Shown one piece after another: positions 1 to 51,501 of a stretch of 51,501 nucleotides of DNA. A program made the position numbers and the translations under genes. The notes beneath the pieces were generated by a model. The model saw only the letters and a list, made by a program, of their open reading frames with translations, was not told the origin of the DNA and did not search any database. This DNA is from a virus: the IMG/VR virus record IMGVR_UViG_3300042519_002678, positions 1-51,501 of that record, one strand, 5' to 3'. How positions within the stretch are numbered: position 1 is the first letter of the stretch; every line of letters begins with the position of its first letter.

Positions 1-3000
1 TCAGGAAGTAGTGGTTCATCAGGTACATCGGGAGCTAACGGAAGTTCAGGTACAAGTGGCTCGTCAGGAAGTAGTGGTAGTTCAGGGTCATCTGGTTCTG
101 CGGGTACATCGGGAGCTAACGGAAGTTCAGGAACATCTGGTTCAAGTGGTAGTGCTGGAAGCTCAGGAAGTAGTGGTAGTTCTGGTTCCGTTGGTACGTC
201 AGGTTCTAGCGGTTCATCAGGAAGTTCTGGTACGAGTGGAAGTTCAGGAAGTAGTGGCTCATCAGGTTCTTCAGGAAGTACAGGTTCAAGAGGAACATCA
301 GGTACTTCGGGAACATCAGGTACATCAGGTGCCAATGGAAGTAGTGGAACATCAGGTAGTAGTGGTTCTAGCGGAAGTGCTGGAAGCTCAGGAAGTTCAG
401 GTTCAACTGGAACATCTGGTTCTTCAGGAAGTAGTGGTTCTAGTGGTAGTTCAGGAAGTACAGGTTCTTCTGGTTCAAGTGGAACATCAGGTTCGTCAGG
501 AAGTTCCGGCTCATCAGGATCAAGTGGGTCTGCTGGAACTTCAGGGGCTAACGGAAGTTCAGGAACAAGTGGTTCTTCAGGTTCTAGTGGTAGTGCTGGA
601 AGCTCAGGAAGTTCTGGTACATCGGGTGCTAACGGAAGTTCAGGAACATCAGGTAGTAGTGGTTCTAGTGGAAGTGCTGGTTCATCAGGAAGTTCAGGTT
701 CAACTGGTACATCTGGTTCTTCAGGAAGTAGTGGTTCTAGTGGAAGCGCTGGTTCATCAGGAAGTACAGGTTCAAGAGGAACATCAGGTACATCAGGAAC
801 ATCAGGAAGTGCTGGTTCATCAGGTTCAAGTGGAAGTTCAGGAACATCAGGAGCTAACGGAAGTTCGGGAACATCCGGTACAAGTGGAAGTTCAGGTTCT
901 TCGGGAAGTAGTGGTAGTTCTGGCTCTGCTGGTACATCAGGTGCTAATGGAAGTAGCGGAACATCAGGTAGCTCTGGTTCATCTGGCTCAAGTGGAAGTA
1001 GTGGTAGTTCAGGTTCATCAGGAACAAGTGGGGCTAATGGAAGTTCAGGTACAAGTGGTAGTTCTGGAACATCGGGCTCAAGTGGGTCGTCAGGTAGTTC
1101 AGGCTCAAGTGGAAGTTCTGGAATTAACGGTTCATCAGGAACTTCAGGTTCAAGTGGTAGCACAGGGTCTACTGGTAGTAGTGGTTCTTCAGGTAGTTCA
1201 GGAACATCAGGAAGTAGTGGGACATCGGGAAGTTCTGGTTCAAGCGGAAGTTCTGGTTCATCAGGAAGCACAGGTTCAAGAGGAACAAGTGGTTCTTCAG
1301 GAACATCAGGAAGTGCTGGTTCATCAGGTTCAAGTGGTAGTACTGGAAGCTCGGGTACTTCTGGTTCATCAGGAAGTTCTGGCTCAAGCGGATTAACAGG
1401 TTCTTCAGGAACAAGCGGTTCGAGTGGTTCTTCAGGAAGTACAGGTTCTAGCGGAAGTGCTGGAAGCTCAGGAAGTTCAGGTACATCAGGTGCTAATGGA
1501 AGCAGTGGAACCTCTGGGTCAAGTGGTTCATCAGGAAGTGCTGGCTCATCAGGAAGTTCAGGTTCAACTGGTTCTTCGGGAAGTAGTGGTTCTAGTGGAA
1601 GCGCTGGTTCATCAGGAAGTACAGGTTCAAGAGGTACTAGTGGTACATCAGGGACATCAGGGACATCAGGAAGTGCTGGTTCATCAGGTACATCAGGTGC
1701 TAATGGAAGCAGTGGAACCTCTGGGTCAAGTGGTTCATCAGGAAGTGCTGGCTCATCAGGTTCAAGTGGAAGTTCAGGAACATCGGGAAGCAGTGGTTCT
1801 TCAGGTTTTAGTGGAAGTTCAGGAACATCAGGAACAAGTGGAAGTTCAGGTTCATCAGGAAGTTCTGGAATTACTGGTTCATCGGGAACTTCAGGTTCTA
1901 GCGGAAGTGCTGGCAGCTCAGGAAGTGGAGGTTCATCGGGAACATCAGGTTCTTCGGGAACAAGTGGAAGTGCTGGTTCATCAGGAAGTTCTGGAATTAC
2001 TGGTTCATCAGGTACTTCTGGTTCATCGGGTAGTTCAGGTTCAGCAGGAAGTTCAGGAACATCAGGTTCATCAGGAAGTGCAGGTTCAAGTGGGATATCA
2101 GGAAATGACTCTTCTAACTCAGGTAGATGGGGTTACGCATCAGGTGGAGGGGTTCCTGGTTCGGGAAGATTTAGCGCAAGTAGTTCGACACTTTCATCTG
2201 TAATTGGTTTTGCAGTTAATGACCTTGATATTAATTCTACCGATTACGATGAATGGTGGTTAACAGCTGAGGGGTTAGTATCTGGAGGAAATGGGATATA
2301 CTTACAAGTAACTCAAGTAGGCAGTAATAATATAATAGGTCTTTATTCAGTTTCCGCGATAAATGATAATACCACATATTGGTCAATAACAGTTAAATTC
2401 ATAGCTGGGAGTGGTTCTATGACCAATGCCGAAAATTATACAATATCTTGGGTTTACAATGGTGCTGATGGTCCTTCTGGTTCAAGTGGAACATCAGGTT
2501 CAAGCGGAAGTTCTGGAAGTTCAGGCTCTAGTGGTATTGCTGGTAGTTCGGGAACATCTGGTTCTTCAGGTTCAAGCGGAAGTTCTGGAAGTTCAGGTTC
2601 AAGTGGTATTGCTGGTAGTTCGGGAACATCTGGTTCTTCAGGAAGTAGTGGTTCTACAGGTTCAAGAGGAACTAGCGGTTCTTCAGGTTCAAGTGGAAGC
2701 TCAGGTTCAAGCGGTTCTACAGGTTCAAGAGGAACTAGCGGTTCTTCAGGTTCAAGTGGAACTAGCGGTTCTTCAGGTTCAAGTGGAAGCTCAGGTTCAA
2801 GCGGTTCTACAGGTTCAAGAGGAACTAGTGGGACATCTGGAACATCAGGTTCATCTGGAACATCATCAACGGTTTATGTGGGTAATGCTAATGGTGCCGG
2901 TATTACTAATGGTGCTAGAGGTTCTATTTATTTAGGAGGAACCCCCGTTGCCACGGTTGCGGTTACCGCAGGTGATTACGGAGGTGGCGCAACTGATTTT

Positions 3001-3300
3001 ATGCCAGGATACCCAATGCCGGCAGGAACTGCAAGTAAAATGAGAGTTATTACAAGAAGTGCTAATCCTGCTCTAAATAGTTTAGAGGTCTATGTTGCTA
3101 ATGCTACTACATCAACATTAGGTGCTAAAGTTACAATAGCCGCTGGGTCAGCCGCAGGAGTTTACACTACAGATGACGGAACAACAGTTACGTACTCAGT
3201 TGGTGATAGATTATATTGTATTGCTAAAAATCCTAATGTGGGGGGAGGAGCGACTTCCGCACAAATAACTACAGTATCATTTAATTTTACACCTAGCTAA
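1..3300 (+). CDS. collagen-like tail/surface fibre protein, 5'-truncated
   Basis: Frame 1 is open from the first base to TAA at 3298-3300, giving at least 1,099 residues; the true start lies left of the window. Residues 1-700 are nearly uninterrupted Gly-X-Y triplets, mostly GSS, GTS, GSA, GAN and GSTGSR. Residues 701-824 form a globular island with several Trp and Tyr. Residues 825-956 are a second collagen-like stretch, and the last ~140 residues are a Gly/Ala/Thr-rich C-terminal domain, probably a trimerisation or receptor-binding tip. Proline is almost absent from the triplets, unusual for a collagen helix, while Ser and Thr dominate. Such repeats are known in fibres of tailed phages; the fibre assignment is inferred from architecture. 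The downstream operon of glycan enzymes suggests that the Ser/Thr side chains may be glycosylated. The next gene starts on the last base of this one. Confidence 0.85.
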   Translation, partial: SGSSGSSGTSGANGSSGTSGSSGSSGSSGSSGSAGTSGANGSSGTSGSSGSAGSSGSSGSSGSVGTSGSSGSSGSSGTSGSSGSSGSSGSSGSTGSRGTSGTSGTSGTSGANGSSGTSGSSGSSGSAGSSGSSGSTGTSGSSGSSGSSGSSGSTGSSGSSGTSGSSGSSGSSGSSGSAGTSGANGSSGTSGSSGSSGSAGSSGSSGTSGANGSSGTSGSSGSSGSAGSSGSSGSTGTSGSSGSSGSSGSAGSSGSTGSRGTSGTSGTSGSAGSSGSSGSSGTSGANGSSGTSGTSGSSGSSGSSGSSGSAGTSGANGSSGTSGSSGSSGSSGSSGSSGSSGTSGANGSSGTSGSSGTSGSSGSSGSSGSSGSSGINGSSGTSGSSGSTGSTGSSGSSGSSGTSGSSGTSGSSGSSGSSGSSGSTGSRGTSGSSGTSGSAGSSGSSGSTGSSGTSGSSGSSGSSGLTGSSGTSGSSGSSGSTGSSGSAGSSGSSGTSGANGSSGTSGSSGSSGSAGSSGSSGSTGSSGSSGSSGSAGSSGSTGSRGTSGTSGTSGTSGSAGSSGTSGANGSSGTSGSSGSSGSAGSSGSSGSSGTSGSSGSSGFSGSSGTSGTSGSSGSSGSSGITGSSGTSGSSGSAGSSGSGGSSGTSGSSGTSGSAGSSGSSGITGSSGTSGSSGSSGSAGSSGTSGSSGSAGSSGISGNDSSNSGRWGYASGGGVPGSGRFSASSSTLSSVIGFAVNDLDINSTDYDEWWLTAEGLVSGGNGIYLQVTQVGSNNIIGLYSVSAINDNTTYWSITVKFIAGSGSMTNAENYTISWVYNGADGPSGSSGTSGSSGSSGSSGSSGIAGSSGTSGSSGSSGSSGSSGSSGIAGSSGTSGSSGSSGSTGSRGTSGSSGSSGSSGSSGSTGSRGTSGSSGSSGTSGSSGSSGSSGSSGSTGSRGTSGTSGTSGSSGTSSTVYVGNANGAGITNGARGSIYLGGTPVATVAVTAGDYGGGATDFMPGYPMPAGTASKMRVITRSANPALNSLEVYVANATTSTLGAKVTIAAGSAAGVYTTDDGTTVTYSVGDRLYCIAKNPNVGGGATSAQITTVSFNFTPS
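2497..2640 (+). repeat. 72-bp tandem repeat in fibre gene
   Basis: Two adjacent 72-bp copies (2497-2568 and 2569-2640) differ at about two positions. The unit encodes 24 residues (eight Gly-X-Y triplets) including GIAGSSGTSG, so gain or loss of a unit keeps the reading frame and changes shaft length. Confidence 0.85.
2650..2832 (+). repeat. in-frame repeat cassette (GSTGSRGTSG) in fibre gene
   Basis: Copies of a cassette that begins ggttctacaggttcaagagg start at 2650, 2713 and 2803, spaced 63 and 90 bp, both multiples of three (and of nine). The same cassette occurs in diverged form earlier in the gene, for example near 265, 765 and 1270. The pattern fits expansion and recombination between in-frame modules. 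Confidence 0.75.
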
Positions 3301-3545
3301 TGGAATACACATACAAACAAATAGAAAATGGCGATTGGCAATTACTTGTTATTGTAAATGAAATACCTATTGTGTTCATTCTATCTGAAGACCTTATAGG
3401 TACTGAAGATACACCTCCTAGGGGTTTACCTGAACATATACAAATGATACAAGATTTTAAAGATGTTTCTAAACTAGAATATTTTATTCAACTTTTAATA
3501 GATAACCCTGGTACAGCATTTTCTATATATAATAATTTTGAATGA
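3300..3545 (+). CDS. hypothetical 81-aa protein downstream of fibre
   Basis: The ATG overlaps the fibre stop codon (TAATG), indicating translational coupling. The product is small and acidic, with a hydrophobic beta-like stretch (LLVIVNEIPIVFILSEDL) and a helical C-terminal half. I do not recognise a family. Small genes directly after phage fibre genes are often fibre-assembly chaperones, and that is a position-based guess only. It ends with TGA; in the same frame immediately downstream is a decayed coding remnant. Confidence 0.6.
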   Translation: MEYTYKQIENGDWQLLVIVNEIPIVFILSEDLIGTEDTPPRGLPEHIQMIQDFKDVSKLEYFIQLLIDNPGTAFSIYNNFE

Positions 3546-3569
3546 TTCTGAAGTACTATAAAACTATAA

Positions 3570-3965
3570 TCTAAGATAAATAATAATATTATAACTTATA
3601 GAGGTTTTGGATACCAATATTGGTCTTATGAAAAGATTGATGATATGTGTGTTCATATCTATATGTGAGATGGAATATATGCATTTATGGGTAATAATAC
3701 TATAATTAATAAGGTACTTTGTATAAATTCAGACGAGATAATAAGTTATCTACCGTAATATAGCATAGCAACATTAAGATCCTTCGCATATAATACTGTT
3801 TCAACAATAGGTACTGATGTAGAGGATATTGCAGGATTGGATGTGAAGATAAGAGCGGATAACACAAACGATTCATTGAAAATAGAGGCTAAAGGAGCGG
3901 GTGAGGATATAAGATGGACCGCTTATATAGAGGGTGTTGGGATAGCGGTTTCTATAGTTCAGTAA
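3570..3965 (+). pseudogene. decayed small gene / fibre-tip domain remnant
   Basis: The ~450-bp interval 3546-4014 has no intact gene. Frame 3 reads as protein-like sequence from about 3570 to TAA at 3963, broken by TGA at 3666 and TAA at 3756. Segments such as ITYRGFGYQYWSYEKIDD, DGIYAFMGNNTIINK and, at the end, IEAKGAGEDIRWTAYIEGVG look like real protein. The last resembles the C-terminal beta domain common at phage fibre ends, where a 'G...I.W.A..E' pattern precedes the stop. The phage uses TAA, TGA and TAG as ordinary stops elsewhere, so recoding is unlikely. I read this as a discarded fibre-tip cassette, perhaps with part of a second small gene fused in. Confidence 0.5.
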
Positions 3966-4014
3966 CAAACGAAACAAAGATACCTCTTAATTGTATAATA
4001 AGGAAAGGTACTTC

Positions 4015-6777
4015 GTGAAGAAATTATTGATAATAACCCCCCACCTATCGACTGGGGGATTACCGCAAGTTACGACAAACAAAATCCAACTTCTAAAGGA
4101 TGATTACATCATTAAATGTATAGAATACGGATGTTATTCATGGGATTTTGTTGTTCAGAAGAACCGTATCAAGAATTTGATCGGTGAGGAAAATCTTATT
4201 ACATTATGGGATGATAAGAATGTTTTGATTAATGTTATTGACGAATTCCAACCTGATATTATATCTATGGAGGAATTCCCTGAATTTTTCATGGATAGCA
4301 ATATCGCAAGACAAATCTATAAAAAGGATCGCCAGTATAAAATCTTTGAAACCACACACGACTCAAGTTTCAACCCAAGATCTAAAGTTTGGCTCCCCGA
4401 TAAGTTTATCTTCGTTAGTGTGTTTAATGCTATACAGTATTCAATGTTTGATGTACCTTATGATGTCATTGAATACCCTATTGAAAACAGGGAGAAGAGG
4501 AAGGACTTGTTCCAAGAAAAACTTGGGTTAGATAAGGGATGGAAACATGTTGTTAATGTTGGGTTATTCACTGAAAGGAAGAATCAAAAATACATTTTTG
4601 AAATTGCTCGTAAGTTAGAAAATGCTAAAATTAAATTTCATTTTATTGGTAATCAGGCGGATAACTTTAAGAGTTATTGGGAACCATTGATGAATAATAA
4701 ACCTGAAAACTGTATTGTTTGGGGCGAAAAAGATAATGTATCTGAATTTTTGGAAGCGTCTGATTTATTCATGTTTCCATCAAAAGGAGATAGAGATAAT
4801 AAGGAGTTAAACCCAATTGCTATTAAGGAAGCCATTGAATATGGTATTCCGATGATGATGTATAATCTTGATGTGTATTGTGGGAAATATGATAAACTAT
4901 CCCATGTTAAATTTTTGACTGGTGATATAGATAATGACGTAAATAATATGATTGATATTTTAAATGTGGGAGGTGTTGATTCACCAGGTGTTGATTCACC
5001 AGGTGTTGATTCACCATTCAGTTTTGTATTTAATAGTGATAATAATGAGATTATCATAAATTATACAGGTAATGAAAAGTTAAATCTTAGTGTTAGTGAT
5101 TTAAATAATATTATGAATATTTTAAATGTGGCAGATATCTATTCCCTATTCAATTTTGGATTCGATGGGGAAACTAATCAGGTTACCATAAATTATACAG
5201 GTAATGAAAAGTTAAACTTTAATGTTAGTATTAGGGACATGACATCAAGGGCTCCTATGTACTGGTTTAATCTATCCTTGGAGTACCCAATATTTTATTG
5301 GACAATACCTATACCAATTCACATTAAGAAATTTAAAGACAATCCTAATTTTAGAGGATTTTTGGTTGAGTTTTATGATGGGGAAACAAACGAATTGGTT
5401 TTTGACCACGACTTAATTGTTAATAGTAATTTCTTCCCAAAAATACCTGAGTTTAAATTCAAACCTTTGGATTGTAACTACATTAATTATTGTGAGTTCT
5501 TTGTTGATAGATGTTTTGATGATTTGAGATTAGAAAATCTTGACACAGTAATTGATATTGGGGCTAATGTTGGACTGTTTGCTAAGTATATGTATTCTGT
5601 GAACGCTAAGAAGGTTATCTTAGTTGAGGCTAATCCATACCTAAGAGAAAGTATTGAATACCATTTAGATACGGATTTAGAAAAATCAGTTATCTATATG
5701 AATCCAGTTTATAAAGAACACACTAAAATTGATTTTAGATTCTCAACGGAAAACTCAACAATTGGTTCAAATGTTTTTGATAGTAACGTGGGAGAATACG
5801 GACAACTTAGTAATTTAATCACTTGTGACACTATCACTATTGATGATATCTACAAGGATAACGACTATGGTAGAATATCATTATTTAAATGCGATATTGA
5901 AGGTGGTGAATATCCTATTTTTGAATCAATTACTGATGAACAGATTGGACTAGTTGATAGATTTATGGTTGAGTTCCACGAAAATACCGATGGACAGATT
6001 AATATTATACTTGAGAAATTAGATAGAAATAATTTTGAGTATGACATTATTGTTTATGAGATGGGTCGGAAAATTAGAGCAGATAGAAATTCTAAACATG
6101 GTGTTATCTTTGCTAAACCGAAAAATATTAAATTAAGGAAACCAGGTACTTTATCATCATCAGTTTATGATGTTACAAAAAGTTTTGAAGAACGATTGGC
6201 GGAATATACAGGAGCACCATATGCGGTTACTATTGATAACCAAAGTAACGCTCTGTTCTTGGCTTTGTATTATGAAAAGATTACAGGTAAAACAATTAAA
6301 ATACCAAGTAGAACATATCCTTCGGTTCCTTGTGAGGTTATCCACGCTGGGGGTAAGGTTGAATTTGAACCTGTTTATGGGTCAACATTAAAAGGACCTT
6401 ATCAGTTATCACCGACAAATGTATGGGATTCAGCATTAAGGTTTACTACCGACATGTATATACCAGGAACACATATGTGTTTATCATTTACAGGTCCATA
6501 CAAACACCTAAAACTTGGTAAGGGTGGAGCAATCTTAACTGACGACTTTGAGGCTTATAAGTGGTTTAAGAGAGCTAGATATTCAGGTAGAAATGAAGTT
6601 TCGTATCATGATGATAATTTTGATATGTTAGGATGGAATTTTTATATGATGCCTGAAATTGCGTCAAGAGGATTGTTACTTATGAACCAATTTTATAATA
6701 TGGACGGGACACCTAAACATAATGAGGATTTGGAATTACCATACCCTGACTTATCAAAATTTGATGTTTATAAATGA
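4015..6777 (+). CDS. three-domain glycan enzyme: GT4-like, FkbM methyltransferase, DegT-like aminotransferase domain
   Basis: I place the start at GTG 4015, 6 nt after AAGGAAAGG, rather than the in-frame TTG at 3991; the product is then 920 aa and begins with a typical GT4 strand (KKLLIITPHLSTGG). Residues 1-310 resemble a GT-B glycosyltransferase with the late Glu-containing donor-site region (LNPIAIKEAIEYGIPMM). Residues 321-333 are three VDSPG units encoded by 15-bp repeats. Two similar beta segments sharing INYTGNEKLN follow. Residues ~515-690 are an FkbM-type methyltransferase (IDIGANVGLF, FKCDIEGGEYPIFE). Residues ~707-920 resemble the N-terminal half of DegT/DnrJ sugar aminotransferases, with a candidate PLP lysine in SFTGPYKHLKLGKGG; the usual C-terminal half is missing. 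It overlaps the next gene by 4 nt and heads the glycan operon. Confidence 0.75.
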   Translation: MKKLLIITPHLSTGGLPQVTTNKIQLLKDDYIIKCIEYGCYSWDFVVQKNRIKNLIGEENLITLWDDKNVLINVIDEFQPDIISMEEFPEFFMDSNIARQIYKKDRQYKIFETTHDSSFNPRSKVWLPDKFIFVSVFNAIQYSMFDVPYDVIEYPIENREKRKDLFQEKLGLDKGWKHVVNVGLFTERKNQKYIFEIARKLENAKIKFHFIGNQADNFKSYWEPLMNNKPENCIVWGEKDNVSEFLEASDLFMFPSKGDRDNKELNPIAIKEAIEYGIPMMMYNLDVYCGKYDKLSHVKFLTGDIDNDVNNMIDILNVGGVDSPGVDSPGVDSPFSFVFNSDNNEIIINYTGNEKLNLSVSDLNNIMNILNVADIYSLFNFGFDGETNQVTINYTGNEKLNFNVSIRDMTSRAPMYWFNLSLEYPIFYWTIPIPIHIKKFKDNPNFRGFLVEFYDGETNELVFDHDLIVNSNFFPKIPEFKFKPLDCNYINYCEFFVDRCFDDLRLENLDTVIDIGANVGLFAKYMYSVNAKKVILVEANPYLRESIEYHLDTDLEKSVIYMNPVYKEHTKIDFRFSTENSTIGSNVFDSNVGEYGQLSNLITCDTITIDDIYKDNDYGRISLFKCDIEGGEYPIFESITDEQIGLVDRFMVEFHENTDGQINIILEKLDRNNFEYDIIVYEMGRKIRADRNSKHGVIFAKPKNIKLRKPGTLSSSVYDVTKSFEERLAEYTGAPYAVTIDNQSNALFLALYYEKITGKTIKIPSRTYPSVPCEVIHAGGKVEFEPVYGSTLKGPYQLSPTNVWDSALRFTTDMYIPGTHMCLSFTGPYKHLKLGKGGAILTDDFEAYKWFKRARYSGRNEVSYHDDNFDMLGWNFYMMPEIASRGLLLMNQFYNMDGTPKHNEDLELPYPDLSKFDVYK

Positions 6778-7400
6778 TAGTTGGATTCAATGAATATAAA
6801 CACAAGTATCAATTTAATGTTACAGGTGTAATCCATGTTGGGGCTCACGTTGGTCAAGAATATGATGAATATGTTGAAGCATTTGGTTTAATACCTACAT
6901 ATTGGTTTGAACCAATACCGCATGTTTATAAAGAGCTATCAAAAAATTTAGAGGGTAAACCTAACACGTTTTGTTATAATGTTGCGTTAGGTGAAAAAAT
7001 CGGAGTTCATAAAATGTATCTTGATGATGGCAACGGACAACAAAGTTCATCATTGTTAAAACCAAAAGAACACCAAAATTTTTATCCCCATATCAAATTT
7101 AGTGAAGAAAACACTATTAATATTACCTTAAATACATTAGATTTTTATGGTATAGATAATTGTAATTTTTTAGTTTTGGATACTCAGGGGTATGAGTTAA
7201 ATGCTCTTAAGGGTTCAATTAATACCTTAAAGAATATTGATTATATATTCACAGAATTTAATGTTATTGAAATGTATGATGGCTGTCCATCAATTGAACA
7301 ACTTGATGAATTTTTACAACCTTTTGGGTTTTACAGACAAGAAACGTGGGATGTTGATGGAGTATGGGGTGATGCATTTTACTTAAAAAAATATGATTAA
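6774..7400 (+). CDS. FkbM family methyltransferase
   Basis: A 208-aa protein of the Methyltransf_21 (FkbM) type. The SAM-binding motif I is VIHVGAHVGQEYDEY at about residues 19-33, an acidic strand end follows at WFEPIPHVY, and the family's signature VLDTQGYELNALKG lies near residues 133-146. FkbM enzymes O-methylate hydroxyls of sugars or polyketides using S-adenosylmethionine. Its neighbours suggest methylation of a sugar being built or transferred by this operon. It begins with ATGA overlap to the upstream fusion gene, which itself contains a second FkbM domain, and overlaps the downstream gene by 8 nt. The family call is firm; the substrate is unknown. Confidence 0.85.
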   Translation: MIVGFNEYKHKYQFNVTGVIHVGAHVGQEYDEYVEAFGLIPTYWFEPIPHVYKELSKNLEGKPNTFCYNVALGEKIGVHKMYLDDGNGQQSSSLLKPKEHQNFYPHIKFSEENTINITLNTLDFYGIDNCNFLVLDTQGYELNALKGSINTLKNIDYIFTEFNVIEMYDGCPSIEQLDEFLQPFGFYRQETWDVDGVWGDAFYLKKYD

Positions 7401-7980
7401 AAAAGCTTTTATAGGTAATGGTGGACATTTGAGAGAGGTAATCGCTCATACGAGATATGATGTTACTAGATTTGTTGAAGACGAATACTTCAACGGGGAA
7501 CATAATACATTACCGTTATCGCAATTCGATCCAAAAGAGTATTCTATTATGATTGCAATTGCTGACAGTCAGGTTAGAGCAAGAATTCAAAAATCATTGC
7601 CCGAAGACACCAGATATTTTTCATTCATCGATCCATCGGCAATTCTTTTGGATAGAAATATTGTAATCGGTGAAGGTTCATTTATTGGTGCAAATTGTGT
7701 AATAACTACTAATGTTAGTATTGGTAATCATTCAATTTTAAATAGAAATGTTAATATCGGACATGATTCGGTAATAGGTGATTTTTTTAGTGCTATGGCG
7801 GGGTCCGTAGTGTCAGGGAACGTTTCAATTGGCAATAATTGTTATATGGGTAACAATTCATCAATCCGTGAAAAAACAACTATTTGTGATGATGTGGTAA
7901 TTGGGATGAATGGAAGTGTTGTTAAGAATATCGATAAACCTGGAACTTATGTTGGAGTTCCTGTTAATAAAATTAAATAA
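7393..7980 (+). CDS. NeuD/PglD-like sugar O/N-acyltransferase (hexapeptide repeat)
   Basis: A 195-aa protein with a short Rossmann-like N-terminus (KKAFIGNGGHLREVIAH) followed, from about residue 80, by a left-handed beta-helix of hexapeptide repeats such as IVIGEG-SFIGAN-CVITTN-VSIGNH and ending GTYVGVPVNKIK. This is the layout of the NeuD/PglD/PerB acetyltransferases, which transfer an acetyl group from acetyl-CoA to nucleotide-linked amino sugars or sialic acids. The conserved His is visible in NIGHDSVIG. An acetyltransferase that works on amino sugars would pair logically with the DegT-like domain upstream. Its stop codon overlaps the next start (TAATG). Confidence 0.85.
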   Translation: MIKKAFIGNGGHLREVIAHTRYDVTRFVEDEYFNGEHNTLPLSQFDPKEYSIMIAIADSQVRARIQKSLPEDTRYFSFIDPSAILLDRNIVIGEGSFIGANCVITTNVSIGNHSILNRNVNIGHDSVIGDFFSAMAGSVVSGNVSIGNNCYMGNNSSIREKTTICDDVVIGMNGSVVKNIDKPGTYVGVPVNKIK

Positions 7981-9716
7981 TGGAAAAATTACTTTCGGTT
8001 ATAGTATCGGCATATAATTTTGAAAAATACCTTGAAGAGTGTATAGATTCAATTTACAACCAAAAAATTATCTACGGATATGAGGTAATTGTTAGAGATG
8101 ATTGTTCAAAAGATAATACTAAAGATGTTTTAATTAAACTAAAAGAAAAATACACCGATTTAAGAGTATTAAATGGTGATGTTAATTTGGGAGCGTTAGA
8201 AAATATAAGAACTTTATTAAATGCTTGTACGACAAAATATATCGCATATATTGATGGTGATGATTATTTTGACAATTATACAATTTTGAATGAAGAGGTT
8301 GAATTTTTAGAGAATAGCCCAAATTATAGTATGGTATGTACCGGAACTAGATATTTGTATCCTAACGGGGCAAGAGTACCAGTAGTAACTGAGTTATTTA
8401 TTAGCTCATTTCTTGACGATGTTACAACGGATGACTTACTTACAATCAATCACGCTTCATTTGCGAGAGTGTTTAGAAACATACCAAATTTAATAAAAGA
8501 TTACTTCAAAAATCTACCCTATGTTGATTGGCCACTTAACTATGAAATTAGTAAACATGGTTTAATTAAATGTATTCATAAGTGTGGTGGAATTTATAGA
8601 ATATCTAATGATGGTATGTTCTCAAATGTGTCTGAAAAGGAAAAAAACAAAAAAAATTCAATAGTTATTAATGAACTTAAAAGACAACATCTTAAAAATG
8701 ATTTCAAAACAATAACTATAGTTGATTGTTTTATTCATAATGAAAACGTTTTAGGTAAATTGGAGTTATGTATAAATAACTTAAAAAAATATAATCATAC
8801 AATACTTTTGGTATCTAATACAATTGTGCCTGAACATATAATAAAAAATGTTGATTATCATCTATATAATTCTAATAATATTCTTTTTGAGGGTGAGTAT
8901 ACTGATTCAGAGCCAGTTGTATTTTGGAAAAAAGTCAATGGATTAACAATTTACGAAGTTATTAATACAATACAAAAACATGGATTACCTGTTATGGTTA
9001 ATCTATTTAATTCATTGGACTTATGTAAATCACTTGGATTTACTCACTTCCAAAGAATCGAAGTTGATGATTTATATACTGACGAAGGTTATGAACATAT
9101 GAGAAGTGTTCCTTTGATTTGTTCTGAGAAAAATAAAAAGGGTGTGTTCTATTTTAATGAAGGTAAAGATGTATCATTTCACTATTTTTATTGCGAGATA
9201 GAGTATTTCCAACAGATAATAAATAGAGTTAGTTGTGAAGAAGATTATAAAAATTATTTATTAACTCACGGATATGGTACTGATTTCATAAATGTTGAAA
9301 AATATCTATACGATAACATAAACAGGAATGATCCCGGTTTATTAATAAGAAAGGATGGTGAGGAAGAAATGAACTCTGATTTTTACGGAACATTATGGAA
9401 TACAGAAACTACAGGTAGTAACGTATCGTCTAAATTTAGAGGATGTTCAAGTAAACTTTATAAGATATTAGGACAAGAGCCTATAATGTTATTATCTTAT
9501 AATTATAATAATTTTAGGTCCGAGAGAAAAATAATTGTAAATTACGTGGATAATACTTCTGGAGTGTTTTATCACGGTTTAGATAATTACGGACATTGGT
9601 CATTTAATATTTTTGAAAATGAAATTGAAAAAATATTAGTATACGATAGTCAAACTGACGAATTTTTATATGAAATAATAAACGAAAACATTGTTGATTA
9701 TATCGTTTTTTTATGA
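7980..9716 (+). CDS. family 2 glycosyltransferase with long C-terminal domain
   Basis: A 578-aa protein. Residues 1-~235 are a GT-A glycosyltransferase of family 2: LLSVIVSAYNFEKYLEECI at the N-terminus, IVRDDCSKDNT at the nucleotide-binding turn and the metal-binding DGDD at residues 92-95. Residues ~245-578 are a separate domain that opens with a new beta strand (FKTITIVDCFIHNENVLGKL) and looks like a second GT-A-type or accessory fold, but I cannot name it. The enzyme presumably transfers a sugar from a nucleotide-sugar donor in the host cytoplasm. It overlaps the previous gene by one base and the next by four (ATGA). No transmembrane segment is seen. Confidence 0.8.
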   Translation: MEKLLSVIVSAYNFEKYLEECIDSIYNQKIIYGYEVIVRDDCSKDNTKDVLIKLKEKYTDLRVLNGDVNLGALENIRTLLNACTTKYIAYIDGDDYFDNYTILNEEVEFLENSPNYSMVCTGTRYLYPNGARVPVVTELFISSFLDDVTTDDLLTINHASFARVFRNIPNLIKDYFKNLPYVDWPLNYEISKHGLIKCIHKCGGIYRISNDGMFSNVSEKEKNKKNSIVINELKRQHLKNDFKTITIVDCFIHNENVLGKLELCINNLKKYNHTILLVSNTIVPEHIIKNVDYHLYNSNNILFEGEYTDSEPVVFWKKVNGLTIYEVINTIQKHGLPVMVNLFNSLDLCKSLGFTHFQRIEVDDLYTDEGYEHMRSVPLICSEKNKKGVFYFNEGKDVSFHYFYCEIEYFQQIINRVSCEEDYKNYLLTHGYGTDFINVEKYLYDNINRNDPGLLIRKDGEEEMNSDFYGTLWNTETTGSNVSSKFRGCSSKLYKILGQEPIMLLSYNYNNFRSERKIIVNYVDNTSGVFYHGLDNYGHWSFNIFENEIEKILVYDSQTDEFLYEIINENIVDYIVFL

Positions 9717-10480
9717 TCGGATTAACTATAACCACCTGTAAAAGAATTGATTTGTTTGAAAAGACAATATTAACATTTGTAAGTGAATGTGAAGATTGTA
9801 ATTCAATTGATGTCATAATTCATTACGATGATTCATCATCTTTGGATGATAGAAATAAAATGTTTACATTATTGAATACATTATTTACTGACACTTTAAT
9901 AATATCTAAAAGATTTAATCCAAATTCGTTTAACACTAATCGAAGACATTTAGAGATAATGAAAAAATGGAAAGAAGACATAAAATTTTTTAATGTGGAT
10001 TATGTTTTTCATTTAGAAGATGACTGGTTATTTGAAAACAAATTTAGTATCCAAGAGGGTGTTGAATTATTAAAGAATAATGATGAAATTGCTATGGTTG
10101 GATTTTCATGGAAAAGAAAGATATTCCCGAAAGAATTATTTGAACCAAGGATTATTGGTAATTTTTGGGAGTGGTATTATTCTGATAAACATTATCTGAA
10201 TGAACCTTTGTTTAATGATACGGTTGAAGAAACTTTACACGCAGATAAAGGAATGTGGATTAAATATATTAATTGGCCTTACTTCGGATTTAGACCGGCA
10301 ATACATGATGTTAATAAATTAAATCAAATTGAAAATTTTAACGATAATATGGATTCTTTTGAGTTGGAATTTGCAATAAGGTTTGCAAAAAAATTCAAAT
10401 CGTTTTTACATTTGGAAAAAATTTGTTATCATATTGGTGATGAAAATTCATCATATAATTTAAATAATTCTTTAAGATAA
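9713..10480 (+). CDS. GT-A glycosyltransferase
   Basis: A 255-aa protein with a GT-A N-terminus (IGLTITTCKRIDLFEKTI), a probable nucleotide contact at IIHYDDSSS and a metal-binding acidic motif FHLEDDWLF near residues 99-107. A later aromatic-rich stretch (GNFWEWYYSDKHY, NWPYFGFRP) probably shapes the acceptor site. Similar short GT-A proteins are frequent in phage and capsule glycan clusters. It is coupled to both neighbours by 4-nt and 1-nt overlaps. Donor and acceptor are not predictable from sequence alone. Confidence 0.75.
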   Translation: MIGLTITTCKRIDLFEKTILTFVSECEDCNSIDVIIHYDDSSSLDDRNKMFTLLNTLFTDTLIISKRFNPNSFNTNRRHLEIMKKWKEDIKFFNVDYVFHLEDDWLFENKFSIQEGVELLKNNDEIAMVGFSWKRKIFPKELFEPRIIGNFWEWYYSDKHYLNEPLFNDTVEETLHADKGMWIKYINWPYFGFRPAIHDVNKLNQIENFNDNMDSFELEFAIRFAKKFKSFLHLEKICYHIGDENSSYNLNNSLR

Positions 10481-11052
10481 TGGATTATAATTTTTTATGG
10501 GTACCTAAGACCACTTATCATAGGTCAGCACAAAGTCAGTTTGTTGTTGATGTTTTTCCTAAAATATTAAAAAATTTTGAATTGATAATTGAAATTGGAA
10601 CATTTACAGGAGCGTTCACTTTATGGTTGTCTGAAAATAACTCTGATAGTTGTAAAATAATCTCTTACGATATTAATCCTGATTATTGTGAAGTTAATAA
10701 TCTTAAAGATACCGAATTAAGAATTGGAGATTGTTTTGATATTGATGTTATGAAAGATATTCGTGATCTAATTAACAATTCGGGTAGAACTCTTTTTTTA
10801 TGTGACGGAGGGGATAAGGAACTTGAGTTTAGATTATATTCAAAGTACTTGAAAAAGGATGATGTTATAATGCTCCACGATTATTCACATAGTGATGAAG
10901 AGTATAATATTATTAAACAAAAAATAAACTGGCCAACAAATTCAGAATCACACTATAAGAATATTGAAAGATACTTACCTGAACTTAATTTAAGTACATA
11001 TATGTATGATGATTTTAAACAAGTTTTATGGGGTTCGTTTATAAAAAATTGA
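10480..11052 (+). CDS. class I SAM methyltransferase, CmcI-like
   Basis: A 190-aa protein with a Rossmann methyltransferase core: motif I IIEIGTFTGAFTLWL (residues ~36-50), an acidic second strand (IISYDINPDY) and a later strand LFLCDGGDKELEFRLYSKYL followed by DDVIMLHDYSH. This arrangement resembles the cephalosporin hydroxylase/CmcI and sugar O-methyltransferase group, where the DGGD and HDY acids help bind a metal. It is likely to methylate a sugar hydroxyl in the same pathway. It starts on the last base of the upstream stop codon. Confidence 0.7.
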   Translation: MDYNFLWVPKTTYHRSAQSQFVVDVFPKILKNFELIIEIGTFTGAFTLWLSENNSDSCKIISYDINPDYCEVNNLKDTELRIGDCFDIDVMKDIRDLINNSGRTLFLCDGGDKELEFRLYSKYLKKDDVIMLHDYSHSDEEYNIIKQKINWPTNSESHYKNIERYLPELNLSTYMYDDFKQVLWGSFIKN

Positions 11053-11053
11053 T

Positions 11054-11773
11054 ATGAATTATAAGATTAAATTAGTTCATTTACAGACAACACAGAATGA
11101 ACATAGAGAAAAACTATCACGAAAATCTATACAACAAGTAATACCTTACGGTATTGAATATGTTTTACATCAGAACGAGTTATATACTTCCTTACCTCCA
11201 GTTCATACAAGTGTTAGACCACATAATGTTAGAATCGGTAAGTATGAAGATGTTAATGACCCTGAATATGGGAACGCATTAACTCCAGCTCACTACGGAT
11301 GTTTTGAAGCTTTTAAAATTGGTATCCTATCAGAATTTGATAATGATTTAGATTTCTTAATTGTTTGTGAAGGTGATTGTATTATTGAAGTTCCAATAGA
11401 AGAGTTTATTGATAAAGTTAATCAGGTATGTGGTATAGTTAATCAGGAAGATATCTCTTACTTTTCATTTGGTGATACCAAAACTTTAGATTATGGTTGG
11501 CATCAATCTGACGTTGTTAGAGAAATACCGAACCAAGATTTATTGTTTATTACTAATAAAATAATTGGTTTACAGTGTATTATGTTTTCAAAAAAATCAC
11601 GTAAAACAATTATGAACCAGTTGAGAACACATAGATGGGATTGTGCTGACACATTTTTTAATATAATATGTGCGGAACAGAGATTAACTATGGGAGTTTT
11701 AAAGAAAAGAATAACAACCCAAGCGGATGGGGAATCATTCATAGATAAAGAATATAAAGTTTTTACAAAATAA
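11054..11773 (+). CDS. probable GT-A glycosyltransferase, GT25-like
   Basis: A 239-aa protein. The order of motifs resembles GT25 (LPS galactosyltransferase/collagen glycosyltransferase) proteins: an early strand IKLVHLQTT, the segment ALTPAHYGCFEAFKIGIL at residues ~75-92 (GT25 has LTxGExGCxxSH here), then the acidic FLIVCEGDCIIE at 101-112 in place of the usual LEDD. A late RTHRWDCADTFF stretch is consistent with the acceptor side. GT25 includes animal collagen glycosyltransferases, which is suggestive beside a collagen-like fibre, but similarity is weak and the canonical DxD is altered. It is separated from its neighbours by a single base on each side. Confidence 0.5.
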   Translation: MNYKIKLVHLQTTQNEHREKLSRKSIQQVIPYGIEYVLHQNELYTSLPPVHTSVRPHNVRIGKYEDVNDPEYGNALTPAHYGCFEAFKIGILSEFDNDLDFLIVCEGDCIIEVPIEEFIDKVNQVCGIVNQEDISYFSFGDTKTLDYGWHQSDVVREIPNQDLLFITNKIIGLQCIMFSKKSRKTIMNQLRTHRWDCADTFFNIICAEQRLTMGVLKKRITTQADGESFIDKEYKVFTK

Positions 11774-11774
11774 T

Positions 11775-12320
11775 ATGGCACACGAACAACAAAAGAATTT
11801 TTTTAAAAGAGTTAAAGATAAATATCCAAAATATTTTACAGATGTAAAAGTTTTAGATATTGGTTCTTTGGATATAAATGGTTCAATACGGGATTTATTT
11901 GATTATCCATTTTATTATGTTGGGTTAGATTTAGCTGAGGGTAAAAATGTTGATGTAATTTGTCCTGGACATTTATATGACTCAGGATTTGAATTTGATG
12001 TTGTTTCATCTGGAGAATGTTTTGAACATGATATGTATTATGCTAGAACAATACAGAATATGATTAGACTTCTTAAGTGTGGAGGTTTAATGGTTTTTAC
12101 TTGTGCGTCAACAGGTAGACATGAACATGGAACATTAAGAACTACACCTGATAATGCGCCTTTCCTAAGTAATATTAGTGAAAAGTGGGGAAATTATTAT
12201 AAAAATCTAACTGAAGATGATATAAGGTCAGTTATTGATGTTAATAATATCTTTAGTGATTTTGGATTTGAATATGAACCAGTGACTTGTGACTTATATT
12301 TTTGGGGGATAAAGAAATGA
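11775..12320 (+). CDS. SAM-dependent methyltransferase (Methyltransf_11-like)
   Basis: A 181-aa protein with a class I methyltransferase core: motif I VKVLDIGSLDINGSIR (residues ~24-39), a second strand ending YVGLDLAEGKNVDVI, motif IV-like EFDVVSSGECFEHDMYY and motif V-like RLLKCGGLMVFTCAS. The family has many substrates. The C-terminal part (LRTTPDNAPFLSN and the FGFEYEP strand) matches methyltransferases found in glycan loci. It is the third methyltransferase polypeptide in the operon and its stop overlaps the next start by 4 nt (ATGA at 12317). Confidence 0.75.
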   Translation: MAHEQQKNFFKRVKDKYPKYFTDVKVLDIGSLDINGSIRDLFDYPFYYVGLDLAEGKNVDVICPGHLYDSGFEFDVVSSGECFEHDMYYARTIQNMIRLLKCGGLMVFTCASTGRHEHGTLRTTPDNAPFLSNISEKWGNYYKNLTEDDIRSVIDVNNIFSDFGFEYEPVTCDLYFWGIKK

Positions 12321-13012
12321 TTAATGTTGATGTAATTTGTCTAACAAATACAACTTCTGATGATTTGTATTGGATGACTCGTCGTACATTAACTACCATA
12401 CATGATTCGGAAACAGATTATAAATTTCATATTCATTTAATTGAAACAAATTTTGAAAGTGGGTATAATTATTCTGATATTGTTGAAAATTATGTAAAAC
12501 CAAATGAAAAATTTAATTACAATAGATTTTTAAATCACTCATATCCATATGTAAAACATGATTGGGTATTAATTACAAATAATGATGTAAGATACGAAAG
12601 AGGATGGTTTTCAAAAATAATTGAGGTTTACACTAAAAGACCTGATGTTGAATCTTTTTCACCTAAATGTCCAATTTTATATTCTAAATATTTTTACGAT
12701 GATTTCTTAGGTGGTGATTTAGATTTTCATGAAAGTGTTGGTACTAGTGTTCATTTAATGGGATGGTCATTAGTTATGAAAAAAAGAGTTTTTGATATTG
12801 TTTATCCTTGGGACGAAAATTTTTATATGTATTACCAAGATAATGATTACGCTGAAATTCTATTAAAGAATAATATTAAACATGGTTTGGTTAGGGACTC
12901 AATTGCAACTCACTTAGAATCACAAACTATAAAACATAAATTTAATTCAAATACAATTGATAATCTTAAAGTAAAAAATTATTTTTATCAAAAATGGGGA
13001 AAGGAGATTTAA
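12317..13012 (+). CDS. family 2 glycosyltransferase
   Basis: The ATG at 12317 forms the ATGA overlap typical of this operon and follows a GGGGG stretch, so I prefer it to the in-frame ATG at 12302; the product is 231 aa. A GT-A N-terminus (INVDVICLTNTTSDDLYW) leads to WVLITNNDVRYERGW around residues 83-97, where NND replaces the DxD, as in many family 2 rhamnosyl- and other transferases. MGWSLVMKKRVFDIVYPWDE and YYQDNDYAEIL are typical of the acceptor-side GT2 pattern ending in the catalytic acidic residue. One base separates it from the next gene. Confidence 0.8.
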   Translation: MINVDVICLTNTTSDDLYWMTRRTLTTIHDSETDYKFHIHLIETNFESGYNYSDIVENYVKPNEKFNYNRFLNHSYPYVKHDWVLITNNDVRYERGWFSKIIEVYTKRPDVESFSPKCPILYSKYFYDDFLGGDLDFHESVGTSVHLMGWSLVMKKRVFDIVYPWDENFYMYYQDNDYAEILLKNNIKHGLVRDSIATHLESQTIKHKFNSNTIDNLKVKNYFYQKWGKEI

Positions 13013-13013
13013 T

Positions 13014-15149
13014 ATGAAAATTACACAAGTAACACCTGGAATTATTACAATACCACCTAACGGATGGGGAGCGGTCGAAAAAGTAATATGGGAATATTAC
13101 AACAATATTAAAGAGTTAGGTTACCAATGTGACATAAAATATCTTAATGAGGTAGATACTAATAGTAGTGATATTATTCATATTCACATGGCTAATTTAG
13201 CAATTGATGCTGCTAACAAAGGAATACCTTACATTTTTTCATTACATGACCACCACGTTGTTTATTATGGTAAGGACTCATCTAACTACCAACAGAATTT
13301 AGAGGCGATTAAAAGGTCTGTGGTATCTTTTACACATGCTGAGTTTTTAGTTGATTACTTTGACGAAACTGATAAGTTGTTCTACCTATCACATGGTGTT
13401 AATACAGAGTTCTTTAAGAATGACAAACCGAAAAGAAGTGAACATAAACTATTGTGTTTAGCAAACAATGGTATTGGAGGAGATTCGACGTATGATAGGA
13501 AGGGATTTAGATATGCTATTGAGGCGGCAATCAAATTAGATTTACCCATTACAGTTGCCGGTCCTGAAAATAATAGAATATTCTTTGAACATCATAATGA
13601 CTTATTAAATTATGATAAGTTAACTTTAATGTTTTCAAATCCAAACGAAGAACAAATATTAGAATTATATAAAAGTCATTCAATATTCTTACATCCTTCT
13701 ATGTTAGAAGCCGGTCACCCTAATCTAACATTATTAGAAGCAGTATCTTGTAATATGCCAGTTGTTGGTACTTACTTAGGTTCACAAACGATAGAAGGAA
13801 TGGTTGTGGTTGAAAGAGATGTAAATCAAATAGTTAGTGGTGTTAAACAAATCATTGATAATTACGATTTATATTTAAGTAACACTGAATTAGATAGACA
13901 AAATTATGATTGGAGTATTATCACCAAGAGAATGGTTAGAATTTATGAAGACCTGATTAACAGTAGAAAGAATTTGAATAGTCTTGAGACTAAACAAAGA
14001 TTTGATAAAGTATTTGAGAATACTGAAATAAAACCAAAAGAGATGGTTGAAAAAATTGAAGTAATTAATCATTATATCAACGGAGCGTTAGTTGAAATTA
14101 AGGGCAATAGTGATAAACGATATTTAGTTGAGTTTTGGAATCAGGACGGTAACTGTGAATATCGTGAGGAGATTGGTTGTAATATGTGGGTCAGATTAAG
14201 TAAGAAGTATTTTGATGAATATACTTTAAAAATTTATTCTGAAGGTAATTTAATCAGTGAAAAGAAATACAACGCTGAAAACAAACGAGTTTATATTGCA
14301 TTAGATTCAAAGTCTTTGGGTGATACATTTGCTTGGGTACCTTACGCTGAGGAATTCAGAAAGAAACACAACTGTAAGGTTATTTGTTCAACATTCTTTA
14401 ACGATTTATTTGTAAAACAATATCCTGAGATACAATTTGTTTCACCTGGTAGTACGGTTGATAACCTATACGCAATGTATGAGATAGGTTGGTTCTACGA
14501 TGGTGATAATGTTAAAACGGATAGACACCCAAGCGATTTTAAACTAGGCCCACTACAAAAAACTGCGACAGACATTTTAGGCTTGGAATATAAAGAGGTA
14601 AAACCTTTAATCAAAAACCCTAACAAGTTAAAGAAAAAACGAGTTGGATTAGGTATCCACTCAACGGCTCAATCCAAGTATTGGAATAATCCAAAGGGAT
14701 GGCAAGACATTACTGATTATTTGATTTCACTTGGATATGAGGTGATTATCTACTCAAAAGAGGAAGATGGTTATATGGGTAATTACTATCCTAAAGGTGC
14801 TAAACAAAACCCTCCTGACTCAATCTACAAACTTATTGAAGAATTATCAACATGTGAATTCTTTATAGGTATATCAAGTGGTATTTCATGGGTGACCTGG
14901 GCGTTAGACATACCGACAGTATTGATTTCAGGATTTACTGAAGAGTTTAATGAACCTTATGAGAATGTGTATAAGGTTAGTGCTCCTGAAAATACTTGTA
15001 GAGGATGTGCTAATAAGTTTAGATTAGACCCAGGTGATTGGAACTGGTGTCCGATAAATAAGGGGAATGAAAAGATGTTTGAATGTTCTAAAAAGATAAC
15101 ATCTGAAATGGTGACAAATGTAATTAAAAGAGAGGGATTAGTAAAATGA
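13014..15149 (+). CDS. GT4 glycosyltransferase fused to TibC/BAHT-type protein O-heptosyltransferase
   Basis: A 711-aa bifunctional protein. Residues 1-320 are a GT4 glycosyltransferase (N-terminal KITQVTPGIITIPPNGWGA, donor-site region LEAGHPNLTLLEAVSCNMPVV). Residues ~345-711 match the bacterial autotransporter heptosyltransferase family (TibC/Aah): an N-terminal beta domain (YINGALVEI, GCNMWVRLSKKYF), then SLGDTFAWVPYAEEF (434-448), HSTAQSKYWNNPKGW (549-563), FFIGISSGISWVTWAL (616-631), LISGF and DPGDWNWCP. Four cysteines, C662, C665, C679 and C691, match the family's metal-binding cysteine cluster. Known members transfer heptose from ADP-heptose to serines of autotransporter repeat proteins. 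Here the nearest Ser-rich repeat protein is the phage fibre at 1-3300. The BAHT call is strong; the substrate is inferred. It overlaps the next gene by 4 nt. Confidence 0.88.
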   Translation: MKITQVTPGIITIPPNGWGAVEKVIWEYYNNIKELGYQCDIKYLNEVDTNSSDIIHIHMANLAIDAANKGIPYIFSLHDHHVVYYGKDSSNYQQNLEAIKRSVVSFTHAEFLVDYFDETDKLFYLSHGVNTEFFKNDKPKRSEHKLLCLANNGIGGDSTYDRKGFRYAIEAAIKLDLPITVAGPENNRIFFEHHNDLLNYDKLTLMFSNPNEEQILELYKSHSIFLHPSMLEAGHPNLTLLEAVSCNMPVVGTYLGSQTIEGMVVVERDVNQIVSGVKQIIDNYDLYLSNTELDRQNYDWSIITKRMVRIYEDLINSRKNLNSLETKQRFDKVFENTEIKPKEMVEKIEVINHYINGALVEIKGNSDKRYLVEFWNQDGNCEYREEIGCNMWVRLSKKYFDEYTLKIYSEGNLISEKKYNAENKRVYIALDSKSLGDTFAWVPYAEEFRKKHNCKVICSTFFNDLFVKQYPEIQFVSPGSTVDNLYAMYEIGWFYDGDNVKTDRHPSDFKLGPLQKTATDILGLEYKEVKPLIKNPNKLKKKRVGLGIHSTAQSKYWNNPKGWQDITDYLISLGYEVIIYSKEEDGYMGNYYPKGAKQNPPDSIYKLIEELSTCEFFIGISSGISWVTWALDIPTVLISGFTEEFNEPYENVYKVSAPENTCRGCANKFRLDPGDWNWCPINKGNEKMFECSKKITSEMVTNVIKREGLVK

Positions 15150-15415
15150 AAAGCGTAAATTTACCAGAGGAAATCCTGTTAGAAATTCAGGATTTATTAT
15201 CTAGAATTAACTATTCTAAAATGGATTTAGGTGAAGCTCACCTAGCAGTTTCTAATTTTGAAAAGGAATTGGAAAATTTAAAATTAGAGAGAGAAAAAAA
15301 AATAGCTGTCTGTGTAGACCTAGAGCAGGAAAAGACCAGACTAGTGATGAGAATAGTTGAGACCTACGGGGAGGGCGATCTTGATCTTAACAGTGGCAAG
15401 TATTTCGTAAAGTAA
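15146..15415 (+). CDS. small coiled-coil protein, hypothetical
   Basis: An 89-aa protein starting at ATGA, so it is coupled to the heptosyltransferase fusion gene and is the last member of the operon. The central part (residues ~25-70) is highly charged and heptad-like (FEKELENLKLEREKKI, LEQEKTRL), predicting a coiled coil. I recognise no family. It could be an assembly or adaptor subunit, but there is no direct evidence. The codon choice is less AT-rich than in the glycan genes and closer to the structural genes that follow. Confidence 0.6.
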   Translation: MKSVNLPEEILLEIQDLLSRINYSKMDLGEAHLAVSNFEKELENLKLEREKKIAVCVDLEQEKTRLVMRIVETYGEGDLDLNSGKYFVK

Positions 15416-15434
15416 ATTGGCAACTCTGGAGGGT

Positions 15435-15444
15435 GATATATAGA
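15435..15444 (+). promoter_or_regulatory. candidate late promoter GATATATAGA
   Basis: GATATATAGA lies 29 nt before the ATG of the large structural gene at 15474, in the 58-nt gap after the glycan operon. The same motif precedes other gene groups here (20648, 33549, 33579, near-matches 26606, 46000, 48734). It resembles the T4 late-promoter box TATAAATA in position and composition. Confidence 0.45.
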
Positions 15445-15473
15445 GAAATCACTATCAAATAAGACCAGAGCCA

Positions 15474-17981
15474 ATGAGTTTCAATCCGGAGGATAGGCTA
15501 CCCAAGCCAATTAATAAAGTTCTGAATACTAACGGTGAGCAATACGATCTCACTAACCCTAGATTCACAACTGCTGATGGGCTGGAGAATACTACGAAGA
15601 TCCCGTTCTCTTCGACTGATGACTATTTTTCAACACAGGAAGCTGCTGAAGCTAGAGCACAGCAGATAGGATGCGGTGGATATCACACTGTCATCATAGA
15701 GGGTAAGCTTTATTATAGACCCTGTGAAACCGCTAATTACTATTCTATTAGAAAGCAGCAGTTAGATTCTGCTCTTAATTTTCAGTACATTGGTAACTAT
15801 AGAGTTTTAACGTGGGACACTCCTTTTTTTGGAGTTAGAAAATACAAGGGGTGGATAATAGATGCTTCATATAGCAATAATTCAGGACCTAGTATAAATC
15901 CTAATGACGTTCTTGTTGAGTTTAGATATTCCATAGATGGTGAATCTTGGTCCCTTTGGTCAACTGTAGGTACAGCAATGAACAATTTCTCCAATACGGA
16001 GGCTGCTATTTTCGAAATAAACCTGGATCCTGCGGATAAATTTTATCCGGAGTTTAGGTTTACCTCGGTTCTAATTAATCCCGACGGAACACTGGGGTAT
16101 GAGTCTAATGAGCCAGTGGATCCTAACGTAACCATAGTGGATTTTCAATTGGATATTGAATATGATCTAGACTATTTGTCAAATGCATCATTGGATAATA
16201 AAGTTATAGCTCCTGCTCTGAGATGCTCTAATGAGTATACAAATAGACCAGTAGTATTTGACGATTGCAGATTCACTTTTAATCCTTATGCTGTTAATAG
16301 AGCGCTTAACCTTTATCAGGATCTAAGTAAAATAGTAAATAAGGTATTTGGACTTGATGTTAACTATTATTCTGTGCAACCTCAGGCTAGGGGTAAGGAT
16401 GTGATACTAAAGGAATATACCCTGTTCAACGTTGTCGATGAGAAGTGTATAAAAGTTCTAGTTAACCAGAACCAATTTCCGGACAATAAAATTAACTACG
16501 ATCCATTTGGTTTACAGTTCGATGAGCCCTTTGAGATACAGATAGACAGAAGGTATTTCGAGGGAATATTTGGAAATGGATCACAGCCTAGAAAAAGAGA
16601 TATTATTTATTTCCCAATAACTAATAGAATCTATGAGATAAATTCGACATATCTTTTCAGGGATTTCATGAATGCTCCCGTTTATTATAAGATCGAGCTA
16701 AAGAAATACCAGCCAAAGAGCAACACATATTTCCAAGATCCAGCATACAAAGAGGAATTGGATGGCATTGCACTTACAACCCAGGAATTGTTTGGTGCTG
16801 AAGTAACTAGTGAGGAAGAAAAAGTAACAAAGAGGCAGCAATACAACGAGACAACATATGTTAGATCACAGGATCCCATTAGATCATACATCTATTACAA
16901 TTTAGCTATCATTGGATATGATCTTAATAATAACTGGACGATAGTTCTTAATAACTATTATGACCTTGAATCTTCATTCGTTGACAATTCAGAATTTACA
17001 TCCGATCCATTTAAATACAGGAATGCCATAAGATATAAGGACCTGCCTAAGCTTGGACCTAAGGAAGAATTATCCCTAACAGCCTGGTGGAATTTGAGAA
17101 ATGCTTACGATGATACAAAGCTTAGAAAGATAGGCTTCCCTGTTATAAATGTGAATGTTTCTTCCTATACTGAATCGTATGTTGTTTATTCTACCTATCC
17201 AATAAAGCACAATCTTACGGCATGGAACAGTTACGCCGATAACCCTAATGGATATGTTGCAATACAGGGTGATTCTGCACACAGTGGGGGATATCTAGTA
17301 AGAAGTGTAATAGACGAATACACATTCACCACAATAAATCAAAGCGTTGAATTTGACCCTGGAGTTATGGTATGGAAAATGCAAAAGGCTCAATCCCGTA
17401 ACTTTCTTAGCGGACTTTATATGGAAGGCTTAGAATACAGGGGATTCAGGTTTGACCTAATCCACTCTGGATCGATTGAGCAAGATGCCACTAACTATAT
17501 CCAGCAGGGTAGCTTCTATCTTAGACTTAATAATGGCATAGAGATAAACTCCCCACTTCAATTCACAGCAAAACATGGTGAATGGTATTCTGTTGTGGTG
17601 AACGTTTCTAATAAGTATAAACAGATTTCAATAAATGCTTGGCAAATGTCATATGACCCGGTGAACCCTCAATCACAATCCAGTGAATTGATCAAGGTAC
17701 ATGAATACGTGCAAAGTTTGGATGCACCCGTTATATTCGATGCGCCTTCTAACATAGTAACAGATGTCAGCAGTCCTTTCTATGGAACAGATCAGAATTC
17801 CTATAAGGTGTTTACTTCCCCACTATATTTGTCAAATATAAGATTGTTCAAGAATATGATAGATATAGATAATCAATCAACCGTCTTAAATCAGAATATT
17901 GTAAGAGACACACAGCTTGCACACATTATAGATAACGCTAAACCGCTTCTGAACGTTCCTAGATTTGTTCGTAGCCGTTAA
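15474..17981 (+). CDS. large virion structural protein with C-terminal LamG-like domain
   Basis: An 835-aa protein immediately upstream of the terminase genes, where T4 carries neck and tail-completion genes, but far larger than gp13, gp14 or gp15. Most of it is beta-rich with many Tyr and Asn. Residues ~640-735 resemble a concanavalin A/LamG fold (SGLYMEGLEYRGFRFDLIHSG, FYLRLNNGIEI, HGEWYSVVVNVSNKYKQISI), a carbohydrate-binding-type sandwich that is common in phage virion proteins. I infer a neck, tail or fibre component exposed on the virion. No catalytic motif, signal peptide or transmembrane segment is seen. The specific role is unknown. Confidence 0.65.
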   Translation: MSFNPEDRLPKPINKVLNTNGEQYDLTNPRFTTADGLENTTKIPFSSTDDYFSTQEAAEARAQQIGCGGYHTVIIEGKLYYRPCETANYYSIRKQQLDSALNFQYIGNYRVLTWDTPFFGVRKYKGWIIDASYSNNSGPSINPNDVLVEFRYSIDGESWSLWSTVGTAMNNFSNTEAAIFEINLDPADKFYPEFRFTSVLINPDGTLGYESNEPVDPNVTIVDFQLDIEYDLDYLSNASLDNKVIAPALRCSNEYTNRPVVFDDCRFTFNPYAVNRALNLYQDLSKIVNKVFGLDVNYYSVQPQARGKDVILKEYTLFNVVDEKCIKVLVNQNQFPDNKINYDPFGLQFDEPFEIQIDRRYFEGIFGNGSQPRKRDIIYFPITNRIYEINSTYLFRDFMNAPVYYKIELKKYQPKSNTYFQDPAYKEELDGIALTTQELFGAEVTSEEEKVTKRQQYNETTYVRSQDPIRSYIYYNLAIIGYDLNNNWTIVLNNYYDLESSFVDNSEFTSDPFKYRNAIRYKDLPKLGPKEELSLTAWWNLRNAYDDTKLRKIGFPVINVNVSSYTESYVVYSTYPIKHNLTAWNSYADNPNGYVAIQGDSAHSGGYLVRSVIDEYTFTTINQSVEFDPGVMVWKMQKAQSRNFLSGLYMEGLEYRGFRFDLIHSGSIEQDATNYIQQGSFYLRLNNGIEINSPLQFTAKHGEWYSVVVNVSNKYKQISINAWQMSYDPVNPQSQSSELIKVHEYVQSLDAPVIFDAPSNIVTDVSSPFYGTDQNSYKVFTSPLYLSNIRLFKNMIDIDNQSTVLNQNIVRDTQLAHIIDNAKPLLNVPRFVRSR

Positions 17982-17993
17982 TTTTTTTAATTT

Positions 17994-18773
17994 ATGCCAC
18001 GTAGAAAACCAAAGATGAGCAAGGTCGTCGAGGAAAAAATCAAAGAAACCCTCGATTCAATAATACTTGATGAGAATTTAGATTCAGTAGAAACTGGAAC
18101 TGGAGAATTACCGAGATTAAAAACAACGGTGCAGATGGATTTTGAGGAGGAAAAAATATCCGCTGCAAGGGATGCCAAGTCTTTGCTGGATTCCTTAGCC
18201 ATGTTCTATCTTGATGATTCTGGTGCAGATAATAACCCTTATCTTGAATACCGTAAGAAAATAGATTCCATGAACATCTCGTCTATGACATTCCAGCTTA
18301 AGAGTGCACAGCATGCGATAACTAAGCTATTGGAAGAAATAGACATGGGTAATATGACGCCTAGACTTTTCGAGGTTTTAGCTCAACTACAGGGACAGGT
18401 TATACAAATATCTAAAGATCACCAGGCTTATTTGGATAAAATGGAAAAAAGCTACAAGGTGATGAAGGGAGATATTGATCAGAAGAATTACAACGGAGCT
18501 GTTAGAATAGGGCCAGACGGGAATTACACAGAACCAGCGAAAGGATTAGGTGACGGATCAGGAATTAAGGTACGAGGAACAAGAGGATTGATGGAGAATC
18601 TGAGAGATCTAATAGGTGCTGAAATAGTAGACGTTAAACCAGAGGAGATCAAGCCAGGAGCTGTTGTTAATGCTAGAGATAAGATAAGGATGGACGCCGA
18701 AGAGAAGGGATACGAGGGTGAAATACCAGAGGGCGGGGACGATCTTCAGATAGAGGATGATCTTTTTAATTAA
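17994..18773 (+). CDS. 16: small terminase subunit, gp16-like
   Basis: A 259-aa protein directly upstream of the large terminase, 5 nt apart. The centre (residues ~85-160) is helical and has a pattern typical of T4-type gp16, with MTFQLKSAQHAITKLLEEI followed by GNMTPRLFEVLAQLQGQVI and a heptad-like KDHQAYLDKMEKSYKVMK. gp16 forms a ring that recognises viral DNA and stimulates the gp17 ATPase during packaging. T4 gp16 is about 164 aa, so the acidic N-terminal and C-terminal extensions are longer than usual. The assignment rests on this motif pattern and synteny. Confidence 0.8.
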   Translation: MPRRKPKMSKVVEEKIKETLDSIILDENLDSVETGTGELPRLKTTVQMDFEEEKISAARDAKSLLDSLAMFYLDDSGADNNPYLEYRKKIDSMNISSMTFQLKSAQHAITKLLEEIDMGNMTPRLFEVLAQLQGQVIQISKDHQAYLDKMEKSYKVMKGDIDQKNYNGAVRIGPDGNYTEPAKGLGDGSGIKVRGTRGLMENLRDLIGAEIVDVKPEEIKPGAVVNARDKIRMDAEEKGYEGEIPEGGDDLQIEDDLFN

Positions 18774-18778
18774 TTTTT

Positions 18779-20623
18779 ATGGCGGAAGAAACAAACAAGA
18801 ATCAGCCGGAGCTAAATGATGGTAATTATTGGAGCACGGCTAAAGTTAACGAGTTACTCAGAAAAGCAGACGAGGAAGGGCTAGATTTCAAGAGTGTAGA
18901 TAATCCTTTCCATGACAATAATCCTGAGCTAAGAAGATCTAATGTACTATTCGAGTACACACAGGAGGAGATAATAGAAATTGACAAGTGCGCAAGGGAC
19001 GTCATCTACTTTTCAAAATATTGTCAGGTTATGACCGATACCGGTCTTGCTTATATTACTCTGAGAGAATATCAAGAATCGGTATTAAGAGAATATCAGG
19101 CCAATAGATTTAATATATTCCTAGCACCCCGGCAGGTTGGTAAATCCATAATGTCCGCTGTTTTTCTGGTGTGGTTTTTACTTTTCAACCACGATAAAAA
19201 TGCGATGATACTGGCAAACGTTGGTGACACAGCAGAGGAATTGATGGATAAGATAAAAGCCATAATAAAAGGATTGCCTTTCTTCTTGAAGCCAGGAATG
19301 ATGGTCAATAATGTGATGTCTGTGCGTTTTGATAACGGATGTAGGGTTATTGCTAAAACGACCACTAAGACATCCGGTATTGGTTTTACTATTCATTTTT
19401 TATACATGGACGAGTTTGCTCACATTAACTCATCCTTTATGGAAGCTTTCTTCAGGTCTACATACCCCACGGTATCTTCCTCGAAGGTGTCCCGAATCAT
19501 TATAACATCTACCCCAAATGGAATGAATAAGTTCTATGAGATGTATATGAGCGCTGTTAAAAAGGAGAACACATTCAATCCAATTAGGGTTGATTGGTGG
19601 CAGGTACCGGGAAGGGATGATGTGTGGAAGCAGAATGAAATATCCAACCTTGGATCCGAGGAGCTATTCAATCAGGAGTACGGTAATCAGTTCTTAAGCT
19701 CCTCTACGTTGCTACTTGGATCACAGGAGTTACAGAAGATAAAAAGAAACGAGGTAGAGTACTTATGGAGGGAGATTGATGAGTTTCATTACTCTGACGT
19801 AAATTATGAGAATTTTCTATGGCATCCTAAATTTGATATAGATAGTGCTGCAGAAGGGAATAAAAAATATGTTGTATCCGTCGATCTCTCAGGTGGAAAC
19901 AAGGGTGATTTTACAGTCATTAATGTTTTCAAGGTCTCTCCTCTTCCAAAGAAAGTGATAGAAAGAATAGGAGAATTTGAGGACGAGGGTGATTTCTTTG
20001 GCCTTATTCAGGTTGGTATATTAAGGGACAACGAGATAAAACTGGAGGATGTTGTTAAGATACTTAGAATACTGGTAAAGAATGTACTAGGTGTCGAATC
20101 TGTGAAAATAGCTCTTGAGATAAATTACAAGGGAGAGCTTCTAGTTGATAAATTCCTTTCTGATGATGATTTATTTGAGGAAATTTTTGTTTACACTAAG
20201 CATTCTGAATCTGCTAGATCTTCTAAAGCTGGTATAAAATACAATGAAAAGAACAAGATGAAAAACTGTGAGCAGCTCAGAACACTTGTTAGAGCAGACA
20301 GAATATTAGTGAATGATAAGAAATGGACAGTACCCGAGCTATTCACATTCGGGCTGAATTCAAGAGGAACATATTCCAGCCAAACAGGTCATGATGACGT
20401 TGCTATGTCCCTGGTTAATCTCTCCTCTGCTTTTGAAAGTGGAGATTTCTACCAACTGGTCGGAGAACTTTTTGATGCGATGGAAACCCCATATAAAGGA
20501 TTAATATTAAATAAAATGGGGGAAACCGGGCAATCCCAATCTTCTGATGAATTTGGATTCGGAAACCAAGGTCCTTCTACCAAGGACGGAAAAAGCTTTA
20601 GGGACTTTAGTTCCATGATGTAG
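18779..20623 (+). CDS. 17: large terminase subunit, gp17-like packaging ATPase/nuclease
   Basis: A 614-aa protein, close to the 610 aa of T4 gp17. The ATPase domain has a Walker A variant APRQVGKS (residues 116-123), Walker B FLYMDEF (207-213; D211, E212) and the coupling motif ITSTPNG (242-248). The C-terminal RNase H-fold nuclease domain begins with VVSVDLSGGNKGDFT, placing a metal ligand at D369, and has a later acidic pair in GHDDVAMSLV. The enzyme docks on the portal, cuts concatemeric DNA and pumps it into the prohead. It ends with TAG. After it, a 62-nt gap carries a candidate late promoter. Confidence 0.97.
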   Translation: MAEETNKNQPELNDGNYWSTAKVNELLRKADEEGLDFKSVDNPFHDNNPELRRSNVLFEYTQEEIIEIDKCARDVIYFSKYCQVMTDTGLAYITLREYQESVLREYQANRFNIFLAPRQVGKSIMSAVFLVWFLLFNHDKNAMILANVGDTAEELMDKIKAIIKGLPFFLKPGMMVNNVMSVRFDNGCRVIAKTTTKTSGIGFTIHFLYMDEFAHINSSFMEAFFRSTYPTVSSSKVSRIIITSTPNGMNKFYEMYMSAVKKENTFNPIRVDWWQVPGRDDVWKQNEISNLGSEELFNQEYGNQFLSSSTLLLGSQELQKIKRNEVEYLWREIDEFHYSDVNYENFLWHPKFDIDSAAEGNKKYVVSVDLSGGNKGDFTVINVFKVSPLPKKVIERIGEFEDEGDFFGLIQVGILRDNEIKLEDVVKILRILVKNVLGVESVKIALEINYKGELLVDKFLSDDDLFEEIFVYTKHSESARSSKAGIKYNEKNKMKNCEQLRTLVRADRILVNDKKWTVPELFTFGLNSRGTYSSQTGHDDVAMSLVNLSSAFESGDFYQLVGELFDAMETPYKGLILNKMGETGQSQSSDEFGFGNQGPSTKDGKSFRDFSSMM

Positions 20624-20647
20624 ACCCTTCTTTTTCTAATTTGGTTT

Positions 20648-20657
20648 GATATATAGA
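20648..20657 (+). promoter_or_regulatory. candidate late promoter GATATATAGA
   Basis: Exact GATATATAGA in the 62-nt gap between large terminase and tail sheath, 28 nt before the sheath ATG. It would allow strong separate transcription of sheath and tube genes late in infection. Confidence 0.5.
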
Positions 20658-20685
20658 CAAAGAAGAAAAAAATCATAAAGAAATA

Positions 20686-23600
20686 ATGGCACAAAAAATT
20701 AAAATCGACTATTCACAATTTAGAGCATCGGGCGTTTACACCCTGGAATTTGACAGTTCCGCTAGTGTTATATTAACGTCTACCACTATAAGATTGGTAG
20801 TTGGATTCTCTAACAAGGGCCCATTCAACACACCGGTTTACATACCGGATGCATCTACAATGATCTCGATTTTTGGTGATATTGACAGATCACTAGAAAA
20901 TAGAGGATCTTTCTTCCAAAGATCTATACTAACCTGCTTGAATGCGGGACCGGTTTTTGCTTTAAATTTATTGAAGCTTAATGATGATTTAGACAGTGCT
21001 ACCCCCGATGTTGTTGATTACAGATCTTATTCTGTTGATACCGAACAGTTTAATGGTATTTTAACAAGTAAACTATACTCGTCTTTTTATAACAAAGAGA
21101 GATTTTGGTTTGCTTCAACTGAATACTTCTTGGCCACATTGAGCTTACTGGATCAAGGAAGATTACTCAACCTTGTTAATCTTGGTCAACAGCCAATGAG
21201 TGTTATCATAAGAAAGTCCACTGACTCGACAACGCCAATAAAGGGATATAATATCTTCGCTATAGATTGGTATGGTGCTGATAATGTGCCTAGTTTTATG
21301 CACCCTTATGATTACATCCAGGATTATTTCATTGATGTTATTGCAGTTTCTGGTAGTTGGACTAATTACCCACAACTTTCTGTGGATCCTCAATGGAGCC
21401 AATATTTTACATCCAATGGGTTTATTAAGAGCCAGATGGATAATTTCCTTAATAATCCTAATGTTCAGCTTCTTGTTTATCAAACAGGATGTATTATACC
21501 TGATTTTACCGATTTGAATGGGGTTAACCAGTACATCCAAACGTTGGTCAATAGTAATACTGCTTCAACCGGTTTATTCTGTGCCGTAGACGAAAAGGCA
21601 TTTGATGATATTTGTAATAATACCTACAGGATAGATCTTGTAGGTAATAACCTTATCGACGAATTAACATCAGATAGAGACCTACTAAGCCCAAGACTTG
21701 ATTTCTTAAGTTACGATCAAGCTTTATTGGCTGATTATTTATACACTGAAGCAAATTACGGAGTTACTGGTGCATCCGGTGCAACTGGTGGTAATATGTA
21801 CGTTGGTACTTTATTCGACCCGATCACATTCGGAGCTACCGGTGGTACAACGGATAAGGGTCTTTACTCAAATACATTCCAGGCTTACGATCCGAATGAA
21901 TTTGATGGTGGATATCACTATATCATTACAGGTACAGGTGGAGCACCTCCTTTATCGACATCTCAGAAATCTTCTCTTAAAACATTCTGTGATATTTCTT
22001 CTTCGGCTGATCAGAAATTTATTATAGGTAAAGCTACTATACCAGCTGGTGTAACTGGATCTGTCCCCTCAAGTTTCGGAGGTCCAAACACAACCCAACT
22101 AGTTAAGCTTAAGATAGCTTTAACTAAGACTTCTAATTCGGAAGTTAAAATTCTATGGCAACATCCGTTGGATACTGCTTACTATAGATCTCAAGGTATT
22201 ACAGTTGAGCCTTGGGCTTATCTGCAACAAGTTCCTATCGATCCAGATATCGCATTCCTGAATTCAGGTGTTGGTGTATATCAATTTGGATGGGCTGATA
22301 GAGTAGGTGAGGAGTCTATACTAAACCCAGACGGAGCAGGAGTAACAGGATCAGGATTCCCAAATGGATATTCTAACTCTTTGATAGCGTATTCTATGTC
22401 TAACCCTTATATTGATTTTCAATATAACGAGACCGCAGATGGAGATATTATTTGGAAAAATTCAGACGGAACGGACATTCAATATCTGGATTACCAAAGC
22501 TTGGTTGATGTAGATGGATTTCCTTATGTAGCGGTTAGATCTTTTAGTAATACTTCTAGAGACATTACTAGCCTAGAAGATATTGCTGCCTTTGGTGCTT
22601 CTTATGCCTCAGATAATGTGGGTCTCCCAGTTTCTGCAGATAAGATAGACATCATATCACAAAATGGAAACATAAACGAATACCTTAATGTTATAACTAG
22701 GGTAGATGCCACAACGTTTACTATAGGTTTAGACGCCCTTGGCAACGTTCCTTTATCAGTGGGTGATTGGATAGTTTCTACTGACCTTAATATATGTTTA
22801 GATGCTGCAGGGACAAGACAGTCTAGACTAGGAAAGATCACTACAGTTTCTGCTACAACAACTAGCGGTGTCTATAGAGTAACTTGTGCTAGACCAGTAC
22901 TTTATTACTCAGGAACACCTCTAAGAGTTCAGAAGTTCACATCGATTGAGGATTTCACTACATCTTTTGATTTCACATACTTCCAAGGTTTCACTATGAC
23001 TGAAAGGCATAGACCAAATGGAACTGATGCTAGACTAACTGAGATATTAGATGTACTTTACAATACAGATCTTGCTATAGCGCTTGCTAATAAGGACGCT
23101 ATAACTTACAGATACATTATTGATACATTCGGTGGACAAATACTTCCTAATTCTAAGTATCAATTGAGTAAGTTGGCGATGATGAGACAGCAATCTCTTG
23201 CTATCATCAATGCGCCTTCTACTGCTCAATTCCAGGCTTCTACAGATCCTAGATTTACTGATGCACCTACAGCTACTAATCCTAAGCCGTTGTTAAATAC
23301 TGCTTATATAGCTTCCGGTGGTAATCTATCCTTGAATCCTACATACACATTCAGTCTTCCTTCCGAAGCTGATGGAGCTAAATTCTGTGCATTCTACTCA
23401 CCTTATATCACTATAAGAGAGGCAAATAGAAACGTAAACGTTCCGCCGGCAGCTTTAGTTTCTAATAATTTCATTAGAAAATTTGCGACAGGTGAACCTT
23501 ATGCAATCGTAGCAGGTCAAAAAAGAGGGGTTCTTTCAGGGCAAACTATAGTAGGTGTTGAATATGATTATAGTGATGCAGACAGAGGAAATTTAGAGCC

Positions 23601-24027
23601 ATTCGGAATAAATCCTATCATCAGAAGAAAAGGTATTGGTGTAGTTATATTCGGTAACGGAACTGCTTATCAACAAGTTAATTCTGCATTCAGCCTTGTT
23701 CACGTTAGAGATTTGCTCATCAGCATTGAAACTGACACCAATCAAATTCTTTCTAACTATCTGTTTGACTTCAACGAGGATTCAATTAGACTTGAAATTA
23801 AGACTTTGGTTGATAATTACTTAGATGGAGTAAGAGCAGGAGGTGGTATTTATGCTTATAAGACCATCATGGATGCTACTAACAATACACCAGCGATCAT
23901 TGATATGAACATGGGGGTTATTGACATCATCATCGAGCCTGCAAGAGGTATACAGAAATTCATAAACAGAATCACTGTAACTAGAACAGGCGGTATAGCT
24001 GCTGGAGGATTCATACAGTTTGTATAA
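20686..24027 (+). CDS. 18: tail sheath protein, gp18-like, oversized
   Basis: A 1,113-aa contractile tail sheath protein; T4 gp18 is 659 aa. The N-terminus (QFRASGVYTLEFDSS, RLVVGFSNKGPFNTPVYI) and the C-terminus (VHVRDLLISIETDTNQIL, INRITVTRTGG near the end) match the sheath core that interlocks with neighbouring subunits. From roughly residue 350 to 750 there is extra sequence, including the Gly/Thr-rich VTGASGATGGNMYVG at about 357-371 and beta-rich domains, probably inserted on the outer surface of the tail. Gp18 polymerises around the tube and contracts to drive it through the envelope. The two tube genes follow, as in T4. Confidence 0.93.
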   Translation: MAQKIKIDYSQFRASGVYTLEFDSSASVILTSTTIRLVVGFSNKGPFNTPVYIPDASTMISIFGDIDRSLENRGSFFQRSILTCLNAGPVFALNLLKLNDDLDSATPDVVDYRSYSVDTEQFNGILTSKLYSSFYNKERFWFASTEYFLATLSLLDQGRLLNLVNLGQQPMSVIIRKSTDSTTPIKGYNIFAIDWYGADNVPSFMHPYDYIQDYFIDVIAVSGSWTNYPQLSVDPQWSQYFTSNGFIKSQMDNFLNNPNVQLLVYQTGCIIPDFTDLNGVNQYIQTLVNSNTASTGLFCAVDEKAFDDICNNTYRIDLVGNNLIDELTSDRDLLSPRLDFLSYDQALLADYLYTEANYGVTGASGATGGNMYVGTLFDPITFGATGGTTDKGLYSNTFQAYDPNEFDGGYHYIITGTGGAPPLSTSQKSSLKTFCDISSSADQKFIIGKATIPAGVTGSVPSSFGGPNTTQLVKLKIALTKTSNSEVKILWQHPLDTAYYRSQGITVEPWAYLQQVPIDPDIAFLNSGVGVYQFGWADRVGEESILNPDGAGVTGSGFPNGYSNSLIAYSMSNPYIDFQYNETADGDIIWKNSDGTDIQYLDYQSLVDVDGFPYVAVRSFSNTSRDITSLEDIAAFGASYASDNVGLPVSADKIDIISQNGNINEYLNVITRVDATTFTIGLDALGNVPLSVGDWIVSTDLNICLDAAGTRQSRLGKITTVSATTTSGVYRVTCARPVLYYSGTPLRVQKFTSIEDFTTSFDFTYFQGFTMTERHRPNGTDARLTEILDVLYNTDLAIALANKDAITYRYIIDTFGGQILPNSKYQLSKLAMMRQQSLAIINAPSTAQFQASTDPRFTDAPTATNPKPLLNTAYIASGGNLSLNPTYTFSLPSEADGAKFCAFYSPYITIREANRNVNVPPAALVSNNFIRKFATGEPYAIVAGQKRGVLSGQTIVGVEYDYSDADRGNLEPFGINPIIRRKGIGVVIFGNGTAYQQVNSAFSLVHVRDLLISIETDTNQILSNYLFDFNEDSIRLEIKTLVDNYLDGVRAGGGIYAYKTIMDATNNTPAIIDMNMGVIDIIIEPARGIQKFINRITVTRTGGIAAGGFIQFV

Positions 24028-24051
24028 AATTTGATCACTCAGAAGCAAATA

Positions 24052-24059
24052 GATAAATA
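24052..24059 (+). promoter_or_regulatory. candidate T4-like late box GATAAATA
   Basis: GATAAATA, close to the T4 late box TATAAATA, ends 8 nt before the first tube gene. The short distance would give an almost leaderless mRNA, so this is tentative. Confidence 0.25.
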
Positions 24060-24067
24060 GTTAGTAT

Positions 24068-24622
24068 ATGGCAGGCTTACCACATTTTTCAAACTCGATC
24101 GCATCGATGAATAACTTCGAACCGGTTTACTTAAACCAGTTTGAGGTAGTAATAAATCCACCAGCTGCTGTAGCTGGTGGACCTATTCTTTTACAGCACG
24201 TAACGAAGGTTTCTGGTATGGATGTAGATAAAAATCCAGCACCTGTAGCTCAGAAGTACAAGTTTGCAAAAAGAAACTACGCGGGGGCTAAACCGGATAC
24301 TACTGGAATGACCGTTTCAATGAGCTTCACTGTGAACTTGAACGATGCTAATTCTATGTATGTTTTTAAAACACTAAGACAATGGACGGATCTTATCTAT
24401 AATCCGTTAACCGGAGCAATGGGTGTTAAAAATGACTATGTAGGGTCAATAGTTATTTCAATCTTTAATAAAAACGGTGACGTTTTTAAAAGAGTAGTTT
24501 GTAAAGACTGCTTCCCACTTAGCGCAATTTCGCCAATGAACATAAGTTATGCAGCAGAAGAGGTTTGGAAGATAGACAATATGGAATGGGCAGTTGATTA
24601 TTGGGAAGATCTATTCCTATAA
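24068..24622 (+). CDS. 19: tail tube protein, gp19-like (copy 1)
   Basis: A 184-aa protein of the T4 gp19 tail tube family; T4 gp19 is 163 aa. The family pattern is clear: VYLNQFEVVINPP near the N-terminus, VTKVSGMDVDKNP, the central FKTLRQWTDLIYNPLTGAMG and a C-terminal WAVDYWEDLFL. Hexameric rings of gp19 stack to form the inner tube through which DNA leaves the virion. A clear paralog follows 15 nt downstream, sharing long blocks (LRQW-DLIYNPLTGAMG, DYVGS-VISIFNK-GDVF, YWEDLFL). This copy has two Cys in VVCKDCF that the other lacks in that form. Confidence 0.93.
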   Translation: MAGLPHFSNSIASMNNFEPVYLNQFEVVINPPAAVAGGPILLQHVTKVSGMDVDKNPAPVAQKYKFAKRNYAGAKPDTTGMTVSMSFTVNLNDANSMYVFKTLRQWTDLIYNPLTGAMGVKNDYVGSIVISIFNKNGDVFKRVVCKDCFPLSAISPMNISYAAEEVWKIDNMEWAVDYWEDLFL

Positions 24623-24637
24623 AAAAATTAAGAAGAA

Positions 24638-25213
24638 ATGTCAGGATTACCACACTATACTAATTCTCAAGCTGCTATACAGCTTTACGAACCAGTTTAT
24701 CTTAACCAGTTCGAGGTTATTATTAATACCCCAGCGGGTGTTCAGCAGTTACCTGGTTTAAATGGAGAATTGATACTGACCCAGCAGGTTAAGGCTATAT
24801 CCGGTATGACCGTTGATATACAGCCATCTGGACCAGTTGAACAATTCTATAAGTTCGCTACTAGAAGATATGCAGGAGGAGAGCCTTCCCAGACTGACAT
24901 GGATTTAACCATGGAATTCGAGGTTAACCTTAACGAATCCAATTCGATGACTGTGTACAGGACTCTTAGACAATGGTCGGATCTTATCTATAATCCATTG
25001 ACTGGTGCTATGGGGCTTAAGCGTGATTATGTTGGATCTATGGTTATATCTATATTCAATAAGCAGGGTGATGTTTTTAGAAGAATAAGAATACCGGTTT
25101 GCTTTATAAGTACGCCAATACCAGCTTTGGAGTTAGATTATGACCAGGGAGCTAATATCTATAGTATTAGTATTTCTTGGAAATGTGATTACTGGGAAGA
25201 TCTTTTCTTGTAA
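24638..25213 (+). CDS. 19: tail tube protein, gp19-like (copy 2)
   Basis: A 191-aa paralog of the preceding tube protein, starting SGLPHYTNSQAAIQLYEPV against AGLPHFSNSIASMNNFEPV. It has a short insertion after the second strand (VQQLPGLNGELILTQ) and the same core LRQWSDLIYNPLTGAMG and terminal CDYWEDLFL. One copy may form the bulk tube and the other a terminal ring, or both may alternate; in T4 the baseplate-proximal tube proteins gp48 and gp54 are distant gp19 homologues, which gives a precedent for specialised copies. A strong intrinsic terminator follows the stop. Confidence 0.92.
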   Translation: MSGLPHYTNSQAAIQLYEPVYLNQFEVIINTPAGVQQLPGLNGELILTQQVKAISGMTVDIQPSGPVEQFYKFATRRYAGGEPSQTDMDLTMEFEVNLNESNSMTVYRTLRQWSDLIYNPLTGAMGLKRDYVGSMVISIFNKQGDVFRRIRIPVCFISTPIPALELDYDQGANIYSISISWKCDYWEDLFL

Positions 25214-25232
25214 AATAAAGGAACTTAAAGGG

Positions 25233-25262
25233 AAAGGACGCTATAAATTGTGTCCTTTTTTT
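25233..25262 (+). terminator. intrinsic terminator after tail tube genes
   Basis: A stem AAAGGAC (25233-25239) pairs with GTCCTTT (25252-25258) over a 12-nt loop and runs into a T tract to 25262. It lies 20 nt after the second tube gene and separates it from the gp26-like gene. Confidence 0.8.
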
Positions 25263-25302
25263 GTGGACCGTTATATAATTTATAACATAAGATCTTAATA
25301 TT

Positions 25303-26421
25303 ATGAAGAATTTATCGCCCGAGGAAATCCTCAGAAATAAAGAAGCAGCTAGTGGATTCGTCTATGATGATCCTAAAGATGAAGTAATTGTAACAAATAC
25401 CGAGAATCCGGTTACCCTAAATGAAAATGCTTACACTTCTCAGGAACCCATTTCTGCTAAAGCCCCTATTGAAGAGCAGACTGTTCAGAACCCCCCTAAT
25501 TCGTTAGGCAGGGTCGAAAGAAAGCATCCTTACTTCCAACAGGAAGCTCAATCTACTCAGCCCCATAATAGTGCTCAAAAACAGCCTGGAGAGTTAGGTT
25601 GGAAGAATATACCAATGAGTATACTCCCATCAAAGGGTATGTACTACCCAGATGGTACTAGAATAGCTATTAGAGCTGCGGAGGTAAAGGAAATCAGACA
25701 TTTCTCAACAATAGACGATGAGGATAGAATAGACATAGAGGAAAAATTAGGCTATATCCTCGATAAGTGTATGAGAATGGATTTTCCGGCACAGGGTATA
25801 GTTTCTTATCAGGACCTAAAATCCGAGGATAGATTTTTCATAACACTAGCAATAAGGGATCTAACTTTCACTAGAGGTGAGAATAGTGTAATATTAATTC
25901 CCAACAATCCTTGTGAATCTAAGGAATGTCCGCTAAGAGACGGATTTGAACTTAGAACCGGTGTTTTGTCAATGTATGAGATTGAAGATAAGATACTGGA
26001 ATATTATGACAGCGAAAGAAGATGTTTTTCTTTTGATATAAAGAAGCTGGATAAAAATATTAAGATGTTTGTTCCTAGTATAGGAGTTACTAAAAGAATA
26101 TCCGATTTTATAATATCCCTTGCCAAGAGAGGCGTTGAAATAGATGATGCTTTTGTACAGATATCACCTTTCATATTTGAGGATTGGAGAACCCTAACTG
26201 AAGGGTCATTCCAGTCAAGATTAAAAGACAGTGATTCCTGGTCAAAAGAGGAATTTAGCTTACTGTTTGAATTATCTGAAAAAATAAAAATAGGTACAAA
26301 GTCCAAGGCATTGGTAAAGTGCCCTAAGTGCGGTGGAAGGGAGGTCACCGCCGACATTACCTTTCCCAAAGGGCTTAGATCCCTTTTCGTTATTTCAGAT
26401 ATCATTGGAGAACTTCTTTGA
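25303..26421 (+). CDS. 26: gp26-like baseplate hub / tail-assembly protein with C-terminal zinc ribbon
   Basis: A 372-aa protein in the zero frame. Residues 1-~95 are a variable polar leader. From ~100 the T4 gp26-type (T4_baseplate) pattern appears: IPMSILPSKGMYYPDGTRI and IRAAEVKEIRHFSTID. A cysteine pair (CESKECP) interrupts the centre and a half zinc ribbon LVKCPKCGGREVTADITFP lies near the C-terminus. T4 gp26 is about 208 aa and is needed for hub assembly. The gene sits between tube and tape-measure-like genes, the place where many tailed phages encode a frameshifted tail-assembly chaperone pair. Its last codons are CTT CTT TGA with GGAG upstream, which is an RF2-like +1 frameshift context leading into the following reading frame. 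Confidence 0.75.
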   Translation: MKNLSPEEILRNKEAASGFVYDDPKDEVIVTNTENPVTLNENAYTSQEPISAKAPIEEQTVQNPPNSLGRVERKHPYFQQEAQSTQPHNSAQKQPGELGWKNIPMSILPSKGMYYPDGTRIAIRAAEVKEIRHFSTIDDEDRIDIEEKLGYILDKCMRMDFPAQGIVSYQDLKSEDRFFITLAIRDLTFTRGENSVILIPNNPCESKECPLRDGFELRTGVLSMYEIEDKILEYYDSERRCFSFDIKKLDKNIKMFVPSIGVTKRISDFIISLAKRGVEIDDAFVQISPFIFEDWRTLTEGSFQSRLKDSDSWSKEEFSLLFELSEKIKIGTKSKALVKCPKCGGREVTADITFPKGLRSLFVISDIIGELL

Positions 26422-26593
26422 TCTGAAGTTTAGACTATGGAAGGAGCACGGTCTTGATCCTGAATGGGTAGAGGGAATACCTTATTATGAATACCAGATA
26501 TGGATAGATAAGCTTAATCTCGCTATTGATGCTGATAATCAAGAAGTACTTGCAGATTCAGGAAAGAGCACAGTTTTCTCTTTTAGGAAGTAA
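26405..26593 (+). CDS. gp26 +1-frame extension or separate small tail-assembly ORF
   Basis: Frame 2 is open across the end of the gp26-like gene and closes at TAA 26591-26593. If translated separately, likely starts are TTG 26405 or, less plausibly, GTG 26333, neither with a convincing ribosome site. If reached by +1 frameshifting at CTT-TGA (26416-26421), the added segment is 57 residues from GAT 26420, beginning DLKFRLWKEHGLDPEWVEGI and followed by PYYEYQIWIDKLN. The protein-like part starts almost exactly at the shift site and is followed by a weakly conserved-looking tail. The combined product would be 429 aa. This resembles the G/GT tail-chaperone arrangement found upstream of tape-measure genes in other phages. 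Confidence 0.65.
   Translation: MENFFDLKFRLWKEHGLDPEWVEGIPYYEYQIWIDKLNLAIDADNQEVLADSGKSTVFSFRK
26407..26421 (+). other. candidate programmed +1 frameshift site (RF2-like)
   Basis: GGAG (26407-26410), a 5-nt spacer, then CTT TGA (26416-26421). This copies the bacterial prfB logic: an internal Shine-Dalgarno-like element just upstream of CUU UGA, where the P-site tRNA slips forward one base at a slow UGA stop. The +1 frame continues for 57 codons. Confidence 0.55.
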
Positions 26594-26605
26594 AATTGCA
26601 ACCAA

Positions 26606-26615
26606 AATATATAGA
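26606..26615 (+). promoter_or_regulatory. candidate late promoter AATATATAGA
   Basis: One mismatch from GATATATAGA, in the 42-nt gap before the tape-measure-like gene, 20 nt before its ATG. Confidence 0.4.
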
Positions 26616-26635
26616 AATAAAGAATTATTTCATAA

Positions 26636-28090
26636 ATGTCATCTACCGAAAGTGAAAAACAGTTCATTGACCTATCGAGAAGTTTAGAGGGTCTCGTTGG
26701 TGAATTGAAAAAAATGAACATATCGTCTATCAAGGACGATATTAAGAAACAGGGTGATGTTATAGAGAGATCACTGGGTAACGTAAAGGGTAGCTTTAGA
26801 AGAGGCGGTAAAACTAAGGATGATGGAAACTATTTAGTTGGTGAGAATGGACCAGAAGTGGTTTCGCTTCCTACCGGATCCTCAATAATACCTTTAGATG
26901 TTTCAGATTTAATAGAGGGATTAAAAAATGTTTCTAAGCTCAAGGACGATCTTGATGATAAGATTTTAAACTATGACAAGGATAAGGGTGTTGTAGTTAC
27001 ACCAGCAGGCGATTTTGATATTGGCTTTCTAAAAAGCCAGATCGAAAAGCAAATAGCTGAGGATGCTGCTATGGATGTTTCGGATGGCGGTAAAAGTGCA
27101 GAAGCTGTAGTTTCTCTTGAAAAATTACAGGATAAGATAAAAAATGCTAAACCCGAAAACAAAGAGGGAAGCATGGATGAAAAAATTGGCAAATCAGCGG
27201 GTCCGAGTGCAGAGGAAATAAAAGCGGAAAGAGAAAGATTATTAGCCGAAGACTATGAATTCTATACAGAATATCCTAAAAGCCTGCAGGATGATCTAGA
27301 TTCCTATATAAGCAGTTACAGTTCTGGACCTGCCTCTTCTCTCAATGAATTTTTAACTGCCGGGCCAGAATTAGCAGGGAAGGAAAAACCTAGTTCTAAA
27401 GAGGAAAGCGGGGGAAAGGAAAAAGATAATTCAAAAGAGGAAAGCGTAGAGAAGATCACAAAAAATAGAAAAGAAAAAGAAAAGGGGAGTACTGGAGAGG
27501 GCCTATTCTCCAAAGGAAAATTGTTAGAATCTAAGAAAAATTCAGGTGCTGGTATTGCAACTACTGGACTTTCTCTTTTGGAAAAAAAATCAGGGCTAAC
27601 AGATAAAGCTGTTAACTTGGGATCCAAATTTGGTATATCCGGTGATAAAACCGAAAAGTTAATCGGCACGGCTAATCAGAAAGCTGTAAGTAAAGTTCAG
27701 GATTTGGGTAAAAAATCACCCAAGGAAAATACGGGTAAAGAAGATACCAAAAGCAAAGCAGTAAACGAGAAGCCTGAATTGAATCCACCGCCTAAGCCAG
27801 CGCCACCCCCCGAGCCCAAGCCTGCCCCAACCGCAGCCCCTGCCCCGGAGAAGAGCAAATCAGCAAATCCGGAGGCTAGCTCAAAATCAGAAACTACTGA
27901 GACAGCTAGCAAATCAGGGACAGCTGAGCCCGCGTCTAGTGGAGCTTCTAGTTCTTCCTCTGGTGCATCTCTGTCTAATGAGGATGCTAAAGACATTAAA
28001 AGCCTTCTTAGTAAGATAGCAAATACACTAGCTGGACCACTAAATATTAGTTCACCTGATCCTTTTAGACCAGATTCTAGAAGAATTTAA
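26636..28090 (+). CDS. tape-measure-like / tail structural protein
   Basis: A 484-aa protein located right after the tail-assembly gene. The N-terminus is helical (FIDLSRSLEGLVGELKKM). At residues ~65-85 it has NYLVGENGPEVVSLPTGSS, a motif frequent in tail tape-measure proteins of many phages. The middle is Lys/Glu/Ser-rich and predicted helical or disordered, then a Pro/Ala-rich linker (PPKPAPPPEPKPAP), a Ser-rich stretch and a short C-terminal helix (DAKDIKSLLSKIANTLAG). T4 gp29 is ~590 aa. I infer a tape measure or hub-associated protein from the motif and gene order; overall similarity to gp29 is not evident by eye. Confidence 0.5.
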   Translation: MSSTESEKQFIDLSRSLEGLVGELKKMNISSIKDDIKKQGDVIERSLGNVKGSFRRGGKTKDDGNYLVGENGPEVVSLPTGSSIIPLDVSDLIEGLKNVSKLKDDLDDKILNYDKDKGVVVTPAGDFDIGFLKSQIEKQIAEDAAMDVSDGGKSAEAVVSLEKLQDKIKNAKPENKEGSMDEKIGKSAGPSAEEIKAERERLLAEDYEFYTEYPKSLQDDLDSYISSYSSGPASSLNEFLTAGPELAGKEKPSSKEESGGKEKDNSKEESVEKITKNRKEKEKGSTGEGLFSKGKLLESKKNSGAGIATTGLSLLEKKSGLTDKAVNLGSKFGISGDKTEKLIGTANQKAVSKVQDLGKKSPKENTGKEDTKSKAVNEKPELNPPPKPAPPPEPKPAPTAAPAPEKSKSANPEASSKSETTETASKSGTAEPASSGASSSSSGASLSNEDAKDIKSLLSKIANTLAGPLNISSPDPFRPDSRRI

Positions 28091-28095
28091 TTTAA

Positions 28096-28125
28096 AACCC
28101 TCGGGTTTCCTGCGGATTTTTGTAT
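28096..28125 (+). terminator. weak candidate terminator
   Basis: AAACCC-TC-GGGTTT forms a tight hairpin just after the tape-measure-like gene, followed after 9 nt by TTTTT. The loop is too small unless the inner pair opens, so efficiency is doubtful. Confidence 0.35.
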
Positions 28126-28150
28126 TACATTTGAGGTATATTAAACTGGA

Positions 28151-28699
28151 ATGCCTATGTCAGAAAAGATACTCTTTAAAGATCTATCTTTCATAAATGA
28201 AGAATTTATAGAAAAAAACATCTCCTGGAGAGTTATACCACAGTCAGATTCAACGTATTTACTTTTAACTGGCGATAACTTATATTTAAACGAAAAAGAG
28301 GAGAGAATGGATTCCGTGTATCTCGAGATGGCTGAATCCTGGGGAAAGAATTCCCATTGTAAAAGAGCACAGGTTGGATGTTTAATGGTTAAAAATAAGT
28401 CTATTATATCGGATGGGTATAACGGATCACCAACGGGATTTCCTAATGTATGTGAGGATGAGAAAGGTGATACGCTATCCTGGGTTTTGCATGCGGAGGC
28501 AAACGCTATAACAAAGTTAGCTAAGAGCACTCAGAGCTCTGATGGCTCTACGATTTACGTAACTCTTTCCCCTTGCTTCGAATGCTCAAAACTAATCATT
28601 CAATCCGCTATAAAGAGAGTAGTTTTTACCGAGCTATATAGGAAGCATGATTCGTTGTCCTTTCTTTTAAGAGGCGGGATTGAATTAATGAAATTATAA
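28151..28699 (+). CDS. cd: dCMP deaminase
   Basis: A 182-aa zinc-dependent deoxycytidylate deaminase. The catalytic zinc site is complete: HAE at residues 114-116 (H114 ligand, E116 proton shuttle) and PCFEC at 141-145 (C142, C145). SHCKRAQVGCLMVKNKSI and DGYNGSPTGFPNVCED are family-typical substrate and second-metal regions. The enzyme converts dCMP to dUMP, feeding dTMP synthesis for phage DNA. The first ~52 residues are an extra domain not needed for deaminase activity; the deaminase itself starts at about MDSVYLEMAESWG. ATG 28157 is an alternative start only two codons inside. T4 cd is ~193 aa. Confidence 0.92.
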   Translation: MPMSEKILFKDLSFINEEFIEKNISWRVIPQSDSTYLLLTGDNLYLNEKEERMDSVYLEMAESWGKNSHCKRAQVGCLMVKNKSIISDGYNGSPTGFPNVCEDEKGDTLSWVLHAEANAITKLAKSTQSSDGSTIYVTLSPCFECSKLIIQSAIKRVVFTELYRKHDSLSFLLRGGIELMKL

Positions 28700-28719
28700 T
28701 TTGTAAATATATTTATATA

Positions 28720-29334
28720 ATGATAGAACAGAAAGAGAAGGTTGAGAAAAACATCCAAAAACTTGCAGGGAATTTCCTATTCGAGAAGAACGAGAAATCA
28801 TTCAAAGAACTTTTTGAGAGATTGAGACCCGGTGTATTGAATCACTGCTACGTTATTCTAAAAGACAGGGAATTAGCGGAGGATGCTTTCATTAACACAA
28901 TGACCAAGATCTGGACTAAAATAGATCAATATGACGATGAGAGAGGTAATTTCTCTACGTGGTGTTATAATATTGCACGTAATGAGAGCTTATTGCTAAT
29001 TAAATCTAGGAACAAATACGTTTCACAGAATGAAAAGGAATTGGATTTTCATTCAATTAAGCACGATTCAATCATGGGCGAGCATTATGTTCTAGAAAAT
29101 TCAATTGATTATGCTTTTTTCAATGAAGAGAACACTGTTGATGCCGTATATGAGGCGGTCATAGACGAAATAAGAACATTACCTGAACTCTACCGAGACA
29201 TTATGGTAGACCGAGAGATAAATGGTATGAAATACAAGGACATAGCGATCAAATATGGTATCAAGAAAAGATCCATAGCTACGAGAATAAGAAGAGCAAG
29301 AGCTAAGATCAAGAAAAAAATGGGGAAACCTTAA
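28720..29334 (+). CDS. ECF-type RNA polymerase sigma factor
   Basis: A 204-aa protein with the two domains of group 4 sigma factors. Region 2 spans about residues 27-97 (FKELFERLRPGVLNHCYVI, DAFINTMTKIWTKIDQYD, NFSTWCYNIARNESLLLIK), which binds core polymerase and the -10 element. Region 4 spans ~145-200 with a helix-turn-helix (LPELYRDIMVDREINGMKY, YKDIAIKYGIKKRSIATRI). A linker of ~50 residues is longer than usual. It probably redirects host RNA polymerase to a class of phage promoters. A second, gp55-like sigma is encoded at 36468, so this phage may use two stages of sigma switching. Confidence 0.9.
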   Translation: MIEQKEKVEKNIQKLAGNFLFEKNEKSFKELFERLRPGVLNHCYVILKDRELAEDAFINTMTKIWTKIDQYDDERGNFSTWCYNIARNESLLLIKSRNKYVSQNEKELDFHSIKHDSIMGEHYVLENSIDYAFFNEENTVDAVYEAVIDEIRTLPELYRDIMVDREINGMKYKDIAIKYGIKKRSIATRIRRARAKIKKKMGKP

Positions 29335-29347
29335 TGGAATAATACGA

Positions 29348-29358
29348 TATAAATTAAA
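29348..29358 (+). promoter_or_regulatory. candidate promoter box TATAAATTAAA
   Basis: TATAAATTAAA ends 10 nt before the ATG at 29369. The identical 11-mer precedes the gene at 30651 with nearly the same spacing. It contains most of the T4 late box TATAAATA. Confidence 0.35.
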
Positions 29359-29368
29359 AGTTAACATC

Positions 29369-29782
29369 ATGTTTGGAGCACTAAAGGAATTTTACATCTA
29401 CCTTAAATATCGTAAGATGGTCAAGAGCGAGGCTGCAAGCGATATAATTTGGACCAGAAGGGGACTTAGATACGATTGGCTTTGCAGAATTTACACGGTG
29501 GTTAATCTTCCACCGCAGGTGACACTATCAAAGGATTTGCCCCTGGAGTCTAGACCATCTTTTGTTTTTGAAACGATTAAGCCTATTAATGAATATTTAG
29601 GAAAGGTTGGGCTGGAAGAGATGATATCTGTTTCACTTGATCCTATCCAGACAACTAACAATGAATCATACCTTGTCGTGTATTATTTTGTTTTCCGTAA
29701 ATTGACTTGGTTTTGGTTTATTTTTTATTCCATACTTTTGCCTGTTTCATCAATTTGGGCCATAATTCACTTTCTCTTTTAA
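29369..29782 (+). CDS. small membrane protein, hypothetical
   Basis: A 137-aa protein. Residues ~1-105 are soluble, mixed alpha/beta with a basic N-terminus, and the last ~30 residues (FWFIFYSILLPVSSIWAIIHF) form a single C-terminal transmembrane segment or hairpin, so it is likely to be tail-anchored in the host inner membrane. No family recognised. It lies between the ECF sigma and the PD-(D/E)XK nuclease. Confidence 0.65.
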   Translation: MFGALKEFYIYLKYRKMVKSEAASDIIWTRRGLRYDWLCRIYTVVNLPPQVTLSKDLPLESRPSFVFETIKPINEYLGKVGLEEMISVSLDPIQTTNNESYLVVYYFVFRKLTWFWFIFYSILLPVSSIWAIIHFLF

Positions 29783-29793
29783 ATTATAATACC

Positions 29794-30600
29794 ATGAAAG
29801 AAATACTGCTAAAAGAGAAAGATGAAATAGAGAAGAGACTTAAAGTGTTTAATGATGCTAATTTTATTTTTGACGAACCTTCACATACCTACACATACTC
29901 GGGTAAAAAATTCGATTCAGTTACAACTTTCCTGAAGAATTTTAAAGAACCGTTCCAGAGGGATTATTGGGTAAGAGAAAAAGCAAGACAGAGAGGAGTT
30001 GACCCATCGGTCATAGAGAACGAGTGGAAGGAAAAAGCTGACAAATCTACTGTTCTCGGTACAAACGTACATAAATGGATAGAGGATTTTTGGACTGGCC
30101 TTAATCCAGAAATGCCTGAACCAGGGGAGGAGATGGAGAGAGTTTTGAAGTTTAAGGAATTGTACGAGCAAAAATTAAAAGATCTAGTTCCCCTGCCTTC
30201 TGAGCTAAAAATATTTTCTAAGAAATGGAGATTAGCTGGAACTATAGATCAGCCATTTCTAATGTGGGACGAGAAGAGAAATAAGATTTTAATTTTAATA
30301 GGCGACTGGAAAACAAACAAGGAATTTAAGCACGACGATCATCCAAAGGGAAGATATAAAAAATTGCTTAGACCTTTTCATACTCTTTACGAGAATCAGC
30401 ATAATGAATATTCTATACAGCTTTCCATGTATAGACTGATACTAGAGGAAGCTATTGGTTTGGAGACCGAAAGCGGATTCCTAGTTCATATAGGACCAGA
30501 TGGACCCGCTAGAATATTTCCAGCGAGGGATCTTCGAGCTCCTCTTAGAGCCTACCTAGATCAAAATAGAGCAGAGTCTGATATCTTCGATATTGAATAA
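29794..30600 (+). CDS. PD-(D/E)XK superfamily nuclease (RecB/Cas4-like exonuclease)
   Basis: The ATG at 29794 gives a 268-aa protein; upstream in-frame codons overlap the previous gene and are not needed. All catalytic landmarks of the RecB/Cas4-like nuclease fold are present in order: a His in LGTNVHKWIEDF, an Asp in RLAGTIDQPF, the DxK-type motif in ILIGDWKTNKE and the QxxxY helix in EYSIQLSMYRLILEEAIG. Such phage enzymes act as 5'-3' exonucleases in recombination, DNA repair or breakdown of host DNA. No iron-sulfur cysteine cluster is present, unlike Cas4. Twelve bases separate it from the preceding gene. Confidence 0.85.
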   Translation: MKEILLKEKDEIEKRLKVFNDANFIFDEPSHTYTYSGKKFDSVTTFLKNFKEPFQRDYWVREKARQRGVDPSVIENEWKEKADKSTVLGTNVHKWIEDFWTGLNPEMPEPGEEMERVLKFKELYEQKLKDLVPLPSELKIFSKKWRLAGTIDQPFLMWDEKRNKILILIGDWKTNKEFKHDDHPKGRYKKLLRPFHTLYENQHNEYSIQLSMYRLILEEAIGLETESGFLVHIGPDGPARIFPARDLRAPLRAYLDQNRAESDIFDIE

Positions 30601-30628
30601 AATAGTGAAACTTATTACTAAAAAGAAG

Positions 30629-30639
30629 TATAAATTAAA
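30629..30639 (+). promoter_or_regulatory. candidate promoter box TATAAATTAAA
   Basis: Exact copy of the box at 29348, ending 11 nt before the ATG at 30651. Confidence 0.35.
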
Positions 30640-30650
30640 AAAATAACAAA

Positions 30651-31187
30651 ATGGCTAGACAAAAGGAAAAAAACGAAGAATTGAATTTAGCATCCTCAGC
30701 TAATTTAGATAGATTACCGGGTGAGATTGAAACTATGGAATTTGGGGGTATGCATATTTCGGTTGATGAAGAAAAAGTTCAAAGAATTGAAAAAGAACTA
30801 GAGGAAAAAATAGAGGAGTCCAGAAAAAAAGTATATGCTGTTTCTATGGATACCGAAGCATTCCAAGCTTTTAAAAAATACATAACCGAGAGTGCTGAAT
30901 GGAGCTCCACCGAGTCTATTGGTATTGTAGAGATTAGCAAATCTATCTCTAAGATTGAAAAAGAAGGAATTAAAGACAACATGGTTTATATGAGCTCTTT
31001 GACTCTTGAGGCTAGTCACTATTTCATTTCTAAGTCAAGAGGTAAAGGACTAGATGAAGCAAAGAACTTCATTAAGCTATACAAGCCTATTGATATTGCA
31101 TTAAATGATGTAAAAGAGGACAATAGAAATATCGAGGAGATTAGAAAAAGATTAAACGCAGCTCAACAAGGTATAGAGCTAGTGTAA
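30651..31187 (+). CDS. hypothetical 178-aa charged protein
   Basis: A soluble protein rich in Lys and Glu. Residues ~40-65 (VDEEKVQRIEKELEEKIEE) predict a coiled coil, followed by a compact alpha/beta centre (VYAVSMDTEAFQAFKKYI, IGIVEISKSISKIE) and a C-terminal helix (NIEEIRKRLNAAQQGIEL). I recognise no family and no catalytic motif. It has its own candidate promoter and is followed by a strong terminator, so it may be made independently. Confidence 0.65.
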   Translation: MARQKEKNEELNLASSANLDRLPGEIETMEFGGMHISVDEEKVQRIEKELEEKIEESRKKVYAVSMDTEAFQAFKKYITESAEWSSTESIGIVEISKSISKIEKEGIKDNMVYMSSLTLEASHYFISKSRGKGLDEAKNFIKLYKPIDIALNDVKEDNRNIEEIRKRLNAAQQGIELV

Positions 31188-31208
31188 TTAATTTTTAAAT
31201 AGCATCTA

Positions 31209-31232
31209 AAAAAGCCGGGTTTCCGGCTTTTT
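31209..31232 (+). terminator. strong intrinsic terminator
   Basis: A perfect 10-bp stem AAAAAGCCGG / CCGGCTTTTT closes a GTTT loop, 21 nt after the stop codon, with more T residues following. The A and T flanks make it potentially bidirectional. Confidence 0.93.
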
Positions 31233-31252
31233 CTTTTTCCAAAATAATATTA

Positions 31253-31260
31253 GATAAATA
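31253..31260 (+). promoter_or_regulatory. candidate T4-like late box GATAAATA
   Basis: GATAAATA lies directly after a strong terminator and 32 nt before the ATG at 31293, where a new promoter is needed. Confidence 0.4.
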
Positions 31261-31292
31261 CTTAGTACTTTAAAACAATAAAACAATAAAAC

Positions 31293-31586
31293 ATGAAAAC
31301 ATTAGAAAAAATTAAGGAATATTCCTGGGCAATTACCCTTTTCTTACTTTTAGTTGTATTTTTAAAACAATGTGGAGTAAACAGAGAGGTTGATAGAATA
31401 GATAAAGAGATTAAGAAAATAACACAATCCACCGATTCTATACAAGAGTCACTTATAACTAAGGATCAGATGGATAATGCTCTTAAGCAGAATATGTTCA
31501 ATTTTCTTATTTACGAAGACGATTTCGATAAAGGAAAAACCTCTTTGTCTGATATAAAATCCAAGATAGAAAATTCTAATAAGTAA
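31293..31586 (+). CDS. small single-pass membrane protein
   Basis: A 97-aa protein with one N-terminal transmembrane helix (WAITLFLLLVVFLKQCG, residues ~11-27), positive residues before it, then a coiled-coil-like helix (VDRIDKEIKKITQSTDSIQ) and a soluble tail. By the positive-inside rule the tail would face the periplasm. This topology is compatible with an inner-membrane spanin or another envelope protein, but no lysis genes are recognisable beside it. The next gene, 5 nt downstream, is a multi-pass membrane protein. Confidence 0.65.
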   Translation: MKTLEKIKEYSWAITLFLLLVVFLKQCGVNREVDRIDKEIKKITQSTDSIQESLITKDQMDNALKQNMFNFLIYEDDFDKGKTSLSDIKSKIENSNK

Positions 31587-31590
31587 TCGT

Positions 31591-32349
31591 ATGGAGAAAG
31601 GATGGCTAAAATACTTTATAATAGGAACTTTTGTTTCTCTTTACCTTGTAGTGTCCGTAATCTCTACGATACACGTTATTCAATTCTTTGATCTTACAAA
31701 TCCAAAGTGGCTTTCAGTGTCACTTGCTATAGCTTTTGAACTCGGTGCAGCTGCTTCCCTTGCTTCCCTTATAGCTCTAGATAAGATGAACAAATTCCTA
31801 GTTTGGATACTTTTTATAACGCTTACTGCTATGCAAGCCATGGGAAATACCTACTATGCATATACAAACATACAGGATTTCCAGGGATGGAGCGAGCTAT
31901 TTGGCTTAATAGAAGAGGATATTATATTTCAAAAACGTATATTGTCGATAATCAGCGGTGCAATACTGCCTCTTGTAGCTCTGGGCTTTATAAAATCTCT
32001 AGTTGATTACATAAAGCCAGAGGATCCGGAGCAGATATTGAAACCCGACCCGATCGTGGAAGAAGATGATGCTTTACCTAGGGAGGAACTAGAGATCGTG
32101 GCATCTGGCGATAAACCTGAGGTTCCTTTGGAAAATAATGTGGATGTTATAAGTATATCTGAGATGAAAGAGGAGTATCCTGCTATCCAAATTGAGGAAG
32201 CTAGTGATTTACCAGATTTGCAGTATGTAAACGTTGGACAGGAACATGCTGAAGCTAACAATCAGAATTTACCACAGACTTTCAACGAAATAAAGAACGC
32301 TAACTCCAACAGGAAATCACTGAAGCAAGGCGTTCCACCTTTCATATAA
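31591..32349 (+). CDS. multi-pass membrane protein, hypothetical
   Basis: A 252-aa protein with about four transmembrane segments in the first ~145 residues: YFIIGTFVSLYLVVSVIST, a small-residue-rich SVSLAIAFELGAAASLASL, FLVWILFITLTAMQAMGN and IISGAILPLVALGFIKSLV. The remaining ~105 residues are acidic, rich in Pro and probably cytoplasmic and unstructured. The intramembrane Glu (AFELGAA) is notable. I recognise no characterised family. It is paired with the upstream single-pass protein and followed by two virion-like genes; a role in envelope modification or DNA entry is possible but unsupported. Confidence 0.65.
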   Translation: MEKGWLKYFIIGTFVSLYLVVSVISTIHVIQFFDLTNPKWLSVSLAIAFELGAAASLASLIALDKMNKFLVWILFITLTAMQAMGNTYYAYTNIQDFQGWSELFGLIEEDIIFQKRILSIISGAILPLVALGFIKSLVDYIKPEDPEQILKPDPIVEEDDALPREELEIVASGDKPEVPLENNVDVISISEMKEEYPAIQIEEASDLPDLQYVNVGQEHAEANNQNLPQTFNEIKNANSNRKSLKQGVPPFI

Positions 32350-32350
32350 G

Positions 32351-32358
32351 GATAAATA
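32351..32358 (+). promoter_or_regulatory. candidate T4-like late box GATAAATA
   Basis: GATAAATA sits immediately after the stop codon of the membrane-protein gene, 12 nt before the ATG at 32371. Confidence 0.3.
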
Positions 32359-32370
32359 AAAGAATAAGAA

Positions 32371-33060
32371 ATGGCAGATTACCCGCAGATCCAACAGGAG
32401 TCAAATAACTTAAATTACGACGGAGGAGGTAGTACAGGCGGTACATATACCCAAACTGTACAGGGTGGATCTACTAGTGCGCCAGTTTTCACACCTGGTG
32501 CTTGTACTTTTACTGCTAGATACACTAACGTTGCTAGAACAAGGGAAGCATTACCGCTGATAGATTGGACGTTTAAGTATAAGAACCAACCTGCTTTTTT
32601 TAAATACTTCAAGTCCTCTTTTAATGTATGCCTGCAGTCAAATGTGATGGATACCCTGAGCTTAGCTTCTTTTTTCCATCCTTTTCTTTCTTTCTCTAGT
32701 TACCAAAAGCAAACATTTGTAATAGCTCCGGATACTTCAATCGATGTAGATACTGGTAATTTTGCCAACACATTAAACGAGGTTAGCTTTATATTGGCAA
32801 GAGCTTATTATCTACCGACACAAAAGGGAGCTGCTAGAGTATTATTTTGGGACTACGACGGAAACACTAGATACCCGATGGGTGAAATAATGGTTTTAAC
32901 CGGCGCTGTAAAAGAGGATCAGAATTGGAAGGGGTGGAATATAAGTTCTTTCTCTAATATAGGTCACACAGGTCCTGTATCCAATCCTAGTTTGGGTGGC
33001 ATCACCTTTACAAACCCAACCGAATCGCCAGTTAAACTGGTAGTAATAACAGCAAACTAA
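32371..33060 (+). CDS. virion-like protein, paralog A
   Basis: A 229-aa beta-rich protein. A Gly/Ser/Thr-rich N-terminus (YDGGGSTGGTYTQTVQGGS) precedes the folded part. The C-terminal ~75 residues parallel the next gene: WDYDGNTRYPMGEIMVLTG matches WEYRGNEYFMGELTVLSG, followed in both by a GWN segment, GPV, GGIT and an NP turn before a final hydrophobic strand. I infer that the two are paralogous structural (perhaps decoration or fibre-base) proteins; no named family is recognised. There is one base between their coding regions. Confidence 0.65.
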   Translation: MADYPQIQQESNNLNYDGGGSTGGTYTQTVQGGSTSAPVFTPGACTFTARYTNVARTREALPLIDWTFKYKNQPAFFKYFKSSFNVCLQSNVMDTLSLASFFHPFLSFSSYQKQTFVIAPDTSIDVDTGNFANTLNEVSFILARAYYLPTQKGAARVLFWDYDGNTRYPMGEIMVLTGAVKEDQNWKGWNISSFSNIGHTGPVSNPSLGGITFTNPTESPVKLVVITAN

Positions 33061-33061
33061 T

Positions 33062-33547
33062 ATGGCAACAAGACCCGTTATATGTCCCTATATAGAACCA
33101 GAGGGATTGAAATTCGAAAGAACTAACCTGGTTATAGATTCAAACAGCATGATGAATCCTCAAATAGTGCTTATGTTAGAGGATTTGTTATTTGATGTTC
33201 CTGCATATTCAAAATCCACAATAAATCTTAGAGCTGAATCCTGCGCACTGATAAGCCAGTCGGACATAGCGGATCCTGGAGGGTACGTTAGCTTTATAGC
33301 TATTAAAGCAGTATACCCAGCTGGGACTTTAGAAAAAGACAAGTTCATTACATGGGAGTACAGGGGCAATGAATATTTTATGGGCGAACTTACTGTATTG
33401 AGCGGTGTTAATATCACAACTTTTGATTCTGAGCAATATGGATGGAATCTGGCTAAACCTGGACCAGTATACCAGGACGGAGGTATAACGGTGTGTAATC
33501 CCCACTTAGATAAAAGGGTAATTTTAGAGATATTGGTTTGCAGATAA
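33062..33547 (+). CDS. virion-like protein, paralog B
   Basis: A 161-aa beta-rich protein, shorter than its upstream paralog because it lacks the Gly/Ser-rich leader. Shared landmarks are WEYRGNEYFMGELTVLSG, YGWNLAKPGPV, GGITVCNP and a terminal strand VILEILVCR. Several Cys residues (CPYIEPEG, ESCALIS, TVCNP) are specific to this copy. It is probably a virion component that assembles with paralog A. Two candidate late promoters follow its stop codon directly. Confidence 0.65.
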   Translation: MATRPVICPYIEPEGLKFERTNLVIDSNSMMNPQIVLMLEDLLFDVPAYSKSTINLRAESCALISQSDIADPGGYVSFIAIKAVYPAGTLEKDKFITWEYRGNEYFMGELTVLSGVNITTFDSEQYGWNLAKPGPVYQDGGITVCNPHLDKRVILEILVCR

Positions 33548-33548
33548 T

Positions 33549-33588
33549 GATATATAGACCAAAAAGTACTCTGAAAAAGATATATAGA
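33549..33588 (+). promoter_or_regulatory. two tandem candidate late promoters GATATATAGA
   Basis: Exact GATATATAGA boxes at 33549-33558 and 33579-33588, 30 bp apart on the same face of about three helical turns, in the 62-nt gap before the large gene at 33610. Doubling of the motif in a non-coding gap is the best support that it is functional. Confidence 0.5.
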
Positions 33589-33609
33589 ATACAAAAAAAT
33601 TATTAACTC

Positions 33610-36204
33610 ATGGACTTCATTAACAAAGTACAAAAATTAAAAGAAACTACTACCTCACCGGAGGTTAAATCTCTGTGTGAGAACTTCTTAAACGAGGCAT
33701 CAAATAAAAATACCCTTATAGAGGGACTTAAAAATTCCAATGATGTTGAGGTTTCTGGTTTCTTAAGAGAAAATACATCAAACATCTGGAATGATTTCAG
33801 AAATCAAGAAATGGAAGCTTCCAAAAGAGCAGCTTCTTCACTTTTGGAATCTTGGAGCCAGAATACATCTAAAGGAGATAATTCCGGAACTTGGATTACG
33901 CCTTCTAAAGAAAAATCAGGTGATAAAGAGATGAGTTCTTTAAACGAGTCCCTTTCTCACATAAAAGGTGATAAATCTGTTAATTCTTTTTTAACTTCTG
34001 AGTCTATTAAAAATCTAGGTGTTCTTGAGTCTGTTAAGTCTCTTCTTAGTTCACCTGTTGCCGAGCACATGAAGGCTAAGATCATGTTAGAGAATTATAA
34101 AAATATCCTTGTTAATAAGAATATCCCAGAGTATGCAGTTATTGAAAATTTTGTTAATGATTTAAGCCAATTGACATGGGATGCTAAATCTAAGGAGGTC
34201 TTTGAATCACTTCTAGGTAAAGCTAATACTTACAACAGAGAGATATACGTTTCTAAAGTGATAGATTCTATTAAGGGATCTGGATCTAGAGAATTTTACT
34301 CTGATCTTTATGAGTGTTTAAATGAGTGGATGGTATCTAAAGACAAGTCAAACGGTCTCCTAGTTAATCAAATCTCTAAATATTCTTTCAATCCTGTAGT
34401 TAAAAACCTTATAAACTATTTGAATCTTAACGAAAGTCGAAAAGATTCAAGCAGACTTTCTATCCCTGAAACTAATCAAGGTGAATCATACGTAGAGAGA
34501 GCTTATTCCGCAATGGCAACTAATGAGGATCAAAATTTCGCATTTGGCCTTGGTGGATTTATTTTCGAAGCAACAGAGAATGGCGTACAGAGAATAGACG
34601 CTAAGACTGCAGCTTCTTCATACGGTAATACATTTGTTAATCTATTGGGAATTACTTCTAGACCCGATGTTAAGATAAATGAAGCGGGTGTTCATTTCTC
34701 AATCGGCAAGAAGGTAGTTAGTATAACAGAAGGAACGGAGAATAATCCTAATGTATTTGTTGGTAGAAATAAATTAGCTTTCTCTAATGTTAACGAAATG
34801 GCTAAGATAATAGGATTGGAAGTATCCTCTTATATGGGATATAATGATATGTCTCTTGTAAAAGATATAGCTACCGTTTATGAAAATTACAATTCTTTCG
34901 TGGAGCTTGATTTTGCTAAGTCGATCGTATCTAGAATTTACGAGGGACTTTCTGTTAATCTGTTCAAATGGAACGATAAGATCTACCTTCAAAGAATAAA
35001 TGAAGCTATGAGAGAGAATTCAATATTCTCTGTTAATAGCATGCAAGCTGTTAAGTTAGTAAAAGACACATTAAGATATGATATTTCTGAAGGTCTAAGC
35101 GAATTCTTGGTTGGTGAATTAAGAACTAAATCGGTTCTTCTAAATGACAGATCTAGTCTTCTTGAAAACATACAAAATGTTGAGGAACAGTTGGCCAAAG
35201 TTCAATCCTTGATAGAAAATCCTAACTACTCGCATTCGTCTGAGCTTAAAGAAGCAGAGAAAATGCTAAAAAGGGAATTGAAGGTTTTAAGAAATAAATG
35301 GGCTAGCATCAACGAGGAGATCGAGAAAATTGAAAATGTTGATTTAGATCCTAGCATGTACCTTATAGAGGATGCTAAATTTAATATAGGAGACTATGTT
35401 AAAATAAAAGAATCAGGAGAAACCGGTAAAATCGTTTCAATAGACGGTACTTCGGGAAGATATACAATTTTAACCGATGCGGGTAGAACAGAGGATCATA
35501 GAGTAAATGATATTCAAGATTTAGAGGAAGCTATGTCAGATGCAGCAGAAAAAAATGCTGAAAAGACAAGTGATTTCGATAAAGACTATTTCGACAATGA
35601 TCCTGCTAGTGATATAGAAAGTGACGAGTCTGAAGAAGAGGATGGCACCGAGGAAGTAAAGGAATCAAATACTACTTTATCTAAAGCACCTACGAGAACT
35701 AAAAATGTTAAAGAAAAGCAATCACAGCCAACATATGCTAAAGCTCCTAGATCTAAGGATCAGGAGAAACCAATGGCTCACGACCTAAAGAATCCTAAAG
35801 CTGCCCATTATGCGGAAGGAATTAAAGGACAAAAGCCAACAGATTTCGATGTTGCTGGATATGCTATTGGTTATAATATCGACGAAGCTAGCGAAGTAGA
35901 AGATAGATCTCAAGGATTAGCAGAAGCTCCTAATTTCGGTAAAATTGAGAGAACGCACGATAAAAATGCTTTAGCTGGTATGGCACAGAAACACGGATAT
36001 GCGAAAGCTCCAGGAAGCAATGACAAAATAGATCTTTCACTGGATTTGCTGCATGGATATAGAAAGGTAGAAGAAGGAGTGGCTACTAAATCGGGCCCAA
36101 ATACTGCTACCTCTAGAAGCAAGCACAGAGATGCTATAGACTTTGGAGTAAATGACAAGCTCAGATATAACTTAGAAGAATCTGAATTGCAAAAAAAAAA
36201 GTAA
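33610..36204 (+). CDS. large charged phage protein with KOW/SH3-like segment; frame continues past stop
   Basis: An 864-aa zero-frame product. The N-terminus MDFINKVQKLKE resembles a T4 capsid-targeting peptide with an LxE cleavage site. Residues ~1-590 are mostly helical. A KOW/SH3-like beta segment follows (FNIGDYVKIKESGETGKIV, ~592-612). The acidic C-terminal region repeats an AKAP-type motif: LSKAPTRTK, YAKAPRSKD, LAEAPNFGK, YAKAPGSND. The zero frame ends TAA just after CAAAAAAAAAAG; in the -1 frame coding continues for 54 codons to 36362 and includes another copy, FAKAPTKP, so the full protein is probably ~917 aa. A virion core or scaffold-associated role is an inference. Confidence 0.7.
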   Translation: MDFINKVQKLKETTTSPEVKSLCENFLNEASNKNTLIEGLKNSNDVEVSGFLRENTSNIWNDFRNQEMEASKRAASSLLESWSQNTSKGDNSGTWITPSKEKSGDKEMSSLNESLSHIKGDKSVNSFLTSESIKNLGVLESVKSLLSSPVAEHMKAKIMLENYKNILVNKNIPEYAVIENFVNDLSQLTWDAKSKEVFESLLGKANTYNREIYVSKVIDSIKGSGSREFYSDLYECLNEWMVSKDKSNGLLVNQISKYSFNPVVKNLINYLNLNESRKDSSRLSIPETNQGESYVERAYSAMATNEDQNFAFGLGGFIFEATENGVQRIDAKTAASSYGNTFVNLLGITSRPDVKINEAGVHFSIGKKVVSITEGTENNPNVFVGRNKLAFSNVNEMAKIIGLEVSSYMGYNDMSLVKDIATVYENYNSFVELDFAKSIVSRIYEGLSVNLFKWNDKIYLQRINEAMRENSIFSVNSMQAVKLVKDTLRYDISEGLSEFLVGELRTKSVLLNDRSSLLENIQNVEEQLAKVQSLIENPNYSHSSELKEAEKMLKRELKVLRNKWASINEEIEKIENVDLDPSMYLIEDAKFNIGDYVKIKESGETGKIVSIDGTSGRYTILTDAGRTEDHRVNDIQDLEEAMSDAAEKNAEKTSDFDKDYFDNDPASDIESDESEEEDGTEEVKESNTTLSKAPTRTKNVKEKQSQPTYAKAPRSKDQEKPMAHDLKNPKAAHYAEGIKGQKPTDFDVAGYAIGYNIDEASEVEDRSQGLAEAPNFGKIERTHDKNALAGMAQKHGYAKAPGSNDKIDLSLDLLHGYRKVEEGVATKSGPNTATSRSKHRDAIDFGVNDKLRYNLEESELQKKK
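36190..36201 (+). other. A10 slippery run, candidate -1 frameshift or transcriptional slippage site
   Basis: CAAAAAAAAAAG (ten A, 36191-36200) lies one codon before the zero-frame TAA. Slipping back one base on the AAA codons, or loss or gain of A during transcription, joins the 33610 reading frame to a 54-codon extension. A one-base assembly error in the homopolymer would look the same. Confidence 0.55.
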
Positions 36205-36362
36205 GTCGTAACTATTATTTTGCTCCTGAGAATCCAGAACAAAATAAATCAGGTAAGCCTTTCGTAGATTCTCTAAAGGGAAAGTTCGCAAAGGCTCCAA
36301 CTAAGCCGATAAACAAACACGTAGAGGACAGCGAGGAAGACGAGGCCGAAACAAACAAGTAA
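36198..36362 (+). CDS. C-terminal extension of the 33610 gene in the -1 frame
   Basis: Frame 3 is open from the A10 run to TAA 36360-36362 and encodes 54 residues with no ATG, GTG or TTG start of its own near the beginning. It contains NYYFAPENPEQNKSG and KGKFAKAPTKPINK, matching the AKAP-type repeats of the upstream protein, and ends in an acidic tail. It therefore belongs to the same polypeptide, reached by slippage, or the stop results from a one-base indel. Confidence 0.6.
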   Translation, partial: KVSRNYYFAPENPEQNKSGKPFVDSLKGKFAKAPTKPINKHVEDSEEDEAETNK

Positions 36363-36410
36363 AAGCTTAATATAAAGATAAATTCTAAAATTTAAGCACA
36401 AAGATAAAAT

Positions 36411-36446
36411 ATCCCCTGTTTCTAATAAGAATGGGGGATTTTTTTT
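36411..36446 (+). terminator. intrinsic terminator
   Basis: ATCCCC (36411-36416) pairs with GGGGAT (36434-36439) and is followed by eight T (36439-36446). It ends the 33610 transcription unit 48 nt after the extended stop codon. Confidence 0.85.
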
Positions 36447-36467
36447 GCACATAAAAAACCCCGCAGA

Positions 36468-36827
36468 ATGGCAAAAGTTTATGTTAAAAACAGTGAGCTC
36501 CTTAGAGCCGTATCCGAATCTAAAGAGAAGGGTCAGCTAACAAGAGAGACAATCGATATGTTTACCCTCATGATAGAAGGTATTTCTAAGAAGATGGCTT
36601 ACAAGGATCCTGACGATAAGGACGATTGTATGGCTTTTGCCATGGAGGATCTTTGCAAATATTGGAATAGATTTGACCCTGCTAAATCTAACAATCCATT
36701 TGCCTACTTCACTCAGGTTGCAAAGAATGGATTTGCTAAGGGATGGAAGAAATTACACCCGCCAAAGAATCCTAAAACTATACCCTTCAGTTATATAACA
36801 GGGGAGGATAATAGTTACAACGTTTAA
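36468..36827 (+). CDS. 55: late-transcription sigma factor, gp55-like
   Basis: A 119-aa protein with a sigma region 2-like core: MIEGISKKMAYKDPDDKDDC, then FAMEDLCKYWNRFDPAKSNN and PFAYFTQVAKNGFAKGWKK. This is the pattern of T4 gp55 and its relatives, which lack region 4 and recognise only a short -10-like box (TATAAATA in T4) with help from gp33 and the sliding clamp. T4 gp55 is 185 aa, so this one is short. It starts after a terminator and precedes head genes. The repeated GATATATAGA boxes in this window are candidates for its target. Confidence 0.8.
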   Translation: MAKVYVKNSELLRAVSESKEKGQLTRETIDMFTLMIEGISKKMAYKDPDDKDDCMAFAMEDLCKYWNRFDPAKSNNPFAYFTQVAKNGFAKGWKKLHPPKNPKTIPFSYITGEDNSYNV

Positions 36828-36828
36828 T

Positions 36829-37314
36829 ATGTCCATAAAAAAGGTTAAACCTAACGGAAAACACAAACATGGGCTTTATAGTCCACAGAATCCCGATAAG
36901 TACATAGGTGATATACATAATATCATTTATAGATCTTCGTGGGAGCAGAGATTCTGTGCATATTGCGATAGAAACGAAAGGATAGTTAAATGGAGCTCTG
37001 AACCTCTTTTTATAGATTACTGGAATCCATTAGATAAGAAAATGCACAAATACTATGTGGATTTTTACATAAAGACTCTAAAAGAAGACGACACCTATCA
37101 GGAGTGGATAATAGAGGTTAAGCCAGAGTCACAAACTCAAAAGCCGATATACGAGGGTAAAAATATGACTCTTAAAAAACTAGAGAGCTATAACTATAAT
37201 ATGAAAATATGGATAACAAATCAGGCAAAATTTAAAGCTGCTAAAGAATGGGCTATCCAAAGAGGTTTTAGATTTGGCGTAGTTGACGAGAAATTTCTTT
37301 TTAATAGTAAATGA
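36829..37314 (+). CDS. 4: head completion nuclease, gp4-like
   Basis: A 161-aa protein that matches T4 gp4 (150 aa) along its length: GLYSPQNPDKYIGDIHNIIY, RSSWEQRFCAYCDRNERIV, HKYYVDFYIK, EWIIEVKPESQ and MKIWITNQAKFKAAKEWA. The pattern D78 ... E96-x-K98 is a PD-(D/E)XK nuclease site. Gp4 acts with gp50 and gp2 after packaging, allowing tails to join filled heads. It begins one base after the sigma gene and overlaps the next gene by 4 nt. Confidence 0.9.
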   Translation: MSIKKVKPNGKHKHGLYSPQNPDKYIGDIHNIIYRSSWEQRFCAYCDRNERIVKWSSEPLFIDYWNPLDKKMHKYYVDFYIKTLKEDDTYQEWIIEVKPESQTQKPIYEGKNMTLKKLESYNYNMKIWITNQAKFKAAKEWAIQRGFRFGVVDEKFLFNSK

Positions 37315-37955
37315 GCTTTTCTGAAAAAATAAAATCATACAAGGACGGATTCATATCCCAATCTGAGACTGTTTCTAAAACTGACGAGTATTTTATAAGC
37401 TCCTATATAAAGTTATCGAACAGGGATTTTCGACCTGAAAAGTTCGACGGCCAATTTCTTCCCGGTAAGATCTATATTTTTAGATATAATCCTAAGCAGA
37501 AACCCGATGACGGTAAAAAAAAGGAGAAGGAGTTCATAAACAGACTACCGATAGTTTTAGCTTTTGATGTTAAGAAATCAAAAGATCTAAACAACATCCT
37601 ATATGGATCGGATTTAATAGCTACCCCACCTGATGAAAGGGTTAAGATATTGGAGAGGGTCTATGATTTTTCAGAGAGCATAATAGATTCTAATAAAAAA
37701 TCGGGAAGCCAATCTCCCGTGAACCTAAGTGGTGATAATGTAAAGTCTTTATTGAAAGGTACTGGATATATTGGAAGCACTAAAGGATTCGATATTTCAT
37801 CAATGTCTGAAGTCTATGTTATAGGCTATGATGATTGGAAAAAAATACCATATCTTAGTGTAGCCCTTCTTCAAGGGTCTTCTCCGATTGAGATATATAA
37901 TTCCTATAGATCGAAATTAAAAGATAATTCTGGTCTAGAAAATAAAAATAAGTAG
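37311..37955 (+). CDS. hypothetical virion-associated protein upstream of portal genes
   Basis: A 214-aa soluble protein starting with a 4-nt overlap (ATGA) after the gp4-like gene. It has a beta-barrel-like region (FLPGKIYIFRYNPKQK, RLPIVLAFDV) and a C-terminal part with VYVIGYDDWKKIPYLSVALL. In T4 the gene after gp4 is 53 (baseplate wedge, 196 aa); size and position would allow a gp53 role but I see no clear sequence match. It is followed by the first portal gene after 3 nt, so a connector or baseplate role is an inference from context. Confidence 0.6.
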   Translation: MSFSEKIKSYKDGFISQSETVSKTDEYFISSYIKLSNRDFRPEKFDGQFLPGKIYIFRYNPKQKPDDGKKKEKEFINRLPIVLAFDVKKSKDLNNILYGSDLIATPPDERVKILERVYDFSESIIDSNKKSGSQSPVNLSGDNVKSLLKGTGYIGSTKGFDISSMSEVYVIGYDDWKKIPYLSVALLQGSSPIEIYNSYRSKLKDNSGLENKNK

Positions 37956-37958
37956 TGA

Positions 37959-39533
37959 ATGGCTGGTTTTATAGATAACGAAAATGGTAATCCGGTATTT
38001 CAGAGGATTAGGGAATCTGTTAAGTCGATCTCTAAGTTCGGTATGAAATACGAGGACATGGTGATTAAGAACTCCATGGCTGTTGGCGCTACTGAAGCTG
38101 CTTTCATTAATCAGAACAAAACAAACGTTCCTGATGAGAATATGATGTATAGTCTTGCGAAGCAAGATACTATGGTCAAACAGTATATCTCTTATTTCGA
38201 CAAGGATTATAAGGGAAAGAGGGATTATCTTAGGAAATTCTCTCTTAACCCGGAGATAGAAGGAGTTCTTGATATTGTTTGTGACGAATCCATAAACTAC
38301 GACCCTTCTAATTATTACGCATATCCCGATTTTCTAGATATAACTACTCTAAAAGAAAAAACAAGAGAAAAGGTTTATGACGTTTTTAGAAAAATATATG
38401 ACATCTGGGGATTTAGCGATGATATAACAGCATGGCAATTCTTTAGACAATTCATGGTGGACGGATTCCTTGCATTTGAAATAATCTGGGACAATAGGGG
38501 GAAAGAGATAATTGGATTTAAAGAATTGGACGCTACTTCTTTAATACCTAGCGTAGAAAAACAACCAGACGGAAGACATGTCAACGTTTGGATACAATTT
38601 CCGAATGACCCTAAAAAGACAAGAATGCTATATGACTCCCAGATCATATACATGTCTTATGCTAAGGGAAATTCAGTTTCCAGATTAAGTTATGTTGAGA
38701 GATTAATTAGACCTTATAATACCCTAAGAATTATAGAATACACTAGGGTAATTTGGTCAGTGATGAATGCTTCATTCAAGCTTAAAATGACCGTTCCTGT
38801 TGGATCAAGATCACCTCAGAAAGCTATGCAGACCTTGGGTGAACTTATGAGTATCTATAAGGAGGATATTAGCTTGAGCGATGATACTGGTGAATTGCTA
38901 GTTGACGGAGCACCTAAGATACAATTCTATAAGAATTATCTGATACCACAGGGCCAAAACGGTCAACCTACAATTGAGCCCTTGACAATGGAGGGACCGA
39001 ACTTAAATGATCCTGCCCCTCTTGCATATTTCTACGATAGATTCATAGAGGAATCTAAAATACCTGCTACAAGATTTAAGGGGTTAGATGGATCTTCTAG
39101 TGCAACATATTCCAACACTGCGGATGGCCTGGACAAGGAAGAGGTAAGATTTAGTAAGTTCATAAGTAGATTGAGAACCAATTTTCAGGATATCATTATA
39201 AAGCCACTTTGGTTACAAATATGTAAAGACAATCCGGAATTAGAAAAAGATCTAGTTTTTAAGAGCCAACTTGGACTTAAGTACATCAGTGAGAACCCTT
39301 TTAGGGTAAACCAGGAGATGGAATTGATCACTAAGAGAAAAGAAAGCGTAGATTCATTGGCTGCTATAATGGAAGACGGGGATAAACCTTATTTTTCACA
39401 GACTTACTTAATTGAGAATTTTCTCGGACTTACACCTGCAGACATTAAAGCTAACAAGATAGCAAAAGAAAAGAATGCCAAGAAGAAAGAGAAGGAAGGC
39501 GGAGAGGAAGAAGCACCAGAAGTTACTTTATAA
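37959..39533 (+). CDS. 20: portal protein, gp20-like (copy 1)
   Basis: A 524-aa portal protein, the same length as T4 gp20. Family landmarks are GMKYEDMVIKNS near the N-terminus, YFDKDYKGKRDYLRKFSLNP, DGFLAFEIIWDNRGKEIIGF (wing), MNASFKLKMTVPVGSRSPQK, the clip/stem region with YFYDRFIEESKIPATRF, and EEVRFSKFISRLR. Twelve subunits form the ring at the DNA-entry vertex, which initiates prohead assembly, docks the terminase and later the neck. A full-length paralog follows 14 nt downstream. The C-terminus is Lys/Glu-rich. Confidence 0.95.
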   Translation: MAGFIDNENGNPVFQRIRESVKSISKFGMKYEDMVIKNSMAVGATEAAFINQNKTNVPDENMMYSLAKQDTMVKQYISYFDKDYKGKRDYLRKFSLNPEIEGVLDIVCDESINYDPSNYYAYPDFLDITTLKEKTREKVYDVFRKIYDIWGFSDDITAWQFFRQFMVDGFLAFEIIWDNRGKEIIGFKELDATSLIPSVEKQPDGRHVNVWIQFPNDPKKTRMLYDSQIIYMSYAKGNSVSRLSYVERLIRPYNTLRIIEYTRVIWSVMNASFKLKMTVPVGSRSPQKAMQTLGELMSIYKEDISLSDDTGELLVDGAPKIQFYKNYLIPQGQNGQPTIEPLTMEGPNLNDPAPLAYFYDRFIEESKIPATRFKGLDGSSSATYSNTADGLDKEEVRFSKFISRLRTNFQDIIIKPLWLQICKDNPELEKDLVFKSQLGLKYISENPFRVNQEMELITKRKESVDSLAAIMEDGDKPYFSQTYLIENFLGLTPADIKANKIAKEKNAKKKEKEGGEEEAPEVTL

Positions 39534-39547
39534 ATAAAAAAATAGAA

Positions 39548-41191
39548 ATGGCAGGATTTATAGATCCCATACAACCAAATAGTGCATTCGGAACGATACT
39601 AAGAAGTCTTTCTCAGATATCTAGGTTTGGTATGAAGTACGAAGATATGGTTGTTAGAAATTCGCAGGCCATAGGTAAGACCGAATCGGAATTCTTCAAC
39701 GAGCAAGGATCTGGATTTACTGAAAGCGATGCTTTCTATTGGACAGTTTCTCATTCGGATACAAAAGTAAGAAAGTACATAGCTTATTTCGATAAGGATT
39801 ACATAGACAAAAGAAACTTTCTTAGAAAGTTTTCGCTAAACGGTGAGATTGAGTTTATACTCGATACGGTAACTGATGAAGCTGTGGTTTACGACGAGAA
39901 GAATTATTTTGCATATCCTGAGATCAAGAATTTGGACGTAAGTGATAAGGTGAAAGATAAACTGATGGAGAATTTTTACCGGATCTATCATCTTTTCAAT
40001 TTTCAGGAAAGCATATTGGCTTGGCAGGTATTTAGACAGCTCCTAATTGATGGGTTTCTAGCTTATGAGATAATCTACGATAGCAGAGGCAAGCAAGTTA
40101 TTGGATTTAAAGAACTCGATGCAACATCACTTCAGCCTATGGTTGAAAAAGTTGGCGAGAATGATTTTCAACAGGTTTGGGTTCAGTATCCAAAGAATCC
40201 CCAAATGACAAGAAAGCTTAAGAATGAGCAGGTTATCTACATATCATATGCTAAGGGTAATGCAATCTCCAGGGTAAGTTATGTTGAGAGACTAGTTAGA
40301 TCCTATAATATCCTGAAAATAATGGAGAACAGCAGGATTATATGGAACGTTATGAACGCTTCATATAGATTGAAGTTTGTTATACCTATAGGTACACAGT
40401 CACCACAAAAGGCCATGCAAACGCTAGGACAAATAATGTCTTATCATAAAGAGGAAATATCTATAAACGACAATTCAGGTGAATTGACTGTTAACGGAAG
40501 ACCGAAAATTCAGTTCTATAAAAACTATCTTTTCCCTGAGAAGGATGGTGTTTCCCCTACCATAGAAACACTAAATGCAGCTGGACCTGATTTTAATATC
40601 ATGGACAACGTGCTTTACTTCTTCAATAAACTAAAGCAAGATTCTAAAATACCGTATGCAAGATTTGCTTATAGAGGGGGAACACCCGCAAACAACCAGA
40701 TTAGCATCGATTCTTTAGAAAGAGACGAGATAAGGTTCGAGAAGTTTCTTTCCAGATTGAGATCGATTTATCAGGAAATCATAGTTAAGCCTCTTTATAT
40801 ACAAATGTGTCTTGATTATCCGGAGCTTGTAAAAGATAGAAGCTTTAAAACTAATCTTGGAATTAATTTCGTAAGAGAAAGCGAATTCAACGATCTGGTT
40901 GAACTTGCTAATCTAGTTAAAAGAGGGGATTTTATAAAATCTCTTGCTGACATGAAAGTTAAAGTTGGTGAAGAAGAGCAGCCTTATTTTGATAAAGATT
41001 TCCTTGTTCAGAGATTTTTAGGTCTAACCCCGGAGCAGATAGAGGGCAATGCTTCATACAAAGAGCTCGAAGCTAAATCTGCTAAAAAGGAAAGCTCTAC
41101 TAGCGGAGCTGAGGGCGAGGCAACTCCAGCGGAAGAAGAAGCGGCAGCACCAGCGGAAGCGGCAGCACCCGCTGAGGAAGAGACTGCATAG
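39548..41191 (+). CDS. 20: portal protein, gp20-like (copy 2)
   Basis: A 547-aa portal paralog. It aligns with copy 1 from AGFIDPIQPN through GMKYEDMVVRNSQAIGKTE, YFDKDYIDKRNFLRKFSLNG, DGFLAYEIIYDSRGKQVIGF, MNASYRLKFVIPIGTQSPQK and DEIRFEKFLSRLR, with clear identity throughout but many substitutions, so the duplication is old. It differs in a longer Ala/Glu/Pro-rich C-terminal tail and in the crown-side sequence. All core elements are present, so it is probably functional. A single portal is the rule; a mixed ring, alternative use, or a specialised vertex structure are possibilities. A terminator follows. Confidence 0.93.
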   Translation: MAGFIDPIQPNSAFGTILRSLSQISRFGMKYEDMVVRNSQAIGKTESEFFNEQGSGFTESDAFYWTVSHSDTKVRKYIAYFDKDYIDKRNFLRKFSLNGEIEFILDTVTDEAVVYDEKNYFAYPEIKNLDVSDKVKDKLMENFYRIYHLFNFQESILAWQVFRQLLIDGFLAYEIIYDSRGKQVIGFKELDATSLQPMVEKVGENDFQQVWVQYPKNPQMTRKLKNEQVIYISYAKGNAISRVSYVERLVRSYNILKIMENSRIIWNVMNASYRLKFVIPIGTQSPQKAMQTLGQIMSYHKEEISINDNSGELTVNGRPKIQFYKNYLFPEKDGVSPTIETLNAAGPDFNIMDNVLYFFNKLKQDSKIPYARFAYRGGTPANNQISIDSLERDEIRFEKFLSRLRSIYQEIIVKPLYIQMCLDYPELVKDRSFKTNLGINFVRESEFNDLVELANLVKRGDFIKSLADMKVKVGEEEQPYFDKDFLVQRFLGLTPEQIEGNASYKELEAKSAKKESSTSGAEGEATPAEEEAAAPAEAAAPAEEETA

Positions 41192-41236
41192 TCCAGCCTA
41201 ACACTCTAATACGTAATTACATTCAGCATTCTCCAT

Positions 41237-41264
41237 AAACCGTCGGAATACCTACGGTTTTTTT
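41237..41264 (+). terminator. intrinsic terminator after portal genes
   Basis: AAACCGT (41237-41243) pairs with ACGGTTT (41254-41260) over a 10-nt loop, followed by TTTT. It separates the head genes from the DNA-metabolism genes. Confidence 0.88.
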
Positions 41265-41298
41265 GTTTATATTTGTGTTATAACTAAATAGAAGCGAA

Positions 41299-42621
41299 AT
41301 GATTAAAGAACTAAGAATCTTAAAGGAATTAGAGGAACTTACTGGAGAGGGATCACAGAAGAAAAAGCAGGAAATAATCAAACAAAACTGGACTCCTGAA
41401 TTAGCCTACGTTTTTGACGTGTGCTTCAATCCATTTGTTACTACTAAGTTACATAAGCTTAATTTTTCAGACGAACCGAATGATTCTTTTGGGCTAGATA
41501 ACTTCAGAGATCTAGTTGAAAAATTAAAATCTGCCCCTGCAGCTAATAATTCTATAAGGATGGAAGCTAATCAAATGGTAAACACCAGGATCACTGAAGA
41601 TAACGACGACTCCGATCTTAGAAAGATCCTAATGAAGGTGCTAACAAAGAGAATGAATGTCGGTATTGGTGCTAAGCTGATTAACAAGGCTATTGGCAAA
41701 GAGGTAATTCCGGATCCTTCTGTTATGCTAGCAACCGATGACCAGGATTCACTACTGAACTGGGATAAGATATACTGCGAGGAAAAATATGACGGTGTAA
41801 GGGTAATAGCTATCTATAAGGAAGGAGATTTTAGTTATTTTACAAGAGCTTTTAATGAACTAGATGCAGGAAAATTGCACAGTATTACATTTTCTCTCAA
41901 ACAGATAATGAACTTTTCAGGATTGAAGGGCTCTTGGTTCTTTGATGGTGAATTGACAGATCACAATAGAAAATCAGTAAGTGGTAAGGTTACGCAGATA
42001 CTGAAGGGGACTGCCCCAGATAATATAGGGGATAGTATCATATTCAATGTATTTGATCTCGAAGAATACGATACGCTAAGAGCTGGTGTTGGAATTTTAC
42101 CCTACTCGGTAAGAAGACAGACACTAGAGTCTGCTATGAAAAACGTCGAAGAGAACGAGCCAGTAAAATTAGCTACAATGTGGGAACTTGACGATCCCTC
42201 TCAGATTGCTTCAGTATACCAAAAAATAGTGGATGCAGGGGGAGAGGGAGTTATATGTAAGAATGATCATTTATACGAATGTAAAAGATCAAAAAGCTGG
42301 GTGAAATTCAAGGAGGTTAACGAATGTGATCTTGTCATTCGGGGATGGTACGCAGGAGAGGGTAAAAGGGAGGGTTTCATAGGTGGACTTGTATGCACGG
42401 ACCTATCTGAAACCTTGCATGTTAAAATAGGATCAGGTTTTACCGACGAGGACCTTAAATCATTGAGTGCTAACCCAGATGCCCTTCGAGGGAAGATATG
42501 TGCTGTGCAATACAACGTTACAATTACTGACAAGTTTGATAATAGATCACTATTTTTGCCTAGATTCGTAGAGATAAGAAACGATAAGTCAGAGGCTGAT
42601 GATTTATCATCCAAATTTTGA
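41299..42621 (+). CDS. 30: ATP-dependent DNA ligase, gp30-like
   Basis: A 440-aa ATP-dependent DNA ligase; T4 gp30 is 487 aa. The adenylation motif I is EEKYDGVR (residues 161-168), with K163 the lysine that takes AMP. Other nucleotidyltransferase motifs follow: WFFDGELTD (motif III-like), FNVFDLEEYD, GGEGVICKND (motif IV, EGV) and SWVKFKE (motif V), then an OB-fold domain from about 345. A helical N-terminal DNA-binding domain covers the first ~150 residues. It seals nicks in replication, repair and recombination. It opens a new unit after a terminator. Confidence 0.96.
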   Translation: MIKELRILKELEELTGEGSQKKKQEIIKQNWTPELAYVFDVCFNPFVTTKLHKLNFSDEPNDSFGLDNFRDLVEKLKSAPAANNSIRMEANQMVNTRITEDNDDSDLRKILMKVLTKRMNVGIGAKLINKAIGKEVIPDPSVMLATDDQDSLLNWDKIYCEEKYDGVRVIAIYKEGDFSYFTRAFNELDAGKLHSITFSLKQIMNFSGLKGSWFFDGELTDHNRKSVSGKVTQILKGTAPDNIGDSIIFNVFDLEEYDTLRAGVGILPYSVRRQTLESAMKNVEENEPVKLATMWELDDPSQIASVYQKIVDAGGEGVICKNDHLYECKRSKSWVKFKEVNECDLVIRGWYAGEGKREGFIGGLVCTDLSETLHVKIGSGFTDEDLKSLSANPDALRGKICAVQYNVTITDKFDNRSLFLPRFVEIRNDKSEADDLSSKF

Positions 42622-42655
42622 GAAACAGTTTCGTTAATTTCTAATATAATACAAT

Positions 42656-43606
42656 ATGATGCAGGAATTATTAACAGAGAAATTAAGGCCCAAGGAAATT
42701 AGGCATATGATATTGCCTCAGAGAATAAGAAAGATCTTTGAGACTAACGGGCTCAATCATAATGTTCTTTTATCGGGTAGCCCTGGTAGCGGTAAGACCA
42801 CGCTTGCTAAAATATTAGCAGCACCCTACCCGCACCTTTTTATAAATGTTTCGGATGAGAGTTCTGTTGAGACGATACGTACTAAAATTAATGATTTTTG
42901 TTCAACAATGTCGATTATGGACGGTGCTTCTTCAAAGAAAGTGGTTGTATTGGATGAGTTCGACGGTGCATCAGATCAGTTCTATAAGGCTTTAAGAGGA
43001 ACTGTAGAGAAGTTTGCATCTAATACAAGATTCATTGCTACTTGTAACTGGCTCAATAAGGTTCCTGATGCAATTCAGAGCAGATTTGAGGTGATTGACT
43101 TTGATCCTGTTTCTTCAGAGGAGGAGAACGAAGTAAAATCAGAATGGAGAAAGAGAATAAACCTTATCCTGAATAAGGTTTCTATTGAAATAGACGAGGA
43201 ATCTCTCTTGGAATTTGAGAGAAATTTCTATCCTGATTTGAGATCCTCCCTTAACAAGATCCAAACCTGGATGCTAGAGGGAACTAATAAGGTTGATCTA
43301 GCAAAAGTTAGAGAAATAGGATGGAGTTACGAGTCACTCTACAATTTACTTTTTTCTCCACCGGACCCAATTGGTAACTATCAGAACTTAGTTGGAGAAT
43401 ATAACGGAAAGACAGACGATATAATGAGTGCCTTGGGTGATGAATTCGTACAGTGGGTTATTAAAAACAAAAAATCACATTCTAAGATTATCCCTGGTGT
43501 GATAGTTCTAGTGGCTGAACATCAGGCACAAAGACTTCATGTTATCGACCCTATGGTTTCCCTTCTTTCGCTATTTTTCCAAATACAAAAACTTATACAG
43601 GCATGA
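42656..43606 (+). CDS. 44: sliding-clamp loader large subunit, gp44-like
   Basis: A 316-aa AAA+ ATPase, close to the 319 aa of T4 gp44. Walker A is GSPGSGKT (41-48), Walker B VVVLDEFDGA (~96-105), sensor 1 lies in RFIATCNW and the arginine-finger SRC-like motif is QSRFEVIDFD. The C-terminal collar helices complete the family layout. Gp44 with gp62 opens the gp45 clamp and loads it on primed DNA; the clamp also activates T4 late transcription. A gp62-like partner is not recognisable here. ATG 42659 is an alternative start one codon in. It overlaps the next gene by 4 nt. Confidence 0.95.
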   Translation: MMQELLTEKLRPKEIRHMILPQRIRKIFETNGLNHNVLLSGSPGSGKTTLAKILAAPYPHLFINVSDESSVETIRTKINDFCSTMSIMDGASSKKVVVLDEFDGASDQFYKALRGTVEKFASNTRFIATCNWLNKVPDAIQSRFEVIDFDPVSSEEENEVKSEWRKRINLILNKVSIEIDEESLLEFERNFYPDLRSSLNKIQTWMLEGTNKVDLAKVREIGWSYESLYNLLFSPPDPIGNYQNLVGEYNGKTDDIMSALGDEFVQWVIKNKKSHSKIIPGVIVLVAEHQAQRLHVIDPMVSLLSLFFQIQKLIQA

Positions 43607-43914
43607 AAGAATTAGCAGAAGTTATTAATAGAAACGGGTATATCTATAAGCAATTAAAGAGAACGGACAAAGCTGCGATGTATTCTCAATCTGATGCGGA
43701 AGATCTGGAAGCAGATTTCAAGGCATTTGAGGTTTTTAAGATAAAAATAGGAAAAGCTAAGGTTGTTTTTGGAGTCGAATTACCAGAAAAAGAAAAGTTC
43801 CCAAGTGATGAGGATTTTGGTAAATGGGCTTGGACGTATACCGATTACGAGAAAGCTATCGATAGATTCAATAAAATAGAGAACGGAATAGAAGACGAGG
43901 AAGACAATGAATAA
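43603..43914 (+). CDS. hypothetical 103-aa protein
   Basis: A small protein translated from an ATGA overlap with the clamp-loader gene and itself overlapping the next gene by 8 nt. It has an alpha/beta pattern (YIYKQLKRTDKAAMYSQS, AFEVFKIKIGKAKVVFG), an aromatic-rich helix (FGKWAWTYTDYEKAIDRF) and a strongly acidic C-terminus. No family recognised. At half the size of T4 gp62 it is not a convincing clamp-loader small subunit, though its position makes a replication role plausible. Confidence 0.65.
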   Translation: MKELAEVINRNGYIYKQLKRTDKAAMYSQSDAEDLEADFKAFEVFKIKIGKAKVVFGVELPEKEKFPSDEDFGKWAWTYTDYEKAIDRFNKIENGIEDEEDNE

Positions 43915-44440
43915 AAAAAGAGTTATAATAGCAGGAAAGGGAGCTTCTGGCAAGGACCACTTGAGAAAGATGATGGTTGAGGAAGGCTTCAATTATTGTG
44001 TTTCCCATACAACTAGACCGATGAGATCCGATGAGGAAGAGGGTATAGATTACTATTTCATAAAGGAGTCCGATGCTTATGGGATGATACTGGAAGATCT
44101 TTTTTTGGAGCACACCATATTTAATGGATGGGTTTACGGAACGAGTAAATCGGAGTTTCACAAATCTAATTTATTTATAATGACACCTTCTGGAATTTCT
44201 CAGTTATCACCTGAAGACAGAAGCGAGTCCATTATTCTCTATGTTGACATCGACGAGAATATAAGAAGAGATAGAATGTCTATGAGAAGAGATGCAGACG
44301 ACGTTGACCGTAGAATAAAGGCAGACGAGAAAGACTTCTTGAATTTTATAGATTACGATTCCTCTATAACTGATCCTGCATTTAACAGGATACCGAAGGA
44401 ACTATATAGTGTATTGAAAAAAATAGAACAGAATGATTAA
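43907..44440 (+). CDS. guanylate-kinase-like nucleoside monophosphate kinase
   Basis: A 177-aa P-loop kinase. The phosphate-binding loop is IIAGKGASGKDHL (Lys-Asp in place of Lys-Ser/Thr) and the GMP-binding signature is SHTTRPMRSDEEEGIDYYFI, matching the TTRxxRxxExxGxDYxF of guanylate kinases. A later Arg-rich segment (RRDRMSMRRDADDVDRRI) is the lid. It would phosphorylate dGMP/GMP for DNA synthesis, comparable in role to T4 gp1, though T4 gp1 is a different subfamily. The odd P-loop Asp is worth noting but is seen in some phage kinases of this type. It overlaps its neighbours by 8 nt on each side. Confidence 0.82.
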   Translation: MNKKRVIIAGKGASGKDHLRKMMVEEGFNYCVSHTTRPMRSDEEEGIDYYFIKESDAYGMILEDLFLEHTIFNGWVYGTSKSEFHKSNLFIMTPSGISQLSPEDRSESIILYVDIDENIRRDRMSMRRDADDVDRRIKADEKDFLNFIDYDSSITDPAFNRIPKELYSVLKKIEQND

Positions 44441-45569
44441 TATTTGTGTTGACGGAAATTACATATTCCACAAAACCTTTGGGGTTTTTGCTGGTTATGG
44501 CAATGTGGATCCTGGTAAGGTTTTTTCTAAAAAATCAGACCAGACTATGTTTATTAGAAAAGTAGCGACTGACCTGTGCTCCTCATTAAACAATTTGCCT
44601 TCAGGTGGAAGACTTATTTTTACAGCCGATAGCAAAAGCTGGAGAAGAGAAATTGAGATTGAAAATGGCGGATATAAGTCAAATAGAACAAAGGATGAGA
44701 ATGTCGATTGGACTATTTTCTTCGATCTTATGGATTCTTTTGGTCGCCAACTGGAGAAAATGGGATTCATTTATTCTAAAGTATCCGGAGCGGAGGGTGA
44801 CGACCTTCTCTATATGTGGTCGAAGTACTTTAATAATAACGGAGAAGATTGTATAGTGGTATCTGGTGATAAAGATTTACATCAGCTAGCTAGATTTGAA
44901 GGATCGAATTGGACTATAACGTGGAATAGCAACAATAAAAAGAACGTAGTAACTACTCCTATCGGATGGAAGTCCAATTGGTTGGAAAAAGAGGAGGAAG
45001 CTAGCATTTTTAATATGGGTTCTGTTATATCACCGGATAGGGGTAAATTAAAGACGCTGCTTTCCAAGTGCGAATTAAACGAGGTTGATCGTGAATTTTT
45101 CGTTCTGAATAAGATGTTTGTGGGTGATAAAGGTGATGCGGTACCATCTGTTTGGGAAATCCCGCAGAATGGCAAGAAAATGGGGTTCACGCCTAGAAAA
45201 AGCGAGTCTTTAATAGAAGCGATGAACACATCAGAGCAATGGAAGAATATACAGCCAAAAGAGCTACTAAATAGCAATGAATTTCTCAATTGGGCTTCTG
45301 GATTTATATTGAGAACCATGAAGGATGTGGACTCCTCAGAGAATAGAAATAAGGTCTCTGATAACATCAGAAGAAATTACAAGCTCATGTGGCTGGATGA
45401 CACAGTATTTCCTGATAAAGTTGTTTCTGATTCAGAAGCGGAGATAGAAAGAGGAATTTCACTAGAAAGAAAATCAATAACATTAGACAGAATAAAAATA
45501 CTAGAGGGTACAAATTGGATATCGCCTAATTACAGCCCATCCTCATTTGATCCTTTTGCAAATCTATAA
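44433..45569 (+). CDS. rnh: 5'-3' exonuclease / RNase H, T4 rnh-like (FEN family)
   Basis: A 378-aa protein; T4 RNase H is 305 aa. The PIN/FEN active-site acids are visible in order: D at ICVDGNYIFH, VSGAEGDDLLYMW, IVVSGDKDLHQLA and FVGDKGDAVPSVW (the helix-2-turn-helix metal site). Family members remove RNA primers and flaps from lagging-strand fragments. The C-terminal ~70 residues are extra relative to T4 and end in SPSSFDPFANL, which could be a clamp-binding tail. The gene overlaps the kinase by 8 nt and precedes the next gene by 2 nt. Confidence 0.93.
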   Translation: MINICVDGNYIFHKTFGVFAGYGNVDPGKVFSKKSDQTMFIRKVATDLCSSLNNLPSGGRLIFTADSKSWRREIEIENGGYKSNRTKDENVDWTIFFDLMDSFGRQLEKMGFIYSKVSGAEGDDLLYMWSKYFNNNGEDCIVVSGDKDLHQLARFEGSNWTITWNSNNKKNVVTTPIGWKSNWLEKEEEASIFNMGSVISPDRGKLKTLLSKCELNEVDREFFVLNKMFVGDKGDAVPSVWEIPQNGKKMGFTPRKSESLIEAMNTSEQWKNIQPKELLNSNEFLNWASGFILRTMKDVDSSENRNKVSDNIRRNYKLMWLDDTVFPDKVVSDSEAEIERGISLERKSITLDRIKILEGTNWISPNYSPSSFDPFANL

Positions 45570-45571
45570 AG

Positions 45572-46000
45572 ATGGAACTTTTTGACGTAGTAAAGAAAAT
45601 ATTCGAAAAAAAAGAGTCAAAGTGGGCTGATGTAGCTAAAATAGACAAGAACAGGAATTTTTTCATGCTTAATAGAATAATGTCCATTCAATTCCCGGTT
45701 CAGGCTAATCAGTTCAATAAATTAAAGATAACACCACATAATGTTATAGATTGGTGGCACGATACACTGAGTCCTAGATTCACCTCCCCTCCTAAATGGA
45801 TCTATACAAAGACTAAAAAATCTTCCGAGAAAAAAGATAGCTCTAAAAAGGATCACAATTTTGAGGAGGCTGAGAAGTTCATAAGAGAAAAATTCGAGGT
45901 TTCTAAAAGGGATCTTGACCAGATTAAGAAGTTCTATCCGGATAGATATAATGCTTGGCTATCCTCCGTATCGGATCAATTGGGTGTCAAGAGTAAGTAA
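45572..46000 (+). CDS. hypothetical 142-aa protein of the replication cluster
   Basis: A basic protein starting 2 nt after rnh. The first ~65 residues (VVKKIFEKKESKWADVAKID, FFMLNRIMSIQFPVQANQFN) look like a conserved domain, followed by WWHDTLSPRFTSPPKWIYTK, a Lys/Ser-rich linker and a C-terminal helical part (SKRDLDQIKKFYPDRYNAWL). I recall similar small proteins in T4-like phages but no assigned function. A late-transcription co-activator (gp33) or helicase loader (gp59) would fit the neighbourhood, yet I see no diagnostic motif for either. Confidence 0.65.
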   Translation: MELFDVVKKIFEKKESKWADVAKIDKNRNFFMLNRIMSIQFPVQANQFNKLKITPHNVIDWWHDTLSPRFTSPPKWIYTKTKKSSEKKDSSKKDHNFEEAEKFIREKFEVSKRDLDQIKKFYPDRYNAWLSSVSDQLGVKSK

Positions 46001-46009
46001 ATATATAGA
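46000..46009 (+). promoter_or_regulatory. candidate late promoter AATATATAGA
   Basis: One mismatch from GATATATAGA, directly at the stop of the preceding gene and 15 nt before the ATG at 46025. Confidence 0.35.
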
Positions 46010-46024
46010 GGATACACTGTAATT

Positions 46025-46576
46025 ATGAGGAAAGAGAATTCAAAACTTATCGATAAAGTTATATCCAGTTTAGATTGGGATTCTATTTTTGAGGTCTATA
46101 AGGCATTCAAAATGGGAATAGGTGAGGGTAGCAATGTTATACCTGGCATTAAAAGAAAACCTTTTAGCGATTCTCTTACCAAGAATGACATAAAGGGAGA
46201 GCTTAAGACTATACTAAAACAGGTAGTAGACGGGGATATATCCGACATAACATACGGTCCTTGGATCATAAACTGGGACAATGGCGACTGGGAACCTGTT
46301 GAGGATGAGATAGACGAGGATATCGATGACCAGGAGGAGGAAAATATTGAAGATCCTAATATAGTAAACTCGAGACTTGAGGTTATCTATGCACCTCAAC
46401 GAATAGCTCTTATAATTAACTCATTAAAGGATGAGCAACCCGAGGGTGAACCCAATGACTCTTATTTAATAGAGAGCTTGATGCAGAAAGCTATTAAGAA
46501 TGAGGATTATGAATTAGCGTCTAAATTCAGAGATATCCTGAAGCATCAGGATAAAGAACAAAGTTCTGATATATAG
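46025..46576 (+). CDS. hypothetical protein with C-terminal UVR-like motif
   Basis: A 183-aa acidic protein. The N-terminal ~85 residues include GIKRKPFSDSLTKNDIKGEL and ITYGPWIINWDNGDW, followed by a very acidic linker (residues ~92-110). The C-terminal ~35 residues, LIESLMQKAIKNEDYELASK then FRDILK, match the UVR motif (a helical hairpin with AI-NEDYE-A--LRD) through which UvrB and UvrC bind each other and which also occurs in other stress proteins. Its neighbours include a UVDE-fold protein and nucleases, so a DNA-repair adaptor role is plausible but unproven. Confidence 0.65.
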   Translation: MRKENSKLIDKVISSLDWDSIFEVYKAFKMGIGEGSNVIPGIKRKPFSDSLTKNDIKGELKTILKQVVDGDISDITYGPWIINWDNGDWEPVEDEIDEDIDDQEEENIEDPNIVNSRLEVIYAPQRIALIINSLKDEQPEGEPNDSYLIESLMQKAIKNEDYELASKFRDILKHQDKEQSSDI

Positions 46577-46579
46577 TAG

Positions 46580-47071
46580 GTGAAATACATTAAATCGATA
46601 AACGAATTTGACACAGGTACCCCGTTTGGTGATACCTATGGATACGGCGGGGCAAATGGTGTTTTTAAAATAAACTATAAGCCATTTTCTGATCTTTCTA
46701 TAGAAGTTGGTCCGGATCCTAATGTGCCTAGGTCTATAAAGGGATCGGAATTTCAGGTTGGCGATTTCGTTGTAGCTGAGCCTATTAACTCTAAGAGCAA
46801 AAAGAATAAAAAGATTGGTATAATAGTTAGAGCTCAAAAAACTCCAGACTCCAAGGGATTTAGATATTTCATACAGGTTTTCAATATAGGGAAGCTTACT
46901 GAGAAAGTAATAGAGGTTAAGCCTAATGCTATACAATTTATAGACCAAGGTGATAAAGGACACCAGGATCTACTTTCCAAATACAAGATCGCTCAGCTTC
47001 CTGGTAAAGCATTCAATTCTCCTACCGTTTACAACGATGCCGATCTTGGCCTTTCTACCGTAGGTGGATAA
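46580..47071 (+). CDS. hypothetical protein with capsid-targeting-like N-terminus
   Basis: A 163-aa protein beginning at GTG 46580, three bases after the previous stop. The N-terminus MKYIKSINEF has the form of T4 capsid-targeting peptides (M-K-aromatic ... I/L-x-E), with a possible protease cut after INE. The centre has an SH3/KOW-like beta pattern (FQVGDFVVAEPINSKSKK, IGIIVRAQKTPDSKGFRYF, VIEVKPNAIQFI). I infer a possible head-internal or virion protein, but there is no recognised family and the targeting reading depends on a short motif. Confidence 0.6.
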   Translation: MKYIKSINEFDTGTPFGDTYGYGGANGVFKINYKPFSDLSIEVGPDPNVPRSIKGSEFQVGDFVVAEPINSKSKKNKKIGIIVRAQKTPDSKGFRYFIQVFNIGKLTEKVIEVKPNAIQFIDQGDKGHQDLLSKYKIAQLPGKAFNSPTVYNDADLGLSTVGG

Positions 47072-47082
47072 CGGAACTTAAG

Positions 47083-47116
47083 TCATTTCCTTTAGTATAA
47101 TAATAAAAAGGAATGA
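47083..47116 (+). promoter_or_regulatory. hairpin covering the ribosome site and start of the UVDE-like gene
   Basis: TCATTTCCTTT (47083-47093) can pair with AAAGGAATGA (47107-47116) with one bulged T, over a 13-nt AT loop. The 3' arm contains both the AAGGA ribosome site and the ATG at 47113, so the fold could reduce translation initiation. The stem is AU-rich, so strength is uncertain. Confidence 0.3.
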
Positions 47117-48009
47117 TTTCTTTAGACAAGTCTAATTTAGGGTACATCGGTCTCCCGAAGAAAATAAAAGGAAACGGGCAGGTTAAAATAAAATCTGTTT
47201 ATGATTTTCTTAAGCTAGTTAGGGATTCGATTGTTTATAATTCAAATCTAGGACTTAACATATTATGTCTGGATATAAGCGAATTTGATAATCCGGAACT
47301 GTTCGTTGATTTTAGTTTTGACGAGGAGGATCCTAAAATTTCAGGGATACTATCTAGTATACACGAGATTTCTAATATTAATAAATTTAGGACCTGCTTT
47401 ATAATACCGAAGGAATATTTTTTGGCTAGTCAACTAGACGGGGTTCCTGATAAAACAATAACACTTTTGGAGAGCCTAGGGTCCATATTGGATGTGCTGG
47501 GCCAGAAGGGGAGATCGATAATAGTTAGAATAGGAAGTGCATATGGAAACAGGAAGGAGACTATAGAGAGATTTTCGGTTAAGTTTGATTTAATGTCTAA
47601 GCAAACCCAGAAGAGAATATCGGTAGTTAATGACGATAAGCCCAGCCTTTTTTCGGTAACGGAACTCATATCCGGTTGCTATTATAAATCGGATGTACCT
47701 GTATCTTTTAGATTTCTTAATCATTTATTCAATGACGGGGGTCTTAGTACAAGGGAGGCTTTGTTTCTTAGTTGCTCCACATGGAAGTTCGGTAGTAATC
47801 CAATTATGATTCATGCAGAGTCTGAGAGCGAGGATGAAAACGGATTCCCTGTTAATTCTAAGCCTTCCGGAAGATTATCTAAAAGAATACCAACATTTGG
47901 TCTTTCTGTCGATGTTATAATAGATTCACCAGAGAAGGAATTTTGCTGCATTAATTATCTAAAGGACTTTAAGTCACTACCACCATTTGTATTTAATAAG
48001 AGAAAATAA
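47113..48009 (+). CDS. UV-damage endonuclease (UVDE/UvsE)-fold protein, metal site degenerate
   Basis: A 298-aa protein with the order of motifs of UVDE TIM-barrel endonucleases: an N-terminal strand GYIGLP, the segment RTCFIIPKEYFLAS, IIVRIGSAYGNRKETIERF (~137-154), RISVVNDDKPSLFSVTELI (168-186), VPVSFRFLNHLF (185-196) and IMIHAESES (221-229). In active enzymes these positions carry HPGQ, HxGG, ENDD, DxHH and HxSE metal ligands. Here the first His, the HxGG His, the ENDD Glu and the DxHH Asp are replaced (Ile, Arg, Val, Arg), while NDD and the last His remain. It probably keeps the fold but has changed or lost nuclease chemistry. The next gene overlaps its stop (TAATG). Confidence 0.7.
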   Translation: MISLDKSNLGYIGLPKKIKGNGQVKIKSVYDFLKLVRDSIVYNSNLGLNILCLDISEFDNPELFVDFSFDEEDPKISGILSSIHEISNINKFRTCFIIPKEYFLASQLDGVPDKTITLLESLGSILDVLGQKGRSIIVRIGSAYGNRKETIERFSVKFDLMSKQTQKRISVVNDDKPSLFSVTELISGCYYKSDVPVSFRFLNHLFNDGGLSTREALFLSCSTWKFGSNPIMIHAESESEDENGFPVNSKPSGRLSKRIPTFGLSVDVIIDSPEKEFCCINYLKDFKSLPPFVFNKRK

Positions 48010-48710
48010 TGATCAATAAAGAAGTAAAAGAAAAAGCTCTGTATTTTGATGTAGAAACTGCGTCTTGTTTCGAAAGTCTAGAAGCATTAAACGAGAGAAA
48101 TCCGAGATTGGGTGAACTATGGGGTAAGAGAGCTAATTTCTATAGAAATTCTTACAAAGAATTGTCAGATATGAATGACGGTGAGATATTCGCTGAAAAA
48201 TCTGCTCTGGAGGCTGAATTTTCAAGAATTGTGTGTGTTTCCTTCGGTAGCTTTAATGATGATGGTACGATAAGGACAACATCTTTCTTCGGTGATGATG
48301 AGATTGACATTCTCAACAAAACAAACAAAATTCTTAACAATGCCCACTCAAAAGGGTGGAAGTTATGTGGACATAACATTAAGGGATTTGATATAGCTTG
48401 TCTAGGAAAGAGAATGCTTTATAACGGTATTACACCTTCTCAGAATATACAGGTTTGGGATAAAAAACCATGGGAGATGCCTTTTCTTGACACCGCAGAG
48501 ATATTCTCCTTCGGTAATTGGATTGGCCAAAAATATCTAGGTCTAGACCTATTAGCATGCTCCCTTGATGTAAGATCTCCAAAAGAGGATATCAAGGGAT
48601 CGGATGTCTCTAGAGTTTTCTGGGTCGATAAGAATTTTGATAAAATTAAGGAATATTGCGAGAGGGACGTCGAGACAGTAATGCTGATCATGAATAAGAT
48701 TTCGGTATAG
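48009..48710 (+). CDS. DnaQ-like 3'-5' exonuclease (PolB-exonuclease type)
   Basis: A 233-aa protein with the exonuclease motifs of the DEDD family: Exo I ALYFDVETAS (D14, E16), Exo II KLCGHNIKGFDIACL and Exo III EYCERDVETVM near the C-terminus. It resembles the stand-alone exonuclease domain of family B polymerases and other phage exonucleases; T4 dexA (227 aa) would be a functional analogue of similar size. It likely removes 3' nucleotides in repair, proofreading or host DNA turnover. It is translationally coupled to the UVDE-like gene by the TAATG overlap. Confidence 0.88.
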   Translation: MINKEVKEKALYFDVETASCFESLEALNERNPRLGELWGKRANFYRNSYKELSDMNDGEIFAEKSALEAEFSRIVCVSFGSFNDDGTIRTTSFFGDDEIDILNKTNKILNNAHSKGWKLCGHNIKGFDIACLGKRMLYNGITPSQNIQVWDKKPWEMPFLDTAEIFSFGNWIGQKYLGLDLLACSLDVRSPKEDIKGSDVSRVFWVDKNFDKIKEYCERDVETVMLIMNKISV

Positions 48711-48733
48711 TTACACCTTATTGTTTTTTTCTT

Positions 48734-48743
48734 GATATATAAA
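48734..48743 (+). promoter_or_regulatory. candidate late promoter GATATATAAA
   Basis: One mismatch from GATATATAGA and also close to TATAAA, in the 46-nt gap before the nucleotidyltransferase gene, 13 nt before its GTG start. A T7 run lies just upstream. Confidence 0.4.
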
Positions 48744-48756
48744 AGAAAAAAATTCT

Positions 48757-49536
48757 GTGGTTTTTAATTTCAAAAGTTATCTAAAAGAATCTAAAAGTCC
48801 CTTCTATAACGAAGAACTTTGCCCTCTTTTTTGGGAAAAAGAAGGAGATGGCAAGGAGTTAGAGTGGAAGCTAGATCCTCTTGTGAGTAAGAAACTTCTG
48901 GATATAGCAAATGATTTTATAGAGGAAGGTTCGGATGTGCTAAAGAAAAAGGATGTTTTGGACATTCAGCTTGTTGGGTCCTTAACTGGTTATAACTGGA
49001 ACCAGTATTCTGATCTGGATCTACATATTATTGTAAATTTCAAAGACATGGGCGATGATCCTAAAATGATAGACTATGCTATGTATGGTCTAAAATTCTC
49101 ATGGAACACGAAACATGACATAACAATGAGAGGACATGACGTGGAGATAGCAGTACAGGACGAAGGATCGGAAAGCTACATTTCTACGGTATATTCACTT
49201 ACCAAGAAGAAATGGATTAAGAAACCTAAGTACTCACCACCTAAAATAGATGAGTTTATGGTAAATAAGAAGTTTAATTCTTTGGCTTACGATATAAGTA
49301 AACTTGAAAATAAGCTAGTGCTGGGTAATGTTTTTCCTTCTAATCCCAAGCCTCTTTATAATATGGCTGCTAAGCTAAAATCTAGGATAATGAAAATGAG
49401 AAAGGAGTCTTTGTCAAAGGGAGGAGAATTCTCTGCGGGTAATCTGGTCTTCAAGAAACTAAGATCTGAGGGATATATAGGTAAATTGATTGATACGATC
49501 ACAAAGTCATACGATAAAATATACACAATAAAATAA
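48757..49536 (+). CDS. nucleotidyltransferase-like protein with capsid-targeting-like N-terminus
   Basis: A 259-aa protein from GTG 48757; no better ATG lies nearby. The Pol-beta/MNT-type nucleotidyltransferase signature is IQLVGSLTGYNWNQYSDLDL then HIIV (residues ~67-90), i.e. GS followed by SDLDL, with a later DVEIAVQD giving the third acid. A helical C-terminal half (LAYDISKLENKL, IGKLIDTITKSYDKIY) follows. The N-terminus VFNFKSYLKESKS resembles T4 capsid-targeting peptides, ending in an LxE cleavage-like site, which would place the protein inside the head for injection. Target of nucleotidyl transfer unknown. Confidence 0.75.
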   Translation: MVFNFKSYLKESKSPFYNEELCPLFWEKEGDGKELEWKLDPLVSKKLLDIANDFIEEGSDVLKKKDVLDIQLVGSLTGYNWNQYSDLDLHIIVNFKDMGDDPKMIDYAMYGLKFSWNTKHDITMRGHDVEIAVQDEGSESYISTVYSLTKKKWIKKPKYSPPKIDEFMVNKKFNSLAYDISKLENKLVLGNVFPSNPKPLYNMAAKLKSRIMKMRKESLSKGGEFSAGNLVFKKLRSEGYIGKLIDTITKSYDKIYTIK

Positions 49537-49546
49537 AATAAAAATT

Positions 49547-51501
49547 ATGTCTTACGCAATAATCCCTAATGGTACTATTAAGAAAGGAGATCCTTTCGTA
49601 TGGATAGACGTCCCAACTGACGTAAATGGAGAGTTCTATAGTGAATTTGAGCTGGAGGACTTCCAGTGGTGGGCATACAGTAAGCCATTTAATGATTGGT
49701 TCAAATCCTCCGGTAGATCATGGCAAGCTTCAGAGTCTGAGATAATGAGCGATGGTGATGCTTTAGTAGAAAGATGGAAGACAGAGAAAGTAAAAGAGGG
49801 TAAACCCATAATGAGCTTTTTGGATTTTGTGAACGAGAGTGTAAGATCCGAATATATTGAACTTTTTGAGAAAGGACCGGAAGATGCATCAGGAGCACGC
49901 TCCGAAGGAACTGGTATAACCGCGCAGGATCAAATTAAATTCCTATTTGCTTACACTAAGCTAGTTAAACAAGGTGCTATACAGACCACATTTGATATGA
50001 ACACAGATTTTAATGTGGGCGACGAGAAGGCTTTCTTTTTAACTGCTGTTCAAGATGATGAAGAAGCGCAAGCTTTGAATATGAAGGCCTGTAAATTTAA
50101 GGCAAAGACTGGTCCCTCCTCCGGAGCAGGTAGGCTTGCACAAGCTACTGAGATGTATCCAGGTCCAGTCCCGGTACCGCCGGAGGCAACATCGAACTTT
50201 ATAGTAACAAAGATTCAACAGGATCTTTCCTCACTGGCTACATGGGGTCAAGGAATGTTAGCAGGATGGGGAATTTACAATGTGGCTGCTATTGCTGGAA
50301 CATCTTATTTAGCTTATAGAATATTTAACGGGTGGAAATTTGCTTCCGCAGTGAAAGCAATAGGCAGTTCAGGTGGACTGAATGCTGCAAAAACAGTAGC
50401 GGATCTTTTTAAAGGTGGAAGAGCAGCCAGAGGGGGTTTAGGAATTTTTGGAAAACTCGGAAAGAGCGTAGGAAGTTACATTTTTAAAGAAGGATTAGGT
50501 ACAGCAAAGGCGTTTAAGGCAGCAGGGAAGGCCTGGAAAGGAGCATCTAAAGCAAGGACAGCTATGAGACTGCTAAATACAGGTAAAGCTTTTTTAAAAG
50601 GTACAGTAGCAGGTGGTGCAAGATTTATACCCGTTCTTGGATGGGTTCTTACAGCTGTTGACGCAGTGGGCTCTATGATAAACTGGTACAGCGATAATCA
50701 AGCTCCAACTCCGGATGAAGCAGTTGAGCTTTTTGATGGTAAGAAGACGTTCTCCCCCTCATCGATAGAAGTTGGAGAGACTATAGTTCTTTGCTGGTCT
50801 CAACCTGATGATTCAGCTTGGGGTGCAGCTCTTTCTTGGGTAGTCAGCAACATTGGTGAGACTAGGACAATATTAGAAATGACAAAGATCATAAATGATG
50901 CCTCTGGAAATTCCATATTTATATTACAATCAGCTAATTCTACCAGCCTAAACGAGCAAATAAAGAGTAATATGTTAACTCTCATAGCAGTTCCTAATTC
51001 CGCTAAAATAAAAAACGGTATTGTAGATAACGATGAGTTTTCAGGTAAGATTTGTGGTGTTAGGAGGGATGACGTAAACGCAGAGGGAGACGCTATACCG
51101 GTTCCTTTTGATTTTCAAGGAGTTTGCAACTGGGATACTTTAGTTAGCGCAGTTGAATCATCAGAGGGTGTATTCTTTAAGGCAGACCCTAACGCTCCAG
51201 CTACATATGAATTTAATTTCGAGGACATGGACGGCGATAGAATAAACGTTGTTGGAACTTTAGTTACAGATGAGGATCTTGCTAATTTAACCACCGATGA
51301 TATAGAGAGAATATTTTACGGTGGAATCGATACGGGGAACTCTAGGAGAGGCGGGGAAGCTGAGAGTGAAGAGGAGGAAGAAGAAGACACGGAGGATCTA
51401 GAAACAGAGGAGACAAACGAATCATCTAGAGTGGTTAATTTCGAGAGTTTTAAAAGCGGTAGGCTATACGAGAGTGGAGATGAAGAGGACACTTCTGATG
51501 T
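49547..51501 (+). CDS. long phage protein with hydrophobic segments, 3'-truncated
   Basis: Frame open from ATG 49547 to the end of the window, at least 651 residues. Residues ~1-225 are soluble and acidic with several Trp. Residues ~226-390 are rich in Gly, Ala and Lys, with membrane-type stretches (LAGWGIYNVAAIAGTSYLAY, FIPVLGWVLTAVDAVGSM) like those of membrane-active or pre-toxin segments. Residues ~395-580 form a beta-rich domain (SPSSIEVGETIVLCW, FSGKICGVRRDDV). The sequence then becomes very acidic (a long Glu run) before VVNFESFKSGRLYES, which resembles a capsid-targeting/LxE cleavage element inside the chain. I infer a virion protein possibly ejected with DNA to act at the membrane; not recognised further. 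Confidence 0.65.
   Translation, partial: MSYAIIPNGTIKKGDPFVWIDVPTDVNGEFYSEFELEDFQWWAYSKPFNDWFKSSGRSWQASESEIMSDGDALVERWKTEKVKEGKPIMSFLDFVNESVRSEYIELFEKGPEDASGARSEGTGITAQDQIKFLFAYTKLVKQGAIQTTFDMNTDFNVGDEKAFFLTAVQDDEEAQALNMKACKFKAKTGPSSGAGRLAQATEMYPGPVPVPPEATSNFIVTKIQQDLSSLATWGQGMLAGWGIYNVAAIAGTSYLAYRIFNGWKFASAVKAIGSSGGLNAAKTVADLFKGGRAARGGLGIFGKLGKSVGSYIFKEGLGTAKAFKAAGKAWKGASKARTAMRLLNTGKAFLKGTVAGGARFIPVLGWVLTAVDAVGSMINWYSDNQAPTPDEAVELFDGKKTFSPSSIEVGETIVLCWSQPDDSAWGAALSWVVSNIGETRTILEMTKIINDASGNSIFILQSANSTSLNEQIKSNMLTLIAVPNSAKIKNGIVDNDEFSGKICGVRRDDVNAEGDAIPVPFDFQGVCNWDTLVSAVESSEGVFFKADPNAPATYEFNFEDMDGDRINVVGTLVTDEDLANLTTDDIERIFYGGIDTGNSRRGGEAESEEEEEEDTEDLETEETNESSRVVNFESFKSGRLYESGDEEDTSD

Follow-up and report, generated by a model that had tools for sequence, protein, structure and literature searches.

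Why should a phage carry a run of sugar-transferring and sugar-modifying enzymes beside a gene for a collagen-like fibre with hardly any proline? The locus analysed here, referred to as the window, is a stretch of 51,501 nucleotides (positions 1 to 51,501 of IMG/VR virus record IMGVR_UViG_3300042519_002678), and the answer that we consider probable is that cassettes of this kind, which are exchangeable, O-glycosylate the phage's own Gly-Ser/Thr-Ser collagen-like fibre shaft, a prediction assembled below from gene content, active-site residues and distribution across phages.

The fibre gene and the cassette beside it

The features of the locus are as follows.

1..3300, + strand: Ser/Thr-type collagen-like fibre gene (Gly-X-Y runs, PF01391, PHROG tail-fibre families); 5' end outside the window
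3300..3545, + strand: 81-aa ORF 3' of the fibre gene, without family match
3991..6777, + strand: 928-aa GT4, FkbM methyltransferase and short DegT-like protein (domain matches); first cassette gene
6774..7400, + strand: FkbM methyltransferase (PF05050, 62.4 bits)
7393..7980, + strand: NeuD/PglD-like sugar acetyltransferase (TIGR03570, 147.5 bits, under the cut-off of 160.8)
7980..9716, + strand: GT2 glycosyltransferase with C-terminal extension (PF00535, 86.2 bits)
9713..10480, + strand: probable GT-A glycosyltransferase, without family match (low-confidence model, pLDDT 47.7, mostly GT-A matches)
10480..11052, + strand: methyltransferase-like (PF01728, 24.8 bits, cut-off 24.1)
11054..11773, + strand: probable GT-A glycosyltransferase, earlier "GT25-like" (low-confidence model only)
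11775..12320, + strand: SAM-dependent methyltransferase (phrog_32762, 189.6 bits)
12302..13012, + strand: glycosyltransferase (phrog_22332, 41.5 bits)
13014..15149, + strand: 711-aa GT4 and predicted BAHT-type protein O-glycosyltransferase (TIGR04414, TibC 4rap); last cassette gene
15146..15415, + strand: 89-aa ORF with homologues at this slot in related phages, including those without detected BAHT
15474..17981, + strand: head-closure Hc2-like protein (phrog_679, 36.6 bits), right border of the slot
18779..20623, + strand: terminase large subunit (PHROG match), used for placing the phage

Beginning at base 1, frame 1 runs without a stop until 3300, giving 1,099 fibre residues within the window, and in record G046, which is nearly the same sequence, the reading frame runs on for at least 5.8 kb further upstream. 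Gly-X-Y runs occupy approximately 4-2109 and 2470-2865, separated by a globular insert and followed by a globular C-terminus; they form 234 uninterrupted triplets and then a second block of 44. GSS accounts for 128 and GTS for 52 of the 234 triplets in the main block, X being mostly Ser or Thr and Y mostly Ser, and the proline-rich X and Y positions typical of collagen are absent from the fibre (9 prolines in 1,099 residues). The Pfam Collagen family PF01391 matches the last 365 residues at 71 bits (cut-off 27.2), and the shaft may adopt a triple helix, a polyglycine-II arrangement or another fold. A six-triplet DNA pattern used to search for the repeat hit up to 477 places per record; since the reversed pattern, run as a control, gave 0 in every record searched, the repeat is not a chance feature.

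The preliminary description had placed a GSS/GTS-dominated fibre gene about 700 bp before an eleven-gene unit. The gap, measured from the fibre stop to the first cassette gene, is 690 bases (3301-3990), and the unit is indeed co-linear; however, 3991-15149 holds ten ORFs, the eleventh (15146-15415) overlapping the tenth by four bases. The cassette is AT-rich (GC 26-34%, compared with 34-41% downstream), and promoter and terminator scans gave chance-level results only. A DegT-like domain is present in the 3991 product; at about 200 aa it is short, which makes this assignment weaker than had been stated.

The suggested likeness of the 11054 product to GT25, the collagen glycosyltransferase family, is not supported by sequence. 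We rejected it on that basis, with zero Pfam matches at E<=10, and a PDB sequence search returned three matches (E 0.44-1.9) that we take as chance. Fold support is loose: a low-confidence model (pLDDT 53.9) resembles GT-A enzymes in general, among them LH3 (Z 9.5), COLGALT1 (Z 8.5) and a PBCV-1 capsid glycosyltransferase, with scores outside GT25 reaching Z 11.2. From such models, the 11054 and 9713 products are both probable GT-A glycosyltransferases.

The BAHT-like domain and its sugar

Residues 369-706 of the 711-residue 13014 product match TIGR04414 positions 28-373 of 374 at 265.7 bits, above the curated cut-off of 200, in agreement with the full TibC/BAHT-type domain previously noted in one cassette member. 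The domain, at approximately 14118-15131, is fused behind a GT4 domain, and the product matches the TibC structure 4rap at 183 bits. Of the nine key residues of TibC named in PMC4358343, eight are kept, including the catalytic base (Asp-110, here Asp-437), three of the four sugar contacts (Thr-226, Lys-230, Trp-305) and the iron-finger cysteines 339, 342, 358 and 370 (Cys-662, Cys-665, Cys-679 and Cys-691); the sole change is Arg-286 to Leu (Leu-607). Equivalents of Asp-110, Thr-226, Lys-230 and Trp-305 are found in all 94 aligned phage BAHT domains, the window's included, as are the four cysteines, while the Arg-286 equivalent is Arg in 9 of the 94, eight of these being stand-alone domains of terminase relatives. 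Because Arg-286 is replaced by Leu-607, we call the 13014 domain a BAHT-like divergent branch with putative heptosyltransferase activity. A dodecameric ring and an ADP-heptose donor are further hallmarks of BAHT O-heptosyltransferases. According to the same source (PMC4358343), BAHT enzymes act on protein serine, the TibC peptide sites studied are serines with no threonines, and the BAHT gene often has its autotransporter partner gene after it; no such partner is found among the nearest non-cassette neighbours of the 13014 gene (fibre, small ORFs, head-closure protein).

The loss of the sugar-binding Arg-286 means that heptose, the sugar originally proposed, is not assured. Of 32 BAHT records, 13 contain genes resembling GmhA or HldE-C, all of them below the curated cut-offs: GmhA-like matches in 6 (five scoring 180-188 bits and a partial one scoring 55) and HldE-C-like matches in 8. 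In the window itself the NCBIfam scan covered the ten cassette proteins. With no match over cut-off in these 32 records, and GmhA lying between RuvC-like and gp32-like genes in G086, G087 and G089 (neighbours read by eye), we did not adopt a phage-borne heptose pathway as part of this system. An argument based on acceptors preceding glycine was likewise dropped: in the TibC peptide given in PMC4358343, Ser-313 precedes Gly (NSGG), but Ser-322 precedes Ala (TSAA). Nor could the avoidance of Thr at Y (2.2% of 4,473 triplets, 14 loci) be tied to BAHT. Since most repeat fibres from records without BAHT share it (13 loci, three exceptions), the rarity of Thr at Y seems to be a property of the fibre type; Ser at Y is the rule in those fibres too.

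Co-occurrence and exchange

The co-occurrence of BAHT domains with Ser-rich fibres in related phages, which had been suggested as a check, is seen in the records searched. Among 38 BAHT clusters, all 20 with a record of at least 50 kb bear GSS-type repeats (16 by the strict pattern), compared with a single one of 20 neutral records, which itself has a BAHT domain. When records were drawn by the repeat alone, 19 of 30 had a BAHT domain and 11 did not. Across short stretches, BAHT was found in 9 of 107 with Ser/Thr-type runs, in 0 of 132 neutral ones (the first pattern yielded only 12, and a second was added) and in 0 of 99 with Pro-type runs; one record, G049, holds Pro-type runs together with BAHT and Ser/Thr-type runs. 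Repeats lie within 5 kb of BAHT in 16 of 38 clusters, in three orders (upstream on the same strand, downstream on the same strand, convergent). In LR756504, a phage of 636 kb, the BAHT domain stands without a repeat within 20 kb, and 2 of 9 loci with bacterial or MAG relatives of BAHT have short repeat runs. Both BAHT and a repeat fibre are present in the named phage Mel-JY01, for which no paper appeared among the best 5 of 7,019 literature matches.

A conserved operon lacking the Ser-rich fibre, named beforehand as counter-evidence, did not emerge: GSS repeats are present in 7 of the 9 records of at least 50 kb in the window's own BAHT cluster (a count that includes G046), and the other two, G042 and G045, end inside the cassette on the upstream side, where G039 has its fibre. 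Whole or in part, the cassette recurs at 81-100% protein identity in other phages, of up to 242 kb, whose terminases are distant or unmatched; these carry GSS fibres, with the cassette located away from the terminase and fibre. Across 22 BAHT-bearing records, the terminase has no match in 6, and in the others ranges from 28-50% (often partial) up to 100% (G046). In terminase relatives the same fibre-side slot is filled by other, distant BAHTs, and BAHTs of three types occupy it across these relatives, according to a quick tree with long branches for TibC and for the second BAHT of G086. The cassette is exchanged between phages.

Within terminase relatives the association was counted in two ways, and because clusters share ancestry all of the following p-values overstate independence: by the strict repeat over whole records it is 10 of 19 with BAHT versus 2 of 9 without (p = 0.22, not significant), and among fetched loci that show the fibre upstream of the slot, runs of at least 10 Gly-X-Y triplets occur in 8 of 8 with BAHT versus 2 of 6 without (p = 0.015), or 8 of 9 versus 2 of 6 when G089 is included (p = 0.089). 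In two terminase relatives, G081 and G095, we found the repeat but no BAHT.

Probable self-glycosylation, its alternatives and its relatives

One rare type of enzyme turns up again and again in different phages that have such fibres, and we therefore regard glycosylation of the phage's own fibre as the most likely function. Co-occurrence, adjacency in three gene orders and absence from Pro-type collagen stretches argue for the proposed action on the fibre, the sugar being the uncertain part. Computation establishes which domains are present, that active-site residues are retained, that BAHT and repeat occur together and side by side, and that cassettes are exchanged; the substrate, sugar, timing, step order and benefit are inferred. 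The BAHT domain of the 13014 product would place the first sugar, heptose or a related one, from a nucleotide donor onto shaft serines, late in infection and ahead of chain trimerisation; the GT4, GT2 and GT-A enzymes would then lengthen the glycan, and capping would fall to the NeuD-like acetyltransferase and to the methyltransferases, those of the FkbM family included. The result would be a shaft covered by methylated, acylated glycan with an altered fibre surface, in which the glycan could take over from proline and hydroxyproline in stabilising and hydrating the fibre. The island encoding it is exchanged between phages. The benefits suggested earlier, namely triple-helix stabilisation, protection from proteases, masking and the binding of lectin-like receptors, are possible ones.

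The cassette might instead modify host LPS or capsule during infection and block superinfection. Gene clusters for LPS and capsule commonly include members of the NeuD, FkbM, GT2 and GT4 families, and in G002 and G039 fibre and cassette are apart. For the glycosyltransferase clusters found in large cyanophages, Iyer et al. 2021 propose a host-surface role (PMC7824862). Nevertheless, we hold such a role to be unlikely: the window's cassette sits between the fibre and the head-closure and terminase genes, BAHT lies beside Ser/Thr-type and never Pro-type runs in the stretches examined, and the known acceptor of BAHT is a protein serine (PMC4358343).

It is less probable still that the target is another virion or host protein and the place beside the fibre incidental. 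BAHT and repeat are sometimes apart, and mycobacteriophage virion glycosylation reportedly concerns other structural proteins, yet an association specific to the repeat, with adjacency in three gene orders, speaks against it. Finally, the two features might simply be common in some large-phage lineages and travel together without functional link; the non-independence of clusters and the non-significant comparison among terminase relatives would fit, but the terminases of the BAHT-bearing records span unmatched to identical, and cassettes and BAHT types swap across lineages while the repeat stays, which makes this very improbable.

Returning to self-glycosylation of the fibre, we tentatively suggest a further possibility, that of exchangeable fibre "glycotypes": non-orthologous BAHT-centred cassettes might move between distant large phages into a slot beside the Ser/Thr-type fibre, with O-glycosylation replacing proline and hydroxyproline, so making a nearly proline-free shaft of several hundred triplets workable, and letting the fibre surface vary.

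Mycobacteriophage virions are glycosylated by virus-encoded glycosyltransferases acting on structural proteins, with targets and enzyme families that differ from those of the window; chlorovirus PBCV-1 likewise uses its own glycosyltransferases on capsid proteins, with other targets and other families (PDB titles). TibC/Aah of E. coli, which work with the autotransporters TibA/AIDA-I (PMC4358343), share with the window's enzyme a homologous catalytic domain, the catalytic Asp, the iron-finger cysteines and a nearby gene for a Ser-containing repetitive surface protein; there, however, the partner is a beta-helical autotransporter, here a phage collagen-like fibre, and the window's enzyme, unlike TibC, is fused to GT4, has Leu for Arg-286 and is encoded in a cassette together with other glycosyltransferases, methyltransferases and acetyltransferases. 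In mimivirus, L230, a collagen hydroxylase/glucosyltransferase, is also a virus enzyme for the virus's own collagen-like protein, but its target is hydroxylysine (PMC4691112), whereas Ser/Thr are the plausible acceptors of the glycosylation predicted here and BAHT is of another family. BclA of Bacillus spores has a glycosylated prokaryotic collagen-like shaft, as predicted for ours; the bacterial collagens covered in the review PMC8968730 have Pro at 19-31% of X and Thr at 31.6-48.3% of Y, in contrast to Ser/Thr at X and Ser at Y in the window's fibre. The earlier statement that no phage system pairing BAHT with its own fibre had been described fits our literature search of open-licence PMC papers, among the matches listed.

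If true, self-glycosylation would extend BAHT-kind protein O-glycosylation from bacterial adhesins to phage virions, provide a phage counterpart to mimivirus collagen glycosylation, hint at how hundreds of collagen-like triplets with next to no proline could still make a working shaft, and imply a trade in fibre-modification islands among phages. The idea is directly testable with Mel-JY01, a named phage whose host is recorded, and through expression in E. coli.

The fibre gene and its transferase cassette

Bases 1-3300 hold the end of a fibre gene whose product matches the Pfam Collagen family and carries 234 + 44 Gly-X-Y triplets, in the main GSS, GTS, GSA or GST. In G046, a record nearly identical to the window (BAHT and terminase 100% identical, fibre overlap identical in 98 of 99 bases), the fibre frame is open across all 5,861 bases examined (L293 1-5861), with its start codon further upstream, and contains two additional Gly-X-Y runs, of 176 and 368 triplets, which flank a globular insert of roughly 145 aa. 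The upstream end of this frame has GES-containing repeats.

The preliminary description placed an eleven-gene co-linear unit about 700 bp after the fibre; the co-linearity stands and the gap to the fibre stop is 690 bases, but we count ten ORFs. The features are:

1-3300, end of the fibre gene
3991-15149, + strand, cassette of ten co-linear ORFs
3991-6777, + strand, cassette gene with a C-terminal DegT-like domain
13014-15149, + strand, cassette gene encoding GT4 + BAHT
15146-15415, small ORF of 89 aa

The cassette encodes GT4, FkbM, short DegT-like, second FkbM, NeuD-like acetyltransferase and GT2 domains, two further methyltransferases, a member of a phage glycosyltransferase family, two proteins without a family match, and the GT4 + BAHT protein. 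Structural models of the two family-less proteins are of low confidence (pLDDT 53.9 and 47.7); almost every match listed for them is a GT-A glycosyltransferase or a related nucleotidyltransferase. Measured in 1.5-kb windows, GC content drops from 46-49% in the fibre to 26-34% in the cassette and rises to 34-41% further downstream. The DegT-like domain (about 200 aa) is far shorter than the Pfam model, which spans 360 positions; since a separate 217-aa ORF in two loci (L067 and L017) is 94% identical to the 3991-6777 product over 216 residues, this short form may be conserved.

The BAHT domain and its sugar donor

The full TibC/BAHT-type domain proposed at the outset is borne out by a TIGR04414 score of 265.7 bits (curated cut-off 200) and by TibC (two entries) as the protein's sole PDB match at E<=0.01. 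For the key TibC residues we followed Yao et al. 2014 (PMC4358343): all 94 phage domains in the alignment, including that of the window, have Asp-110, Thr-226, Lys-230, Trp-305 and the four iron-finger cysteines. In TibC, alanine replacement at any one of four residues, Arg-286 among them, abolished activity or largely diminished it (PMC4358343). The window has Leu at this position; Arg is kept in 9 of the 94 domains, eight of which are stand-alone. Judged by sequence, the window protein is by descent a BAHT-like protein glycosyltransferase, and its donor may be other than that of TibC; the earlier O-heptosyltransferase assignment thus keeps its family and eight key residues, but the loss of Arg-286 leaves heptose less certain.

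Some related phages carry genes that hint at heptose. GmhA-like isomerases scoring 180-188 bits (cut-off 209) occur in records G078, G086, G087, G089 and G007, and those of G086, G087 and G089 score highest with model NF001628, D-sedoheptulose 7-phosphate isomerase (226-239 bits, cut-off 265). HldE-C-like nucleotidyltransferases are present in 8 of 32 BAHT records; three that were rescanned had TIGR02199 as top model at 80-96 bits, below its cut-off of 181.5. Neither gene is found in 19 of the 32, and there the donor would therefore come from the host. In related phages, the GmhA-like genes at L334 4687-5283, L336 2803-3414 and L337 5590-6180 are flanked by apparent RuvC-like and single-strand-binding-like genes.

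Co-occurrence of BAHT domains and Ser/Thr repeats

The best 80 of 233 BAHT relatives gave 79 loci in 38 clusters at 90% identity, each represented by its longest record. Ser/Thr Gly-X-Y repeats were present in all 20 clusters whose representative is at least 50 kb long (16 with the strict six-triplet DNA pattern anywhere in the record, four with only a looser run at the BAHT locus) and in 4 of the 18 with shorter representatives. Drawing instead on the repeat pattern alone, 80 of 120 stretches led to 30 distinct records of at least 50 kb, two of them (G007 and G040) shared with the enzyme-drawn set; 19 of these contained TIGR04414, 18 over cut-off, and some of the 11 without it may be fragments. 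A neutral set, comprising all 20 records of at least 50 kb listed for two arbitrary words, had one BAHT domain and one strict repeat, both in G115. The co-occurrence anticipated for related genomes is thus found, with the strict repeat in 16/20 BAHT clusters versus 1/20 neutral records (p = 2e-6) and BAHT in 19/30 repeat-drawn versus 1/20 neutral records (p = 3e-5), both values without correction for shared ancestry.

With an HMM made from phage BAHT domains and run on short stretches, BAHT was detected in 9 of 107 Ser/Thr-run stretches (one match weak and truncated) and in none of the 132 neutral or 99 Pro-run stretches (Ser/Thr versus Pro, p = 0.003), three stretches drawn by both patterns being entered in the Ser/Thr set. 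One Pro-drawn stretch does carry BAHT; it also holds a Ser/Thr run of length 23, and none of its Pro runs reaches 10. G049 combines both run types with BAHT. At the loci examined, BAHT and a repeat ORF are no more than 5 kb apart in 16 of 38 clusters; the repeat ORF is upstream on the same strand in six, downstream on the same strand in three, and downstream and convergent in seven.

Among relatives of the window's terminase (68-100% identity, best 80 of 190), all 28 records of at least 33 kb were counted, and the strict repeat occurs in 10 of 19 with BAHT versus 2 of 9 without (p = 0.22); several of the BAHT-bearing records lacking it end near BAHT, and a 219-triplet run in G078 escapes the strict pattern, but these cases do not alter the count. 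Among the loci examined that include the fibre upstream of the slot, 8/8 with BAHT (8/9 with G089, whose fibre may lie beyond the contig end) have Gly-X-Y runs of at least 10, scored with no Ser/Thr filter; G078 and G087 are near copies and G075 has only 12 triplets at a contig end. The corresponding figure for six of the nine records without BAHT is 2/6 (present in G081 and G095; absent in G080, G090, G092 and G096).

Four phage records carry BAHT. In Mel-JY01, an ORF some 1.7 kb upstream of the BAHT gene, and separated from it by an annotated structural gene, contains 168 triplets counted over runs of at least 6; LR756501 has a run of 19 triplets about 5 kb away, LR756503 shares its length and match coordinates, and LR756504 has no Gly-X-Y repeat within 20 kb of BAHT. 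In Mel-JY01 (Microcystis phage, PP395634, L313), GSS/GTS repeats occupy the + strand at 1-3049 and about 9446-9670. The deposited annotation places hypothetical genes on the - strand there and thus seems to have overlooked fibre genes.

Most likely, modification would begin with the BAHT domain priming serines in nascent fibre chains, after which the remaining transferases would build and cap the glycan. Stabilisation of the nearly proline-free shaft would be an attractive role by analogy, since glycosylated collagen-like proteins are known in mimivirus (PMC4691112) and Bacillus spores (PMC8968730). Large-phage glycosyltransferase clusters were interpreted earlier as host-surface modifiers (PMC7824862). 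Among the matches listed from open-licence PMC papers, no title or abstract start linked BAHT enzymes to the fibres of phages.

Exchange of cassettes and the phage lineage

The gene order common to the terminase relatives is fibre, transferases, small ORF, GT4, BAHT, Hc2 (head closure), terminase, sheath. At nine such loci examined, BAHT is stand-alone, about 400 aa long and 35-41% identical to that of the window. All nine stand-alone proteins belong to a single clade (SH-aLRT 100), the BAHT of the window falls with the L005 cluster (99), and a third, longer type (52-59% identity) occurs in G078, G079 and G087; from these sequences, the one slot is therefore occupied by at least three BAHT types.

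L005-cluster members carry the window's cassette in other phages, of up to 242 kb. Seven loci were examined: L002 is nearly the window, L016 and L014 have ten of ten cassette genes at 83-100% identity, and in L005, L018, L067 and L017 some are missing or replaced; in the latter six the cassette's neighbours are not Hc2/terminase. The G039 cassette begins at about 211.3 kb, downstream of repeats listed at 169.9-182.9 kb, and in G002 and G043 repeats are likewise well upstream of the cassette. The terminase matches of G002 and G039 reach 31-32% over part of the length only, and no terminase match was found in G040, G041, G043 or G044. Conservation of the operon without a Ser-rich fibre had been named beforehand as evidence against the pairing. 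In the window's cluster, 7 of 9 records of at least 50 kb (G046 counted) have the strict repeat; the other two, G042 and G045, break off within the cassette, on the side where it faces upstream. The window phage may have gained its cassette by replacing an older pair of GT4 and BAHT genes, as its low GC, its tree position and the shifted small ORF suggest.

The window is a virus record of 51,501 bases, and its gene content is of myovirus type, with terminase, sheath, two tail-tube genes, two portal genes, ligase and clamp loader. Its terminase is less than 60% identical to every one of 2,506 matching phage records, and the best named phages among the 25 matches listed, Tenacibaculum PTm1 and Sphingomonas PAU, reach about 33%; judged by this protein, the lineage is therefore distant from named phages. 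The tail-tube genes (24068-24622 and 24638-25213) are a tandem pair of one family (phrog_32623), also present in relatives L296, L302 and L307. The portal genes (37959-39533 and 39548-41191, both phrog_213) lie side by side, a duplication that is, to our knowledge, unusual in tailed phages.
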